DNA of 64,000 nucleotides, from assembly GCA_964036195.1 (NCBI GenBank), contig OZ038453.1:868001-932000 (forward strand), read 5' to 3'. The notes under the pieces are model-generated. The model was not told the origin of the DNA. It worked only from the letters and a program-made list of their open reading frames with translations, and did no database searches. A program made the translations under genes and the position numbers. The stretch is from Sphaerolaimus hirsutus (taxonomy: Eukaryota; Nematoda; Chromadorea; Monhysterida; Sphaerolaimidae). Positions 1 through 64,000 of this stretch are shown here, piece by piece; the stretch's first letter is position 1, and the number at the start of each line of letters is the position of its first letter.

Positions 1-1115
1 CAACTCAGATTTTTGATTATCTACTCACAGAACATTTCTAAATGCACATGCTGCAACATTTTTTTATGATTGGTTGACTAAAGTGTGAATTGACATGGAA
101 ACTAGTTTATTGCATGTCAGATAGTGTGTGTAGTAAAATTGTGCTATGCACACTAGTTGACAAATGAATTTGTTCTGAAATTCATGAGTTTACCACAATG
201 AATCATTTTTGAGTCAATTAAAAGTACTACTCAACATTTCAGTAAACTCAAATGTGCCCAAACAGATTTATCAGCTTTGGAAATTTTGTTTAACACTTGG
301 GTGCATAACACAATGGTTGCGTGTGAAAATTTTATAAATTTTTGTAATCCCTCAAAGATACGGAAAGACCTTCAATGGTTTACTCATGCTTTAGAAGCAT
401 GCAAAATTGCAGATTTGTAGCAGCAATTGCTAAACTCCTAATAAAAACTTTTTTAAATTTTTTTTTGCAATTTATGACATATCATTTTCATGTACAAAGT
501 AAGAATTTTGCATTGGCTTTTTGAAGTCCAATGCTTGAATAAAGTATAAAATTACAGTGTCATATTTGAATTGTACCCCATGCCTATTTGATATATTGAC
601 ATTGATATATTGATGGACAGACATCATTTGAGTGTGGAATAAATCATTTTTTATCTTGGTCCACAGTAGTTGACATGACAGATTCCTCATTCTGGTCAAC
701 TCAAATGCATTCAAAGCTGACTTGTCAGTTTCATAATTTTCAACTGTAAACTACCGAAACAGAAAATTTCAGCGATATTTTCACTGTAACATAACCATGT
801 GTTTATCAATAGTTTATCATCTGTAGATTTCAAATTTAGTCATTTTAGGGCAATAAAACTGCCTACCTAGTTGAAAATATATTGGCTTAGTGTCTTGTTT
901 GGTTGGCATGGATTTTTTTAATGGCATATATTTTGCTTTTTCATTGGGATACGATTTGTTTTTTTATGTTCTTTATTAGTTATTGGTGTCTAGTTTTTTG
1001 GTATAATGATTGTTGACCATAACTTTTAATTTCACTTGTACAAAAAATGTAATTACATTGGCGAAATGCAACTGCACTTATTCAACATCGAATGTTTTTT
1101 TGCCAAAAATGTCCA
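1..1115. other. AT-rich stretch, nothing recognised
   Basis: No gene or bounded element is seen. Around 665-740 a GTTGAC/GTCAAC-bearing segment resembles 12105-12180, so part of this is diverged repeat. The short open frame at 472-714 on the minus strand lies in AT-rich sequence and has no recognisable motif. Confidence 0.5.
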
Positions 1116-1215
1116 CCGTATTTTCTCGAAATACACCCCCCCTCGAAATACCCCCCCCCCTCTCGAGACCATTATGAAACAATCACCCCCCGGGGGGTAT
1201 TTCGAGGAAATACGG
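1116..1215. mobile_element. F1 mini-element (MITE-like)
   Basis: About 100 bp with inverted termini CCGTATTTTCTCGAAATAC and the matching reverse complement, enclosing C-runs and the F1 core ATGAAACAATCACCCC. The right flank is TA and the left is CA, so the target duplication has decayed by one base. It is the shortened form of the roughly 440-bp F1 at 12246-12680. Confidence 0.75.
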
Positions 1216-2207
1216 TATGTATTATTGCACATGCTATTACTGATTGATAAATGGATAATCAATGAATAACAAAAAATAAGAATAGCAACTATATGTACTT
1301 TTATTTTTGGTTATAAAAGTATCCAGAGAAGGTCCAATAACCGAATTTTTCAAGTGAAGAGAAGTGTCAAAAATGAGGAAATGTTAAAATATCACATTAG
1401 GTCACAATTTTTTCAATTTATAGACTTTGATTATTGTTTTCAAGAAAAGAAAAGTGACAATAAAACTTTAAACGGTTAGAGAAATTGAAATCAGACAGAA
1501 ATAAAAATGGTAAATGTTTATTTAGGTACCACTTTTGTTGTCACTTTCTAAATTTCGATCACTGTTTGATTGAGAAAATCCCCAAAAACATGAAATAGTC
1601 CAAAAAAATAGTAGAGATCTTCGAAATTAAATTTATTTTTCACATCAATCACACGTAAAATATCCCTTTTAAACATTTATTTCAACCCCATCCTGGCTGG
1701 CTTCCAGCGCCTATCGAACGCCATTTCTGCGCCATTTCCACTCCTTTTTCCATGGCGCCGCGCGCCGACGTAGCGCCACTGCATTACGTTTCCAACTGCG
1801 CTACAGAGTACTGCACCTTGGTTGGAAGGGGGGGGGGTATTTTGTTGGCATATTGCCAAGTGTATTTTTGCGCCAAAGATCGGATGTCAACTTGTTTCGG
1901 TGTCAACTTTATTTTAGGTCGCGGGACAATTTCCCTGTTCACGTGCAAAATTTTAAGGAAACCAGCCGGCACGGTTGATATCGGGTGTCCTTATTATGTT
2001 TTTTTCTTTATGAGAAAGTGTATAAGTATCCTCCTCGCGGGTTATCGGCTCAGACATGAGTAAGTTTGGACGCATACTGTATTCCACTTATGACTTAAAA
2101 AACATTTAACACTTCTTGTCACTTTTCGCTTGCGGAATTGACCTTGAAAGTGGTCATTCTTACTTCTCACTTCTAAACTTACTTTCAATATTTTACTTCT
2201 AAATTTA
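1216..2207. other. Unassigned AT-rich DNA with a diverged GTTGAC-type repeat
   Basis: Mostly unrecognised. 1880-1990 (GGATGTCAACTTG, GGTGTCAACTTTATTTTAGG, CGCGGGACAATTT) is a diverged relative of the element at 17844-18134. The 103-codon frame at 1752-2063 overlaps that repeat and is not credible as a gene. Confidence 0.45.
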
Positions 2208-2350
2208 CCTCATTTTCTCGAAAAAGCCCCATGGGGTCATGGTGCGAATTTTGAGGGGTTTTCGAGGGTATTCACAACTCATTTTTAGTGAGGGTTAATG
2301 GGGGGTTATTTTTTCATAGTGCTGAGCGGGGCTATTTCGAGGAAATCTCG
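2208..2350. mobile_element. Diverged F1 remnant
   Basis: Degenerate F1 termini (TCATTTTCTCGAAAAAGCCCC on the left, GGGGCTATTTCGAGGAAATC on the right) enclose GGGG-rich sequence and the core CATAGTG. The surrounding DNA is rich in ACTTCTAAA and TCACTTCT words, like the subterminal parts of the element at 11791-12054. Confidence 0.55.
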
Positions 2351-2409
2351 TACTTTTGAACATTTTAGTTATTACTTATAAATTGGTTTTTCACTTCTCC
2401 ACTTGCTTA

Positions 2410-2817
2410 CTCTAAATCCTCGAATAAGACCCCAAGGGAGTTATTTTTTCCTCAGACGTTTTAGAGGGGGGAGTTTTTCGAGGGGGGGGGGAGTTATTTT
2501 TTCCTCGGACGTTTTAGAGGGGGGAGTTATTCGAGGGGGGGAGTTATTTTTTCCTCAGAAACTTGGACTTAATTCATCGTATCGATGCAGTCTGTAAACA
2601 CATGTAATTCAGGTATTTATCTGTCTAACAGCAACAAAATGATGTGTATACACTGCATACATATCATCTATCTGCTGTAGGCTTATATTCTTTTGTATTT
2701 TTGTATTGTATCGTTTTCATCCAGATGGGAATTTATTCAAGGGGGGGAGTAATTTTTTCCTCACCTCGCTAACAGGGGGAGATATTCAAGGGGGGGGTCT
2801 TATTCGAGGATTCGCGG
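2410..2817. mobile_element. F2 element (TA-flanked MITE-like)
   Basis: About 408 bp. The left end has TAAATCCTCGAATAAGACCCC and the right end has TCTTATTCGAGGATTCGCGG, flanked by TA. The modules GGGGGGAGTTATTTTTTCCTC and TTCGAGGGGGG repeat at least four times inside both ends. Noncoding. Confidence 0.75.
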
Positions 2818-3250
2818 TAATTGGTACCCGAACACAAAAAAAGTTGCAAAAAGATGGATAAACAAATTAAAATTACCAGTCCTGATCGAAATTACACAGG
2901 GCAATTCCATGGGAAGTTTTAATTTTCTGTAGTCGCCCTTCGTCCATGAAGCGGCATGAATGCATTGCGATGCGAAAATTGTGAAAATTGCCATAATTTT
3001 GATAGATTTTGACAATGATTTGGATCTGTGCTGCATTGTTTTCGAGTACCTATTTTTGTTTTAAATATTTATCTCTTTTGGCCAAGTTATTTTTATCTGA
3101 AATGGGAGTTTTGAAGTCTCAAGGCACTTTCTGTTTCATTGCGTTACGCACATTAGTTGACAGCGGGTGTCAACTGTTTTCGATGTCAATTCAAATTTTT
3201 GTGGCATGTGAACTTGAACCATGTTCTGGACGGACTAAACCGTCAACATA

Positions 3251-4711
3251 AACACCTTCCCGATCAAGTCCGGCCCCCCATTTTTTATTTTACTTCTGAC
3301 ATCCTATCTCCAGTTCTAGGACGCGCCAGAAGCTGAAACTTGGGGTAGATATTGGCGCAATCCCCCTCTACTTCGCTTGAATTGGAGGGGTCGCGGCGAC
3401 CCCCTACAGCGTGGGTCACCCTAAGTGCAAAAAAATTTCGTGGCTTTTTTAGTGTCCCACACAGGTCCGGCCCCCACTGATTTCTTACACTGCGGGTGCC
3501 GTACCTCCAGCTGTGGGAGGGATATCAATCTAAAATTTTGGGGATGTGTCGCCAACACCCCTCCCCTACTTTACACTGGCCAGGCGGTTTTTGGCAACTC
3601 ACCACAGTGTGGGGTGAGTTGCCAAAAACCGCCTGGCCAGTGTAAAGTAGGGGAGGGGTGTTGGCGACACATGAGATTGTAAATTGTAGATTTTTACCCC
3701 TCCCACAGCTGGAGGTACGGCACCCGCAGTGCAAGAAGTCAGTGGGGGCCGGACCTGTGTGGGACACTAAAAAGCCACGAAATTTTTTGCACTTAGGGTC
3801 CAGTGGCTGACGAAAACTCACTTTTTACAACTTTCTTATTAGACACTTGAACTGCTGGTTTACAATAATTTTTAGGGGAGAGTTCAAGGTTTCAAGTTGT
3901 GTAAAAAACCTTACCTCCACAATGCCTTCATAAGAAAATTTGCTTGGGGTGAATCTTGAATTGAAAACATGACATCATTGCAGGTACAAAAATAAGTAAA
4001 ATTTACAATTTTAACCTTTCCCCAAGCAAATTTTCTTATGAAGGCTTTTTGGAGCTAAGGTTTTTTACACAACTTAAAACCCTTAACCCTCCTCTATAAA
4101 ATATTGTAAACCAACAGTTCAAGTGTCTAATAAAAAAGTTGTAAAAAGTGATTTTTTGTCAGCCATTTTAGGAGATTGGTTCATGTTTTCGGTGGGATAA
4201 GATATTTATAGAGGACATTTAATGCTTATTTGACATTATCAATCACTTTAGTGTTAAAACAACACAAAAGTGTTTATTTTGTTAAATTAAATTGGCTGCT
4301 GGACCTGTCCGGGACCGTAATGTTTTGATAAATTTTGAATGCTGCACCCCACACTGTGGTGAGTTGCCAAAAACCGCCTGGCCAGTGTATAGTAGGGGAT
4401 GGGTGTTGGCGACACATGAGATTGTAAATTGTAGATTTTTACCCCTCCCACAGCTGGAGGTACGGCACCCGCAGTGCAAGAAGTCAGTGGGGGCCGGACC
4501 TGTGTGGGACACTAAAAAGCCACGAAATTTTTTGCACTTAGGGTGACCCACCCTGTAGGGGGTCGCCGCGACACCTCCAATTCATGCGAAGTAGAGGGGG
4601 GTTGCGCCAATATCCACCCCAAGTTTCAGCTTCTGGTGCGTCCTAGAACTGGAGATAGGACGTCAGAAGTAAAATGAAAAATGGGGGGCCGGACTTGATC
4701 GGGAAGGTGTT
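3251..4711. mobile_element. N1 giant nested palindrome, TA-flanked
   Basis: 1461 bp with inverted termini AACACCTTCCCGATCAAG/CTTGATCGGGAAGGTGTT, preceded by TA (3249-3250) and followed by TA (4712-4713). Inside are further palindromes: arms around 3430-3600 against 3605-3790, and 3810-3960 against 4020-4170. A third copy of one arm lies at 4340-4550. Open frames on both strands translate the same palindromic words and are artefacts. The second copy, at 32544-34016, has a supported empty site. Superfamily not assigned; no transposase seen. Confidence 0.85.
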
Positions 4712-4827
4712 TATTTAAATCTGAATTGACGTGGAAATTAGTTGACACCTTGAAAACCAGTTGACAGGTGACACTCACTCAACCAAGTATGCGTAGCGCT
4801 ATTATCCACTATAAGATTCATCCATTA

Positions 4828-5235
4828 TGCTGCGTTTACAGCTCGGGCGTAAAATTAATTACAGGTGAATGGATAAAGATATGGCGTTGTAATTTCAGTC
4901 AGAGAAAGCGCACATGCACATGTTGCTTGTGTCCAAAGCTCATCAGTTTATTCAAATTGTACTAGAAGTTATGAATTTTGGCGCAAATTTTTTAAATTTT
5001 ACGCCCTAATTTTACGCCAGTTACAGCGCATAATTGGAACAATTGTGCTAAAATTCATAACTCCCAGTAAGATTAAAATAAACTCATGAGCTTTGGACAC
5101 AAGAAACGTCTGCATCTAAGCTTTCTTTGACTGCAATAACAATGTCGTATCTTTATCCATTCATCTGTAATTAATTTTACGCCCAGAATCAATTTTACGC
5201 CCGGTCAATTTTACGCCCGAGCTGTAATCGCAGCA
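4828..5235. mobile_element. Harbinger-like MITE (TTA duplication)
   Basis: 408 bp, termini TGCTGCGTTTACAGCTCGGG and reverse complement (GCTGTAATCGCAGCA), flanked by TTA at 4825-4827 and 5236-5238. The right end holds three direct copies of AATTTTACGCCC (about 5172-5218), while the left end has one. TTA/TAA target choice is characteristic of PIF/Harbinger. Noncoding. Confidence 0.75.
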
Positions 5236-6025
5236 TTAAAGCTAAGTATGTATCTATTAAGTACACAATTAAATACCTACCTATTTACTTTGACAGCGCG
5301 TTGATGCGGTAAAAATGCCTAAAAATATTCTTTTTGTAGAAGATGTTTTTTCGTATTTTATAACCTGTGCTCGTTAAAAAATATTTTTGTTAACATGATT
5401 CACAAGTACACTTTACAGGTTTCCTAGGAATTTGACACTCGCGGGTGTTCAATTCAATTGAGGCGTCTAATTCTAAGTCGACAAGTCCACAAAATGCGAT
5501 TATCAGTAAATCGCATTTTAAGCTTCCTATCCAATTTCAGATCCGTGGTGCGAGTCCAATTTGGCTCTCTCATGCTTTCCATTAAGTTCCATATGTTGAC
5601 AATAAAGTGTCAAATTTTCAGCCCCTGCTCTCAACCTTTATGTGAAAAATAGGGTGTCCATAAATTTCCATTTGGACAGAGCGAAACTGTTTCGGGGAGG
5701 GAAATGGACTTGTCGACTTCTTGCACGCGAGAACGTTTTTGTTCCCGGTGACGACGAGGCTGCCTTATCGGAAATTTATGAATCCAGGTATTCTTCCCTC
5801 CATGGACATCTTACCTTCGGAAGATATGATGTCTGCGGGGACATCATATCTCCGCGGTCATCATACCTTCAACATTTTCGACATACGAAGGTATAATGTC
5901 CGCGGTATAAACACTAGTAAAATGCATATATCGCATTTAGTATCGTAGTAGAGGCTAATCGATTGATTGGAGCGCGCATATGTGCGCCTGTCTATGCTTT
6001 TGCAACGAATGAGTCCAGTTATGAG

Positions 6026-7182
6026 CAACGATGGGTAAGTTCTCCAAAAAAAAACACTTTCTGTGTTTTGAGTTTTTCAAAAATGAATACCTGTGTTTTG
6101 AGTTTTTTTTTCTCGGAAAAAACTTGAGTAACTCTGTTTTTATTTCTGTGTTTTTTGTAAAAACTCGAGTTTTTTGAGTTTTTTACTAAAAAACTCAAGA
6201 TTTTCCAAAAAAATTATGATTTATGGCATTTCGATGTGGTCACAGTGGTTTTCTTATAAAATATTGGTTTTGCTCATGTTTTAGCACCACATAACATCTG
6301 TGTATTCATTCAAGTGTCGAAAAAGTCCATAAAAATGTCCAGAATGAGGACATCCACATCACAACACCAGCATCAACAAAATGCCCAGGAATGACAATTT
6401 ACGCAGTACTCCAAAATTCTTCAATGGATGTGCACTGTATGGAAAGCTACAAAATTGATTTTAACTACAACTACTGTATTACCTTGAAATGGGGGTTTAT
6501 GATTTCACCAGCAAATTTTGACAGGGGGGCTTATTTGAGGGGGGGTTATTATTTTGTCAGAAAATTTCATAAGAATCATGGTAAATAGTAGGCATTTACA
6601 TACCCAAAACAGGTTATAAATGTACAAATAGGATATATTTGAAATAAATGTGTAGATAGCTGCACAATGTAGTACAGTCTATGTGTAGCTGAGATTCAAA
6701 TTAGCAGTAATAAATACACCATATACATTGAATAATACATGTACATCATCCCAGAGGAAGGTATTTGGAGGGGCTTATTATTTTGCCATTCCATTTTGAA
6801 AGGGGGTTAATTCGAGGTCATATGGTATACTGAAACATGTTGAAACTTAAATTGTCAATTCCACCAGGATATGTGCAATTGTGCATGCCATCTTAAATTT
6901 CTTCTTTGTTCCATAATAAAATATGAATACATATACTATACATGCATATCTTATCTTGTTGAATTAGTTTAGCTGAATTCATGAGAATTCAACCACTTCG
7001 CCGAAAAAACTCAAAAAACTCAAAAAACTTTTCTGTGTTTCCGTGTTTCTGTGTTCTCCAAAAAAAACTCATTTGAGTTTTGAGTTTTTCAAAATTTGTG
7101 AGTTTCCGTGTTTCTGTGTAAAACAAAAACACAGAAACTCAATGAGTTTCTGTGTTCAATTTCTGTGTTCTTTCCATCGTTG
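6026..7182. mobile_element. H4 hAT-like element (keyword ACTCAAAA/TTTTGAGT)
   Basis: 1157 bp with termini CAACGATGG/CCATCGTTG and a perfect 8-bp target duplication GTTATGAG at 6018-6025 and 7183-7190. Both subterminal zones (6040-6210 and 7000-7170) are tiled with TTTTGAGTTTTT, CTGTGTTT and their complements. An F5 element is nested inside. The 8-bp duplication fits the hAT superfamily. No transposase. Confidence 0.88.
6474..6825. mobile_element. F5 element nested in H4
   Basis: About 352 bp flanked by TA, with degenerate termini (CTGTATTACCTTGAAATGGG on the left, TTAATTCGAGGTCATATGG on the right) and internal G-runs. Its interior resembles the F5 copy at 43693-44089. Confidence 0.7.
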
Positions 7183-8072
7183 GTTATGAGAACTGGCCAT
7201 CTTGGATTTTTGAAGGGGTCAATGGCGTGTGCAGAAAAATACGTCTGCGCGTGAATTATATCGAATTCGCGTGCAGACGTATATAAATACAAATATGTAT
7301 ATAAACTTCACCACAAATTCTCTTCTCCACATGAGTAAATTTTCTGGGTGTTTTTCAAAATCGCATTTAACCACATAACATTCTAGCTTTTTAAGCATAT
7401 GTATAAATCCGGGAAAGTAATCTAACCTGACATTTTGAATGTTTGCACCCTGACATTTTGAATGTTCTATACCAAAATAAATAATCTATAGACCATTTTC
7501 GTATTTACTTTTACTGTGATTTACTTATAGACTATACTTTTACTTTTAGATAAGTCTGCACGCGTATTACATAATTCACGTGGCGGACGTATTTTTCCGC
7601 ACACGCGGACTTTATGGACTTGTTGTCTTTTAGAAATCGGTGTCCATAGTGGACTTATTCCCAAATAAATGCTTTTTTCCCAAATAAATGTGCTGGGGAA
7701 GGTGGAATTGTCGACTTTTAGCCCAAAGCTCAATTCAACTTTTTCTCAAAAATGTCAAGTTTGACACTATCGTATAGGGGCATGTGAGGTAAAACAATTT
7801 ATGGAAAAAAATAAAATATGTTCCGGAGTAGCCCCAGATGACGTTTCCGGGCCTAACTCAAAATTATCATATTATAGACTTGTCGACTTTTAGAATTGGA
7901 CACCTCAAATCAATTAATTGGCTCAGACAACTGCAAGCAAGTATAATACAAAATAACACCTGTTTTAATTAAAATTACTCATATTGCGTGCGGTCTTATA
8001 TTTATATCATACCTGTTCTAGGGCATTGGGGCCGTTAAGCAACCCTTAATTGGTCCCAAGTGAAAATGAATA

Positions 8073-8612
8073 CCGTAAATCCTCGAATAAGTCCCCGGGG
8101 GAGTTATTTTTTCCTCAGAATTTTTTGAGGGGGGACTTATTCGAGGGGGGGAGTTATTTCTTCGTCGGAATGGGCCCACACACGCTAGTTGACATCGACA
8201 CCAAATGTCAACTGGTTCCGATCCCAATTCAAAGCTTGCGTTTCAACGACGTTCGTCGGCTCGTCAGCAAGCTTTGAATCGGTATCGGAACCAGTTGACA
8301 TTTAGTGTCGATGTCAACTAGCGTGTGGGGGGGCAATATTGCGTACAATACTTGATCAGTATATCATTGAATGGGGTTAAGTAGGCTGCATAAACGTGTG
8401 AGCCAGAATAGAAATCCCGTAATTCATGCAATAATATCAATGCTAGTGTGCATAAACGGCAAAATAATGAATGATTTTAATGATCATATACATACATACG
8501 TTTTTTATACGTGGACTTTGTTCCCACCCATAAAAGAGGGGGGAGTTATTTTTTCCTCAGTCAGTTTACAGGGGGAGTTATTCGAGGGGGGGACTTATTC
8601 GAGGATTTACGG
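8073..8612. mobile_element. F2 element interrupted by a GTTGAC palindrome
   Basis: Left end CCGTAAATCCTCGAATAAGT after TA, right end TTATTCGAGGATTTACGG before TA. The palindrome at 8175-8332 lies within it. A partial extra F2 tail (TTATTCAAGGGGGGG) is at about 8672-8705. Its inner segment (8480-8540) matches, inverted, 42595-42660. Confidence 0.8.
8175..8332. repeat. Near-perfect GTTGAC palindrome nested in F2
   Basis: About 158 bp. The left arm starts CCCACACACGCTAGTTGACA and the right arm ends TGTCAACTAGCGTGTGGGGG, with matching AACCAGTTGACATTT and CAAAGCTTG words inside. It would fold into one long hairpin with a short loop near 8250. The terminal word CACACGCTAGTTGACA recurs at 13443, 28541, 48888 and 61047. 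Confidence 0.85.
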
Positions 8613-8958
8613 TATTTCTGAAACCGGGGGTGTTATTTCACTAAAATACGCAATCAATTGATTAATAGTAAACGGGATGTTATTCAAGGGGGGGACTTAT
8701 TCGAGCTTTTTGTTTGCTCTTTGTAGCAGATTCAACACTCAGCCATGACAAAATGAAAGGGAATTTTTATAGGTGGTTTTCTTCATAAATACCCCAAAAT
8801 GATGATGTGCGTGTCTAAAAGTTGACAGAAGTGAACAAAAAAACCCCACATGCAATGTTGAAGTTGAAGATCGCAAACAAAAAGGAGGGAACATTTAGAA
8901 ATTCAATTGAACTGAAAAATGTGTAATTGTGTGAATTTATCTGCTACTGAGACTCGGC

Positions 8959-10731
8959 TAGTGATGTAAAGGCACCGGGGCACCGGTGCTGGGTAGGGTG
9001 TCAAATTTCCGTTTCTGTTTTCCGTTCCCGCCTTTCCGTAAGAAAATTTTTTACCTTTCCGTTTTCCGGCAGCCGAAAAATTTTTACCTTTCCGTTTTCG
9101 GCTTTCCGGTAGCTGAAATTTTTTTACCTTTCCGTTTCCGTTTTTTCCGGCCCATTTTTCCGTTTTCCGGCTGAATAATTTTTACCTTTCTGTTTCCATT
9201 TTTCCAGGCCATTTTTCCATTTTCTGGCTCGATTTTCAGTTTTCTGGCATTTTTCCATTGTTTTTCCAATCTGTATTTATCTTTTTCCACTATAGTGTTT
9301 TTAACTACCACGTTCGTCTGTCATTCGCAATTTTTATCTGTATCCAAATCTGTAAAAAACACAAAGTAATTTTGGACACATACTTTGCAGTCCGCTGAGT
9401 ATACTTCTTACTGTTCAGTTACATCAAAGTACACTTTTGCTAAATTCTTATTGTTGTTGTAGTGTATTTTTGCTACCTTTTGATGATTTTTTGTTGGTTC
9501 AGTTAAGCTTGAACTACAACTGAAGTTACTGGCATGATCCATAGTTGCAGAATGTACAGCTACCACAATCAAAGCCAAACAGGCAAACCGGCATGCAGGT
9601 TTTCCTTCTGCAAATTTGTCTATTACTGTGCAAATTTCACTTTATTTTTGCCGTTTCTGTGAAAATTTTGCTTTCCGTTTTCCATTTTCCGGCATTTCAT
9701 TCTTCCGTTTTCCAGCCAACAATTTTTTTTTTACCTTTCCGTTTTCCGCTGAGTGAAATTTTTTACCTTTCCGTTTTCCGTTTTCCGGCAGAAATTTTTT
9801 TTACCTTTCCGTTTTCCGTTTTCCGTAAAGTGAAAAAATTTTACCTTTCCGTTTTCCATAAAAAAAATTTTTTGACACCCTAGTGCTGGGCACCGAAGGG
9901 CACCAGCACCGGTGCTGGTGCGGTGCCCTTGCAATTTTCAGAGGTGCCCTGCCGGTGTCGGTGCCATTTTTTTCAGAATAGCACCGGTGCCGATGCGGTG
10001 TGGTGCCCTTTTTCGAGGGTGCCTTTAGGTGCTGGCACCGGCCAGAAAAAGTGGGGCACCGGGAAAGGCACCGGCAGGGTTGAAATGCGGTTAATTCCAG
10101 GACATGTGTGTTCATTTGAAAAGTGACCCAATCTATTTCATGTTGAACACATACTCACGGCCACTCTTTCATTGTTATTCTTTTGACAAACATAAAAAAA
10201 ACTAGCGATTTAAAACAAAATGAGGAGTTGGATAATAATAAAATCGATGTGTCAGAAAGAATCAATATTGTAAAAATCAAACAAGCGGCCTGGCGGCGCC
10301 TGCGAAAAGCGCATGGCGCTGGTGCTGGCGCCAAACAAAAAGCGCCACGACTCTTTTGGCGTCAAGTGCCATTTTGTTGTGCCACCATTGGTGCTCAGCG
10401 CCAATGCGGTTTGTGCCATTCTGCCCTGGTGCCATAGTTTTTGGCGCTGGGGGCGAGAAAAGCGCCAGGGCACTTTTGGCTCTTTTCACCGAAGTCCTGG
10501 CGGTTTGAATATCACTAAACAAAATTTTACCCGGTGCGGTGCCTTTCGGTGCTAGCACCGGCAGCCAGGGTGCCGGTGCCATTTTTTTCAGAATGGCACC
10601 GGTGCCGGTGCCGGTGCGGTGCGGTGCCATTTTTTGGCCGGTGCCCCAGGGTTTCAGGTGCCATTTCCACGCGATGGGAAAGGTGCCGGTGCGGTGCGGT
10701 GCCATTTATCCCGGTGCCTTTAACATCACTA
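8959..10731. mobile_element. H2 hAT-like element (keyword GGCACCGGTGCC), host of a nested H1
   Basis: 1773 bp with termini TAGTGATGTAAAGGCACCGG and CCGGTGCCTTTAACATCACT. The 8-bp duplication has one mismatch (GACTCGGC at 8951-8958, GACACGGC at 10732-10739). Subterminal zones 8970-8993, 9883-10075 and 10530-10715 are dense in GGTGCC/GGCACC. An internal block at about 10285-10510 uses GGCGCC instead, the keyword of H3. The overlapping open frames are translations of these words. Confidence 0.82.
8994..9882. mobile_element. H1 hAT-like element (keyword TTTTCCG) nested in H2
   Basis: 889 bp, termini TAGGGTGTCAAA/TTTTGACACCCTA, with perfect 8-bp target duplication GTGCTGGG (8986-8993 and 9883-9890). 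Both ends are tiled with TTTACCTTTCCGTTTTCCGG words. It is the inverted relative of 15666-17621: matching segments are at 9540-9620 and about 9225-9290, but there is no reverse-transcriptase fragment here. Confidence 0.93.
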
Positions 10732-10739
10732 GACACGGC

Positions 10740-11150
10740 TTTTTATCAATTCACGCGATCGAAAAAATGCTAATGATGTATTGTTATAAAAATTGGAGAA
10801 AAACGACTATCATTAATTCACTATTCAATGCAATTTCAGGCATCTACATCGGCACTGCACACACTATTTTACTAACACTAGTAAACTAAAAAATTGAGTG
10901 CCCAAAAATCTGCTCTGAGCTTATTTGAGTTTCATTTCGAGTTTACCTTTTTATCTACCATGTTAAGAGGTAAACTCAAAAGGTATGAGATTAAGAGATA
11001 AACTCAATATTTAATTCAAATACGTTCAACGTTATGACTATACTCGGCGGATTGCAAAGTATGTGCAGAATTCTACCATAGTTGAATGATTAAAATGTTG
11101 TGATAAATTTTGTAATAAATTTTTCCATTTAAAATAAAGAGATAATATTA
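10740..11150. other. Unassigned AT-rich DNA
   Basis: No gene is seen. 10930-11010 has repeated GAGTTTA/TAAACTC words. From about 11036 the sequence is a diverged duplicate of 12870-12960 (TATACTCGGC, GCAGAATTCTACCATA). Confidence 0.45.
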
Positions 11151-11603
11151 CCGTATTTCCTCGAAATACCCCCCCCCCTTCGAAATACCCTCCCCCCCTC
11201 GGTTGACCCCCCCCCTCTCGGGACCACTATGAAACAATCACCCCCCCTCGAAATACCCCCCTCCCCCAAATTGAGTGTAAAGGGAACGTACATGACAATA
11301 ACTGTAGTTTGAGTTCTGTGTACTGCAGAACACACGTTAAAACAATGTCGGTGTCAGTTAGAACAGTGTACATACCACCTACATACTAATATTAGTCTAC
11401 AGAACCTTATAAATGGCGGTTTTTGTTGCATTTTTCGACGTCTGCGTACGTTTCAGACGACAATTTCGTACTTGGTTTTCAAAAATTTTCTTGTGAAATA
11501 ATAACCCCCCCCCTCGAAATACCCCCCCCCACTCGTTTGACCCCCCCCCTCTCGGGACCACTATGAAACAATCACCCCCCGGGGGTATTTCGAGGAAATA
11601 CGG
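11151..11603. mobile_element. F1 element, full length
   Basis: 453 bp between TA and TA. Termini CCGTATTTCCTCGAAATACC and reverse complement, C-runs at both ends, and the F1 core ATGAAACAATCACCCC near the right end. The related segment at 12960-13010 lacks an insertion at this point, which supports a mobile unit. Confidence 0.85.
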
Positions 11604-11790
11604 TATGATCAAAAACCTTTACAATTTTTGGTTCATTTTTCAGTTGAGTTATGGTACGTTTGCATGCAAGTGTGATGTCTGCCGACCACACTCAATTCTC
11701 AGTTTACCTGTGTTATTAACTAGCGTGTGCAGTGCTACTGTTAGCATTGGCGCGCTGCCAGCTACTAGTTTATTGCTGCACCTGATAGAT
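11604..11790. other. Right part of a local diverged duplicate
   Basis: TTTGGTTCATTTTTCAG and the following GTTATGGTACG match 13005-13040. No gene is seen. Confidence 0.45.
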
Positions 11791-12054
11791 CTGGGGCCAG
11801 TTCCTCAAGTGGATAAGTTAAGAATTAAAACTTGAGAGTTGAGTAAAATAGCTAATGACAAGTTACTAGTTAAGAGTAAAGAGTTGAGTAAAACGACAAA
11901 TGACAAGTTACTAGTTAAGAGTTAAGAGTTGAGTAAAACGACAAATGATTTTACTCAACTCTTAACTTTCAACTTGACTCTTAACTTGTCATATATCATG
12001 TTACACAACTCTTTACTCTTTACTCTTCACTTCCACTTGCAGAACTGGCCCCTG
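11791..12054. mobile_element. Palindromic element with CAGGGGCCAG-type ends
   Basis: 264 bp, left terminus CTGGGGCCAGTTCCTCAAGT, right terminus ACTTGCAGAACTGGCCCCTG. The inside is tiled by AGTTAAGAG/CTCTTAAC and AGTAAAACGACAAATGA, including a direct duplication of about 56 bp (11840-11950). No target duplication is evident. The end word CAGGGGCCAG is shared with 50674-50954. Confidence 0.6.
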
Positions 12055-12245
12055 TTTTACACACATTTGAGTAAAAACAATGAATTGTTTTTTATCACCG
12101 ACGAACAGTAGTTGACGGACTCCTTTTTCCTGTCAACTCAAATTCTTTCACAGCTAATTTACCAGTTTCCTAAATTTGTGCGTGTGGGTGGGGGCATTGA
12201 TGCACTAAAAAATTAGCCAAATCAATGTTACAACAACACCATTTA
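12055..12245. other. Unassigned DNA
   Basis: Contains AGTAGTTGACGG and TGTCAACTCAAAT, a diverged copy of 660-740. No gene. Confidence 0.4.
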
Positions 12246-12680
12246 CCGTATTTCCTCGAAATACCCCCGGGGGGTTTATTGTTTCAGAGTGAGAATTTTG
12301 AGGGGGGGTTAAACGAGGGGGGGGGGGTATTTCGAGGGGGGGGGTTTATTATTTCGCCAGAAATTTTTTGAAAACCAAGTACTAAATTGTCGTCTGAGAC
12401 GTACGCAGACGTCGAAAATGCAACAAAAATCGCCATTTATAAGACTCTAAAGACTTGTATAAGTGTGTAGACGTATAATCACTGTTCTCACATAACAGAG
12501 TCAATGTTTTTAACGTGTGTTTTGCATTACCCAGATGACAAACCGCAGCCTTTGTCATTTACGTTCTCTATACACTAAATTTGGGGGGGGGGGGTATTTC
12601 GAGGGGGGGGTTTATAAGTTCATAGTGTCCATTTTGAGGGGGGGTATTTCGAGGGGGGGGGGTATTTCGAGGAAATACGG
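12246..12680. mobile_element. F1 element, full length
   Basis: 435 bp between TA (12244-12245) and TA (12681-12682). Left CCGTATTTCCTCGAAATACC, right GGTATTTCGAGGAAATACGG. GGGGGGTATTTCGAGG is repeated five or more times inside the two ends. Nearly the same element sits at 63510-63947 in unit E. Confidence 0.88.
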
Positions 12681-13111
12681 TATTTATGTATGAATACAAC
12701 ATCAGAAAATCTTAAAAAGTTTAATTTTATCTGGATCTGGTCATTAAATATGCCTTCACTTCCTAGTTATTTTTTTTATACCTGATGATTAAGCGAAAAC
12801 AAATTTGAAATCAAATCTTGTAAACACATAGCAACCAATTTCTGAAAATAAAACCTAGTGAATCGACTAGTAGCTATACTCGGCCGACCGCAAACTATGC
12901 GCAGAATCCTACCATAATTTTATGAATAAAATTTTGCTATACATTTTGTAATCAAGTATTGTGTACTGAAAACAAAATATCATGATGAAAAAACTGTATA
13001 AATTTTGGTTCATTATTCAGATGGGTTACGGTAGGTTTCCATACTAAAAGTTATTTCCGCTGTGTATAGTCAAATGACAAGCTTTGCAATTTACAAGCTA
13101 TGAGAAATTGG
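12681..13111. other. Unassigned DNA upstream of the tandem array
   Basis: 12870-13050 is the uninterrupted relative of 11036-11660. I see no gene. The first tandem unit begins near 13112 (GTTATCGCCGTTT). Confidence 0.45.
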
Positions 13112-13605
13112 GTTATCGCCGTTTACAACTATGGTAATTACAATCAAAATAACATTTTACCATCGCATCAAATTTGTTTGTCAAATGAACATAATCTGAA
13201 CAAATCTACTCAATGTGCCAACAGAAGTGACTCAGAATGAGCTATTTTCATGAATGATTATCACTTTTGAGTATTTTAATTAGGTAGGGCCATTCTAACT
13301 TGAAAATATTGTGTGGGATGACAAACGGCACTATTTTTGGAGAAAACTGATCGAGGGGCATGCTTCTAAGCGGCTATGCATAGTGCACAGATTCGATTTG
13401 CATATGCAAATGCGAGCGCGGCAAATGACTGCATTGGGCCAACACACGCTAGTTGACATCCCAAATTTGTGTCAACTCAATGTCAACTAAATAACACACA
13501 ATAATTTTTTAAAGCTTCACACTTAACAGAAACAATAAAACTTTTATTTAATTATATTTTATGGCCTGAGTGAATTCCTGCCTGGGATGAGACGATAGTC
13601 CAGGC

Positions 13606-13771
13606 GGCAGTCCCAGACCCTGTAAAAAGCCCTGTAAAATGTCAAATGTCATGCAAAGTGTCTAAAGTCATGGAAAATGCCGTGCAAAATGGCAACTCGG
13701 TTGCCATTTTGCATGACTTTTGACACTTTGCATGACAGATGACAGGGCTTTTTACAGGGTCTGGGAGTGCC
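13606..13771. repeat. P1 palindrome (unit A)
   Basis: Imperfect hairpin of about 166 bp centred near 13697. Left arm CAGTCCCAGACCCTGTAAA, right arm TTTTTACAGGGTCTGGGAGT. Arms are built from TGTCAAATGTCATGCAAAG and AAAATGGCAAC. The 75-codon frame at 13720 repeated in other units is a by-product of duplication. Confidence 0.85.
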
Positions 13772-14307
13772 CCCTGGCACAACCCCGGATTGTCATCTGG
13801 CGACCTAGATTGAACTCAATCGAGTTGACATCCAGTGTGTGTGGCGCCTTAAGGGGCTGTTTCAAACGTTTCTGTTTTCGTTTCCGCGAAATACGTAAAA
13901 AAATATTTCTAGTTCATTTCATAAACGTCTCGAAGCGAAAGTGGTGAACAATGTGAGAAAAATGGATTCTAGTTCTAAATCTATGTTTGATCACTCTAAA
14001 TCTCAATTTAATCACCCCACTATTAGTTTCTTTACATGCCTATGGTAAGAGTATTTCGCAAAAGGAAACTCAAATGCGATTTTTAGTGAATACAATATCA
14101 TCTTCACTTGTCATTTGCTTACACAACTCTGAAATACCCACAGTACCGAATACTTTTTCCTACTTTAAAAAAAAAGTATTTAGATAAGTATCTATATTGG
14201 ATCTAAGTATCAACTATGAGTACAATCGAATGTACGATCGTTTTTTACACTTGCAATCGATCAACCCAGCACCAAGTTATGCCTGGCCATCAGATGCAAC
14301 ACACCTG
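13772..14307. repeat. Inter-palindrome segment, conserved among units
   Basis: Includes GTTGACATCCAGTGTGTGTG followed by GCGCC (13820-13848), the same terminus as the G1 elements. The rest (13850-14307) recurs in all five units. Short frames at 13987 and 14197 recur as well but have no recognised domain, and they are lost or altered in C and D. Confidence 0.6.
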
Positions 14308-14496
14308 GGGGCAGTCCCAGACCCTGTAAAAAGCCACGTAAAATGTCAAGTGTCACGCAAAGTGTCCAAAGTCACGGAAAATGCCCTGCGAAATGGCAAC
14401 CGAGTTGCCATTTTGCAGGGCATTTTCCATGAATTTTGACACTTTGCGTGACATTTGACAATTTACATGGCTTTTTACAGGGTCTGGGAATGGCAC
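14308..14496. repeat. P2 palindrome (unit A)
   Basis: About 189 bp, GGGGCAGTCCCAGACCCTG on the left and CAGGGTCTGGGAATGGCAC on the right. The arms are a variant of P1 with ACGCAAAGTGTCC in place of ATGCAAAGTGTCT. Absent from units C and D at the corresponding place. Confidence 0.85.
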
Positions 14497-14659
14497 TGGT
14501 TGGTGTCGCGCCTCCACTTTCAATCAGGTTTTTCAATTCCAACTTTCCGGCCTTCGGCAACCTGGAAATTTTTTGCGATTTAAAAAAAAATCCAATTTCC
14601 TGATAAATAATTGTAATTATATTCGATTGGATGTAGTTGCATACAGTTTATGTGTCGGT

Positions 14660-14862
14660 ATTGACAGCGCATACACTAGTTGACACGTGTGTCAACTGGG
14701 CAGTGCCAAGCCCTGTAAAGTGTAAAGTAAAGTGTCAAATGTAAAGTCAAATGCAAAGTAAAGTGTCAATTGTCATGCAAAGTTCAGTAATAAAATCTTT
14801 TCTTTTTTGTTTTGATTGACACTGTACATTGCATTTGACTTTACGTTTGACACTTCACTTTA
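14660..14862. repeat. P3 region: GTTGACACGTGTGTCAAC palindrome plus AAAGTGTCAA arms
   Basis: A short perfect palindrome AGTTGACACGTGTGTCAACT is followed by left-arm words (TGTAAAGTGTAAAGTAAAGT) and, after a T-rich centre, the inverted right arm GACTTTACGTTTGACACTTC. It abuts the Harbinger-like end at 14863. Confidence 0.75.
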
Positions 14863-15027
14863 GACCCCGTTTACACGGATTTTTTGTGACGACTCGACAA
14901 CAATAAAACGTTCAATAAGTTGAGTAAAACGTTCCATATTCATTAGAAAAAGTGGTCAAGTATACCTTCTATCTAGGCGAATATGCACGCCAAATTGCAG
15001 AATTGTGCTTGCAGCTCAAGAGTTATA

Positions 15028-15110
15028 CCGTGTTTCCTTGAAATACCCCCCCCCCTCTCGGGAGCACTATGAAACAATCACCCCCCGCGGGGTATTTCGA
15101 GGAAATACGG
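15028..15110. mobile_element. F1 mini-element (unit A)
   Basis: 83 bp between TA and TA, termini CCGTGTTTCCTTGAAATACC and reverse complement, with core GGGAGCACTATGAAACAATC. Confidence 0.8.
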
Positions 15111-15133
15111 TATATTTACATTCGAAAACATTA

Positions 15134-15603
15134 GGCGGCGTTTACACGGATTTGCTGTGACGACAAAAAACGAAATTATTATAACTGTTCTTGTGCAATC
15201 AACGTGAAATATATTACATGTGTGATACCTCAATTGATCGTGATTGTGCCAGCTTCACTGCCTGGGGCATACATCAAATTCCATAATTGCCCTAATCACG
15301 CACACTAGATCACACTCTTTTCATGTTGTCGTAGCTTTGTCGGAGGGTTTGTTCTACGTAGTCTCGCTAGCGAGGCCGCGTAGAACAAACCCTTTGACAA
15401 AGCTACGACAACATGAAAAATACATTATCTGTTGTGCATTATTGCATAATCTATAAAAATTAAATATTGTTCCATGCAATGGGGTCGATCAAAATAATGA
15501 TCAATTGAGGCGTCCGATCTCTATACTTATTGGTTTTCACCCAAAAACATGGTTGATAAAATCACAAATTTTGTCGTCACAAAGAATCCGTGTAAACACT
15601 GCC
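15134..15603. mobile_element. Harbinger-like element private to unit A
   Basis: 470 bp, termini GGCGGCGTTTACACGGATTT and ATCCGTGTAAACACTGCC, flanked by TTA (15131-15133 and 15604-15606). Units B to E have the uninterrupted sequence ACATTTAGCTATTGTCG. The centre is a hairpin of about 93 bp (15321-15413) around TCTCGCTAGCGAGGC. The 70-codon frame at 15244 reads through the hairpin and is not a gene. Confidence 0.88.
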
Positions 15604-15665
15604 TTAAGCTATTGTCGCAGGCTGTCGGAAGACTGTCCGACTACTGCAGAAGTGTGTGTGTAGGG

Positions 15666-17621
15666 TAGGGTGTCAAAAATTTTTTTTTACGGAAAACGGA
15701 AAGGTAAAAATTTTTCACTTTACGGAAAACGGAAAACGGAAAGGTAAAAAAAAAATTTCTGCCGGAAAACGGAAAACGGAAAGGTAAAAAAATTTCACTC
15801 AGCGGAAAACGGAAAACGGAAAGGTAAAAAAAATTGTCGGCCGGAAAACGGAAAACGGAAAAATGAAATGCCGGAAAACGGAAAACGGAAAGCAAAATTT
15901 TCACGGAAACGGAAAAAAATAAGATGAAGTTAGCACGGTAATAGACAAATTTGCAGAAGGAAAACCTGCATGCAGGTTTGCCTGTTTGGCTTTGATTGTG
16001 GTAGCTGTACATTCTGCAACTATGGATCATGCCTGTAACTTCACTTGTAGTTCAAGCTTAACAGAACCAACAAAAAATCATCAAAAAGTAGCCATAGTGC
16101 CATAGGAAAGGAAACACTATGACAATTTCACAGTCTAGAAGCAGTGGGAATCACTGATGACCCCTATGCAATTGATGACAACATTGCAGAGGAGATGATA
16201 ATAAATAGCATAAAATTCAACGACAACAACAAACGATACTATATTGACTGGCCGTATAAAGAGAGTATCAGTGACCTGCCCACAGGAAAAGCAGAAGCCT
16301 TGGTGCACTTTAAATCACTGATAAGAAGATTCAACAAAGATCCAAACTTATTCAAACAATACAGGAAAGTTTTGGATGACCAACTAGAAAATGGAATAAT
16401 TGAGATCTGTGACAACAAAACAGACAACAAGGGGATTCATTACCTGCCACACCAGCCAGTAATCACGCCGGGCAAATTGACATCATGCAGAATCATGTCT
16501 GATGGGTCGGTAGGTAAGCCCAGTTTCAACGAGTGCCTTTTTAGAGGACCAATTACAACACCATAGCACTGGGCCTACTCCTGAGGTTCAGGGCAGGCAA
16601 TCTAGCATTAATTGCCAATATTGAAAAGGCATTTTTGCAAATAGGATTGCATGACCAAGCTAGAGACTACACACGATTTTTCTGGCTGAAAGATGCCTCA
16701 AAACCAGTAACTGAAAATAACTTAATAGTACTTTGTTTTAAACACATACTGTTTGGACTTGTCTGCAGCCCAGCAATTTTGGGAGCAGTCATAAAATACC
16801 ATTTAAATGTGACAATAAACAACATGAATGAATATGAAGAAAATGAAGGGGAATGAAACCAGTTGGCAATGATAATAAACAACATTTATGTCGATAACTT
16901 CATCATGAGTGTCACGAATGAAGTTGAAGCTTTAGAACTATATTACAAAGTCAAGGCTTTATTTAACCAATGTTCTATGAACATGAGGGAATGGCTGTCA
17001 AACTCCAGATCAGTCATGAATGAAATAGCAGAAAACGACAGGAGTCCAAAGGTGAATAAAATTGTTGCAGTAATGGGCATGAAATAAAATCACCGAACGG
17101 ACATGCTGGCAATATCAACACCAAAATTGCAAATTGACAGCATCACAACACCAACCAGACAAAACTTGACTAAATTATTGGTGTCAGCATATGACCCAAT
17201 TGGGTTCACAGCACCTGTTTCACTGACCCTGAAATCCCAGTTGTCAATGCTGCTCCAAGAGACAAAAACAACACAATGGGATGAGCCAATTGAAGATAAA
17301 TACAGATTGGAAAAACAATGGAAAAATGCCAGAAAACTGAAAATTGAGCCAGAAAATGGAAAAATGGCCTGGTAAAACAGAAACGGAAAGGTAAAAATTT
17401 TTCAGCCGGAAAACGGAAAAATGGGCCGGAAAAACGGAAACGGAAAGGTAAATAATTTTCAGCTGCCGGAAAACGGAAAACGGAAAGGTAAAAATTTTTC
17501 AGCTGCCGGAAAACGGAAAACGGAAAGGTAAAATTTTTTTGGCTGCCGGAAAACGGAAATGTAAAAAATTTTCCTGCGGAAAGGCGGAAACGGAAAACGG
17601 AAACGGAAATTTGACACCCTA
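15666..17621. mobile_element. H1 hAT-like element carrying a BEL/Pao fragment
   Basis: 1956 bp, termini TAGGGTGTCAAAAA/TTTGACACCCTA, perfect 8-bp duplication GTGTAGGG (15658-15665 and 17622-17629). Units B and E keep the empty site GTGTGTGTAGGGTCC. Arrays 15685-15910 and 17375-17605 are tiled with CGGAAAACGGAAAGGTAAA, so AAACGG occurs more than a dozen times. Segments 15941-16090 and 17297-17370 match the 8994-9882 copy inverted; the retrotransposon fragment lies between them. Confidence 0.94.
16144..17290 (+). pseudogene. BEL/Pao-type reverse transcriptase fragment, broken
   Basis: What is seen: the first frame (16144-16566) has RYYIDWPYK, HYLPHQPV and KPSFNECLFRGP, in the order found at the start of BEL/Pao reverse transcriptases. 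A frameshift near 16565 leads to a second frame with IANIEKAFLQI and RFFWLKD (about 16605-16700), then SPAILGAVIKYHL and a stop at about 16854. The third frame has NIYVDNFIMSV (about 16885) and MREWLSNS, then a stop near 17085. The fourth has SAYDPIGFTAPVSLTLK and TTQWDEPI. Known of the family: motif A normally has Asp where this copy has Asn (IAN), and motif C is YVDD where this has YVDN. Protease, RNase H, integrase and LTRs are absent. The copy is inactive and sits wholly inside an H1 element. Family assignment is by motif recognition only. Confidence 0.85.
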
Positions 17622-17843
17622 GTGTAGGGCCCTTTAAACAACTCACCAGCGTTTGATTACAGTCAAAAGTTGTCTCTCGAGTTTGCTCATCATTTTTGCC
17701 GGCTACGCTTGTTTTTGTTGCTTTCGGGAAAAATTGACGAAATTTAGCGCTGGTACGAATGCTGAAATTAAAAAAAAAAAATCAGTATTTATGTGTACGT
17801 TTCCTTGTATTTTTTGGGGGAAAACGATAAATGGTTTGAAAAT

Positions 17844-18134
17844 GGCGCCATACACTGGATGTCAACTGGTTTTGGTGTCAAGTCAATTTTGGTTCAATTT
17901 AGGTCACGGGACAATTTTCAAGTGCACATGCGGCAATGTTGGAAAGAATCAATATTGCCATGTGCATTAATTGAACATAGTTTCATAGCCATCAACGAAA
18001 CTCTGAATGGAGACGAGTTGACATCCGATGACTCCCGATGTCAACTGAGCTGACCGGTTTTTACATTAGGTTAATGTGTTGAACTAAAATCGAGTTGACA
18101 CCAAACCCAGTTAACATCCAGTGTGTGTGGCGCC
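17844..18134. mobile_element. G1 GTTGAC inverted-repeat element (unit A)
   Basis: 291 bp bounded by GGCGCC. Left arm CATACACTGGATGTCAACTG and GTTTTGGTGTCAAG, right arm GTTGACACCAAACCCAGTTA and ACATCCAGTGTG. Target duplication is ambiguous because the boundary word TGGCGCCA is itself palindromic. Present in all five units with few changes. Confidence 0.75.
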
Positions 18135-18331
18135 AGTGGGCCAGTTTGGAAAGTGTAAAAAGTGTTTTTGAATGTGTTTAAGGACTTTTGACACTTTGCA
18201 TGACATTAGATATTTTACAGGGTTCGGGAGTGGATCCTGGTGGAAATTGCGCCAGTGGATAAGTGGCAAGAAAAGGTGATGCATCTTCAATGTTAAAATC
18301 AAAAGACGAGGAAAATGAATTAATGCAAATA
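18135..18331. repeat. Partial P-type arm and flank
   Basis: 18180-18240 has ACTTTTGACACTTTGCATGAC and TTTTACAGGGTTCGGGAGTG, a single right arm of the P1 family. Conserved in all units. No gene. Confidence 0.6.
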
Positions 18332-18644
18332 CCGTATTTGCTTGAATAATCCCCCTGGGGCATTATAATTTCCTCAGACATTTTTGATGGGGGAACTATT
18401 CGAGGGGGAAATTAATCAAGGGGGGAAATTACGATTTCGTTAAAATTTTCGAGCATGTTTCGATCAAGTCATTTCACGACATGTGCATCATTAACACACA
18501 CAATAAAGTGCCATTTTTGTTAAAATTAGACACAACAAATTGATCAAATCTCTTAAGGGGGAATTATTCAAGTGGGGCCTATTTTTTCCTCACTCGTCTT
18601 ACGGGGGGGAATTATTTAAGGGGGAACTATTCAAGCAAATACGG
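18332..18644. mobile_element. F4 element (unit A)
   Basis: 313 bp between TA and TA, termini CCGTATTTGCTTGAATAATC and TATTCAAGCAAATACGG. Internal GGGGGAATTATTCAAG modules. Inserted copies occupy the same place in B, C, D and E, so it predates the duplication. Confidence 0.85.
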
Positions 18645-18785
18645 TACTTGTCAACTTGCTGAATTTCCCCATGGTTGTGGACTGGCTGTAAGATTTCAAG
18701 TACTTAATATGGAGACACTTTATTTTACTTAACTTGAAAGTTATTGTACACTTTTACAATTCACATATTTACCTATTGAGAGTAA

Positions 18786-19201
18786 GACCCCGTTTACACG
18801 GATTTTTTGTGACGACTCGACAACAATAAAACGTTCAATAAGTTGAGTAAAAAGGTTCCATATTCATTAGAAAAAGTGGTCAAGTATACCTTCTACCTAA
18901 ACGAATATGTAGGCCAAATTGCAGACTCGTGCTTGTAGCTCAAGATTTATAACGTTCAAAAAAAGTTTGCTATTGTCGCTGGCTGTCGGATACAGTCCGA
19001 CAACTGTCCGACAACTGCAAAAGTTTTCAAACGCCTTTAACTCATGAGCTACAAGCACGATTGTGCAATTTGACATGCATATTCGCCTAGGTAAGATGTA
19101 TAATTGACCACTTTTTCTCATAAATATGGGACATTTTTACTCAACTTATTAAACGTTTTATTTCTGTCGAGTCGTCACAAAAAATCCGTGTAAACGGGGT
19201 C
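18786..19201. mobile_element. Harbinger-like element private to unit A
   Basis: 416 bp, termini GACCCCGTTTACACGGATTT and AAATCCGTGTAAACGGGGTC, flanked by TAA (18783-18785 and 19202-19204). Units B, C and D have the uninterrupted GAGAGTAAAGAT. The body is a closely related copy of the element at 14863, so an inner-unit element is a plausible source. Confidence 0.9.
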
Positions 19202-19462
19202 TAAAGATTTTATCTTACCTTGATGAAGTCTCGGAAAAAGTTTGTGTCTAATTGATACAACTGAAGTAAATTTACATCGGTAAAGTTTCTCTTAAATATT
19301 CAACGCTGAGCGTATTTTCCGTATTTTAATTAAAATTTTCTTACGCTGGTTTCACGTTTTACTGATTGATGGGTCAAATGTACCTAATTCTCATTATGTG
19401 CATCTACGTTACGAGAAAGTATAAAACATTGGACAAAATTTAAATCGTTTCAGTGCCAATTA

Positions 19463-19871
19463 CCGTATTTCTTCTAATATAAGGGCGCCCTTCTATTTTT
19501 TCGTCAGTTTTTTTTACCCACCCTTCTATTGGAGACCGCCATTCTATTTTTTCGTCAACTTTTCAGTAATTCTTTGTCATGTTCTACCAAGGTTTTTCAA
19601 AGTGTTACGTCACAGACAGTTCATAGAATGACGATACATAGAGTTCAGTACATTCAACATTTGAGGTGAAAATACCTAGCACCAAATCAATGGACCAAAG
19701 CCACTAAATCATAGCATCCGCTGATATATTTTCATTTTTTATGCACTTGGCACAATTCCAGCACTTTGTGTACCTTCTATTGGAGACCGCCCTTCTATTT
19801 ATTTCGTGGCCCAAATTAAGTCGAAAAAGTGTACCTTCTATTAGAGACGTCCTTCTATTAGCATAATTCGG
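19463..19871. mobile_element. F6 element (unit A)
   Basis: About 409 bp between TA and TA; left CCGTATTTCTTCTAATATAA then GGGCGCCCTTCTATT. CCTTCTATTGGAGACCGCC-type words repeat in both halves, and the right end TCTATTAGCATAATTCGG is degenerate. F6 replaces the G-runs of F1-F5 with TCTATTGGAGR modules. Confidence 0.7.
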
Positions 19872-20420
19872 TAACAAGATAATTGCAGGGTTGTCAAAAT
19901 TGCAGATAATTGCAGGGTTATCAAAATCGACAACTTTGATGCGGCCGAAATTTTCCGCAACGTAAAATTGGGCCCACCTACTCCCGACGGCAGTTGTAAA
20001 AATGCTACAATTTTGGTAACATTTATATGCAATCAAATGGCACTAAATATGGAGAAAACTAATAAACCCATTAATCGAACTGGCGCTAAGAAAGTGTCAA
20101 AAAATGGCGCCAAAGTTCCCTGAAATAATTGGCGCATTTTGGCGCCACACGGCATCCAATAGAACGGCACCCCCAATAGAACGACACCCCCGGTAGAACG
20201 GCAGGTAGAAATCATGTTGGGAGTGTGCCAAAACACAAAAATAATAAACACATTAAAAGCATCGATACACCGTTTTTATCAATACACTGTGTGCCTAGGG
20301 TTCGTGGCCTAAGCCTAAGCCTAAGCCTAGGCCAATGCATTTGGTTCGTGGTAAGGGAATGCCATTTTTTCAATTTTCAAACACTACAACGTATCATGTA
20401 TCACGATGGGAGGGGGGGGG
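19872..20420. repeat. Conserved inter-element segment with F6-like tail
   Basis: Contains a duplicated ATAATTGCAGGGTT word (19881-19921), GGCGCC words (20095-20150) and AATAGAACGRCACCCCC repeats (20155-20200) related to F6. A CCTAAG hexamer occurs about four times at 20306-20333 in this unit only. No gene. Confidence 0.6.
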
Positions 20421-20815
20421 GAATTTTGAGTTAGGCCCGGAAACGTCATCTGGGGCTACTCCCGCACATTTTTTTTCATAATTTTCCATAAATTTTTTGA
20501 CCTCACATGCCCATATGGCAAAATGCCAAATTTGACACTTTTAGGGAAAAATGCAAAAAAATTTGGGCAAGAAGTCGACAAGTCCACCTTCCGCAGCCTT
20601 TTTTATGGGAAACAAACTCAAGAAATGTGATAAGTCCATCATGGACACCGATTTCTAAAAGTCGACAAGTCCATAAATTTCCCACAAGGCAGGCGTTGCG
20701 CCGGCGGGAACATAAATGTTCTCGAGTGCAAAAAGTCGACAAGTGCATTTTCCTCCCCGAAACGGTTTTGTTCTATCCGAGTAGAATTTTATAGACACCC
20801 AATTTTACCATTATA
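20421..20815. mobile_element. TTGAGGCGTC element, partial (unit A)
   Basis: Matches the inner part of 34386-35037 (AGGCCCGGAAACGTCATCTG; AAAAGTCGACAAGTCCA repeated). The left end is missing, and the right side is interrupted by N2 at 20816. Confidence 0.7.
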
Positions 20816-23050
20816 CATGGTCGGGCTGAAAAGTCCCCGGGCAGTGCTCGCCATTCACGCTAGGGGTAAGGTACGGTTATAAAATTTTAACACGTTAATA
20901 TATCAGGTGTTTTGAGTTTTCACCCAAAATTTCGCCCCTCTAGCTCCACCCACTGCGGAACTGTGGGGGTTACAATTTCGGTCATTTTGTACTGATGTAC
21001 ACATGGTGCTCTAGCTCAACGCTGCTTTAAGTTGTGATCATGAAACTTTGGCTAGTGTAAGCCACCTGTGTTGGCAATGTGCAATGGCAAAGTATTCAAC
21101 GCTATCATCAACATCATTGCTATTAAGGAAAAATTGATATGCAAATCAGGGTGATGTGCAAGAAACGTGGGAAGTGTAATGGATGTTTTTGATGGATGTG
21201 ATCATCTGAGATTGTGTTGTATTGCAGTGATTTTAATGTTGTTTTGAAATGTGCAGTAAATTATTATGTCAATTAAATTTCATTTGTGTTTCATTACTAA
21301 TCTGTAGTGGACACATTACCTTTGTTCAACAGCAGTGTGCATAAAAAACGCCTCCTGTATTAAACTGTATTGACCAACCGTAGAGGCAGAATGATGAATT
21401 TGGTAGTGAGAGTAGTGACAGTAATGGCAATATGGACTAGGCTTATGATATCATAGCTAGTGTTGGTTAGTGCTGGTACATTGCCAACACTGGTGGCTTA
21501 CACTAGCCGAAGTGTCATGATCACAACTTAAAGCAGCGTTGAGCTAGAGCACCATTTGTAAACAGCATTCGGATCAGGTCCGGCAGTCAGTTTCTGACCT
21601 GACTGCTGGCGCTATAACTCCCGCTGTGGGGTGAATTAAGAGATGAAATTTGGGTGGGACGTAGCCGACATTCCCCCCCTACTATACTCCAACACAGGGG
21701 CGACGGCGACCCCCCTAAGTGTGGGTCGTCGTATACGCGCCAAAAAATTTACAGAATTTCGCTGTCCGCGTCAAGTCCGGCACCCAGTGGTTTTTCATCT
21801 CTTCGGGTGCCATCACTCCAGAAACGCGGACAGGACAAAGCTGAAACTGGGGGGTATAGCCGACACCCCTCCCCTTACTGTACACTAAATGGCGGGCGCC
21901 GGCAACCCACCAAAGGTTCCGCTAGCGGGTATAACGCGTTTTTAATAAATGTGCTGTCTGCATCAGGTCCGACACCTTATAAATTTTTTCAAAAATGCTC
22001 AATGCAGTCATGTAATGCAGTTTTACAGTTCTACAGACCCATACGATACTGTACAATGCAGTGAAGTTACCTGTTAAGCGATATTTTAGCAATGCCTCTA
22101 CAGTTGCATCCTAAAAATGCACTTAAAATATATTTTTTTGTTAGACACTTTAAAAGTTGGTTTAGGATGCCCTTTAGGTAAGGGTTTAAGGTATAAAATT
22201 GCGTAAAAAACTTTACCCCAAAAATGCCCCACTAAGGAATTTTAATGGGGGTGATTGTTCTGACATCACCTATGACATCATCACAGTACAAATTTGTATG
22301 GTGATGATGTCATAAGTGACTTCATCACATTTGCCCCCATTAAAATTCCTTAGTGGGGCATTTTTGGGGTAAGGTTTTTTATGCGATTTTATACCTTAAA
22401 CCCTTCCCTAGAGGGCATCCTAAACCAACTTTTCAAGTGTCTAATAAAAAATATATCTAAAGTGAATTTGGCTCGGTGAAACGCAAGTTGGTCCTGGACC
22501 TGATGTGTACATTGTATCTGTAAAAAACAGCGCTGTATACGCAGTGAGCGACACTTTTGGTGAGTCGATGGTGCCACAGGATGTTGACAGTAACCCCCCA
22601 AAATTTCAGCTATTTCGTGTCCGCGTTTCTGAAAAACCACTGGGTGCCGGACTTGACGCGGACAGCGAAATTCTGTAAAAAAATTTGCGCGTATACGGCG
22701 ACCCACACTTAGGGGGGTCGCCGTCGCCCCTGCATTGGAGTATAGTAGGGGGGGAATGTCGGCTACGTCCCACCCAAATTTCATCTCTTAATTCCCCCCA
22801 CAGCGGGAGTTATGGCGACAGCAGTCAGGTCAGAAACTGACTGCCGGACCTGATCCGAACGCTGTTTACATCAGTACAAAATGACCGAAATTGTAACCCC
22901 CACAGTTCCGCAGTGGGTGGAGCTAGAGGGGCAAAATTTTGGGTGAAAACTCAAAATACCTGATATATTAACGTGTTAAAATTTTATAACCGTAGCTTAC
23001 CCCTAGCGCGAATGGCGAGCACTGCCCGGGGACTTTTCAGCCCGACCATG
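20816..23050. mobile_element. N2 giant palindrome, TA-flanked, with nested N3
   Basis: 2235 bp with inverted termini of about 190 bp starting CATGGTCGGGCTGAAAAGTC. TA at 20814-20815 and 23051-23052. Unit B near 34850 lacks it. Inner arms: 21645-21890 against 22600-22800, and 22100-22260 against 22300-22450. It shares the vocabulary of N1 (GGTCCGGC, GGTCGCCG, CCCCCCTACTATAC) but has different ends. Open frames up to 136 codons are palindrome translations. Confidence 0.88.
21000..21558. mobile_element. N3 element nested inside N2
   Basis: 559 bp, termini CACATGGTGCTCTAGCTC and GAGCTAGAGCACCATTTG, TA on both sides (20998-20999 and 21559-21560). The opposite N2 arm (22862-22880) retains the uninterrupted sequence, which supports insertion at a TA. 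Subterminal arms run on for about 90 bp (AACGCTGCTTTAAGTTGTGA). Confidence 0.87.
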
Positions 23051-23061
23051 TATATAGAGAG

Positions 23062-23233
23062 CAGGGGCCAGATTTAATACTCCCTACAGATTTGTAGGGT
23101 AGGGCGTACGCCCGATAGATTTTTCAAAGTTCAGCCGCATCGACGCACATGCACCGAGAGCAAGCCGGTTAGTAAAATACACGAAACCATCCCTTAAGGT
23201 CGCCGATATTGCAAAATGACGGTTATCGCTTCG
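23062..23233. mobile_element. CAGGGGCC element, left part only, runs into gap
   Basis: Begins CAGGGGCCAGATTTAATACT, then TAGGGTAGGGCGTACGCCCG. Nearly identical to the left 160 bp of the complete element at 50674-50954. Its right half is lost in the N run. Confidence 0.85.
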
Positions 23234-23433
23234 NNNNNNNNNNNNNNNNNNNNNNNNNNNNNNNNNNNNNNNNNNNNNNNNNNNNNNNNNNNNNNNNNNN
23301 NNNNNNNNNNNNNNNNNNNNNNNNNNNNNNNNNNNNNNNNNNNNNNNNNNNNNNNNNNNNNNNNNNNNNNNNNNNNNNNNNNNNNNNNNNNNNNNNNNNN
23401 NNNNNNNNNNNNNNNNNNNNNNNNNNNNNNNNN
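23234..23433. other. Assembly gap (200 N)
   Basis: Exactly 200 unknown bases, so probably a placeholder. The left side is inside a CAGGGGCC element; the right side resumes inside the P palindrome equivalent to 35906 in unit B. Any open frame that spans it is meaningless. Confidence 0.99.
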
Positions 23434-23535
23434 CACTCACCTCAACTCGGTAGCCAATTTGCAGGGCATTTTCCATGACTTTGACACTTTGGCGAGACAT
23501 TTGACATTTTACAGGGGTCTGGGACTGCCCCCAGT
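23434..23535. repeat. P-type palindrome, right half
   Basis: TTTGCAGGGCATTTTCCATG through TTTTACAGGGGTCTGGGACTG. Equivalent to 35906-36003. The left half falls in the gap. Confidence 0.75.
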
Positions 23536-23624
23536 TGACAAGGAGATTGGTTGTCAACTGGGACTGGTTTCCATTCAAGTTGCGAATATTTGATGCGTCG
23601 CCCAACCAGGTTCAAATGCGCATA

Positions 23625-24059
23625 ACGTATTTCTTCTAATCGAACGACATACCTCCAACACAAGGTCATTACAGGTTTTGGCGCCTTTTTTCACCCCACC
23701 TACAGAAACATAAAACGGCAACCTCCAATAGAACGGCAGCTTCCAATAGAACGACAGGTATAAATTAGGTACGTTGTGAGAGTGTTTGAAGACGCACAGA
23801 TGTTTGAAAAATGAGTGGTGTGGTGAGGACATAAACGTGTTTAGAATTATAATTCTGGGGTGGTTTTCACATTTGTTTTTTGAATTCATGCTGTGATATA
23901 AAAATGTTGTTTCATCAAATGGACAATGTGTGAAAAGGATTAGTGAATAATTGAATGGCAGCCTAAAATAGAGACATACCTCTCATTGAACGGCACCTCC
24001 AATATAACGGCGGGTAAGTTAACGAAAAAATAAAACACCTTCAATTAGAAGAACTACGG
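23625..24059. mobile_element. F6-like element, second type (unit A)
   Basis: Left CGTATTTCTTCTAATCGAAC after TA, right TTCAATTAGAAGAACTACGG. Modules CCTCCAATAGAACGGCA repeat near both ends. The interior has no open frame of note. The unit B copy is 36095-36540. Confidence 0.7.
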
Positions 24060-24073
24060 TGCCAATATACCTA

Positions 24074-24486
24074 CCGTATTTACTCGAATAATTTCCCCAG
24101 GGAATTTTTTTTTCGTCAGACATTTTTGAGGGGGGAATTATTCAAGTGGAGGGATTATTATTTCATCACAATTTTCAAGCATGTTTTTATCACACTACAT
24201 ACACATGTATGCCCTGTTTCCATTGGTAGTGCACATAACATTGCATCTTTGCACTCCGATGTACTGCATTTCCATTCCATGAATCAAAGTACACACCGAT
24301 CTTTTGCATGCTTTCACTTGATCGATTCGTTTTTGTTAAAAGAATGTGAATGATCTACCTTCCGTCATTGGTGGGGGGGGGGAATTATTCAAGCGGGGGA
24401 ATTATTTTTTCCTCACTCATCTAACACTGGGGAATTATTCGAGGGGGGAATTATTCAAGTGGGGGGAATTATTCGATTAAAAACGG
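24074..24486. mobile_element. F3 element (unit A)
   Basis: 413 bp between TA and TA, left CCGTATTTACTCGAATAATT, right AATTATTCGATTAAAAACGG. Interior TTATTCAAGYGGGGGAATTA modules. Includes a 10-base G-run near 24373. The 75-codon frame at 24126 recurs in every unit because the element does. Confidence 0.85.
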
Positions 24487-24743
24487 TAAATTGTTTTTCC
24501 ACTTTGGCGCATGTGCACTTCAAAATGGCCCCAATACTACCTATTTTCTCGCGTTTATTACCATTTTTGTGTGTGAAAAAGCGTATTCTCTACTATGAAT
24601 TTCACGAAAATTTCTGACGAAATAATAAACCCCCCTCGAAATACTCCCCCCTCCAGAATGATGTACATCATGTATGCGATGTACATGATGTACTTATTAC
24701 TACTAATTTGCGTTGCAGATACACTTATACGCTCATTTGTGTA
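24487..24743. mobile_element. Fused F5 halves, left of N4
   Basis: An F5 right half (24537-24625) joins an F5 left half (24625-24743) at the shared GACGAAATAATAAACCCCCC words, as expected from recombination between internal repeats. ATGATGTACATCATGTATGC is the F5 core. Confidence 0.6.
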
Positions 24744-26322
24744 CAGGACCGATCACTCACATCCGACCATGAGCGATTTTTTTAGAAAATTATTCACCAC
24801 CCCAGAACTAGGGCATTTCGGCAAGGTCTGTTCCATGAAAAATAAAGTTCAAACATTTGCCTAAAAAAGTATATGGGCACCCCCCGCTGAAACCCACCTT
24901 GGGCCGTGTAAATGGGCCATATATTTTTTAATATTCTTTTTGGCTGATCACTCAAGTCCAACTGCGAGTGATTATCAACTTAAATCCTGCTTTTCAAGGC
25001 CAAATTTTGGCCTGAAATACAGAACATGTTCATGGCGAATTGCCAAATGCAACTTCAATGGCTTTTTTAGCGATAAAAATAGGATAATGATATTTTTTAG
25101 TTTGTATTGATTTGTATGGCGAACGCACTTCGTCAGAATTTTTATCGCAGTAATTTTTAACGCTGCAAAATGAAGCTATGAAAACGCTTTCACATTAAAG
25201 AGAAAGCCAGAGGCATTTTTTTAAAAACTTTCCCCGCTCAAATGCCAAATACCGTATTACCTCGAATTAACCCCCCCCTTGAATTAAACCCCCCCCTCGA
25301 AATACCCCCCCTAAATTTCAGCTGAGGAAATAATAACCCCCCCCCCCCCTCGAAATACCCCCCCTAAGATTGAGTGTAACGTGAACGTACATGACAAATA
25401 CCGCAGTTTGTGATCTGTACCATGCAGAACACACGTTAAAACTGATGATTAAGTGACGTTAGGGAAGGGTTTTTGTGTATATACAGTTATATATGCGTAT
25501 AAACACATATACATCAATGTAATTGTTCGATTTTTCTACGTCCGCGTACGGGGAATTTCCGAAAATTTCTGGCGAAATAATAGACCCCCCCCCTCGAATA
25601 AACCCCCCCCCTCGAATTATCCCCCCCTCAAATTTTGCTGGCGAAATAATAAACCCCCTGGGGTATTTCGAGGTAATACGGTATATCAAATTTGAGAACG
25701 TGTGAGGCGAACTTCGAAGATGTTACTTATTTCGTTCTGGGAAGAAAATTAGTACTGAGGGAAATGTAGCGAGGTTTTTTAAATTTCACCTTGCGTTTTC
25801 TCAAATTTGATTTATTTGGCATTTGAGTGGGGAAAGTTTTAAAAAATTGCCTCTGGCTTTCTCTTTAATGTGGAAGTGTTTTCATAGCTTCGTTTTGCAG
25901 CATAAAAAATTGCTGCGATAAAAATTGTGACGAAGCGTGTTCCGCCATACAAATCAATACAAACTAAAAAAATATCATTATCCTATTTTTATCGCTAAAA
26001 AAGCCATTGAAGTTGCAATTTGGCAATTCGCCATGAACATGCTCTGTATTTCAGGCCAAAATTCGGCCTTGAAAAGCAGGATTTTAGTTGATTATCACTC
26101 GCAGTCGGACTTGAGGGATCAGCCAAAAAGAGTATTAAAAAAATGTGGGCTGTATACACGGCCCAAGGTGGGTTCCAGCCAGGGGGTGCCCATATACTTT
26201 TTTAGACAAATGTTTGAACTTTATTTTTCATGGAACAGACCCGGCCGATATGCCCTAGTTCGAGGGTAGTGAATGATTTTCTAAAAAAATCGCTCATGGT
26301 CGGATGTGACTGATCGGTCCTG
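24744..26322. mobile_element. N4 long palindrome inserted in F5
   Basis: 1579 bp, termini CAGGACCGATCACTCACATC and GATCGGTCCTG, TA at 24742-24743 and 26323-26324. The uninterrupted site is visible in the F5 copy at 43693-44089 (ACACAAATGAG against TGTACAATTGTAC). Arms run about 500 bp each. An F5 element sits in the centre. Confidence 0.88.
25252..25681. mobile_element. F5 element at the centre of N4
   Basis: 430 bp between TA and TA, termini CCGTATTACCTCGAATTAAC and GGTATTTCGAGGTAATACGG. Interior C-runs. It separates the two N4 arms and so acts as the hairpin loop. Confidence 0.85.
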
Positions 26323-26546
26323 TACAGATGTACATCTATAGCCCCAATACTACCTATTTTCTCGCGTTTATTACCATTTTTGTGTGTGAAAAAGCGTATT
26401 CTCTACTACGAATTTCATGAAAATTTCTGACGAAATAATAACCCCCCCCCGTCGAATAAACCCCCCCTCGAATTACCCCCCCCCCCCTCAAATTTTGCTG
26501 GCGAAATAATAAACCCCCATGGGGGTATTTCGAGGTAATACGGTAT
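26323..26546. mobile_element. F5 right part, beyond N4
   Basis: Continues the F5 interrupted at 24743 and ends GGTATTTCGAGGTAATACGG before TA. Followed by 26547-26702 (TATGGCGTACAGTGC), which recurs at 48082 and 60243. Confidence 0.75.
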
Positions 26547-26702
26547 ATATGGCGTACAGTGCTATTATTTCCAGGATTTTAGATTTTTAATTTTGTAGAT
26601 AATTGACAGTATTAGGACTGATTTACATATAAAATATCAGTGTGCTTGAAAAATGCTTAATTTTGGCCTACATGTGAACCGGGTTTACATGCGCACCGGC
26701 AC

Positions 26703-27880
26703 TAACGATGGCAAAAAAAGATTCGAAAATTCGAAAACATTTTCGAATTTTCGAATTTTTTCGGAATTTTCGAATTTTTATTTCGCCCCTAGAAAAAACA
26801 CTTAAAAATCGATTTATTTTTCAAAAAATTTGAAAATTCGAAAATTCAAAAATAGTTTTCGAATTTTTTAGGGAATTCAAGGCAGCAAAAAACACTGTTA
26901 AGTTCAACGTGCTTAATAAATCAACAATTGATACGCGGCGCGTATGGAAAAGCGAAACGTAACAAAAAAAGAACGTTGAAATGTCATCCATGGCGGAAGA
27001 GGCGGACTTCGACACATCCGTTTTTTATACTGTATTTTCTCGAAATATCCCCCCCTCGAAATACCCACCTCAAAATTTACACTATTAATTTATAAACCCC
27101 CCCTCGAAATACCACCCCCCCCCCCCCCAATTTGGTGTATAGAGAACGTAATGCAGTTTGTGATCTGGGAAACACAGAACACACGTTAAAAACAATGCCT
27201 GTGTTGTGTAGAACAGGGGTTTGTACCATCTACGTAATATAAGTATATAGAGTCTTATAAAAGGCAGTTTTTGTTGCATTTTTTGACATCTGTGTTACCT
27301 ACAAACAACAATTTAGTACTCGGATTTTGAAAAATTTCTGGCAAAATAATACACCCCCCTCGAAATACCCACCCTCGTTTAACCCCACCCCAAGTTTCCA
27401 CTCTGAAAAAATAATATTTAAAGCCAATTTTGTATTTTATGCTGATATTTTATTTGACGCCAATATTAAAATTGTTGTTTTTATTGCCTTCGCTCTGTTG
27501 GTGAATTCAATGTATCAATGTGTGAATTAAATGAAGAAGCAGCACACGCGTTTGCATAACTCATTCCACCATTTTTAATGCTTATATATGGTTAAAATAA
27601 GGTCATAACAACTAAGCAGAACATGAAGACAGTCCAAATTCTGTGTTTAAAGCTTAAGATTCAATATTTTTCCAAAAAGATTCGAAAATTATTTGAAAAA
27701 ATTCGAAAACTAGCCAAAAAAATTCGAAAATTGCCAAAAAAGATTCAAAAATTCGAAATTCGAAAATTAAATTCGAAATTCAAAAATTATTTTGAAGAAA
27801 AATTCGAAAATTCGAAAATTCATTTCAGAAAAAACACTTAAAAAATTAAATACTTTTTTTTCGACTGTTTGCCATCGTTA
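26703..27880. mobile_element. H5 hAT-like element (keyword ATTCGAAAA)
   Basis: 1178 bp, termini TAACGATGGC/GCCATCGTTA, perfect 8-bp duplication ACCGGCAC (26695-26702 and 27881-27888). Units C and D at about 48233 and 60391 keep the single ACCGGCACAGACACC site. Arrays of AAAATTCGAAAATTCG fill 26718-26875 and 27655-27830. An F1-like element with its right terminus missing is nested at about 27031-27415. The 72-codon frame at 27623 is a translation of the array. Confidence 0.93.
27031..27415. mobile_element. F1-like element nested in H5, right end missing
   Basis: Left CTGTATTTTCTCGAAATATC after TA. Interior matches F1 at 12246-12680 (inverted): AGAACGTAA, ACACACGTTAAAA, CTCGTTTAACCCC. The right terminal CCGTATTT word is absent. 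Confidence 0.65.
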
Positions 27881-27938
27881 ACCGGCACAGACACCTCGAA
27901 ATCCCCCCCCCCCCCGTTGGAATGATGCGCATTGTGTA

Positions 27939-28165
27939 TAGTGATGTAAAGGCACCGGGGCACCGGTGCTCCGGTGCTGCGCACCGAAGGGCACCAGCAC
28001 CGGTGCTGGTGCAATGCCCTCGCAATTTTTAAAGGTGCCCTGCCGGTGCCGGTGCCATTTTTTTCAGAATAGCACCGGTGCCAGTGCGGTGCGGTGACTG
28101 TTTTTTCGGTGCCCCAGGGTGCCATGTGCCCCTTTCACGCGATGGGAAAGGTGCCGGTGCCCCCG
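27939..28165. mobile_element. H2 element, 3'-truncated (end of unit A)
   Basis: Starts TAGTGATGTAAAGGCACCGG. Dense GGCACCGGTGC words. No right terminus before CTACATGTGCACCGGGTTTA, a word that also precedes the element at about 26668. Confidence 0.75.
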
Positions 28166-28700
28166 ATCCGGTCTACATGTGCACCGGGTTTACATGCGCA
28201 GCGAGTTATCGCCGTTTTAACAACTATGGTAATTACTATCAAAATGACATTTTACCATCGCATCAAATTTGTTTGTCAAATGAACATAATCTGAACAAAT
28301 CTACTCAATGTGCCAACATAAGTGACTCAGAATGAGCTATTTTCATGAAAGATTATCACTTTTGAGTATTTTAATTAGGTAGGGCCATTCTAACTTGAAA
28401 ATATTGTGTGGGATGACAAACGGCACTATTTTTGGAGAAAACTGATCGAGGGGCATGCTTCTAAGCGGCTACGCATAGTGCACAGATTCGATTTGCATAT
28501 GCAAATGCGAGCGCGGCAAATGACTGCATTGGGCCAACACACGCTAGTTGACATCCCAAATTTGTGTCAACTCAATGTCAACTAAATAACACACAATAAT
28601 TTTTTAAAGCTTCACACTTAACAGAAACAATAAAACTTTTATTTAATTATATTTTATGGCCTGAGTGAATTCCTGCCTGGGATGAGACGATAGTCCAGGC

Positions 28701-28866
28701 GGCAGTCCCAGACCCTGTAAAAAGCCCTGTAAAATGTCAAATGTCATGCAAAGTGTCTAAAGTCATGGAAAATGCCGTGCAAAATGGCAACTCGGTTGCC
28801 ATTTTGCATGACTTTTGACACTTTGCATGACAGATGACAGGGCTTTTTACAGGGTCTGGGAGTGCC
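28701..28866. repeat. P1 palindrome (unit B)
   Basis: Same hairpin as 13606-13771 with CAGTCCCAGACCCTGTAAA arms. Confidence 0.85.
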
Positions 28867-29402
28867 CCCTGGCACAACCCCGGATTGTCATCTGGCGACC
28901 TAGATTGAACTCAATCGAGTTGACATCCAGTGTGTGTGGCGCCTTAAGGGGCTGTTTCAAACGTTTCTGTTTTCGTTTCCGCGAAATACGTAAAAAAATA
29001 TTTCTAGTTCATTTCATAAACGTCTCGAAGCGAAAGTGGTGAACAATGTGAGAAAAATGGATTCTAGTTCTAAATCTATGTTTGATCACTCTAAATCTCA
29101 ATTTAATCACCCCACTATTAGTTTCTTTACATGCCTATGGTAAGAGTATTTCGCAAAAGGAAACTCAAATGCGATTTTTAGTGAATACAATATCATCTTC
29201 ACTTGTCATTTGCTTACACAACTCTGAAATACCCACAGTACCGAATACTTTTTCCTACTTTAAAAAAAAAGTATTTAGATAAGTATCTATATTGGATCTA
29301 AGTATCAACTATGAGTACAATCGAATGTACGATCGTTTTTTACACTTGCAATCGATCAACCCAGCACCAAGTTATGCCTGGCCATCAGATGCAACACACC
29401 TG

Positions 29403-29591
29403 GGGGCAGTCCCAGACCCTGTAAAAAGCCACGTAAAATGTCAAGTGTCACGCAAAGTGTCCAAAGTCACGGAAAATGCCCTGCGAAATGGCAACCGAGT
29501 TGCCATTTTGCAGGGCATTTTCCATGAATTTTGACACTTTGCGTGACATTTGACAATTTACATGGCTTTTTACAGGGTCTGGGAATGGCAC
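29403..29591. repeat. P2 palindrome (unit B)
   Basis: Same hairpin as 14308-14496. No difference noticed by eye. Confidence 0.85.
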
Positions 29592-29957
29592 TGGTTGGTG
29601 TCGCGCCTCCACTTTCAATCAGGTTTTTCAATTCCAACTTTCCGGCCTTCGGCAACCTGGAAATTTTTTGCGATTTAAAAAAAAATCCAATTTCCTGATA
29701 AATAATTGTAATTATATTCGATTGGATGTATTTGCATACAGTTTATGTGTCGGTATTGACAGCGCATACACTAGTTGACACGTGTGTCAACTGGGCAGTG
29801 CCAAGCCCTGTAAAGTGTAAAGTAAAGTGTCAAATGTAAAGTCAAATGCAAAGTAAAGTGTCAATTGTCATGCAAAGTTCAGTAATAAAATCTTTTCTTT
29901 TTTGTTTTGATTGACACTGTACATTGCATTTGACTTTACGTTTGACACTTCACTTTA

Positions 29958-30276
29958 GACCCCGTTTACACGGATTTTTTGTGACGACTCGACAACAATA
30001 AAACGTTCAATAAGTTGAGTGAAACGTTCCATATTCATTAGAAAAAGTGGTCAAGTATACCTTCTATCTAGGCGAATATGCATGCCAAATTGCAGAATTG
30101 TGCTTGCAGCTCAAGAGTTATACCGTATTTCCTTGAAATACCCCCCCCCCTCTCGGGAGCACTATGAAACAATCACCCCCCGCGGGGTATTTCGAGGAAA
30201 TACGGTATATTTACATTCGAAAACATTTAGCTATTGTCGCTGGCTGTCGGAAGACTGTCCGACTACTGCAAAAGTG
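29958..30276. mobile_element. Truncated Harbinger-like element with F1 mini-element (unit B)
   Basis: Left terminus GACCCCGTTTACACGGATTT after TTA. The right terminus is deleted before GTGTGTGTAGGGTCC, the H1 empty site. The F1 mini-element occupies 30123-30205. Confidence 0.75.
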
Positions 30277-30499
30277 TGTGTGTAGGGTCCTTTAAACAAC
30301 TCACGCGCGTTTGATTACAGTCAAAAGTTGTTTCCCGAGTTTGCTTATCATTTTTGCCGGCTACGCTTGTTTTTGTTGCTTTCGGGAAAAATTGACGAAA
30401 TTTAGCGCTGGTACGAATTCTGAAATTTAAAAAAAAATCAGTATTTATGTGTACGTTTCCTTGTATTTTTCGGGGGAAAACGATAAATGGTTTGAAAAT

Positions 30500-30790
30500 G
30501 GCGCCATACACTGGATGTCAACTGGTTTTAGTGTCAAGTCAATTTTGGTTCAATTTAGGTCACGGGACAATTTTCAAGTGCACATGCGGCAATGTTGGAA
30601 AGAATCAATATTGCCATGTGCATTAATTGAACATAGTTTCATAGCCGTCAACGAAACTCTGAATGGAGACGAGTTGACATCCGATGACTCCCGATGTCAA
30701 CTGAGCTGACCGGTTTTTACATTAGGTTAATGTGTTGAACTAAAATCGAGTTGACACCAAACCCAGTTAACATCCAGTGTGTGTGGCGCC
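30500..30790. mobile_element. G1 GTTGAC inverted-repeat element (unit B)
   Basis: Bounded by GGCGCC, arms as at 17844-18134. Confidence 0.75.
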
Positions 30791-30987
30791 AGTGGGCCAG
30801 TTTGGAAAGTGTAAAAAGTGTTTTTGAATGTGTTAAAGGACTTTTGACACTTTGCATGACATTAGATATTTTACAGGGTTCGGGAGTGGATCCTGGTGGA
30901 AATTGCGCCAGTGGATAAGTGGCAAGAAAAGGTGATGCATCTTCAATGTTAAAATCAAAAGACGAGGAAAATGAATTAATGCAAATA

Positions 30988-31302
30988 CCGTATTTGCTTG
31001 AAAAATCCCCCTGGGGCATTATAATTTCCTCAGACATTTTTGATGGGGGAACTATTCGAGGGGGAAATTAATCAAGGGGGGAAATTACTATTTCGTCAAA
31101 CTTTTCGAGCATGTTTCGATCAAGTCATTTCACGACATGTGCATCATTAACACACACAATAAAGTGCCATTTTTGTTAAAATTAGACACAACAAATTGAT
31201 CAAATCTCTTAAGGGGGAATTATTCAAGGGGGGTCTAATTTTTCCTCACTCGTCTTACAGGGGGGGGAATTATTTAAGGGGGAACTATTCAAGCAAATAC
31301 GG
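30988..31302. mobile_element. F4 element (unit B)
   Basis: TA-flanked CCGTATTTGCTTGAAAAATC to TATTCAAGCAAATACGG. Confidence 0.85.
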
Positions 31303-31701
31303 TACTTGTCAACTTGCTGAATTTCCCCATGGTTGTGGACTGGCGGTAAGATTTCAAGTACTTAATATGGAGACACTTTATTTTACTTAACTTGAAAGTT
31401 ATTGTACACTTTTACAATTCACATATTTACCTATTGAGAGTAAAGATATAATCTTACCTTGATGAAGTCTCGGAAAAAGTTTGTGTCTAATTGATACAAC
31501 TGAAGTAAATTTACATCGGTAAAGTTTCTCTTAAATATTCAAGGCTGAGCGTATTTTCCGTATTTTAATTAAAATTTTCTTACGCTGGTTTCACGTTTTA
31601 CTGATTGATGGGTCAAATGTACCTAATTCTAATGATGTGCATTTACGTTACGAGAAAGTATAAAACATTGGACAAAATTTAAATGGTTTCAGTGCCAATT
31701 A

Positions 31702-32059
31702 CCGTATTTCTTCTAATATAAGGGCGCCCCTCTTTTTTTCGTCAACTTTTCAGTAATTCTTTTTCATGTTCTACCAAGGTTTTTCAAAGTGTTACGTCAC
31801 AGACAGTTCATAGAATGACGATACATAGAGTTCAGTACATTCAACATTTGAGGTTAAAATACCTAGCACCAAATCAATGGACCAAAGCCACTCAATCATA
31901 GCATCCGCTGATATATTTTCATTTTTTATGCACTTGGCACAATTCCAACACTTTGTGTACCTTCTATTGAAGACCGCCCTTCTATTTATTTCGTGGCCCA
32001 AATTAAGTCGAAAAAGTGTACCTTCTATTAGAGACGTCCTTCTATTAGCAATAATACGG
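31702..32059. mobile_element. F6 element (unit B), internally shortened
   Basis: CCGTATTTCTTCTAATATAA to CTATTAGCAATAATACGG, TA on both sides. Shorter than the unit A copy near its left end. Confidence 0.72.
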
Positions 32060-32347
32060 TAACAAGATAATTGCAGGTTGTCAAAATTGCTTATAATTGC
32101 AGGGTTATCAAAATCGGCAATTTTGATGCGGCCGAAATTTTCCGCAACGTAAAATTGGGCCCACCTTTTTTGACGTCGGTTGCACTCCCGACGGCAGTTG
32201 TAACATTTTTATGCGATCAAATGGCACTAAATGGAGAAAACTAATAAACCCATCAATCGAACTGGCGATAAGAAAGTGTCAAAAAATCACCCGGTAGAAC
32301 GGCAGGTAGAAATCATGTTGGGAGTGTGCCAAAACACAAAAATAATA

Positions 32348-34221
32348 CCGTATTTCCTCGAAATACCCCCCGGGGGGTGATTGTTTCATAGTGGTCCCGA
32401 GAGGGGGGGATTAAACGAGGGGGGGGGGTTATTATTTCGCCAGAAATTTTTTCAAATCCTAGTACAAAATCGTCGTTTGTGATGTACACTGGGGTAGAAA
32501 AATGCATCAATAACTGACATGTATAGACTCCTGTAGACTAATAAACACCTTCCCGATCAAGTCCGGCCCCCAATTTTTTACTTTACTTCTGACGTCCTAT
32601 CTACAGTTCTAGGACGCACCAGAAGCTGAAACTTGGGGTAGATATTGGTGCAACCCCCCTCTACTTCGCATGAATTGAAGGGGTCGCGGCGACCCCCTAC
32701 AGGGTGGGTCGCCGAGTGCAAAAAAAATTTGCAGCTTTTTTAGTGTCCCACACAGGTCCGGCCCCCACTGATTTCTTACACTGCGGGTGCCGTACCTCCA
32801 GCTGTGGGAGGGGTATAAATCTAAAATTTTGGGGATGTGTCCCCTACACCCCTCCCCTACTATACACTGGCCAGGCGGTTTTTGGCAACTCACCACAGTG
32901 TGGGGTGCAACGTTCAAAATTTAATAAAATGTTACTGTCCCACACAAGTACAGCATCCATATGAATTTCAAAAAATGGACACTTTTGTGTTGTTTAAACA
33001 CTAATGTGGTTGACAATGTGGAATAAGCATGAAATATCCTCTAAAAATATCTTTTCCAACCTAAAACTGCCCAGCACATGAACCCCACCCCCCAAGTGGG
33101 TGACAAAAAAATCACTTTTCACAACTTTTTTATTAGACACTTGAACTGCTGGTTTACAATAATTGATAGGTTAGGGTTAAAGGTTTCAAATTGTGTAAAG
33201 AACCTTACCTCCAAAATGCCTTCATAAGAAAATTTGCTGGGGGTAAATTTAAAATCGTAAATTTTGCCTATTTTTGTTCCTGCAATGATGCCATTTTTAC
33301 AATTTGAAATTCACCCCCAGCAAATTTTCTTATGAAGGCATTTGTGAGGTAAGGTTGTTTACACAATTTGAAACCTTTAACCCTTCCCTATAAATTATTG
33401 TAAACCAGCAGTTCAAGTGTCTAATAAAAAAGTTGTGAAAAGTGATTTTTTTGTCAGCCACCCGGGGGGATAAGATTCATGTGGTGGGCGGTTTTGGGTG
33501 GGATAAAATATTTTAGCGGATATTTCAGGTTTATGTCACATTATCAAATGCTCAAGTGTTAAAACAACACAAAAGTGTTCATTTTTTTAAATGAAATTAG
33601 GTGCTGGACTTGTGTGGGACCGTAATGTTTTAACAAACTTTTATCGCTGTGCCCCACACTGTGGTGAGTTGCCAAAAACCGCCTGGCCAGTGTATAGTAG
33701 GGGAGGGGTGTTGGGGACACATCCCCAAAATTTTAGATTTATACCCCTCCCACAGCAGGAGATCCGGCACCCGCAGTGTAGGAAATCAAGTGGGGGCCGG
33801 ACCTGTGCGGGACAGTGAAAACACCGCAATTTTTTTTCACATATATGGCGACCCCCTCTATAGTGTATCGCCGCTGCCCCATTTATTCATGAGGGGTAGT
33901 GGGGGGTTGCGCCTATGTACCACCCAAGTTTTAGTTTTCCATCCCTCCCACAACCGGAGATATGGCCTGCGAAGTGAAAAAAAAAATAGGCGGCCGGACT
34001 TGATCGGGAAGGTGTTTATTAGTGCGTAGATCGTATAAACACTGTTCTAACGTGATTCCGACATTGTTTTAACGTGTGTTCTGCACTACGCAGAACACAA
34101 ACTGCAGTATTTGTCATGTACGTTCTCTTTACACTCAATCTGGGGGGGTATTTCGAGGGGGGGGGGTGATTGTTTCATAATGGTCTCGAGAGAGGGGGGG
34201 GGGTATTTTGAGGAAATACGG
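32348..34221. mobile_element. F1 element private to unit B, interrupted by N1
   Basis: Left CCGTATTTCCTCGAAATACC, right GGTATTTTGAGGAAATACGG, TA at 32346-32347 and 34222-34223. Units A, C and D keep the continuous ATTAAACACATTAAAAGC region, confirming TA insertion. Without the nested N1 it is about 400 bp. Confidence 0.9.
32544..34016. mobile_element. N1 giant palindrome nested in F1
   Basis: 1473 bp, AACACCTTCCCGATCAAGTC to GACTTGATCGGGAAGGTGTT, with TA at 32542-32543 and 34017-34018. The related F1 at 11151-11603 shows the unfilled site ACTAATATTAGT. Arms at 32740-32900 recur inverted at 33650-33790. A second arm pair is 33120-33240 against 33315-33450. Frames up to 126 codons are palindrome translations. 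Confidence 0.9.
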
Positions 34222-34385
34222 TAAACACATTAAAAGCATCGATACACCGTTTTTATCAATACAGTGTGGGCCTAGGGCCAATGCATTTGGTTCGTGGTAA
34301 GGGAATGCCATTTTTTCAATTTTCAAACGCTACAACGTATCATTGGTTTGTTTTAAAAATGGCCGTTACTTTTTTCTGCAATTAA

Positions 34386-35037
34386 TTGAGGCGTCCAATT
34401 CTAAAAGTCGACAAGTCCAAAATATGAAAATTTTGAGTTAGGCCCGGAAACGTCATCTGGGGCTACTCCCGCACATTTTGTTCATAATTTTCCATAAATT
34501 TTGTGACCTCACATGCCCATGTGGCAAAATGCCAAATTTGACACTTTTAGGGAAAAATGCAAAAAAATTGGGCAAGAAGTCGACAAGTCCACTTACCTTT
34601 TGGGCTAAAAGTCGACAAGTCCACCTTCCGCAGCCTTTTTTATGGGAAACAAACGCAAGAAATGTGATAAGTCCATCATGGACAAAGATTTCTAAAAGTC
34701 GACAAGTCCATAAATTTCCCATAAGGCAGGCGTTGCGCCGGCGGGAACAAAAATGTTCTCGAGTGCAAAAAGTCGACAAGTGCATTTTCCTCCCCGAAAC
34801 GGTTTTGTTCTGTCCGAGTAGAATTTTATAGACACCCAATTTTACCATTATATTTACATAGAGAGCAGGGGCTGAAAATTCGACACTTTATTGTTAACAT
34901 TTGGAACTTATTGTTGAGCATGAGAGAGCCCCATTGGACACGCACCAAGGACCTGGAATTGGAAATGAAACTTAAAATGCGATTTACTCAAAATCGCATT
35001 TTGTGGACTTGTCGACTTTTAGAATTAGACGCCTCAA
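34386..35037. mobile_element. TTGAGGCGTC element, complete (unit B)
   Basis: 652 bp, termini TTGAGGCGTCCAATTCTAAA and TTTAGAATTAGACGCCTCAA. AAAGTCGACAAGTCCA occurs at least four times. The target duplication is unresolved. Frames of 117 and 131 codons on opposite strands overlap and carry no known motif. Confidence 0.75.
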
Positions 35038-35213
35038 TAAAATTACTACGGTCGTTGTAATCTATCTCTCCGACTCAATTGTGCAAATTTTAGACCCTGC
35101 ACACACCAGGTGCCACCCCCAGACCCTGTAAAATGCTCTGTAAAATGTCAAATGTCATGCAAAGTGTCTAAAGTCATGGAAAATGCCCTGCAAAATGGCA
35201 GCTCGGTTGGCAC

Positions 35214-35900
35214 TAGTGATGGAAAAGCACCAGAAAAAGGGCGCCAGGCGCCAATGGCGCCATGGCGCCATTCGGAAACTGGGCGCCAAGCGCCAAGGGC
35301 GCCACAGAAAATGGGTGCCAGGCGCCAAGGGCGCCACGGAAAGAGGGCGCCATGCTCAAAACGTGCAAACAACACACTGTGTGTGTTATCTCCCTATAAC
35401 TGTCATGCACACATTCACTTCGTTATCTACGTTCTCCAGGATGTAGTGAACAAAAGGACTAGCAACGATTTTTGGATAAAGTCATACCCACGTTGAATTC
35501 CAACACGATGAAAATTGTCATTTGACAAAAAAGTGTATTCACTTCAATTATGTTTTCTGTACACAAATTTTTTTTCAAATGGACGAAAACGGAATTGCAG
35601 CGATTGAACCCGTTGATTTACGGGTTTGCATGTTAGACGGTCCATCATTCTCAGCTTCTGATCCGACAGAAGTGTCTGACGAACTGTTGTACAAAAGATT
35701 TTCATCTAATCGCACCAGTTCGTAATTTTTCCAGCGAATTTCGTTCATGTACTGCTCGCTTTTTCATTTTTGTGCATTGATGCAGCACTCACCTTGAAAC
35801 CCTGCTGGCGCCATTTTGGCGCCCTTTTAAGGCAGGGCGCCAGGCGCCAACGGCGCCACGGAAACGGGCGCCAAGCGCCAATGGCGCCATTCCATCACTA
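35214..35900. mobile_element. H3 hAT-like element (keyword GGCGCC)
   Basis: 687 bp, termini TAGTGATGGAAAAGCACC/TTCCATCACTA, perfect 8-bp duplication GTTGGCAC (35206-35213 and 35901-35908). Arrays of GGCGCCAAGGGCGCC-type words at 35238-35350 and 35810-35890. Terminal repeat is almost that of H2 but the keyword differs. The middle (35355-35810) is unique in the window and holds a short open frame. Confidence 0.93.
35579..35725 (+). CDS. Short open frame inside H3, unknown
   Basis: 48 codons beginning MDENGIAAIEPVDLRVCML and ending in a stop, in the unique centre of H3. Composition is unlike the low-complexity frames elsewhere: acidic, mixed residues, no tiled words. It could be a remnant of a transposase exon, a captured host exon, or chance. 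No domain recognised; an upstream in-frame ATG at 35522 would extend it to 67 codons. Confidence 0.2.
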   Translation: MDENGIAAIEPVDLRVCMLDGPSFSASDPTEVSDELLYKRFSSNRTSS

Positions 35901-36094
35901 GTTGGCACTCACCTCAACTCGGTAGCCAATTTGCAGGGCATTTTCCATGACTTTGACACTTTGCGAGACATTTGACATTTTACAGGGTCTGGGACTGCCC
36001 CCAGTTGACAAGGAGATTGGTTGTCAACTGGGACTGGTTTCCATTCAAGTTGCGAATATTTGATGCGTCGCCCAACCAGGTTCAAATGCGCATA

Positions 36095-36540
36095 CCGTAT
36101 TTCTTCTAATCGAACGACATACCTCCAACACAAGGTCATTACAGGTTTTGGCCCTTTTTTCACCCACCTACAGAAACATAAAACGGCAACCTCCAATAGA
36201 ACGGCAGCTTCCAATAGAACGACAGCTTCCAATAGAACGACAGGTATAAATTACGTTGTGAGTGTTTGAAGACGCACAGATGTTTGAAAAATGAGTGGTG
36301 TGGTGAGGACATAAACGTGTTCAGAATTATAATTCTGGGGTGGTTTTCACATTTGTTTTTTTGAATTCATGCTGTGATATAAAAATGTTGTTTCATCAAA
36401 TGGACAATGTGTGAAAAGGATTAGTGAAAAATTGAATGGCAGCCTAAAATAGAGACATACCTCTCATTGAACGGCACCTCCAATATAACGGCGGGTAAGT
36501 TGACGAAAAAATAAAACACCTTCAATTAGAAGAACTACGG
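36095..36540. mobile_element. F6-like element, second type (unit B)
   Basis: 446 bp, CCGTATTTCTTCTAATCGAA to CAATTAGAAGAACTACGG. TTCCAATAGAACGACAG is present in two tandem copies here, one more than in unit A. Confidence 0.75.
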
Positions 36541-36554
36541 TGCCAATATACCTA

Positions 36555-36970
36555 CCGTATTTACTCGAATAATTTCCCCAGGGAATTTTTTTTTCGTCAG
36601 ACATTTTTGAGGGGGGAATTATTCAAGTGGAGGGATTATTATTTCATCACAATTTTCAAGCATGTTTTTATCACACTACATACACATGTATGCCCTGTTT
36701 CCATCGGTAGTGCACATAACATTGCATCTTTGCACTCCGATGTACTGCATTTCCATTCCATGAATCAAAGTACACACCGATCTTTTGCATGCTTTCACTT
36801 GATCGATTCGTTTTTGTTAAAAGAATGTGAATGATCTACCTTCCGTCATTGGGGGGGGGGGGGGGGAATTATTCAAGCGGGGGAATTATTTTTTCCTCAC
36901 TCATCTAACACTGGGGAATTATTCGAGGGGGGAATTATTCAAGTGGGGGGAATTATTCGATTAAAAACGG
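36555..36970. mobile_element. F3 element (unit B)
   Basis: TA-flanked CCGTATTTACTCGAATAATT to TCGATTAAAAACGG. Carries the longest G-run of the family, 16 bases at 36851-36866. Confidence 0.85.
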
Positions 36971-37191
36971 TAAATTGTTTTTCCACATTGGCGCATGTGC
37001 ACTTCAAAATGGCCCAATACTACCTATTTTCTCGCGTTTATTACCATTTTTGTGTGTGAAAAAGCGTATTCTCTACTACGAATTTCACGAAAATTTCTGA
37101 CGAAATAATAACCCCCCCCCCCGTCGAATAAACCCCCCCTCGAATTACCCCCCCCCTCAAATTTTGCTGGCGAAATAATAAACCCCCATGG
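36971..37191. mobile_element. F5 fragment cut at the B/C junction
   Basis: Matches 47837-48056 up to CCCCATGGGG, then jumps directly into GTCCCAGACCCAGACCCTG of a P1 arm. About 1 kb present in D (48061-49050) is missing. Confidence 0.75.
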
Positions 37192-37360
37192 GGTCCCAGA
37201 CCCAGACCCTGTAAAAAGCCCTGTAAAATGTCAAATGTCATGCAAAGTGTCTAAAGTCATGGAAAATGCCGTGCAAAATGGCAACTCGGTTGCCATTTTG
37301 CATGACTTTTGACACTTTGCATGACAGATGACAGGGCTTTTTACAGGGTCTGGGAGTGCC
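37192..37360. repeat. P1 palindrome (unit C), left end rearranged
   Basis: Left arm reads TCCCAGACCCAGACCCTG, a small duplication at the deletion junction. The rest is as in 13606-13771. Confidence 0.8.
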
Positions 37361-38273
37361 CCCTGGCACAACCCCGGATTGTCATCTGGCGACCTAGATT
37401 GAACTCAATCGAGTTGACATCCAGTGTGTGTGGCGCCTTAAGGGGCTGTTTCAAACGTTTTTGTTTTCGTTTCCGCGAAATACGTAAAAAAATATTTCTA
37501 GTTCATTTCATAAACGTCTCGAATCGAAAGTGGTGAACAATGTGAGAAAAATGGATTCTAGTTCTAAATCTATGTTTGATCACTCTAAATCTCAATTTAA
37601 TCACCCCACTATTTGTTTCTTTACATGCCTATGGTAAGAGTATTTCGCAAAAGGAAACTCAAATGCGATTTTTAGTAAATACAATATCATCTTCACTTGT
37701 CATTTGCTTACACAACTCTGAAATACCCACAGTACCGAGTACTTTTTCCTAATTTTTAAAAAAAGTATTTAGATCAGGTATCTATATTGGATCTAAGTAT
37801 CAACTATGAGTACAATCGAATGTACGATCGTTGTGTACACTTGCAATGGATCAGGCCATTGCCACGCCATACTTGTGCTGCAGATTTATTCCAGCCGAGT
37901 GATTAAATTGTCCATTTTTAACCAGGTCGTTCAATTCCTTCTTTCCGGCCGGGATTCCGGCCAACCTGGAAATTTTTTGCGATTTTTGAGAAAAAAAGAA
38001 ATCTAATTTCCTGATAAATATTTGTAATTATTTTCGATTGTATGTATTTGCATACAGTTTATGTGTCGGTATTGACGGCGCATACACTAGTTGACACGTG
38101 TGTCAACTGGGCAGTGCCAAGCCCTGTAAAGTGTAAAGTAAAGTGTCAAATGTAAAGTCAAATGCAAAGTAAAGTGTCAATTGTCATGCAAAGTTCAGTA
38201 ATAACATCTTTTCGTTTTTGTTTTGATTGGCACTTTACATTGCATTTGACTTTACGTTTGACACTTCACTTTA

Positions 38274-38763
38274 GACCCCGTTTACACGGATTTTTTGTGA
38301 CGACTCGACAACAATAAAACGTTCAATAAGTTGAGTAAAACGTTCCATATTCATTAGAAAAAGTGGTCAAGTATACCTTCTATCTAGGCGAATATGCACG
38401 CCAAATTGCAGAATTGTGCTTGCAGCTCAAGAGTTATACCGTATTTCCTCAAATACCCCCCCTCTCGGGAGCACTATGAAACAATCACCCCCGCGGGGTA
38501 TTTCGAGGAAATACCGTATATTTACATTCGAAAACATTTAGCTATTGTCGCAGGCTGTCGGAAGACTGTCCGACTACTGCAAAAGTTACCAAACGCCTTT
38601 AACTCATGAGCTACAAGCACGATTGTGCAATTTGACATGCATATTCGCCTACGTCAGATGTACAGTTGTACACTTTTTCTCATAAATAATGAACCTTTTT
38701 ACTCAATTTTTTCAACTTTTTAATGTTTTCGAATCGTCACAAAAAATGCGTGTAAACGGGGCC
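38274..38763. mobile_element. Harbinger-like element, complete (unit C)
   Basis: 490 bp, GACCCCGTTTACACGGATTT to ATGCGTGTAAACGGGGCC, TTA on both sides (38271-38273 and 38764-38766). The F1 mini-element sits at 38439-38516 with a damaged right end (AAATACCGTA). Confidence 0.88.
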
Positions 38764-39030
38764 TTACACTATTCAGGGCTTTGGACCGGCCCCAGGCGTG
38801 TGTGTGGGGCCCAAACAACTCACGACTTTCTGACTGCAGTTATGAATGCCCTCGTCTGTTTGTCGTACTTGTGTGCCATTTTTGCCGGCTACGCTTGTTT
38901 TTGTTGCTTTCGGGAAAAATTGACGAAATTGAGCGCTGGTACGAATGCTGAAATATTTATTAAAAAAATCAGTATTTATGTGTACGTTTCCTTGTATTTT
39001 TCGGGGGAAAACGATAAATGGTTTGAAAAT

Positions 39031-39321
39031 GGCGCCATACACTGGATGTCAACTGGTTTTGGTGTCAAGTCAATTTTGGTTCAATTTAGGTCACGGGACA
39101 ATTTTCAAGTGCACATGCGGCAATGTTGGAAAGAATCAATATTGCCATGTGCATTAATTGAACATAGTTTCATAGCCGTCAACGAAACTCTGAATGGAGA
39201 CGAGTTGACATCCGATGACTCCCGATGTCAACTGAGCTGACCGGTTTTTACATTAGGTTAATGTGTTGAACTAAAATCGAGTTGACACCAAACCCAGTTA
39301 ACATCCAGTGTGTGTGGCGCC
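39031..39321. mobile_element. G1 GTTGAC inverted-repeat element (unit C)
   Basis: As 17844-18134. The 183-codon frame at 38689-39240 runs from the Harbinger end through this repeat. Its sequence is shared with the shorter frames of other units, so I do not accept it as a gene. Confidence 0.75.
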
Positions 39322-39518
39322 AGTGGGCCAGTTTGGAAAGTGTAAAAAGTGTTTTTGAATGTGTTAAAGGACTTTTGACACTTTGCATGACATTAGATAT
39401 TTTACAGGGTTCGGGAGTGGATCCTGGTGGAAATTGCGCCAGTGGATAAGTGGCAAGAAAAGGTGATGCATCTTCAATGGTAAAATCAAAAGACGAGGAA
39501 AATTAATTAATGCAAATA

Positions 39519-39832
39519 CCGTATTTGCTTGAATAATCCCCCTGGGGCATTATAATTTCCTCAGACTTTTTTGATGGGGGAACTATTCGAGGGGGAAATT
39601 AATCAAGGGGGGAAATTACTATTTCGTCAAACTTTTCGAGCATGTTTCGATCAAGTCATTTCACGACATGTGCATCATTAACACACACAATAAAGTGCCA
39701 TTTTTGTTAAAATTAGACACAACAAATTGATCAAATCTCTTAAGGGGGAATTATTCAAGGGGGGTCTATTTTTTCCTCACTCGTCTTACAGGGGGGGAAT
39801 TATTTAAGGGGGAACTATTCAAGCAAATACGG
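39519..39832. mobile_element. F4 element (unit C)
   Basis: TA-flanked CCGTATTTGCTTGAATAATC to TATTCAAGCAAATACGG. Confidence 0.85.
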
Positions 39833-40228
39833 TACTTGTCAACTTGCTGAATTTCCCCATGGTTGTGGACTGGCGGTAAGATTTCAAGTACTTAATATGG
39901 AGACACTTTATTTTACTTAACTTGAAAGTTATTGTACACTTTTACAATTCACATATTTACCTATTGAGAGTAAAGATATTTATAATCTTACCTTGATGAA
40001 GTCTCGGGAAAAGTTTGTGTCTAATTGATACAACTGAAATAAATTTACATCGGTAAAGTTTCTGTTAAATATTCAAGGCTGAGCGTATTTTCCGTATTTT
40101 AATTAAATTTTCTTACACTGGTTTCACGTTTTACTGATTGATGGGTCAAATGTACCTAATTTAATGATGTGCATCTACGTAAAAGTAATAAACATTGGAC
40201 AAAATTTAAATAGTTTCAGTGCCAATTA

Positions 40229-40636
40229 CCGTATTTCTTCTAATATAAGGGCGCCCTTCTATTTTTCGTCAATTTTTTTTACCCACAATTCTATTGGAGA
40301 CCGCCCTTCTGTTTTTTCGTCAACTTTTCAGTAATTCTTTTTCATGTTCTACCAAGGTTTTTCAAAGTGTTACGTCACAGACAGTTCATAGAATGACGAT
40401 ACATAGAGTTCAGTACATTCAACATTTGAGGTTAAAATACCTAGCACCAAATCAATGGACCAAAGCCACTAAATCATAGCATCCGCTGATATATTTTCAT
40501 TTTTTATGCACTTGGCACAATTCCAGCACTTTGTGTACCTTCTATTGGAGACCGCCCTTCTATTTATTTTGTGGCCCAAATTAAGTCGAAAAAGTGTACC
40601 TTCTATTAGAGACGTCCTTCTATTAGCATAATTCGG
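40229..40636. mobile_element. F6 element (unit C)
   Basis: CCGTATTTCTTCTAATATAA to TAGCATAATTCGG, TA on both sides. Confidence 0.72.
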
Positions 40637-41089
40637 TAACAAGATAATTGCAGGGTTGTCAAAATTGCAGATAATTGCAGGGTTATCAAAATTGCAGATA
40701 ATTGCAGGTTATCAAACTTTGATGCGGCCGAAATTTTCCGCAACGTAAAATTGGGCCCACCTTTTTTGACGTCGGTTGCACTCCCGACGGCAGTTGTAAC
40801 ATTTTTATGCGATCAAATGGCACTAAATGGAGAAAACTAATAAACCCATTAATCGAACTGGCGATAAGAAAGTGTCAAAAAATGGCGCCAAAATTCCCCG
40901 AAATAATTGGCGCATTTTGGCGCCACACGGCATCCAATAGAACGGCACCCCCAATAGAACGACACCCCCGGTAGAACGGCAGGTAGAAATCATGTTGGGA
41001 GTGTGCCAAAACACAAAAATATTAAACACATTAAAAGCATCGATACACCGTTTTTATCAATACACTGTGTGCCTAGGGTTCGTGGTAAG

Positions 41090-42129
41090 CAGGGTTGGTT
41101 TTATAAAAATCATTTGTATACAAATTGTATAAAAATTGTATAAAAATGTATTTTTTTAAATTTTATTCTTGTTTCATTTTATTTTATTCCAAAATAATAA
41201 TAAAATAATAAAATGGACCATTTTACAAAAAAATTACAAAAATTTTACATAAATTTTGCAAAAAATCAGAATCCTTGCATGCAAGGTCAGAAAAATGTGA
41301 TAATTTTACCTAAACATGAAAAACGTGTGACAAATTTTTCCATTACTTTGCAAAAGTTTCATGCAGTAGGTATTGTTAGCTAGTTGTAAGTGTTAAGTTA
41401 CAGTTATCGATAAGAGTGGTTTGCATTTTCAGTAGAAGGATTACTGGAGTGTGCTGGGCGCATTTGTAAAACATCATGCAAAGTGTCAATTGTCATGACA
41501 AATGTAGTAAAGAGTCAATTGGCATCTCAAATGTCAAGCAAAGTATAATTGCCATGACAAATGTTGTGCAGAGTGTAAATTGTGTATCTGAATCTTATGT
41601 TTTGGTATCCAAACCTTATATTTTGGTATCCAAATCTTATGTTTTTGTATCCAAATGTTCACATAAGATTTGGTTACAAAAACAACAATATTTGGATACA
41701 AAAGATAAGATTTGGATACAATTTGCTTTACAGTTTCCACTTCCATATTTGTCATGATAATTGACACTTTACTTAACATTTTCATGAAAATTGCCACTTT
41801 CCATTCCATTTCATATGACATTTTGACACTTTACATGGCTTGGGACTGCCCCAGCTCCGCGAATGAACAGGTTGAACTATAAACAACAGAAAAATATTCT
41901 TTACAAAAAATATGAATTTTTATACAATTTTTACAAAAATATGAATTTGTATACAATTTTACAAAAAATTTACAAAAATTCGAATTTTTATACAAATGTT
42001 ATTTTTATTTTGAAATTTTTTATTTTATTTTATTTTATTCTTCAATTTTCCATTTTATTTTAATTTATTCTTCAATTTTCCATTTTATTTTATTTTTTAT
42101 TTTTATTTTCTGAGTGTTTGCCAACCCTG
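41090..42129. mobile_element. H7 hAT-like element (keyword ATACAAATTTTTACAAA), unit C
   Basis: 1040 bp, termini CAGGGTTGG/CCAACCCTG, 8-bp duplication GTGGTAAG at 41082-41089 and GGTGTAAG at 42130-42137 (two mismatches). Units A and B keep the empty GTGGTAAGGGAATGCC. A P-type palindrome (about 41460-41855, ending TTGGGACTGCCCC) and an internal 21-bp tandem repeat are nested in it. Confidence 0.85.
41585..41722. repeat. 21-bp tandem repeat with inverted partner (unit C)
   Basis: Three direct copies of CTTATGTTTTGGTATCCAAA (41596-41658) face degenerate inverted copies (AATATTTGGATACAAAAGAT; 41660-41722), forming the loop of the palindrome. Confidence 0.75.
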
Positions 42130-42270
42130 GGTGTAAGGCAATGCCATTTTTTCAATTTTCAAACACTACAACGTATCATGTATCACGATCGGGGGGAGGG
42201 AGGGGGGGGGGCAAAACGTGAGCTGAAATTCCTTTGTTTAAAAATGGGCGTTACTTTTTTCTGCAATTAA

Positions 42271-42478
42271 TTGAGGCGTCCAATTCTAAAAGTCGACAAG
42301 TCCAAAATATGAAAATTTTGAGTTAGGCCCGGAAACGTCATCTGGGGCTACTCCTGCACATTTTTCATAATTTTCCATAAATTTTTTGACTTCACATGCC
42401 CATATGGCAAAGTACCAAATTTGACATTTTTAGGGAAAAATGCAAAAAATTTGGGCAAGAAGTCGACAAGTCCACTTA
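42271..42478. mobile_element. TTGAGGCGTC element, truncated by F2 (unit C)
   Basis: Left end as 34386. Stops where F2 begins after GACAAGTCCACT. Confidence 0.7.
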
Positions 42479-42730
42479 CCGTAAATCCTCGAATAAGTCC
42501 CCCCCCCCCTCGAAAAACTCCCCCCCCCTCGAATAACTCCCCCTCTAAGCAGGCTGAGGAAAAAATAACCCCCCCCTCGAATAACTCCCCCCTATTTTAT
42601 GGGTGGGAAAGAAGTCCACGTATAAAAAAACGTATTTATGTATAGTCGGCAGACATGATACTATACAATGAGTCGCATGATGTCATATCATGCACGCTGT
42701 ATCCAACCCGTAGAACTCTGTTTTGGTGAC
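42479..42730. mobile_element. F2 element, right end missing (unit C)
   Basis: CCGTAAATCCTCGAATAAGT after TA, then C-run modules. From 42595 on it matches, inverted, the F2 interior at 8480-8540. The right terminus is not found. Confidence 0.65.
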
Positions 42731-42816
42731 TCGTGCTTACGCATATACGGAATGAAACTATTCAATTGTGCCCGCACAATTCAAACCCCCGTCAAAGTGT
42801 AGTTGAGTTTTTTGGC

Positions 42817-42889
42817 ATGATGCCATCCAAGCGTCGTCTGGATCTGAATAAATACAAAGCGGGAACGTCGGGATCCAATATAACGGCGG
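42817..42889 (+). other. Candidate first exon with splice-donor-like end (unit C)
   Basis: ATGATGCC begins a basic peptide, MMPSKRRLDLNKYKAGTS, and the frame meets GCGG|GTAAGT at 42889/42890, a good match to a 5' splice site. However, the last bases (CCAATATAACGGCGGGTAAG) also belong to the F6-like repeat at about 24001, so the exon may be an accident of fusion. No acceptor or downstream exon recognised. Confidence 0.2.
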
Positions 42890-43259
42890 GTAAGTTTAGG
42901 CCCTGTTTACACGGATTTTTGGTGACGACAAAAAATTTGTGTCGTCACAGACATTTTTTTGCAAAAATTGGTAATTTTACATGCGTGACGACCAATCGGC
43001 CTCAATAAATTTGGTTGTCACACATGTAAAATCAGCCTCGATAAATTTTAATACACAAAAATGCAAACAAGATGTCATTTTCATACCTTTATGAGGCCAT
43101 ATCATAGTCTCAACAAATTTGTTGTAATATAGTGCCATGCATTAATGGCATTTTGTGAACATTTTACATGTAAATAGGTAAATGTAAATTGTAAATAGGT
43201 GACGGCACTTATAGAATGTTGTCACAAGCATAGCTCGTTCACAGCTTGTGACGACACAT

Positions 43260-43345
43260 TTGAGTCGCACCTGTAAGTGAAGTTCAATTTTGTCGGAGTT
43301 TTGCAGATCAGCCTCGCTACCGAGGCCGATTTTCATGACTCCGAC
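43260..43345. repeat. Short hairpin in the composite element
   Basis: GTCGGAGTTTTGCAGATCAG... is paired with ...GATTTTCATGACTCCGAC around GCCTCGCTACCGAGGC. Analogous to the hairpin at 15321-15413 in the smaller Harbinger-like element. Confidence 0.6.
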
Positions 43346-43555
43346 AATTATTTTCACAATCCATATCTTGCTCATTTCTCAACCGATTTGATCCATTCAA
43401 CACTTGTAATGATCTGGAAAACCTGTAGATTCCATTTTTGTTGTCTGATTTATGATGGCTGAACTGGTTAAGCTGGTGTAAGCCGAGACTTTGCCACACG
43501 TTTTTGACCATGCTCAACAATGGCAAAACACACTGAGACTATGATTTGTTGAGAC

Positions 43556-43650
43556 AAACACACATTTTAAATTTGTTTCACACAGAAACTCAAAAACTCA
43601 AAACTCAAATAAGTTTTTATTGGAGTACACAGAAACACATAAGACATAGT
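43556..43650. mobile_element. H4 fragment (ACTCAAAA array), unit C
   Basis: CACAGAAACTCAAAAACTCA and related words as in 6026-7182. Ends not found. Confidence 0.5.
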
Positions 43651-43692
43651 AAAGTTTATTCAGAGATTTTTAATTAAAATACAAGGTAACTA

Positions 43693-44089
43693 CCGGTAAT
43701 TACCTAGAAATACCCCCATGGGGGTTTATTATTTTGCCAGCAAAATTTGAGGGGGGGTTAATTCGAGGGGGGGTTTTATTATTTCGTCAGAAATTTTTGT
43801 GAAATTCATAGTAAAGAATACGCTTTTTCTTACACAAAAACTGTAATAAACGTGAGAAAATAGGTTATATTGGGGCTATAGAAGTACAATTGTACACAAA
43901 TGAGTGTGTAAGTGTAGCTGCGATGCAAATAAGTAGTAATAAATACATCATGTACATTGCATACATGATGTACATCATTCCAGAGGGGGGGTATTTTGAG
44001 GGGGGTTTATTATTTCCCCAGCCTATTTTGAGGGGGGTTATATCAAGGGGGGGGGTTAATTCAAGGGGGGATAATTCGAGGTCATACGG
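43693..44089. mobile_element. F5 element (unit C), intact reference copy
   Basis: 397 bp between TA and TA, CCGGTAATTACCTAGAAATAC to TAATTCGAGGTCATACGG. Carries the core ATGTACATCATTCC and the site that N4 occupies elsewhere. Confidence 0.8.
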
Positions 44090-44091
44090 TA

Positions 44092-44252
44092 TACCATATT
44101 TCCTCAAAATACCCCCAGGTGGTTTACGTTTTCATAGTTGAAATTTTGAGGGGGTTATTCAAGGGGGATTATAATTTCACCAGAAATTTTTTGAACTCCC
44201 AGTACTAATTTGTTGTTTGTAATGTACGCAGACCTAAAAAAATGCAACAAAA
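44092..44252. mobile_element. F1-like fragment, one end only
   Basis: CCATATTTCCTCAAAATACC, then GTTTACGTTTTCATAGTTG and CAGAAATTTTTTGAACTCC as in F1. The opposite end is missing. Confidence 0.6.
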
Positions 44253-44762
44253 AGGTTTTTGTTAAAAGTACTGAAGTAAATGTGAAGTATTGAATTTTTA
44301 CTCACCCTGAGTATAGAAAGTGTAATGTAGATTTTTTACTTTTACTCATGAATAAACCTGAGTAAAATACTTGTAAAAACATAAAAGTGAGTATTTTTGG
44401 GTAATTTTGCCAGAATTTTGATGCAAAATCACCTATTTTCATACTTTTTTTGCCCATACTATTCTTCAAAACCACTTATTCATCCAATTTTTGCCAATTT
44501 TCAGCTACTCTTGACTGTATATGTATTTGCTATACCAAATTTTGATTATTTTTCACTACTTTTAGATTTTTTATTCCTTTTTCCCTTGTAAATGCTGTGA
44601 GAAGCTGATATATAAGCCTATCCAACATACATTTTGTGTACTTGAGTACTTGAAAAAAGTAGGTGTTAAGGTGAGTATGGGTACTTTCTTTCAGTGGAAA
44701 TGTAAAGATATTTACACAGTACTTGAGGACATGTATTTTTCGAGTAAATATAAATGTTTTAA
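44253..44762. mobile_element. Candidate H9 element (keyword AGTACTTGAGTAAA)
   Basis: Both sides are tiled with AGTACT, GAGTAAAA and TTTTACTC words, and TTGTTAAAAG near the left faces TTTTAACAAC at the right. No 8-bp duplication found, so the boundaries are approximate. Confidence 0.4.
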
Positions 44763-44770
44763 CAACTATG

Positions 44771-44940
44771 TAGGGTGTCAACTTTCCATTTTCCATTTCT
44801 GTTTTCCAGAGGAAATTTTTTACCCTTTCCGTTTCGTTATCTGGCCGATGAAAATGTTTACCCTTTCCGTTTTCCGGCAGCTTAAAATTTTTACCCTTTC
44901 CATTTTCCATGTTTCCATAAAAAATATGTTTGACACCCTA
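44771..44940. mobile_element. H1 mini-element (unit C)
   Basis: 170 bp, TAGGGTGTCAACT to ATGTTTGACACCCTA, perfect 8-bp duplication CAACTATG (44763-44770 and 44941-44948). Interior has TTTACCCTTTCCGTTTTCCGG words only. Confidence 0.92.
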
Positions 44941-45212
44941 CAACTATGGATATTAGTCAAAATTTTTGCCCCTGGGATAGATAGATAGAAAGCTGACTGG
45001 CATCCAGGATAGATATATAGCTGGGTGATTCAGGGGGGGGGGGCGATTTGTTATTTATGTGCCTATATACTTATTTCAAGCTATTTTTCACCTGTTTTTA
45101 TCAAATTTTCTCTCTTTTATTTCTTCTACACCTTGAAAAAACCAGCCCCCCTGATCTTTCTCCAGTAAAGCAATTTACTACCTACTGTAAATACTCTACT
45201 AGTACAACTGTC

Positions 45213-45881
45213 TAGGGTTGGGACGATATATCGTATCAAATATTGAATATTGGATATCGACTATTTTTTCATATCGAATATTGATATCGAAAATTTTGAA
45301 AAAATATCAAGCATTTTTTCGATATTTTTCAATATTCTTCCCTTCCCTGGCCTGACCTATTGCACATTTAGAAAGTTATTTTGAAGGCAGTTATCAAAAA
45401 TTCTGTGCACATGCATGCACTTTGTCATCACATGACATGTATTTCCATTTTACCAGTTGCAACCACCTCTAATCTTGTGCAGATGCAATCACAAATGTCC
45501 ACGTCAGAGTATGTGCCATGGCACTGGCACCATGGTGCATTTTCTTTACTACATCCATCAAATTTCAGGGTGTGGGGTGAGTTTATGTAAATTTTATGTG
45601 AATTTGTACAATCTACTCTTCAGTAAGGATATGATCAATTATGTTTGTGACCAAATGGAAATACAATATGCCACTCAAGATATGCCTTGCCTTAGGAAAA
45701 GCAAAATATCGAAATATCAAAAATATCGAAATATCAATATCAAATATCGAGCATATCTTCAGATCAAATATCGATATCGAATATCGAGGGTCCATATTGT
45801 ATCGATATCGAATATCGAGTTCCAGAAAAAAATATCGAATATCAAATATCGATATCGAAAAGTCATATCGTCCCAACCCTA
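45213..45881. mobile_element. H6 hAT-like element (keyword ATATCGAT), unit C
   Basis: 669 bp, termini TAGGGTTGGGACGATAT/ATATCGTCCCAACCCTA, perfect 8-bp duplication CAACTGTC (45205-45212 and 45882-45889). ATATCGAATATCGATATCG arrays at 45225-45340 and 45705-45870. The 182- and 103-codon frames on opposite strands translate these arrays (RYRISNI-like words) and are rejected. Confidence 0.93.
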
Positions 45882-46262
45882 CAACTGTCACATTGTTTTT
45901 AAGGGTCGCTATTGGAGGGGTCAAATTTTATTTTGCTATTATTCACAAAATAGGTTTATAAGAACATGCAGTACAATAGCTGAAAATAGGCAGTTAGACA
46001 CATGATTCCGTGATTTTGGAGGTGAATACCTATAAAAAGGCATGCAAATAAGCGTTTTTCAGCAAAAATTTGGGTATACTTTCTGAAAAATCGTTTCAGA
46101 TAGCTAGATCCCTTTGTTATGTCGGGGGTTTATGTTTTTCTGTTTTTTTTTTATGTTTTTCTCTGGGGGTCACACTATTACAGAGGGTCGCATAAAACTC
46201 GCACTACATGTACAAAGGGGTCTCACCATTGGTTGGATCGCTTATTGGAGGAGGGTCATAAT
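45882..46262. other. Unassigned, possible diverged F6-type pair
   Basis: GGGTCGCTATTGGAGGGGTC at 45902 is mirrored by GGATCGCTTATTGGAGGAGG at 46236 in direct orientation. No termini are defined. Confidence 0.35.
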
Positions 46263-46882
46263 TAGGGTTGGAAAAAAACGTGTTTTCTAACTCCTTGTTT
46301 TTTAAAAGCTACCAGATATGGTTATGGGTCCGCATATATAGGTACTTTAGACAACTGGCAGTACTTTGTGATGTTATATATGACCATATAATGGCTGTGG
46401 AGCCATATGAGAGCGTTATAGTGGTACTTTGTGTCAAAAATATCCATTTTTTGTCAACATGTTCATATATCGCCTTATAGTCGAATGTTCGTGACTTCAG
46501 GTGAAGTTTGGCATGGAATAGTGATCAAACAAGGTTATAAAATAAAGTTGTTACTTTAGTGATCTTACACACTGTGGATATACATGTAAGCACTTTACCT
46601 GAATATTATATGCTACAGCAACATATGACGGCTTATTAACCCATGGTAGCATATAGAAATGGATGCTTTGATACAAAAAATGCCACAAAACCAATGAAAA
46701 CAGCTACCAATGTCAATTTGTGTGTGAAATTGCGTGCTTGCACACAGAAAAATCATGCAAAATACCTAGTGCTGAGTACTAAAAATGTTGGCCAATGTTT
46801 AAAACATTTTGGGCATCATGTTTTTTTGAAAACAACGTTTTTTTAAATAAAAAACGTTTTAAAAAAACGTCAGCCAACCCTT
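46263..46882. mobile_element. H8 hAT-like element (keyword AAACGTTTT), unit C
   Basis: 620 bp, TAGGGTTGG/CCAACCCTT, perfect 8-bp duplication GTCATAAT (46255-46262 and 46883-46890). AAAACGTGTTTTCT at the left and GTTTTTTTGAAAACAACG at the right. The centre is unique, with no recognised coding. Confidence 0.9.
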
Positions 46883-47424
46883 GTCATAATAATTGAGTAT
46901 TTATGGTATATATCAATATAAACTAGTGAAAAATTCACATTCCACCTATCACACACTCACAAAATATTTTGCTGTGATGTTTCAGATAAAAGACACATTG
47001 TCATCACTGAAAAAACACGTTCACAGCTCGTGACGACTTTTAGCCACTTTTCTGTGTCACTACTATATGTGCGTGACGATCACAGCCATGAATTTGCTGT
47101 TCATCACACTCAAAATCAAATGTTCTCGATTTGTCGGAATTTTGTCGGAATCAAAAACAACTTCCGGCGACAACAAAAAAATGCAGTGGTCTATCACTCT
47201 TCAACGACCAAGACAATATGAATGAATATTCACATGCACATACCCCTCAGTACTATATATACTCGACCACCTTTTCTCAAAAATATGGAACTTAACAATC
47301 GAGTTATGAAACTTTTTAAAGTGACATTTTTGTTTTTTGTCGTCACCCAAAAATCCGTGTAAACGCTGCCTAACGAAAAAATAAAACACCTTCAATTAGA
47401 AGAACTACGGTGCCAATATACATA

Positions 47425-47836
47425 CCGTATTTACTCGAATAATTTCCCCAGGGAATTTTTTTTTCGTCAGACATTTTTGAGGGGGGAATTATTCAAGTGG
47501 AGGGATTATTATTTCATCACAATTTTCAAGCATGTTTTTATCACACTACATACACATGTATGCCCTGTTTCCATCGGTAGTGCACATAACATTGCATCTT
47601 TGCACTCCGATGTACTGCATTTCCATTCCATGAATCAAAGTACACACCGATCTTTTGCATGCTTTCACTTGATCGATTCGTTTTTGTTAAAAGAATGTGA
47701 ATGATCTACCTTCCGTCATTGGGGGGGGGGGGAATTATTCAAGCGGGGAAATTATTTTTTCCTCACTCATCTAACACTGGGGAATTATTCGAGGGGGGAA
47801 TTATTCAAGTGGGGGGAATTATTCGATTAAAAACGG
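47425..47836. mobile_element. F3 element (unit C)
   Basis: TA-flanked CCGTATTTACTCGAATAATT to TCGATTAAAAACGG, with a 12-base G-run at 47721-47732. Confidence 0.85.
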
Positions 47837-48083
47837 TAAATTGTTTTTCCACATTGGCGCATGTGCACTTCAAAATGGCCCCAATACTACCTATTTTCTC
47901 GCGTTTATTACCATTTTTGTGTGTGAAAAAGCGTATTCTCTACTACGAATTTCACGAAAATTTCTGACGAAATAATAACCCCCCCCCCCCCGTCGAATAA
48001 ACCCCCCCTCGAATTACCCCCCCCCTCAAATTTTGCTGGCGAAATAATAAACCCCCATGGGGGTATTTCGAGGTAATACGGTA
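47837..48083. mobile_element. F5 right half (unit C)
   Basis: Starts at about 47880 (CCAATACTACC) and ends GGTATTTCGAGGTAATACGG before TA. The left half is absent, as at 24537. Confidence 0.65.
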
Positions 48084-48286
48084 TATATGGCGTACAGTGC
48101 TATTATTTCCAGGATTTTAGATTTTTAATTTTGTAGATAATTGACAGTATTAGGACTGATTTACATATAAAATATCAGTGTGCTTGAAAAATGCTTAATT
48201 GTGGCCTACATGTGAACCGGGTTTACATGCGCACCGGCACAGACACCTCTAAATCCCCCCCCCGTTGGAATGATGCGCATCGTGTA

Positions 48287-48511
48287 TAGTGATGTAAAGG
48301 CACCGGGGCACCGGTGCTCCGGTGCTGCGCACCGAAGGGCACCAGCACCGGTGCTGGTGCAATGCCCTCGCAATTTTTAAAAGTGCCCTGCCGGTGCCGG
48401 TGCCATTTTTTTCAGAATAGCACCGGTGCCAGTGCGGTGCGGTGACTGTTTTTTCGGTGCCCCAGGGTGCCATGTGCCCCTTTCACGCGATGGGAAAGGT
48501 GCCGGTGCCCC
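48287..48511. mobile_element. H2 element, 3'-truncated (end of unit C)
   Basis: TAGTGATGTAAAGGCACCGG start, GGCACCGGTGC array, no right terminus. Confidence 0.75.
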
Positions 48512-49047
48512 CCGATCCGGTCTACATGTGCACCGGGTTTACATGCGCAGCGAGTTATCGCCGTTTTAACAACTATGGTAATTACGATCAAAATAACATT
48601 TTACCATCGCATCAAATTTGTTTGTCAAATGAACATAATCTGAACAAATCTACTCAATGTGCCAACATAAGTGACTCAGAATGAGCTATTTTCATGAAAG
48701 ATTATCACTTCGAGTATTTTAATTAGGTAGGGCCATTCTAATGTGAAAATATTGTGTGGGATGACAAACGGCACTATTTTTGGAGAAAACTGATCGAGGG
48801 GCATGCTTCTAAGCGGCTACGCATAATGCACAGATTCGATTTGCATATGCAAATGCGAGCGCGGCAAATGACTGCATTGGGCCAACACACGCTAGTTGAC
48901 AACCCAAATTTGTGTCAACTCAATGTCAACTAAATAACACACAAAAAAATTTTAAAGCTTCACACTTAACAGAAACAATAAAACTTTTATTTGATTATAT
49001 TTTATGGCCTGAGTGAATTCCTGCCTGGGATGAGACGATAGTCCAGG

Positions 49048-49236
49048 CGGCAGTCCCAGACCCTGTAAAAAGCCCTGTAAAATGTCAAATGTCATGCAAA
49101 GTGTCTAAAGTCATGGAAAATGCCCTGCAAAATGGCAACTCGGTTGCCATTTTGCATGACTTTTGACACTTTGTATGACATTTGAAATTTTACAAATGAT
49201 TTTGAAATGACGGCTTTTTACAGGGTCTGGGAGTGC
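49048..49236. repeat. P1 palindrome (unit D), expanded variant
   Basis: Right arm has an insertion reading TTTGAAATTTTACAAATGAT (49187-49206), shared only with unit E. Confidence 0.82.
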
Positions 49237-50150
49237 CCCCTGGCACAACCCCGGATTGTCATCTGGCGACCTAGATTGAACTCAATCGAGTTGACATCCA
49301 GTGTGTGTGGCGCCTTAAGGGGCTGTTTCAAACGTTTCTGTTTTCGTTTCCGCGAAATACGTAAAAAAATATTTCTAGTTCATTTCATAAACGTCTCGAA
49401 GCGAAAGTGGTGAACAATGTGAGAAAAATGGATTCTAGTTCTAAATCTATGTTTGATCACTCTAAATCTCAATTTAATCACCCCACTATTTGTTTCTTTA
49501 CATGCCTATGGTAAGAGTATTTCGCAAAAGGAAACTCAAATGCGATTTTTAGTAAATACAATATCATCTTCACTTGTCATTTGCTTACACAACTCTGAAA
49601 TACCCACAGTACCGAGTACTTTTTCCTAATTTAAAAAAAAAGTATTTAGATCAGGTATCTATATTGGATCTAAGTATCAACTATGAGTACAATCGAATGT
49701 ACGATCGTTGTGTACACTTGCAATGGATCAGGCCATTGCCACGCCATACTTGTGCTGCAGATTTATTCCAGCCGAGTGATTAAATTGTCCATTTTTAACC
49801 AGGTCGTTCAATTCCTTCTTTCCGGCCGGGATTCCGGCCAACCTGGAAATTTTTTGCGATTTTTGAGAAAAAAAGAAATCTAATTTCCTGATAAATATTT
49901 GTAATTATTTTCGATTGTATGTATTTGCATACAGTTTATGTGTCGGTATTGACGGCGCATACACTAGTTGACACGTGTGTCAACTGGGCAGTGCCAAGCC
50001 CTGTAAAGTGTAAAGTAAAGTGTCAAATGTAAAGTCAAATGCAAAGTAAAGTGTCAATTGTCATGCAAAGTTCAGTAATAACATCTTTTCGTTTTTGTTT
50101 TGATTGGCACTTTACATTGCATTTGACTTTACGTTTGACACTTCACTTTA

Positions 50151-50640
50151 GACCCCGTTTACACGGATTTTTTGTGACGACTCGACAACAATAAAACGTT
50201 CAATAAGTTGAGTAAAACGTTCCATATTCATTAGAAAAAGTGGTCAAGTATACCTTCTATCTAGGCGAATATGCACGCCAAATTGCAGAATTGTGCTTGC
50301 AGCTCAAGAGTTATACCGTATTTCCTCAAATACCCCCCCTCTCGGTAGCACTATGAAACAATCACCCCCGCGGGGTATTTCGAGGAAATACCGTATATTT
50401 ACATTCGAAAACATTTAGCTATTGTCGCAGGCTGTCGGAAGACTGTCCGACTACTGCAAAAGTTACCAAACGCCTTTAACTCATGAGCTACAAGCACGAT
50501 TGTGCAATTTGACATGCATATTCGCCTACGTCAGATGTACAGTTGTACACTTTTTCTCATAAATAATGAACCTTTTTACTCAATTTTTTCAACTTTTTAA
50601 TGTTTTCGAATCGTCACAAAAAATGCGTGTAAACGGGGCC
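50151..50640. mobile_element. Harbinger-like element, complete (unit D)
   Basis: 490 bp, TTA on both sides, same as 38274-38763. F1 mini-element at 50316-50393. Confidence 0.88.
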
Positions 50641-50673
50641 TTACACTATTCAGGGCTTTGGACCGGCCCCAGG

Positions 50674-50954
50674 GGCCAGATTTAATACTCCCTACAGATT
50701 TGTAGGGTAGGGCGTACGCCCGACAGATTTTTTAAAGTTTAGCCGCATCGACGCACATGCACCGAGAGCAAGGCGGTTCGTAAAATACACGAAACTATCC
50801 CTTAAGGTCGCCGATATTGCAATATGACGGTTATCGCTTCGATTTTGGCTCGGAAATCACGATTTCGTCATTTCGTGGCCGTCTGCCAAACTTTAAAAAA
50901 TCTGTCGGGCGTACGCCCTACCCTACAAATCTGTAGGGAGTATTAAATCTGGCC
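50674..50954. mobile_element. CAGGGGCC element, complete, private to unit D
   Basis: 281 bp, long termini GGCCAGATTTAATACTCCCT and AGGGAGTATTAAATCTGGCC. Inner arms TAGGGTAGGGCGTACGCCCG mirrored. Unit C has GGACCGGCCCCAGGCGTG uninterrupted. Duplication is CCAGG or CAG; it cannot be fixed because the end word is GC-symmetrical. Confidence 0.9.
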
Positions 50955-51193
50955 CCAGGCGTGTGTGTGGGGCCCAAACAACTCACGACTTTCTGACTGC
51001 AGTTATGAATGCCCTCGTCTGTTTGTCGTACTTGTGTGCCATTTTTGCCGGCTACGCTTGTTTTTGTTGCTTTCGGGAAAAATTGACGAAATTTAGCGCT
51101 GGTACGAATGCTGAAATTTTTATTAAAAAAATCAGTATTTATGTGTACGTTTCCTTGTATTTTTCGGGGGAAAACGATAAATGGTTTGAAAAT

Positions 51194-51484
51194 GGCGCCA
51201 TACACTGGATGTCAACTGGTTTTGGTGTCAAGTCAATTTTGGTTCAATTTAGGTCGCGGGAGAATTTTCAAGTGCACATGCGGCAATGTTGGAAAGAATC
51301 AATATTGCCATGTGCATTAATTGAACATAGTTTCATAGCCGTCAACGAAACTCTGAATGGAGACGAGTTGACATCCGATGACTCCTGATGTCAACTGAGC
51401 TGACCGGTTTTTACATTAGGTTAATGTGTTGAACTAAAATCGAGTTGACACCAAACCCAGTTAACATCCAGTGTGTGTGGCGCC
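51194..51484. mobile_element. G1 GTTGAC inverted-repeat element (unit D)
   Basis: As 17844-18134, bounded by GGCGCC. Confidence 0.75.
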
Positions 51485-51681
51485 AGTGGGCCAGTTTGGA
51501 AAGTGTAAAAAGTGTTTTTGAATGTGTTAAAGGACTTTTGACACTTTGCATGACATTAGATATTTTACAGGGTTCGGGAGTGGATCCTGGTGGAAATTGC
51601 GCCAGTGGATAAGTGGCAAGAAAAGGTGATGCATCTTCAATGTTAAAATCAAAAGACGAGGAAAATGAATTAATGCAAATA

Positions 51682-51995
51682 CCGTATTTGCTTGAATAAT
51701 CCCCCTGGGGCATTATAATTTCCTCAGACTTTTTTGATGGGGGAACTATTCGAGGGGGAAATTAATCAAGGGGGGAAATTACTATTTCGTCAAACTTTTC
51801 GAGCATGTTTCGATCAAGTCATTTCACGACATGTGCATCATTAACACACACAATAAAGTGCCATTTTTGTTAAAATTAGACACAACAAATTGATCAAATC
51901 TCTTAAGGGGGAATTATTCAAGGGGGGTCTATTTTTTCCTCACTCGTCTTACAGGGGGGGAATTATTTAAGGGGGAACTATTCAAGCAAATACGG
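51682..51995. mobile_element. F4 element (unit D)
   Basis: TA-flanked CCGTATTTGCTTGAATAATC to TATTCAAGCAAATACGG. Confidence 0.85.
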
Positions 51996-52391
51996 TACTT
52001 GTCAACTTGCTGAATTTCCCCATGGTTGTGGACTGGCGGTAAGATTTCAAGTACTTAATATGGAGACACTTTATTTTACTTAACTTGAAAGTTACTGTAC
52101 ACTTTTACAATTCACATATTTACCTATTGAGAGTAAAGATATTTATAATCTTACCTTGATGAAGTCTCGGGAAAAGTTTGTGTCTAATTGATACAACTGA
52201 AGTAAATTCACATCGGTAAAGTTTCTCTTAAATATTCAAGGCTGAGCGTATTTTCCGTATTTTAATTAAATTTTCTTACACTGGTTTCACGTTTTACTGA
52301 TTGATGGGTCAAATGTACCTAATTTAATGATGTGCATCTACGTAAAAGTAATAAACATTGGACAAAATTTAAATAGTTTCAGTGCCAATTA

Positions 52392-52799
52392 CCGTATTTC
52401 TTCTAATATAAGGGCGCCCTTCTATTTTTCGTCAATTTTTTTAACCCACCCTTCTATTGGAGACCGCCCTTCTGTTTTTTCGTCAACTTTTCAGTAATTC
52501 TTTTTCATGTTCTACCAAGGTTTTTCAAAGTGTTACGTCACAGACAGTTCATAGAATGACGATACATAGAGTTCAGTACATTCAACATTTGAGGTTAACA
52601 TACCTAGCACCAAATCAATGGACCAAAGCCACTCAATCATAGCATCCGCTGATATATTTTCATTTTTTATGCACTTGGCACAATTCCAGCACTTTGTGTA
52701 CCTTCTATTGGAGACCGCCCTTCTATTTATTTCGTGGCCCAAATTAAGTCGAAAAAGTGTACCTTCTATTAGAGACGTCCTTCTATTAGCATAATTCGG
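52392..52799. mobile_element. F6 element (unit D)
   Basis: CCGTATTTCTTCTAATATAA to TAGCATAATTCGG, TA on both sides. Confidence 0.72.
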
Positions 52800-53252
52800 T
52801 AACAAGATAATTGCAGGGTTGTCAAAATTGCAGATAATTGCAGGGTTATCAAAATTGCAGATAATTGCAGGTTATCAAACTTTGATGCGGCCGAAATTTT
52901 CCGCAACGTAAAATTGGGCCCACCTTTTTTGACGTCGGTTGCACTCCCGACGGCAGTTGTAACATTTTTATGCGATCAAATGGCACTAAATGGAGAAAAC
53001 TAATAAACCCATTAATCGAACTGGCGATAAGAAAGTGTCAAAAAATGGCGCCAAAATTCCCCGAAATAATTGGCGCATTTTGGCGCCACACGGCATCCAA
53101 TAGAACGGCACCCCCAATAGAACGACACCCCCGGTAGAACGGCAGGTAGAAATCATGTTGGGAGTGTGCCAAAACACAAAAATATTAAACACATTAAAAG
53201 CATCGATACACCGTTTTTATCAATACACTGTGTGCCTAGGGTTCGTGGTAAG

Positions 53253-54292
53253 CAGGGTTGGTTTTATAAAAATCATTTGTATACAAATTGTATAAAAATT
53301 GTATAAAAATGTATTTTTTTAAATTTTATTCTTGTTTCATTTTATTTTATTCCAAAATAATAATAAAATAATAAAATGGACCATTTTACAAAAAAATTAC
53401 AAAAATTTTACATAAATTTTGCAAAAAATCAGAATCCTTGCATGCAAGGTCAGAAAAATGTGATAATTTTACCTAAACATGAAAAACGTGTGACAAATTT
53501 TTCCATTACTTTGCAAAAGTTGCATGCAGTAGGTATTGTTAGCTAGTTGTAAGTGTTAAGTTACAGTTATCGATAAGAGTGGTTTGCATTTTCAGTAGAA
53601 GGATTACTGGAGTGTGCTGGGCGCATTTGTAAAACATCATGCAAAGTGTCAATTGTCATGACAAATGTAGTAAAGAGTCAATTGGCATCTCAAATGTCAA
53701 GCAAAGTATAATTGCCATGACAAATGTTGTGCAGAGTGTAAATTGTGTATCTGAATCTTATGTTTTGGTATCCAAACCTTATATTTTGGTATCCAAATCT
53801 TATGTTTTTGTATCCAAATGTACACATAAGATTTGGTTACAAAAACAACAATATTTGGATACAAAAGATAAGATTTGGATACAATTTGCTTTACAGTTTC
53901 CACTTCCATATTTGTCATGATAATTGACACTTTACTTAACATTTTCATGAAAATTGCCACTTTCCATTCCATTTCATATGACATTTTGACACTTTACATG
54001 GCTTGGGACTGCCCCAGCTCCGCGAATGAACAGGTTGAACTATAAACAACAGAAAAATATTCTTTACAAAAAATATGAATTTTTATACAATTTTTACAAA
54101 AATATGAATTTGTATACAATTTTACAAAAAATTTACAAAAATTCGAATTTTTATACAAATGTTATTTTTATTTTGAAATTTTTTATTTTATTTTATTTTA
54201 TTCTTCAATTTTCCATTTTATTTTAATTTATTCTTCAATTTTCCATTTTATTTTATTTTTTATTTTTATTTTCTGAGTGTTTGCCAACCCTG
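53253..54292. mobile_element. H7 hAT-like element (unit D)
   Basis: Same insertion as 41090-42129, duplicated with the unit, including the imperfect duplication GTGGTAAG/GGTGTAAG and the 21-bp tandem repeat at about 53759-53821. Confidence 0.85.
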
Positions 54293-54434
54293 GGTGTAAG
54301 GCAATGCCATTTTTTCAATTTTCAAACACTACAACGTATCATGTATCACGATCGGGGGGAGGGAGGGGGGGGGGGCAAAACGTGAGCTGAAATTCCTTTG
54401 TTTAAAAATGGGCGTTACTTTTTTCTGCAATTAA

Positions 54435-54642
54435 TTGAGGCGTCCAATTCTAAAAGTCAACAAGTCCAAAATATGAAAATTTTGAGTTAGGCCCGGAAAC
54501 GTCATCTGGGGCTACTCCTGCACATTTTTCATAATTTTCCATAAATTTTTTGACTTCACATGCCCATATGGCAAAGTACCAAATTTGACATTTTTAGGGA
54601 AAAATGCAAAAAATTTGGGCAAGAAGTCGACAAGTCCACTTA
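54435..54642. mobile_element. TTGAGGCGTC element, truncated (unit D)
   Basis: As 42271-42478; one GTCGAC word has become GTCAAC. Confidence 0.7.
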
Positions 54643-54894
54643 CCGTAAATCCTCGAATAAGTCCCCCCCCCTCGAAAAACTCCCCCCCCCCTCGAATAAC
54701 TCCCCCTCTAAGCAGGCTGAGGAAAAAATAACCCCCCCCCTCGAATAACTCCCCCCTATTTTATGGGTGGGAAAGAAGTCCACGTATAAAAAAACGTATT
54801 TATGTATAGTCGGCAGACATGATACTATACAATGAGTCGCATGATGTCATATCATGCACGCTGTATCCAACCCGTAGAACTCTGTTTTGGTGAC
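54643..54894. mobile_element. F2 element, right end missing (unit D)
   Basis: As 42479-42730 with changed C-run lengths. Confidence 0.65.
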
Positions 54895-54980
54895 TCGTGC
54901 TTACGCATATACGGAATGAAACTATTCAATTGTGCCCGCACAATTCAAACCCCCGTCAAAGTGTAGTTGAGTTTTTTGGC

Positions 54981-55053
54981 ATGATGCCATCCAAGCGTCG
55001 TCTGGATCTGAATAAATACAAAGCGGGAACGTCGGGATCCAATATAACGGCGG
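54981..55053 (+). other. Candidate first exon with splice-donor-like end (unit D)
   Basis: Duplicate of 42817-42889, unchanged in the coding part (MMPSKRRLDLNKYKAGTS) and in the GCGG|GTAAGT boundary. Confidence 0.2.
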
Positions 55054-55856
55054 GTAAGTTTAGGCCCTGTTTACACGGATTTTTGGTGACGACAAAAAAT
55101 TTGTGTTGTCACAGACATTTTTTTGCAAAAATTGGTAATTTTACATGCGTGACGACCAATCGGCCTCGATAAATTTGGTTGTCACACATGTAAAATCAGC
55201 CTCGATAAATTTTAATACACAAAAATGCAAACAAGATGTCATTTTCATACCTTTATGAGGCCATATCATAGTCTCAACAAATTTGTTGTAATATAGTGCC
55301 ATGCATTAATGGCATTTTGTGAACATTTTACATGTAAATAGGTAAATGTAAATTGTAAATAGGTGACGGCACTTATAGAATGTTGTCACAAGCATAGCTC
55401 GTTCACAGCTTGTGACGACACATTTGAGTCGCACCTGTAAGTGAAGTTCAATTTTGTCGGAGTTTTGCAGATCAGCCTCGCTACCGAGGCCGATTTTCAT
55501 GACTCCGACAATTATTTTCACAATCCATATCTTGCTCATTTCTCAACCGATTTGATCCATTCAACACTTGTAATGATCTGGAAAACCTGTAGATTCCATT
55601 TTTGTTGTCTGATTTATGATGGCTGAACTGGTTAAGCTGGTGTAAGCCAAGACTTTGCCACACGTTTTTGACCATGCTCAACAATGGCAAAACACACTGA
55701 GACTATGATTTGTTGAGACAAACACACATTTTAAATTTGTTTCACACAGAAACTCAAAAACTCAAAACTCAAATAAGTTTTTATTGGAGTACACAGAAAC
55801 ACATAAGACATAGTAAAGTTTATTCAGAGATTTTTAATTAAAATACAAGGTAACTA

Positions 55857-56253
55857 CCGGTAATTACCTAGAAATACCCCCATGGGGGTTTATTATTTTG
55901 CCAGCAAAATTTGAGGGGGGGTTAATTCGAGGGGGGGTTTTATTATTTCGTCAGAAATTTTTGTGAAATTCATAGTAAAGAATACGCTTTTTCTTACACA
56001 AAAACTGTAATAAACGTGAGAAAATAGGTTATATTGGGGCTATAGAAGTACAATTGTACACAAATGAGTGTGTAAGTGTAGCTGCGATGCAAATAAGTAG
56101 TAATAAATACATCATGTACATTGCATACATGATGTACATCATTCCAGAGGGGGGGTATTTTGAGGGGGGTTTATTATTTCCCCAGCCTATTTTGAGGGGG
56201 GTTATATCAAGGGGGGGGGTTAATTCAAGGGGGGATAATTCGAGGTCATACGG
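55857..56253. mobile_element. F5 element (unit D)
   Basis: Duplicate of 43693-44089. Confidence 0.8.
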
Positions 56254-56934
56254 TATACCATATTTCCTCAAAATACCCCCAGGTGGTTTACGTTTTCATA
56301 GTTGAAATTTTGAGGGGGTTATTCAAGGGGGATTATAATTTCACCAGAAATGTTTTGAACTCCCAGTACTAATTTGTTGTTTGTAATGTACGCAGACCTA
56401 AAAAAATGCAACAAAAAGGTTTTTGTTAAAAGTACTGAAGTAAATGTGAAGTATTGAATTTTTACTCACCCTGAGTATAGAAAGTGTAATGTAGATTTTT
56501 TACTTTTACTCATGAATAAACCTGAGTAAAATACTTGTAAAAACATAAAAGTGAGTATTTTTGGGTAATTTTGCCAGAATTTTGATGCAAAATCACCTAT
56601 TTTCATACTTTTTTTGCCCATACTATTCTTCAAAACCACTTATTCATCCAATTTTTGCCAATTTTCAGCTACTCTTGACTGTATATGTATTTGCTATACC
56701 AAATTTTGATTATTTTTCACTACTTTTAGATTTTTTATTCCTTTTTCCCTTGTAAATGCTGTGAGAAGCTGATATATAAGCCTATCCAACATACATTTTG
56801 TGTACTTGAGTACTTGAAAAAAGTAGGTGTTAAGGTGAGTATGGGTACTTTCTTTCAGTGGAAATGTAAAGATATTTACACAGTACTCGAGGACATGTAT
56901 TTTTCGAGTAAATATAAATGTTTTAACAACTATG

Positions 56935-57104
56935 TAGGGTGTCAACTTTCCATTTTCCATTTCTGTTTTCCAGAGGAAATTTTTTACCCTTTCCGTTTCG
57001 TTATCTGGCCGATGAAAATGTTTACCCTTTCCGTTTTCCGGCAGCTTAAAATTTTTACCCTTTCCATTTTCCATGTTTCCATAAAAAATATGTTTGACAC
57101 CCTA
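56935..57104. mobile_element. H1 mini-element (unit D)
   Basis: Duplicate of 44771-44940 with CAACTATG on both sides. Confidence 0.92.
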
Positions 57105-57374
57105 CAACTATGGATATTAGTCAAAATTTTTGCCCCTGGGATAGATAGATAGAAAGCTGACTGGCATCCAGGATAGATATATAGCTGGGTGATTCAGGGG
57201 GGGGGCGATTTGTTATTTATGTGCCTATATACTTATTTCAAGCTATTTTTCACCTGTTTTTATCAAATTTTCTCTCTTTTATTTCTTCTACACCTTGAAA
57301 AAACCAGCCCCCCTGATCTTTCTCCAGTAAAGCAATTTACTACCTACTGTAAATACTCTACTAGTACAACTGTC

Positions 57375-58043
57375 TAGGGTTGGGACGATATATCGTATCA
57401 AATATTGAATATTGGATATCGACTATTTTTTCATATCGAATATTGATATCGAAAATTTTGAAAAAATATCAAGCATTTTTTCGATATTTTTCAATATTCT
57501 TCCCTTCCCTGGCCTGACCTATTGCACATTTAGAAAGTTATTTTGAAGGCAGTTATCAAAAATTCTGTGCACATGCATGCACTTTGTCATCACATGACAT
57601 GTATTTCCATTTTACCAGTTGCAACCACCTCTAATCTTGTGCAGATGCAATCACAAATGTCCACGTCAGAGTATGTGCCATGGCACTGGCACCATGGTGC
57701 ATTTTCTTTACTACATCCATCAAATTTCAGGGTGTGGGGTGAGTTTATGTAAATTTTATGTGAATTTGTACAATCTACTCTTCAGTAAGGATATGATCAA
57801 TTATGTTTGTGACCAAATGGAAATACAATATGCCACTCAAGATATGCCTTGCCTTAGGAAAAGCAAAATATCGAAATATCAAAAATATCGAAATATCAAT
57901 ATCAAATATCGAGCATATCTTCAGATCAAATATCGATATCGAATATCGAGGGTCCATATTGTATCGATATCGAATATCGAGTTCCAGAAAAAAATATCGA
58001 ATATCAAATATCGATATCGAAAAGTCATATCGTCCCAACCCTA
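57375..58043. mobile_element. H6 hAT-like element (unit D)
   Basis: Duplicate of 45213-45881 with CAACTGTC on both sides. Confidence 0.93.
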
Positions 58044-58424
58044 CAACTGTCACATTGTTTTTAAGGGTCGCTATTGGAGGGGTCAAATTTTATTTTGCTA
58101 TTATTCACAAAATAGGTTTATAAGAACATGCAGTACAATAGCTGAAAATAGGCAGTTAGACACATGATTCCGTGATTTTGGAGGTGAATACCTATAAAAA
58201 GGCATGCAAATAAGCGTTTTTCAGCAAAAATTTGGGTATACTTTCTGAAAAATCGTTTCAGATAGCTAGATCCCTTTGTTATGTCGGGGGTTTATGTTTT
58301 TCTGTTTTTGTTTTATGTTTTTCTCTGGGGGTCACACTATTACAGAGGGTCGCATAAAACTCGCACTACATGTACAAAGGGGTCTCACCATTGGTTGGAT
58401 CGCTTATTGGAGGGGGGTCATAAT

Positions 58425-59044
58425 TAGGGTTGGAAAAAAACGTGTTTTCTAACTCCTTGTTTTTTAAAAGCTACCAGATATGGTTATGGGTCCGCATATA
58501 TAGGTACTTTAGACAACTGGCAGTACTTTGTGATGTTATATATGACCATATAATGGCTGTGGAGCCATATGAGAGCGTTATAGTGGTACTTTGTGTCAAA
58601 AATATCCATTTTTTGTCAACATGTTCATATATCGCCTTATAGTCGAATGTTTGTGACTTCAGGTGAAGTTTGGCATGGAATAGTGATCAAACAAGGTTAT
58701 AAAATAAAGTTGTTACTTTAGTGATCTTACACACTGTGGATATACATGTAAGCACTTTACCTGAATATTATATGCTACAGCAACATATGACGGCTTATTA
58801 ACCCATGGTAGCATATAGAAATGGATGCTTTGATACAAAAAATGCCACAAAACCAATGAAAACAGCTACCAATGTCAATTTGTGTGTGAAATTGCGTGCT
58901 TGCACACAGAAAAATCATGCAAAATACCTAGTGCTGAGTACTAAAAATGTTGGCCAATGTTTAAAACATTTTGGGCATCATGTTTTTTTGAAAACAACGT
59001 TTTTTTAAATAAAAAACGTTTAAAAAAAACGTCAGCCAACCCTT
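58425..59044. mobile_element. H8 hAT-like element (unit D)
   Basis: Duplicate of 46263-46882 with GTCATAAT on both sides. Confidence 0.9.
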
Positions 59045-59586
59045 GTCATAATAATTGAGTATTTATGGTATATATCAATATAAACTAGTGAAAAATTCAC
59101 ATTCCACCTATCACACACTCACAAAATATTTTGCTGTGATGTTTCAGATAAAAGACACATTGTCATCACTGAAAAAACACGTTCACAGCTCGTGACGACT
59201 TTTAGCCACTTTTCTGTGTCACTACTATATGTGCGTGACGATCACAGCCATGAATTTGCTGTTCATCACACTCAAAATCAAATGTTCTCGATTTGTCGGA
59301 ATTTTGTCGGAATCAAAAACAACTTCCGGCGACAACAAAAAAATGCAGTGGTCTATCACTCTTTAACGACCAAGACAATATGAATGAATATTCACATGCA
59401 CATACCCCTCAGTACTATATATACTCGACCACCTTTTCTCAAAAATATGGAACTTAACAATCGAGTTATGAAACTTTTTAAAGTGACATTTTTGTTTTTT
59501 GTCGTCACCCAAAAATCCGTGTAAACGCTGCCTAACGAAAAAATAAAACACCTTCAATTAGAAGAACTACGGTGCCAATATACATA

Positions 59587-59996
59587 CCGTATTTACTCGA
59601 ATAATTTCCCCAGGGAATTTTTTTTTCGTCAGACATTTTTGAGGGGGGAATTATTCAAGTGGAGGGATTATTATTTCATCACAATTTTCAAGCATGTTTT
59701 TATCACACTACATACACATGTATGCCCTGTTTCCATCGGTAGTGCACATAACATTGCATCTTTGCACTCCGATGTACTGCATTTCCATTCCATGAATCAA
59801 AGTACACACCGATCTTTTGCATGCTTTCACTTGATCGATTCGTTTTTGTTAAAAGAATGTGAATGATCTACCTTCCGTCATTGGGGGGGGGGAATTATTC
59901 AAGCGGGGGAATTATTTTTTCCTCACTCATCTAACACTGGGGAATTATTCGAGGGGGGAATTATTCAAGTGGGGGGAATTATTCGATTAAAAACGG
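59587..59996. mobile_element. F3 element (unit D)
   Basis: TA-flanked CCGTATTTACTCGAATAATT to TCGATTAAAAACGG; G-run of 10 at 59883-59892. Confidence 0.85.
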
Positions 59997-60445
59997 TAAA
60001 TTGTTTTTCCACATTGGCGCATGTGCACTTCAAAATGGCCCCAATACTACCTATTTTCTCGCGTTTATTACCATTTTTGTGTGTGAAAAAGCGTATTCTC
60101 TACTACGAATTTCACGAAAATTTCTGACGAAATAATAACCCCCCCCCCGTCGAATAAACCCCCCCTCGAATTACCCCCCCCCCTCAAATTTTGCTGGCGA
60201 AATAATAAACCCCCATGGGGGTATTTCGAGGTAATACGGTATATATGGCGTACAGTGCTATTATTTCCAGGATTTTAGATTTTTAATTTTGTAGATAATT
60301 GACAGTATTAGGACTGATTTACATATAAAATATCAGTGTGCTTGAAAAATGCTTAATTGTGGCCTACATGTGAACCGGGTTTACATGCGCACCGGCACAG
60401 ACACCTCTAAATCCCCCCCCCCGTTGGAATGATGCGCATCGTGTA

Positions 60446-60670
60446 TAGTGATGTAAAGGCACCGGGGCACCGGTGCTCCGGTGCTGCGCACCGAAGGGCA
60501 CCAGCACCGGTGCTGGTGCAATGCCCTCGCAATTTTTAAAGGTGCCCTGCCGGTGCCGGTGCCATTTTTTTCAGAATAGCACCGGTGCCAGTGCGGTGCG
60601 GTGACTGTTTTTTCGGTGCCCCAGGGTGCCATGTGCCCCTTTCACGCGATGGGAAAGGTGCCGGTGCCCC
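60446..60670. mobile_element. H2 element, 3'-truncated (end of unit D)
   Basis: TAGTGATGTAAAGGCACCGG start, then the GGCACC array; right end missing as in units A and C. Confidence 0.75.
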
Positions 60671-61207
60671 CCGATCCGGTCTACATGTGCACCGGGTTTA
60701 CATGCGCAGCGAGTTATCGCCGTTTTAACAACTATGGTAATTACAATCAAAATGACATTTTACCATCGCATCAAATTTGTTTGTCAAATGAACATAATCT
60801 GAACAAATCTACTCAATGTGCCAACAGAAGTGACTCAGAATGAGCTATTTTCATGAATGATTATCACTTTTGAGTATTTTAATTAGGTAGGGCCATTCTA
60901 ACTTGAAAATATTGTGTGGGATGACAAACGGCACTATTTTTGGAGAAAACTGATCGAGGGGCATGCTTCTAAGCGGCTACGCATAGTGCACAGATTCGAT
61001 TTGCATATGCAAATGCGAGCGCGGCAAATGACTGCATTGGGCCAACACACGCTAGTTGACATCCCAAATTTGTGTCAACTCAATGTCAACTAAATAACAC
61101 ACAATAATTTTTTAAAGCTTCACACTTAACAGAAACAATAAAACTTTTATTTAATTATATTTTATGGCCTGAGTGAATTCCTGCCTGGGATGAGACGATA
61201 GTCCAGG

Positions 61208-61399
61208 CGGCAGTCCCAGACCCTGTAAAAAGCCCTGTAAAATGTCAAATGTCATGCAAAGTGTCTAAAGTCATGGAAAATGCCGTGCAAAATGGCAACT
61301 CGGTTGCCATTTTGCATGACTTTTGACACTTTGTATGACATTTGAAATTTTACAAATGATTTTGAAATGACAGGGCTTTTTACAGGGTCTGGGAGTGCC
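61208..61399. repeat. P1 palindrome (unit E), expanded variant
   Basis: Has the TTTGAAATTTTACAAATGAT insertion seen in D, followed by GACAGGGCTTTTTAC as in A to C. Confidence 0.82.
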
Positions 61400-61934
61400 C
61401 CCTGGCACAACCCCGGATTGTCATCTGGCGACCTAGATTGAACTCAATCGAGTTGACATCCAGTGTGTGTGGCGCCTTAAGGGGCTGTTTCAAACGTTTT
61501 TGTTTTCGTTTCCGCGAAATACGTAAAAAAATATTTCTAGTTCATTTCGGAAACGTCTCGAATCGAAAGTGGTGAACAATGTGAGAAAAATGGATTCTAG
61601 TTCTAAATCTATGTTTGATCACTCTAAATCTCAATTTAATCACCCCACTATTTGTTTCTTTACATGCCTATGGTAAGAGTATTTCGCAAAAGGAAACTAA
61701 AATGCGATTTTTAGTGAATACAATATCATCTTCACTTGTCATTTGCTTACACAACTCTGAAATACCCACAGTACCGAGTACTTTTTCCTACTTTAAAAAA
61801 AAAGTATTTAGATAAGTATCTATATTGGATCTAAGTATCAACTATGAGTACAATCGAATGTACGATCATTTTTTACACTTGCAATCGATCAACCCAGCAC
61901 CAAGTTATGCCTGGCCATCAGATGCAACACACCT

Positions 61935-62124
61935 GGGGGCAGTCCCAGACCCTGTAAAAAGCCACGTAAAATGTCAAGTGTCACGCAAAGTGTCCAAAGT
62001 CACGGAAAATGCCCTGCGAAATGGCAACCGAGTTGCCATTTTGCAGGGCATTTTCCATGAATTTTGACACTTTGCGTGACATTTGACAATTTACATGGCT
62101 TTTTACAGGGTCTGGGAATGGCAC
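61935..62124. repeat. P2 palindrome (unit E)
   Basis: As 14308-14496, absent from C and D. Confidence 0.85.
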
Positions 62125-62489
62125 TGGTTGGTGTCGCGCCTCCACTTTCAATCAGGTTTTTCAATTCCAACTTTCCGGCCTTCGGCAACCTGGAAATTTT
62201 TTGCGATTTAAAAAAAATCCAATTTCCTGATAAATAATTGTAATTATATTCGATTGTATGTATTTGCATACAGTTTATGTGTCGGTATTGACAGCGCATA
62301 CACTAGTTGACACGTGTGTCAACTGGGCAGTGCCAAGCCCTGTAAAGTGTAAAGTAAAGTGTCAAATGTAAAGTCAAATGCAAAGTAAAGTGTCAATTGT
62401 CATGCAAAGTTCAGTAATAAAATCTTTTCTTTTTTGTTTTGATTGACACTGTACATTGCATTTGACTTTACGTTTGACACTTCACTTTA

Positions 62490-62803
62490 GACCCCGTTTA
62501 CACGGATTTTTTGTGACGACTCGACAACAATAAAACGTTCAATAAGTTGAGTAAAACGTTCCTTATTCATTAGAAAAAGTGGTCAAGTATACCTTCTATC
62601 TAGGCGAATATGCACGCCAAATTGCAGAATTGTGCTTGCAGCTCAAGAGTTATACCGTATTTCCTCAAATACCCCCCCCTCTCGGTAGCACTATGAAACA
62701 ATCACCCCCCACGGGGTATTTCGAGGAAATACGGTATATTTACATTCGAAAACATTTAGCTATTGTCGCAGGCTGTCGGAAGACTGTCCGACTACTGCAA
62801 AAG
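62490..62803. mobile_element. Truncated Harbinger-like element with F1 mini-element (unit E)
   Basis: Left terminus GACCCCGTTTACACGGATTT after TTA; right end deleted before GTGTGTGTAGGGTCC. F1 mini-element at 62655-62734. Confidence 0.75.
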
Positions 62804-63030
62804 TGTGTGTGTAGGGTCCTTTAAACAACTCACGCGCGTTTGATTACAGTCAAAAGTTGTTTCCCGAGTTTGCTAATCATTTTTGCCGGCTACGCTTGTT
62901 TTTGTTGCTTTCGGGAAAAATTGACGAAATTTAGCGCTGGTACGAATGCTGAAATAAAAATAAAAAAAACAGTATTTATGTGTACGTTTCCTTGTATTTT
63001 TCGGGGGAAAACGATAAATGGTTTGAAAAT

Positions 63031-63321
63031 GGCGCCATACACTGGATGTCAACTGGTTTTAGTGTCAAGTCAATTTTGGTTCAATTTAGGTCACGGGACA
63101 ATTTTCAAGTGCACATGCGGCAATGTTGGAAAGAATCAATATGGCCATGTGCATTAATTGAACATAGTTTCATAGCCGTCAACGAAACTCTGAATGGAGA
63201 CGAGTTGACATCCGATGACTCCTGATGTCAACTGAGCTGACCGGTTTTTACATTAGGTTAATGTGTTGAACTAAAATCGAGTTGACACCAAACCCAGTTA
63301 ACATCCAGTGTGTGTGGCGCC
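63031..63321. mobile_element. G1 GTTGAC inverted-repeat element (unit E)
   Basis: As 17844-18134, bounded by GGCGCC. Confidence 0.75.
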
Positions 63322-63509
63322 AGTGGGCCAGTTTGGAAAGTGTAAAAAGTGTTTTTGAATGTGTTTAAGGACTTTTGACACTTTGCATGACATTAGATAT
63401 TTTACAGGGTTCGGGAGTGGATCCTGGTGGAAATTGCGCCAGTGGATAAGTGGCAAGAAAAGGTGATGCATCTTCAATGTTAAAATCAAAAGACGAGGAA
63501 AATGAATTA

Positions 63510-63947
63510 CCGTATTTCCTCGAAATACCCCCGGGGGGTTTATTGTTTCAGAGTGAGAATTTTGAGGGGGGGTTAAACGAGGGGGGGGGTATTTCGAGGG
63601 GGGGGTTTATTATTTCGCCAGAAATTTTTTGAAAACCAAGTACTAAATTGTCGTCTGAAACGTACGTCGAAAATGCAACAAAAATCGCCAGTTATAAGAC
63701 TCTAAGCACTTGTATAAGTGTGTAGATGTATAATCACTGTTCTCACATAACAGAGTCATCGTTTTTAACGTGTGTTTTGCATTACCCAGATGACAAACCG
63801 CAGCCTTTGTCATTTACGTTCTCTATACACTGAATTTGGGGGGGGGGTATTTCGAGGGGGGGGTTTATAAGTTCATAGTGTCCATTTTGAGGGGGGGTAT
63901 TTCGAGGGGGGGTATTTCGAGGGGGGGGGTATTTCGAGGAAATACGG
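63510..63947. mobile_element. F1 element private to unit E
   Basis: 438 bp between TA (63508-63509) and TA (63948-63949). Other units have AATGAATTAATGCAAATACC uninterrupted. Nearly the sequence of 12246-12680, which suggests a recent, closely related source. Confidence 0.92.
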
Positions 63948-63958
63948 TAATGCAAATA

Positions 63959-64000
63959 CCGTATTTGCTTGAAAAATCCCCCTGGGGCATTATAATTTCC
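63959..64000. mobile_element. F4 element (unit E), left end only
   Basis: CCGTATTTGCTTGAAAAATC, running off the window. Confidence 0.8.

Follow-up and report, generated by a model that had tools for sequence, protein, structure and literature searches.

Ten hAT-type insertions in the window

The window, by which we mean the whole 64,000-nucleotide stretch of DNA analysed here, contains ten insertions whose coordinates had been proposed in the initial annotation. We could reproduce all ten, eight with perfect and two with imperfect 8-bp duplications, and confirmed each as hAT-type by its duplication, its short inverted ends and the word arrays lying near these ends. The elements are listed below, with no strand assigned to any of them.

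6026-7182: element A, non-autonomous, hAT-type; ends CAACGATGG, perfect duplication GTTATGAG, words AAACTCA / ACACAG
8959-10731: element B; ends TAGTGATG, duplication GACTCGGC/GACACGGC (1 mismatch), word CCGGTGCC; contains element C
8994-9882: element C, lying within B; ends TAGGGTGTC, perfect duplication GTGCTGGG, unidirectional word ACGGAAA
15666-17621: element D; ends TAGGGTGTC, perfect duplication GTGTAGGG, unidirectional word ACGGAAA (15/0, 0/12)
26703-27880: element E; ends TAACGATGG, perfect duplication ACCGGCAC, word ATTCGAA
35214-35900: element F; ends TAGTGATGG, perfect duplication GTTGGCAC, word GGCGCCA
41090-42129: element G; ends CAGGGTTGG, duplication with 2 mismatches, top word TATACAA; copy at 53253-54292
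44771-44940: element H, 170 bp; ends TAGGGTGTC, perfect duplication CAACTATG, word ATGGAAA; copy at 56935-57104
45213-45881: element I; ends TAGGGTTGG, perfect duplication CAACTGTC, word ATATCG; copy at 57375-58043
46263-46882: element J; ends TAGGGTTGG/AAGGGTTGG, perfect duplication GTCATAAT, word AAAACGT; copy at 58425-59044
53253-59044: second copies of G, H, I and J, carried by a segmental duplication of 10.95 kb (99.3%)

Since the segment 38788-49730 is duplicated at 50951-61891, the second copies of G, H, I and J are not independent insertions. The word of element J is weak in this copy and does not exceed all shuffles, and the tips of element I align with TAGGGTTCA elements that carry ATATCG, ATCCCG or GTCCCG words. 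No hAT transposase remnant was found inside the ten elements with a profile built from four hAT transposase lineages (see below), and the window hAT elements are non-autonomous.

Joined flanks crossed empty sites for three of the ten elements, namely E (48091-48386 and 60249-60545, 97-98%), D (30226-30437 and 62755-62966, ∼95%) and the nested C, whose empty site (87%) is provided by related copies of the outer element B at 27939, 48287 and 60446. The joined-flank search gave only weak, gapped matches for 35214 and 41090, and no empty-site match for the other five (6026, 8959, 44771, 45213 and 46263). The chance level of the duplication signal was assessed in 270,732 bases (the window plus the loci L009-L030) by comparing the true register with six wrong ones. 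Perfect duplications with perfect 9-bp ends were found as 40 pairs at the true register versus 0 at each wrong register, and those with one end mismatch as 22 versus 0-4, while one-mismatch duplications with perfect ends (6 versus 0-13 in the controls) were not above chance. Four retained elements depend on imperfect duplications (L017:2798, L018:4511 and those at 8959 and 41090 in the window). The register test and the empty sites thus support an 8-bp target-site duplication. The short terminal inverted repeats were of type YA..G, the hAT-type pattern, which the scan itself presupposed.

Word replacement in fixed slots

Subterminal words were counted in 59 elements. From 68 scan pairs we removed three duplicate window copies, six pairs whose end words resembled chance and a false pair of 4.9 kb; the element at 41090 was added manually. 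The top subterminal 7-mer exceeded all 60 dinucleotide shuffles in 55 of the 59 and occurred only 0-3 times in the interior of 56. The four end groups originally described represent a small sample of the end words in the genome, further ones being TAGGGTTCA, CAGAGTTG, CAGGGGTCT, CAAGGACGT and TAGGGCTCG. Tiling of each word in both orientations at both ends had also been proposed; this fails for the TAGGGTGTC class, where the word runs in one direction along the element (for example, 12/0 at one end and 0/14 at the other). GGCACC and GGCGCC, presented as unrelated words, differ by a single base.

In the window's own TAGTGATG and AACGATGG groups, in-register word replacement was not seen, either by BLAST (AGCGCC/GGCGCC) or by eye (the others). 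Elements with AGCGCC and GGCGCC words are 74-78% identical by BLAST with many gaps within the arrays, and we rejected this pair as a case of in-place replacement, their end alignment being gapped and out of register. Conserved bodies with swapped ends, first suggested by interiors common to different word classes, were also rejected, because the interiors that we traced proved to be a ∼430-bp C-rich repeat that is common outside hAT elements and inserted at different points.

Outside the window, the CAGAGTTG family has one end scaffold that carries three words, ACGT, GCGT and GTGT, in the same 15 slots over both ends. Slot coordinates match within 1-3 bp among three elements, one for each word, and in the five elements compared the spacer is 81-93% identical between word classes while the words differ throughout. 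At the two ends, the GCGT element L014 and the GTGT element L018 agree in 0.93/0.89 of the spacer versus 0.75/0.75 of the slots, and the ACGT element L012 and L018 in 0.85/0.86 versus 0.50/0.50; two GCGT elements (L014 and L027) agree in 0.90/0.90 and 1.00/1.00, respectively. One GTGT element (L019:1493) keeps only three of seven left slots before it breaks off.

A genome scan in which three left-end slots were left free (up to 2 mismatches) returned 7,342 matches versus 4 for the reversed control pattern. A single word occupied all three slots in 77 of the 100 matches listed (permuted mean, 9.2; maximum, 20), and two of the three words were mixed in 6, four of which could be due to CpG decay. 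With both slots fully free at the other end, where one slot is inverted, there were 4,217 matches versus 0 in the control, 85 of the 100 listed having the same word in both slots. Both ends were listed for 70 elements, of which 65 had the left majority word in both right slots and 56 had all five slots equal (shuffled mean, 18.7; maximum, 31). Three mixed-word copies were retrieved; L032 and L033 are diverged, and L031 belongs to the GCGT class but has GCAT in two slots and ACGT in one.

The TAGGGTTCA scaffold behaves similarly at its tips, where the spacer aligns between elements whose words differ. Its scan returned 5,998 matches versus 0 in the control and three words; three exact slot pairs cover 88 of the 100 matches listed, and the ATAT class was mixed with the other two in none of these, the pattern having been built to fit three words already seen with some slot letters fixed. 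Whether keywords form discrete classes genome-wide had been set beforehand as a test of the idea, and such classes were found in both scaffolds. As for the claim that arrays change faster than termini, in these two the ends and the spacer are retained where the word has changed (CAGAGTTG; TAGGGTTCA at the tips). The thousands of copies go back to few independent events, probably two changes in each of the two scaffolds.

These alignments bear on the improbable view that the word classes are separate hAT families that assembled their arrays independently and have only hAT-typical ends in common. No alignment running through the ends was seen when CCGGTGCC elements were compared with GCGCC elements, or TAACGATGG with CAACGATGG elements, and hAT ends conform to a general pattern, both of which would fit such drift; the alignment of the spacer between differing words in the CAGAGTTG ends and TAGGGTTCA tips argues against it, and refutes it for CAGAGTTG.

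Replication slippage, which the initial annotation had offered as one way in which arrays may be remade, or unequal exchange would keep rebuilding them from one mutated unit. Precedent comes from VANDAL motif arrays, which are reported to shrink, grow and evolve in synchrony (PMC10398659), and unit number is variable inside TAGGGTTCA arrays. Since it varies in the deeper part, slippage acts in this scaffold too. It is not supported for CAGAGTTG, because slot coordinates are kept at both ends and the slots are separated by unique spacer that aligns, and we regard it as quite improbable as the general explanation.

That CpG decay converts the words (ACGT to ATGT or ACAT; GCGT to GTGT) appears very improbable, even though some variant words would fit such decay. 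Old TAGGGTGTC copies carry ATGGAAA and ACAGAAA beside ACGGAAA, and ATGGAAA there, element H included, is probably decayed ACGGAAA. In CAGAGTTG, 24 of 300 listed slots fall outside the three words, 19 of them being ATGT, ACAT or GCAT, and GTGT is combined with GCGT in 4 of the 100 right ends listed. However, no CpG change converts ACGT into GCGT, and decay of GCGT predicts GCAT to be as frequent as GTGT. Among the free left slots listed there were 75 GTGT and 5 GCAT, and among 100 right ends listed with slots free, 30 versus 1 (upright) and 25 versus 1 (inverted), a comparison that excludes the narrower right-end pattern, where GCAT could not appear. Judged from these alignments and counts, the word change in CAGAGTTG is a replacement in place rather than slippage or CpG decay.

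Transposase remnants and a model of the arrays

The hAT C-terminal dimerization domain (PF05699) has 28 matches in the genome, 22 of them within 20 regions that we fetched, and hAT transposase remnants lie inside TAGGGTGTC, TAACGATGG, CAGAGTTG and TAGGGTTCA elements. PF14372 had no match in the genome and likewise none in 14 control genomes, so that its absence carries no information. An N-terminal BED zinc finger was found in one element, a 6,006-bp copy at C3:40743-46748 with both ends (CAGAGTTGTT) and the duplication CCTTGGCG, which codes for zf-BED above the cut-off (21.6 versus 20.6 bits, after two pieces were joined by hand) and for Dimer_Tnp_hAT (61.9 bits). A 4.3-kb TAACGATGG copy at C1:30929300, at first considered autonomous on the basis of split hits, showed pieces of the transposase C terminus only. 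A cluster of zf-BED matches at C1:7.47-7.68 Mb could represent host genes. A histone H3 reading frame, judged by eye, points to a metazoan.

BED exon-1 remnants were found at six loci with GCGT ends, five of which are 28-30/30 identical and one (L064) 20-21/30. The single ACGT-end locus matches the GCGT loci at 18-20/30, and the TACGCG element matches all GCGT and ACGT loci at 11-15/30. BED remnants thus differ between words in the few loci sampled, although their divergence alone fails to predict the word, because L064 is as distant from the other GCGT loci (20-21/30) as those are from ACGT (19-20/30). A second BED exon was found only in the TACGCG class and in C6 and C1 copies lacking a readable hAT end; the exon that probably contains the recognition helix was found together with a readable end only in the TACGCG class. 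The C-terminal remnants were not separated by word in a weakly supported tree: over the last 53 positions, identity to the ACGT reference L012 was 0.77 for the GTGT remnant L036 and 0.68 (L041) to 0.98 (L015) for ACGT remnants. The suggestion that each keyword may be the binding site of a different transposase lineage is supported insofar as the remnants of four hAT lineages each occupy an end/word class of their own, but not by the sorting of C-terminal remnants.

Fixed slots, whole-array replacement, discrete classes and two-end agreement were observed in CAGAGTTG, and the same was seen at the TAGGGTTCA tips. We consider it likely that the transposase of each family binds its tiled words through the BED finger, the words lying in slots set by geometry and being rewritten as specificity shifts. 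The geometry of a multisubunit transposase complex would set the places of the sites, so that change would be slow both in where the slots stand and in the terminal inverted repeat; BED finger specificity would set the slot letters. Once a transposase lineage had shifted to a new preferred word, copies would be selected for mobility, and this selection, acting through transposition, might rewrite the slots in place at both ends, leaving classes that a given transposase could distinguish despite look-alike ends. We are evenly divided on the broader reading that the arrays form a fixed-slot addressing code, in which complex geometry would set word places, the BED domain would set letters and in-place rewriting would split a family into mutually deaf classes.

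Selection could instead have favoured evasion, either of a DNA-binding repressor of the host or of cross-mobilized or titrating non-autonomous copies. This would leave the same footprint, and the zf-BED cluster mentioned above might supply host genes; we nevertheless hold it to be rather unlikely, as an altered site would still need binding by a transposase and these analyses of transposon ends and transposase domains gave no pointer to a repressor.

A general puzzle is how a protein with ∼15 dispersed sites changes its DNA specificity without loss of function. Alternative word states coexist here in thousands of copies in one genome with little-changed spacer, and therefore the direction, order and intermediates of such a switch could be counted. 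The suggested rule for hAT ends is that slot spacing is separable from slot letters. If the addressing code is true, the genome would hold a natural series of matched pairs of site and DNA-binding domain, in at least two families independently.

Relation to known systems

Like Hermes, Ac, Tol2, Tag1 and Herves, the elements described here have short words near both ends, which in those systems are bound by the transposase and differ between hATs (PMC3143072, PMC10368747). As far as the portions consulted describe them, Hermes BED domains bind subterminal repeats in rigid phasing to the tip (PMC10368747), and the terminal repeat is often unbound by transposase, as in Ac, Tag1 and the left end of Herves (PMC3143072, PMC10368747). 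Those comparisons concern separate elements, whereas in the present genome a single scaffold accommodates three words at the same slot positions.

The preferences of BED domains of the hAT/CGGBP group vary and mostly include CGG or CGC, and for each of four hATs tested they agree with the element's own subterminal regions; at least eight BED-derived domains with distinct preferences occur in one genome, that of the coelacanth (PMC8097297, Yellan et al. 2021). That study of CGGBP/hAT-19 domains resembles the present case in its many BED-derived domains with distinct, mostly CG-containing preferences and in the agreement of the four hAT motifs with subterminal regions, although there the proteins were measured and the sections available to us describe no fixed slots or whole-array replacement (PMC8097297). 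Coral MITEs with conserved interiors are, from the excerpts seen, a different case (PMC2872659). We recognized no report of hAT ends in which the words of a whole array had been replaced in place in the literature searched, whose scope was papers other than subscription papers and Repbase reports.

VANDAL elements are Mutator-like; they encode VANC and have a longer duplication of ∼9 bp. The elements studied here, with their 8-bp duplications and hAT domains, fall outside this system and resemble it in mode of working only. In the parts of the Arabidopsis work that we consulted, a transposon-encoded DNA-binding protein and a repeated short motif change together, giving related elements separate specificities (PMC5735166, PMC10398659). 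VANC is, however, an anti-silencing factor whose motif spreads by tandem-repeat turnover (PMC5735166, PMC10398659), whereas the words described here change by replacement in the fixed slots of hAT ends.

Insertions in the window and their ends

All ten insertions named in the initial annotation (at 6026, 8959, 8994, 15666, 26703, 35214, 41090, 44771, 45213 and 46263, with 8994-9882 nested in 8959-10731) are present in the window with the duplications described there, and they measure 170-1,956 bp. Since those at 41090, 44771, 45213 and 46263 recur at 53253, 56935, 57375 and 58425 through segmental duplication, we count ten insertions rather than fourteen. When the joined flanks of each insertion were searched against the window and the fetched loci, an empty site was crossed for 26703-27880 (two places, 97-98%), for 15666-17621 (two places, ∼95%) and for the nested 8994-9882 (87%, within relatives of the outer element); no junction-crossing match was obtained for five insertions, and only weak, gapped matches for two. 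A search with a profile of four hAT C-termini found no transposase remnant in any of the ten.

Local segmental duplications make up window positions 13112-63509, with 38788-49730 matching 50951-61891 (99.3%, 10.95 kb) and further shorter blocks in common at 13112, 28205, 37197, 49051 and 60713 (95-99%). End-like words CAACTCTG lie at 14131, 29226, 37720, 49597 and 61759, within a five-fold repeated block. A very common C-rich repeat of ∼430 bp (unit around CCTCGAATAACCCCCCC) occurs at 25250-25683 and in many other places, including the inside of several hAT elements. A stretch of 794-808 bp with ends GCGGTTTTT and an identical palindromic flank CTGGCCAG is found at 3584-4377 and 32875-33682 and may represent a further transposon that targets a palindrome. 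The assembly has a gap of 200 N at 23234-23433.

End pairs were scanned in 270,732 bases, comprising the window and 22 loci from elsewhere in the genome that had been picked either by hAT domain or because they are TAACGATGG copies and are thus not a random sample. Perfect 8-bp duplications with perfect 9-bp inverted ends gave 40 pairs at the right register versus 0 at six wrong registers, and perfect duplications with one end mismatch gave 22 versus 0-4; one-mismatch duplications with perfect ends (6 versus 0-13) were no better than the control. In 55 of the 59 kept elements the subterminal 7-mer count exceeded all 60 shuffles, the others being L014:6864, L015:4257, L019:2361 and window 46263. 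The word tiled in the subterminal array occurred only 0-3 times in the interior of 56 of the 59; the exceptions (L017:2798, L025:1106 and window 8959) all hold nested elements. The arrays are enriched in CpG, with an observed/expected ratio of 1.54 versus 0.84 in interiors and 0.86 in outside sequence.

There are more end words than the four groups originally proposed. The words within a group had been called unrelated, which is too strong for some that lie one base or CpG decay apart. Similarly, tiling in both orientations at both ends does not extend to the TAGGGTGTC class, where ACGGAAA keeps one direction along the whole element and the two ends therefore differ in orientation. Such one-way words, with unlike left and right ends, are seen for example at window 15666-17621; many other classes mix directions.

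Words exchanged on a conserved scaffold

Beyond the window, one scaffold is common to elements with CAGAGTTG ends, and its fixed slots hold one of three words:

L012:4539-5804 and L025:1805-3296, slots ACGT
L014:3472-4225 and L027:3146-4278, slots GCGT
L018:2333-3104, slots GTGT

In L012, L014 and L018 the slots (0-based) lie at 32, 38, 44, 84/85, 114/115, 126/127 and 132/133 from one end and at 13, 21, 62, 68, 74, 95, 105/106 and 139-142 from the opposite end, with one additional GTGT at 52 in L018. In a multiple alignment of the five elements, spacer identity between word classes was 0.81-0.93 and slot identity 0.75 or 0.50, apart from the left end of L025, where one slot is decayed and the slot values are 0.71, 0.71 and 0.54; within a class, slot identity was 0.96-1.00. 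Spacer similarity was as high between L014 and L018, whose words differ (0.93/0.89), as between L014 and L027, which share one word (0.90/0.90). By strict pairwise count, GCGT filled 15/15 slots in both L014 and L027, GTGT 13/15 in L018 (the remaining two one base out of place), and ACGT 13/15 in L025 and 10/15 in a worn L015 copy. Single ends counted in this way had GCGT in 7/8 slots (L015:757), ACGT in 5/7 (L019:4610) and GTGT in only 3/7 (L019:1493, where the end breaks off).

Genome-wide, a left-end pattern with three slots free at four letters each and up to two mismatches allowed gave 7,342 matches, versus 4 for the reversed pattern. Among the first 100 left ends listed (all exact, C1:0.27-12.67 Mb), all three slots held ACGT in 31, GCGT in 24 and GTGT in 22, and two of the three words were mixed in 6; permuting slots between elements gave a mean of 9.2 homogeneous ends and a maximum of 20. 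A narrower right-end pattern, with two letters free per slot, matched 3,954 times (control, 0). Pairing two lists of 100 ends (opposite strands, 200-2,500 bp, nearest) yielded 70 elements. In 65 of these both right slots matched the majority word of the left end; one right slot did so in four others, and none in a single decayed copy. The five slots were all equal in 56 of the 70, versus a mean of 18.7 and a maximum of 31 with right ends shuffled.

Because the narrower pattern is blind to some decay products, we repeated the right-end scan with all four letters free in both slots (4,217 matches; control, 0). By hand count, the two slots were equal in 85 of the first 100 listed (ACGT 36, GTGT 25, GCGT 24). 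If GTGT arose by CpG decay of GCGT, GTGT and GCAT should be about equally common; among these 100, GTGT was far commoner, at 25 versus 1 in the inverted slot and 30 versus 1 in the upright slot (hand counts), which argues against decay as its source.

Window element 45213 (word ATATCG, ends TAGGGTTGG) aligns to another scaffold, with TAGGGTTCAAACG ends. A pattern designed around three words already observed on it matched 5,998 times (control, 0). The first 100 listed held the slot pairs GGGAT+GGATC (54), GGGAC+GACCG (23) and GATAT+ATATC (11); the remaining 12 were small variants, one of which, GGGAT+GGACC, might combine the two GGGA classes, and GATAT was never mixed with another class. Slots of different classes are in register near the tip, give or take a base, and unit number varies deeper in the array, so that both unit turnover and in-place change operate on this scaffold.

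Transposase remnants and DNA-binding domains

Remnants of the dimerisation domain lie within elements of four end/word classes, with one lineage per class:

TAGGGTGTC/ACGGAAA, five inside detected elements
TAACGATGG/TTCGAA, eight and a weak ninth
CAGAGTTG/ACGT, L012
TAGGGTTCA/ATATCG, L017 and L018

Further dimerisation matches fell outside any pair detected at that stage (L011, L013, L016, L019, L025) or within outer or doubtful pairs (L022, L015). Four short TAACGATGG copies of ∼1.1 kb (L020, L021, L023, L024) retain a 111-115-codon open frame with this region. L019 also contains, by eye, a histone H3 reading frame at 8476-9150, pointing to an animal genome.

The element C3:40743-46748 (6,006 bp, duplication CCTTGGCG, ends CAGAGTTGTT) contains a BED finger and a dimerisation region as well as hAT-like pieces, spread over several frames, presumably as exons. 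By eye, this element carries a TACGCG-type array on a second CAGAGTTG scaffold and resembles the 607-bp element L027:1162-1768 in its ends. With the L012 C-terminus as query we obtained 149 genome matches, and the adjoining end was read for 20: ACGT or worn ACGT in 11, second-scaffold in 5, GTGT in 1 (L036) and unreadable in 3. The C-terminal tree, itself weak, did not separate the words. The BED piece gave 29 genome matches, 14 of them in 10 fetched regions that were read, together with L011 (2 matches). The ends there were GCGT at six loci, ACGT at one and unreadable at three. As the distance from BED piece to GCGT end is near-constant in five loci, we take the two to be one element. For the ACGT, GCGT and GTGT classes we did not find the exon likely to encode the recognition helix. 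The proposed pairing of each word with a distinct DNA-binding domain fits these few BED loci.

Seven zf-BED matches lie at G000 C1:7466186-7488779 and C1:7679975, six of them inside 23 kb; together they may form a cluster of host genes derived from hATs. L056 (C1:12784420-12788100) has two tandem BED exon pairs, 55-66% identical to the C3 transposase, with no hAT end seen.

A probable mechanism and known systems

Fixed slots with variable letters are most likely explained by BED binding, judging from the fit of the pattern, with the words as putative transposase sites. Hermes BED domains bind subterminal repeats whose positions relative to the tip and to one another are rigid (PMC10368747), which would account for the fixed slots. 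Diverse, mostly CG-containing preferences of BED domains from hATs and domesticated relatives (PMC8097297) would account for the variable letters. Should the BED preference of a lineage shift, copies that match the new word in their slots at both ends would be favoured until every slot had been rewritten, while the spacer drifts.

Our literature search found no report of words being exchanged in place on a kept slot scaffold, with three such states present side by side in thousands of copies. Subterminal repeats of hATs are already known, as is synchronous change of a motif array with a transposon-encoded protein. The latter is described for VANDAL elements (PMC5735166, PMC10398659), and the likeness lies in an array of motifs and a transposon-encoded protein that change together.
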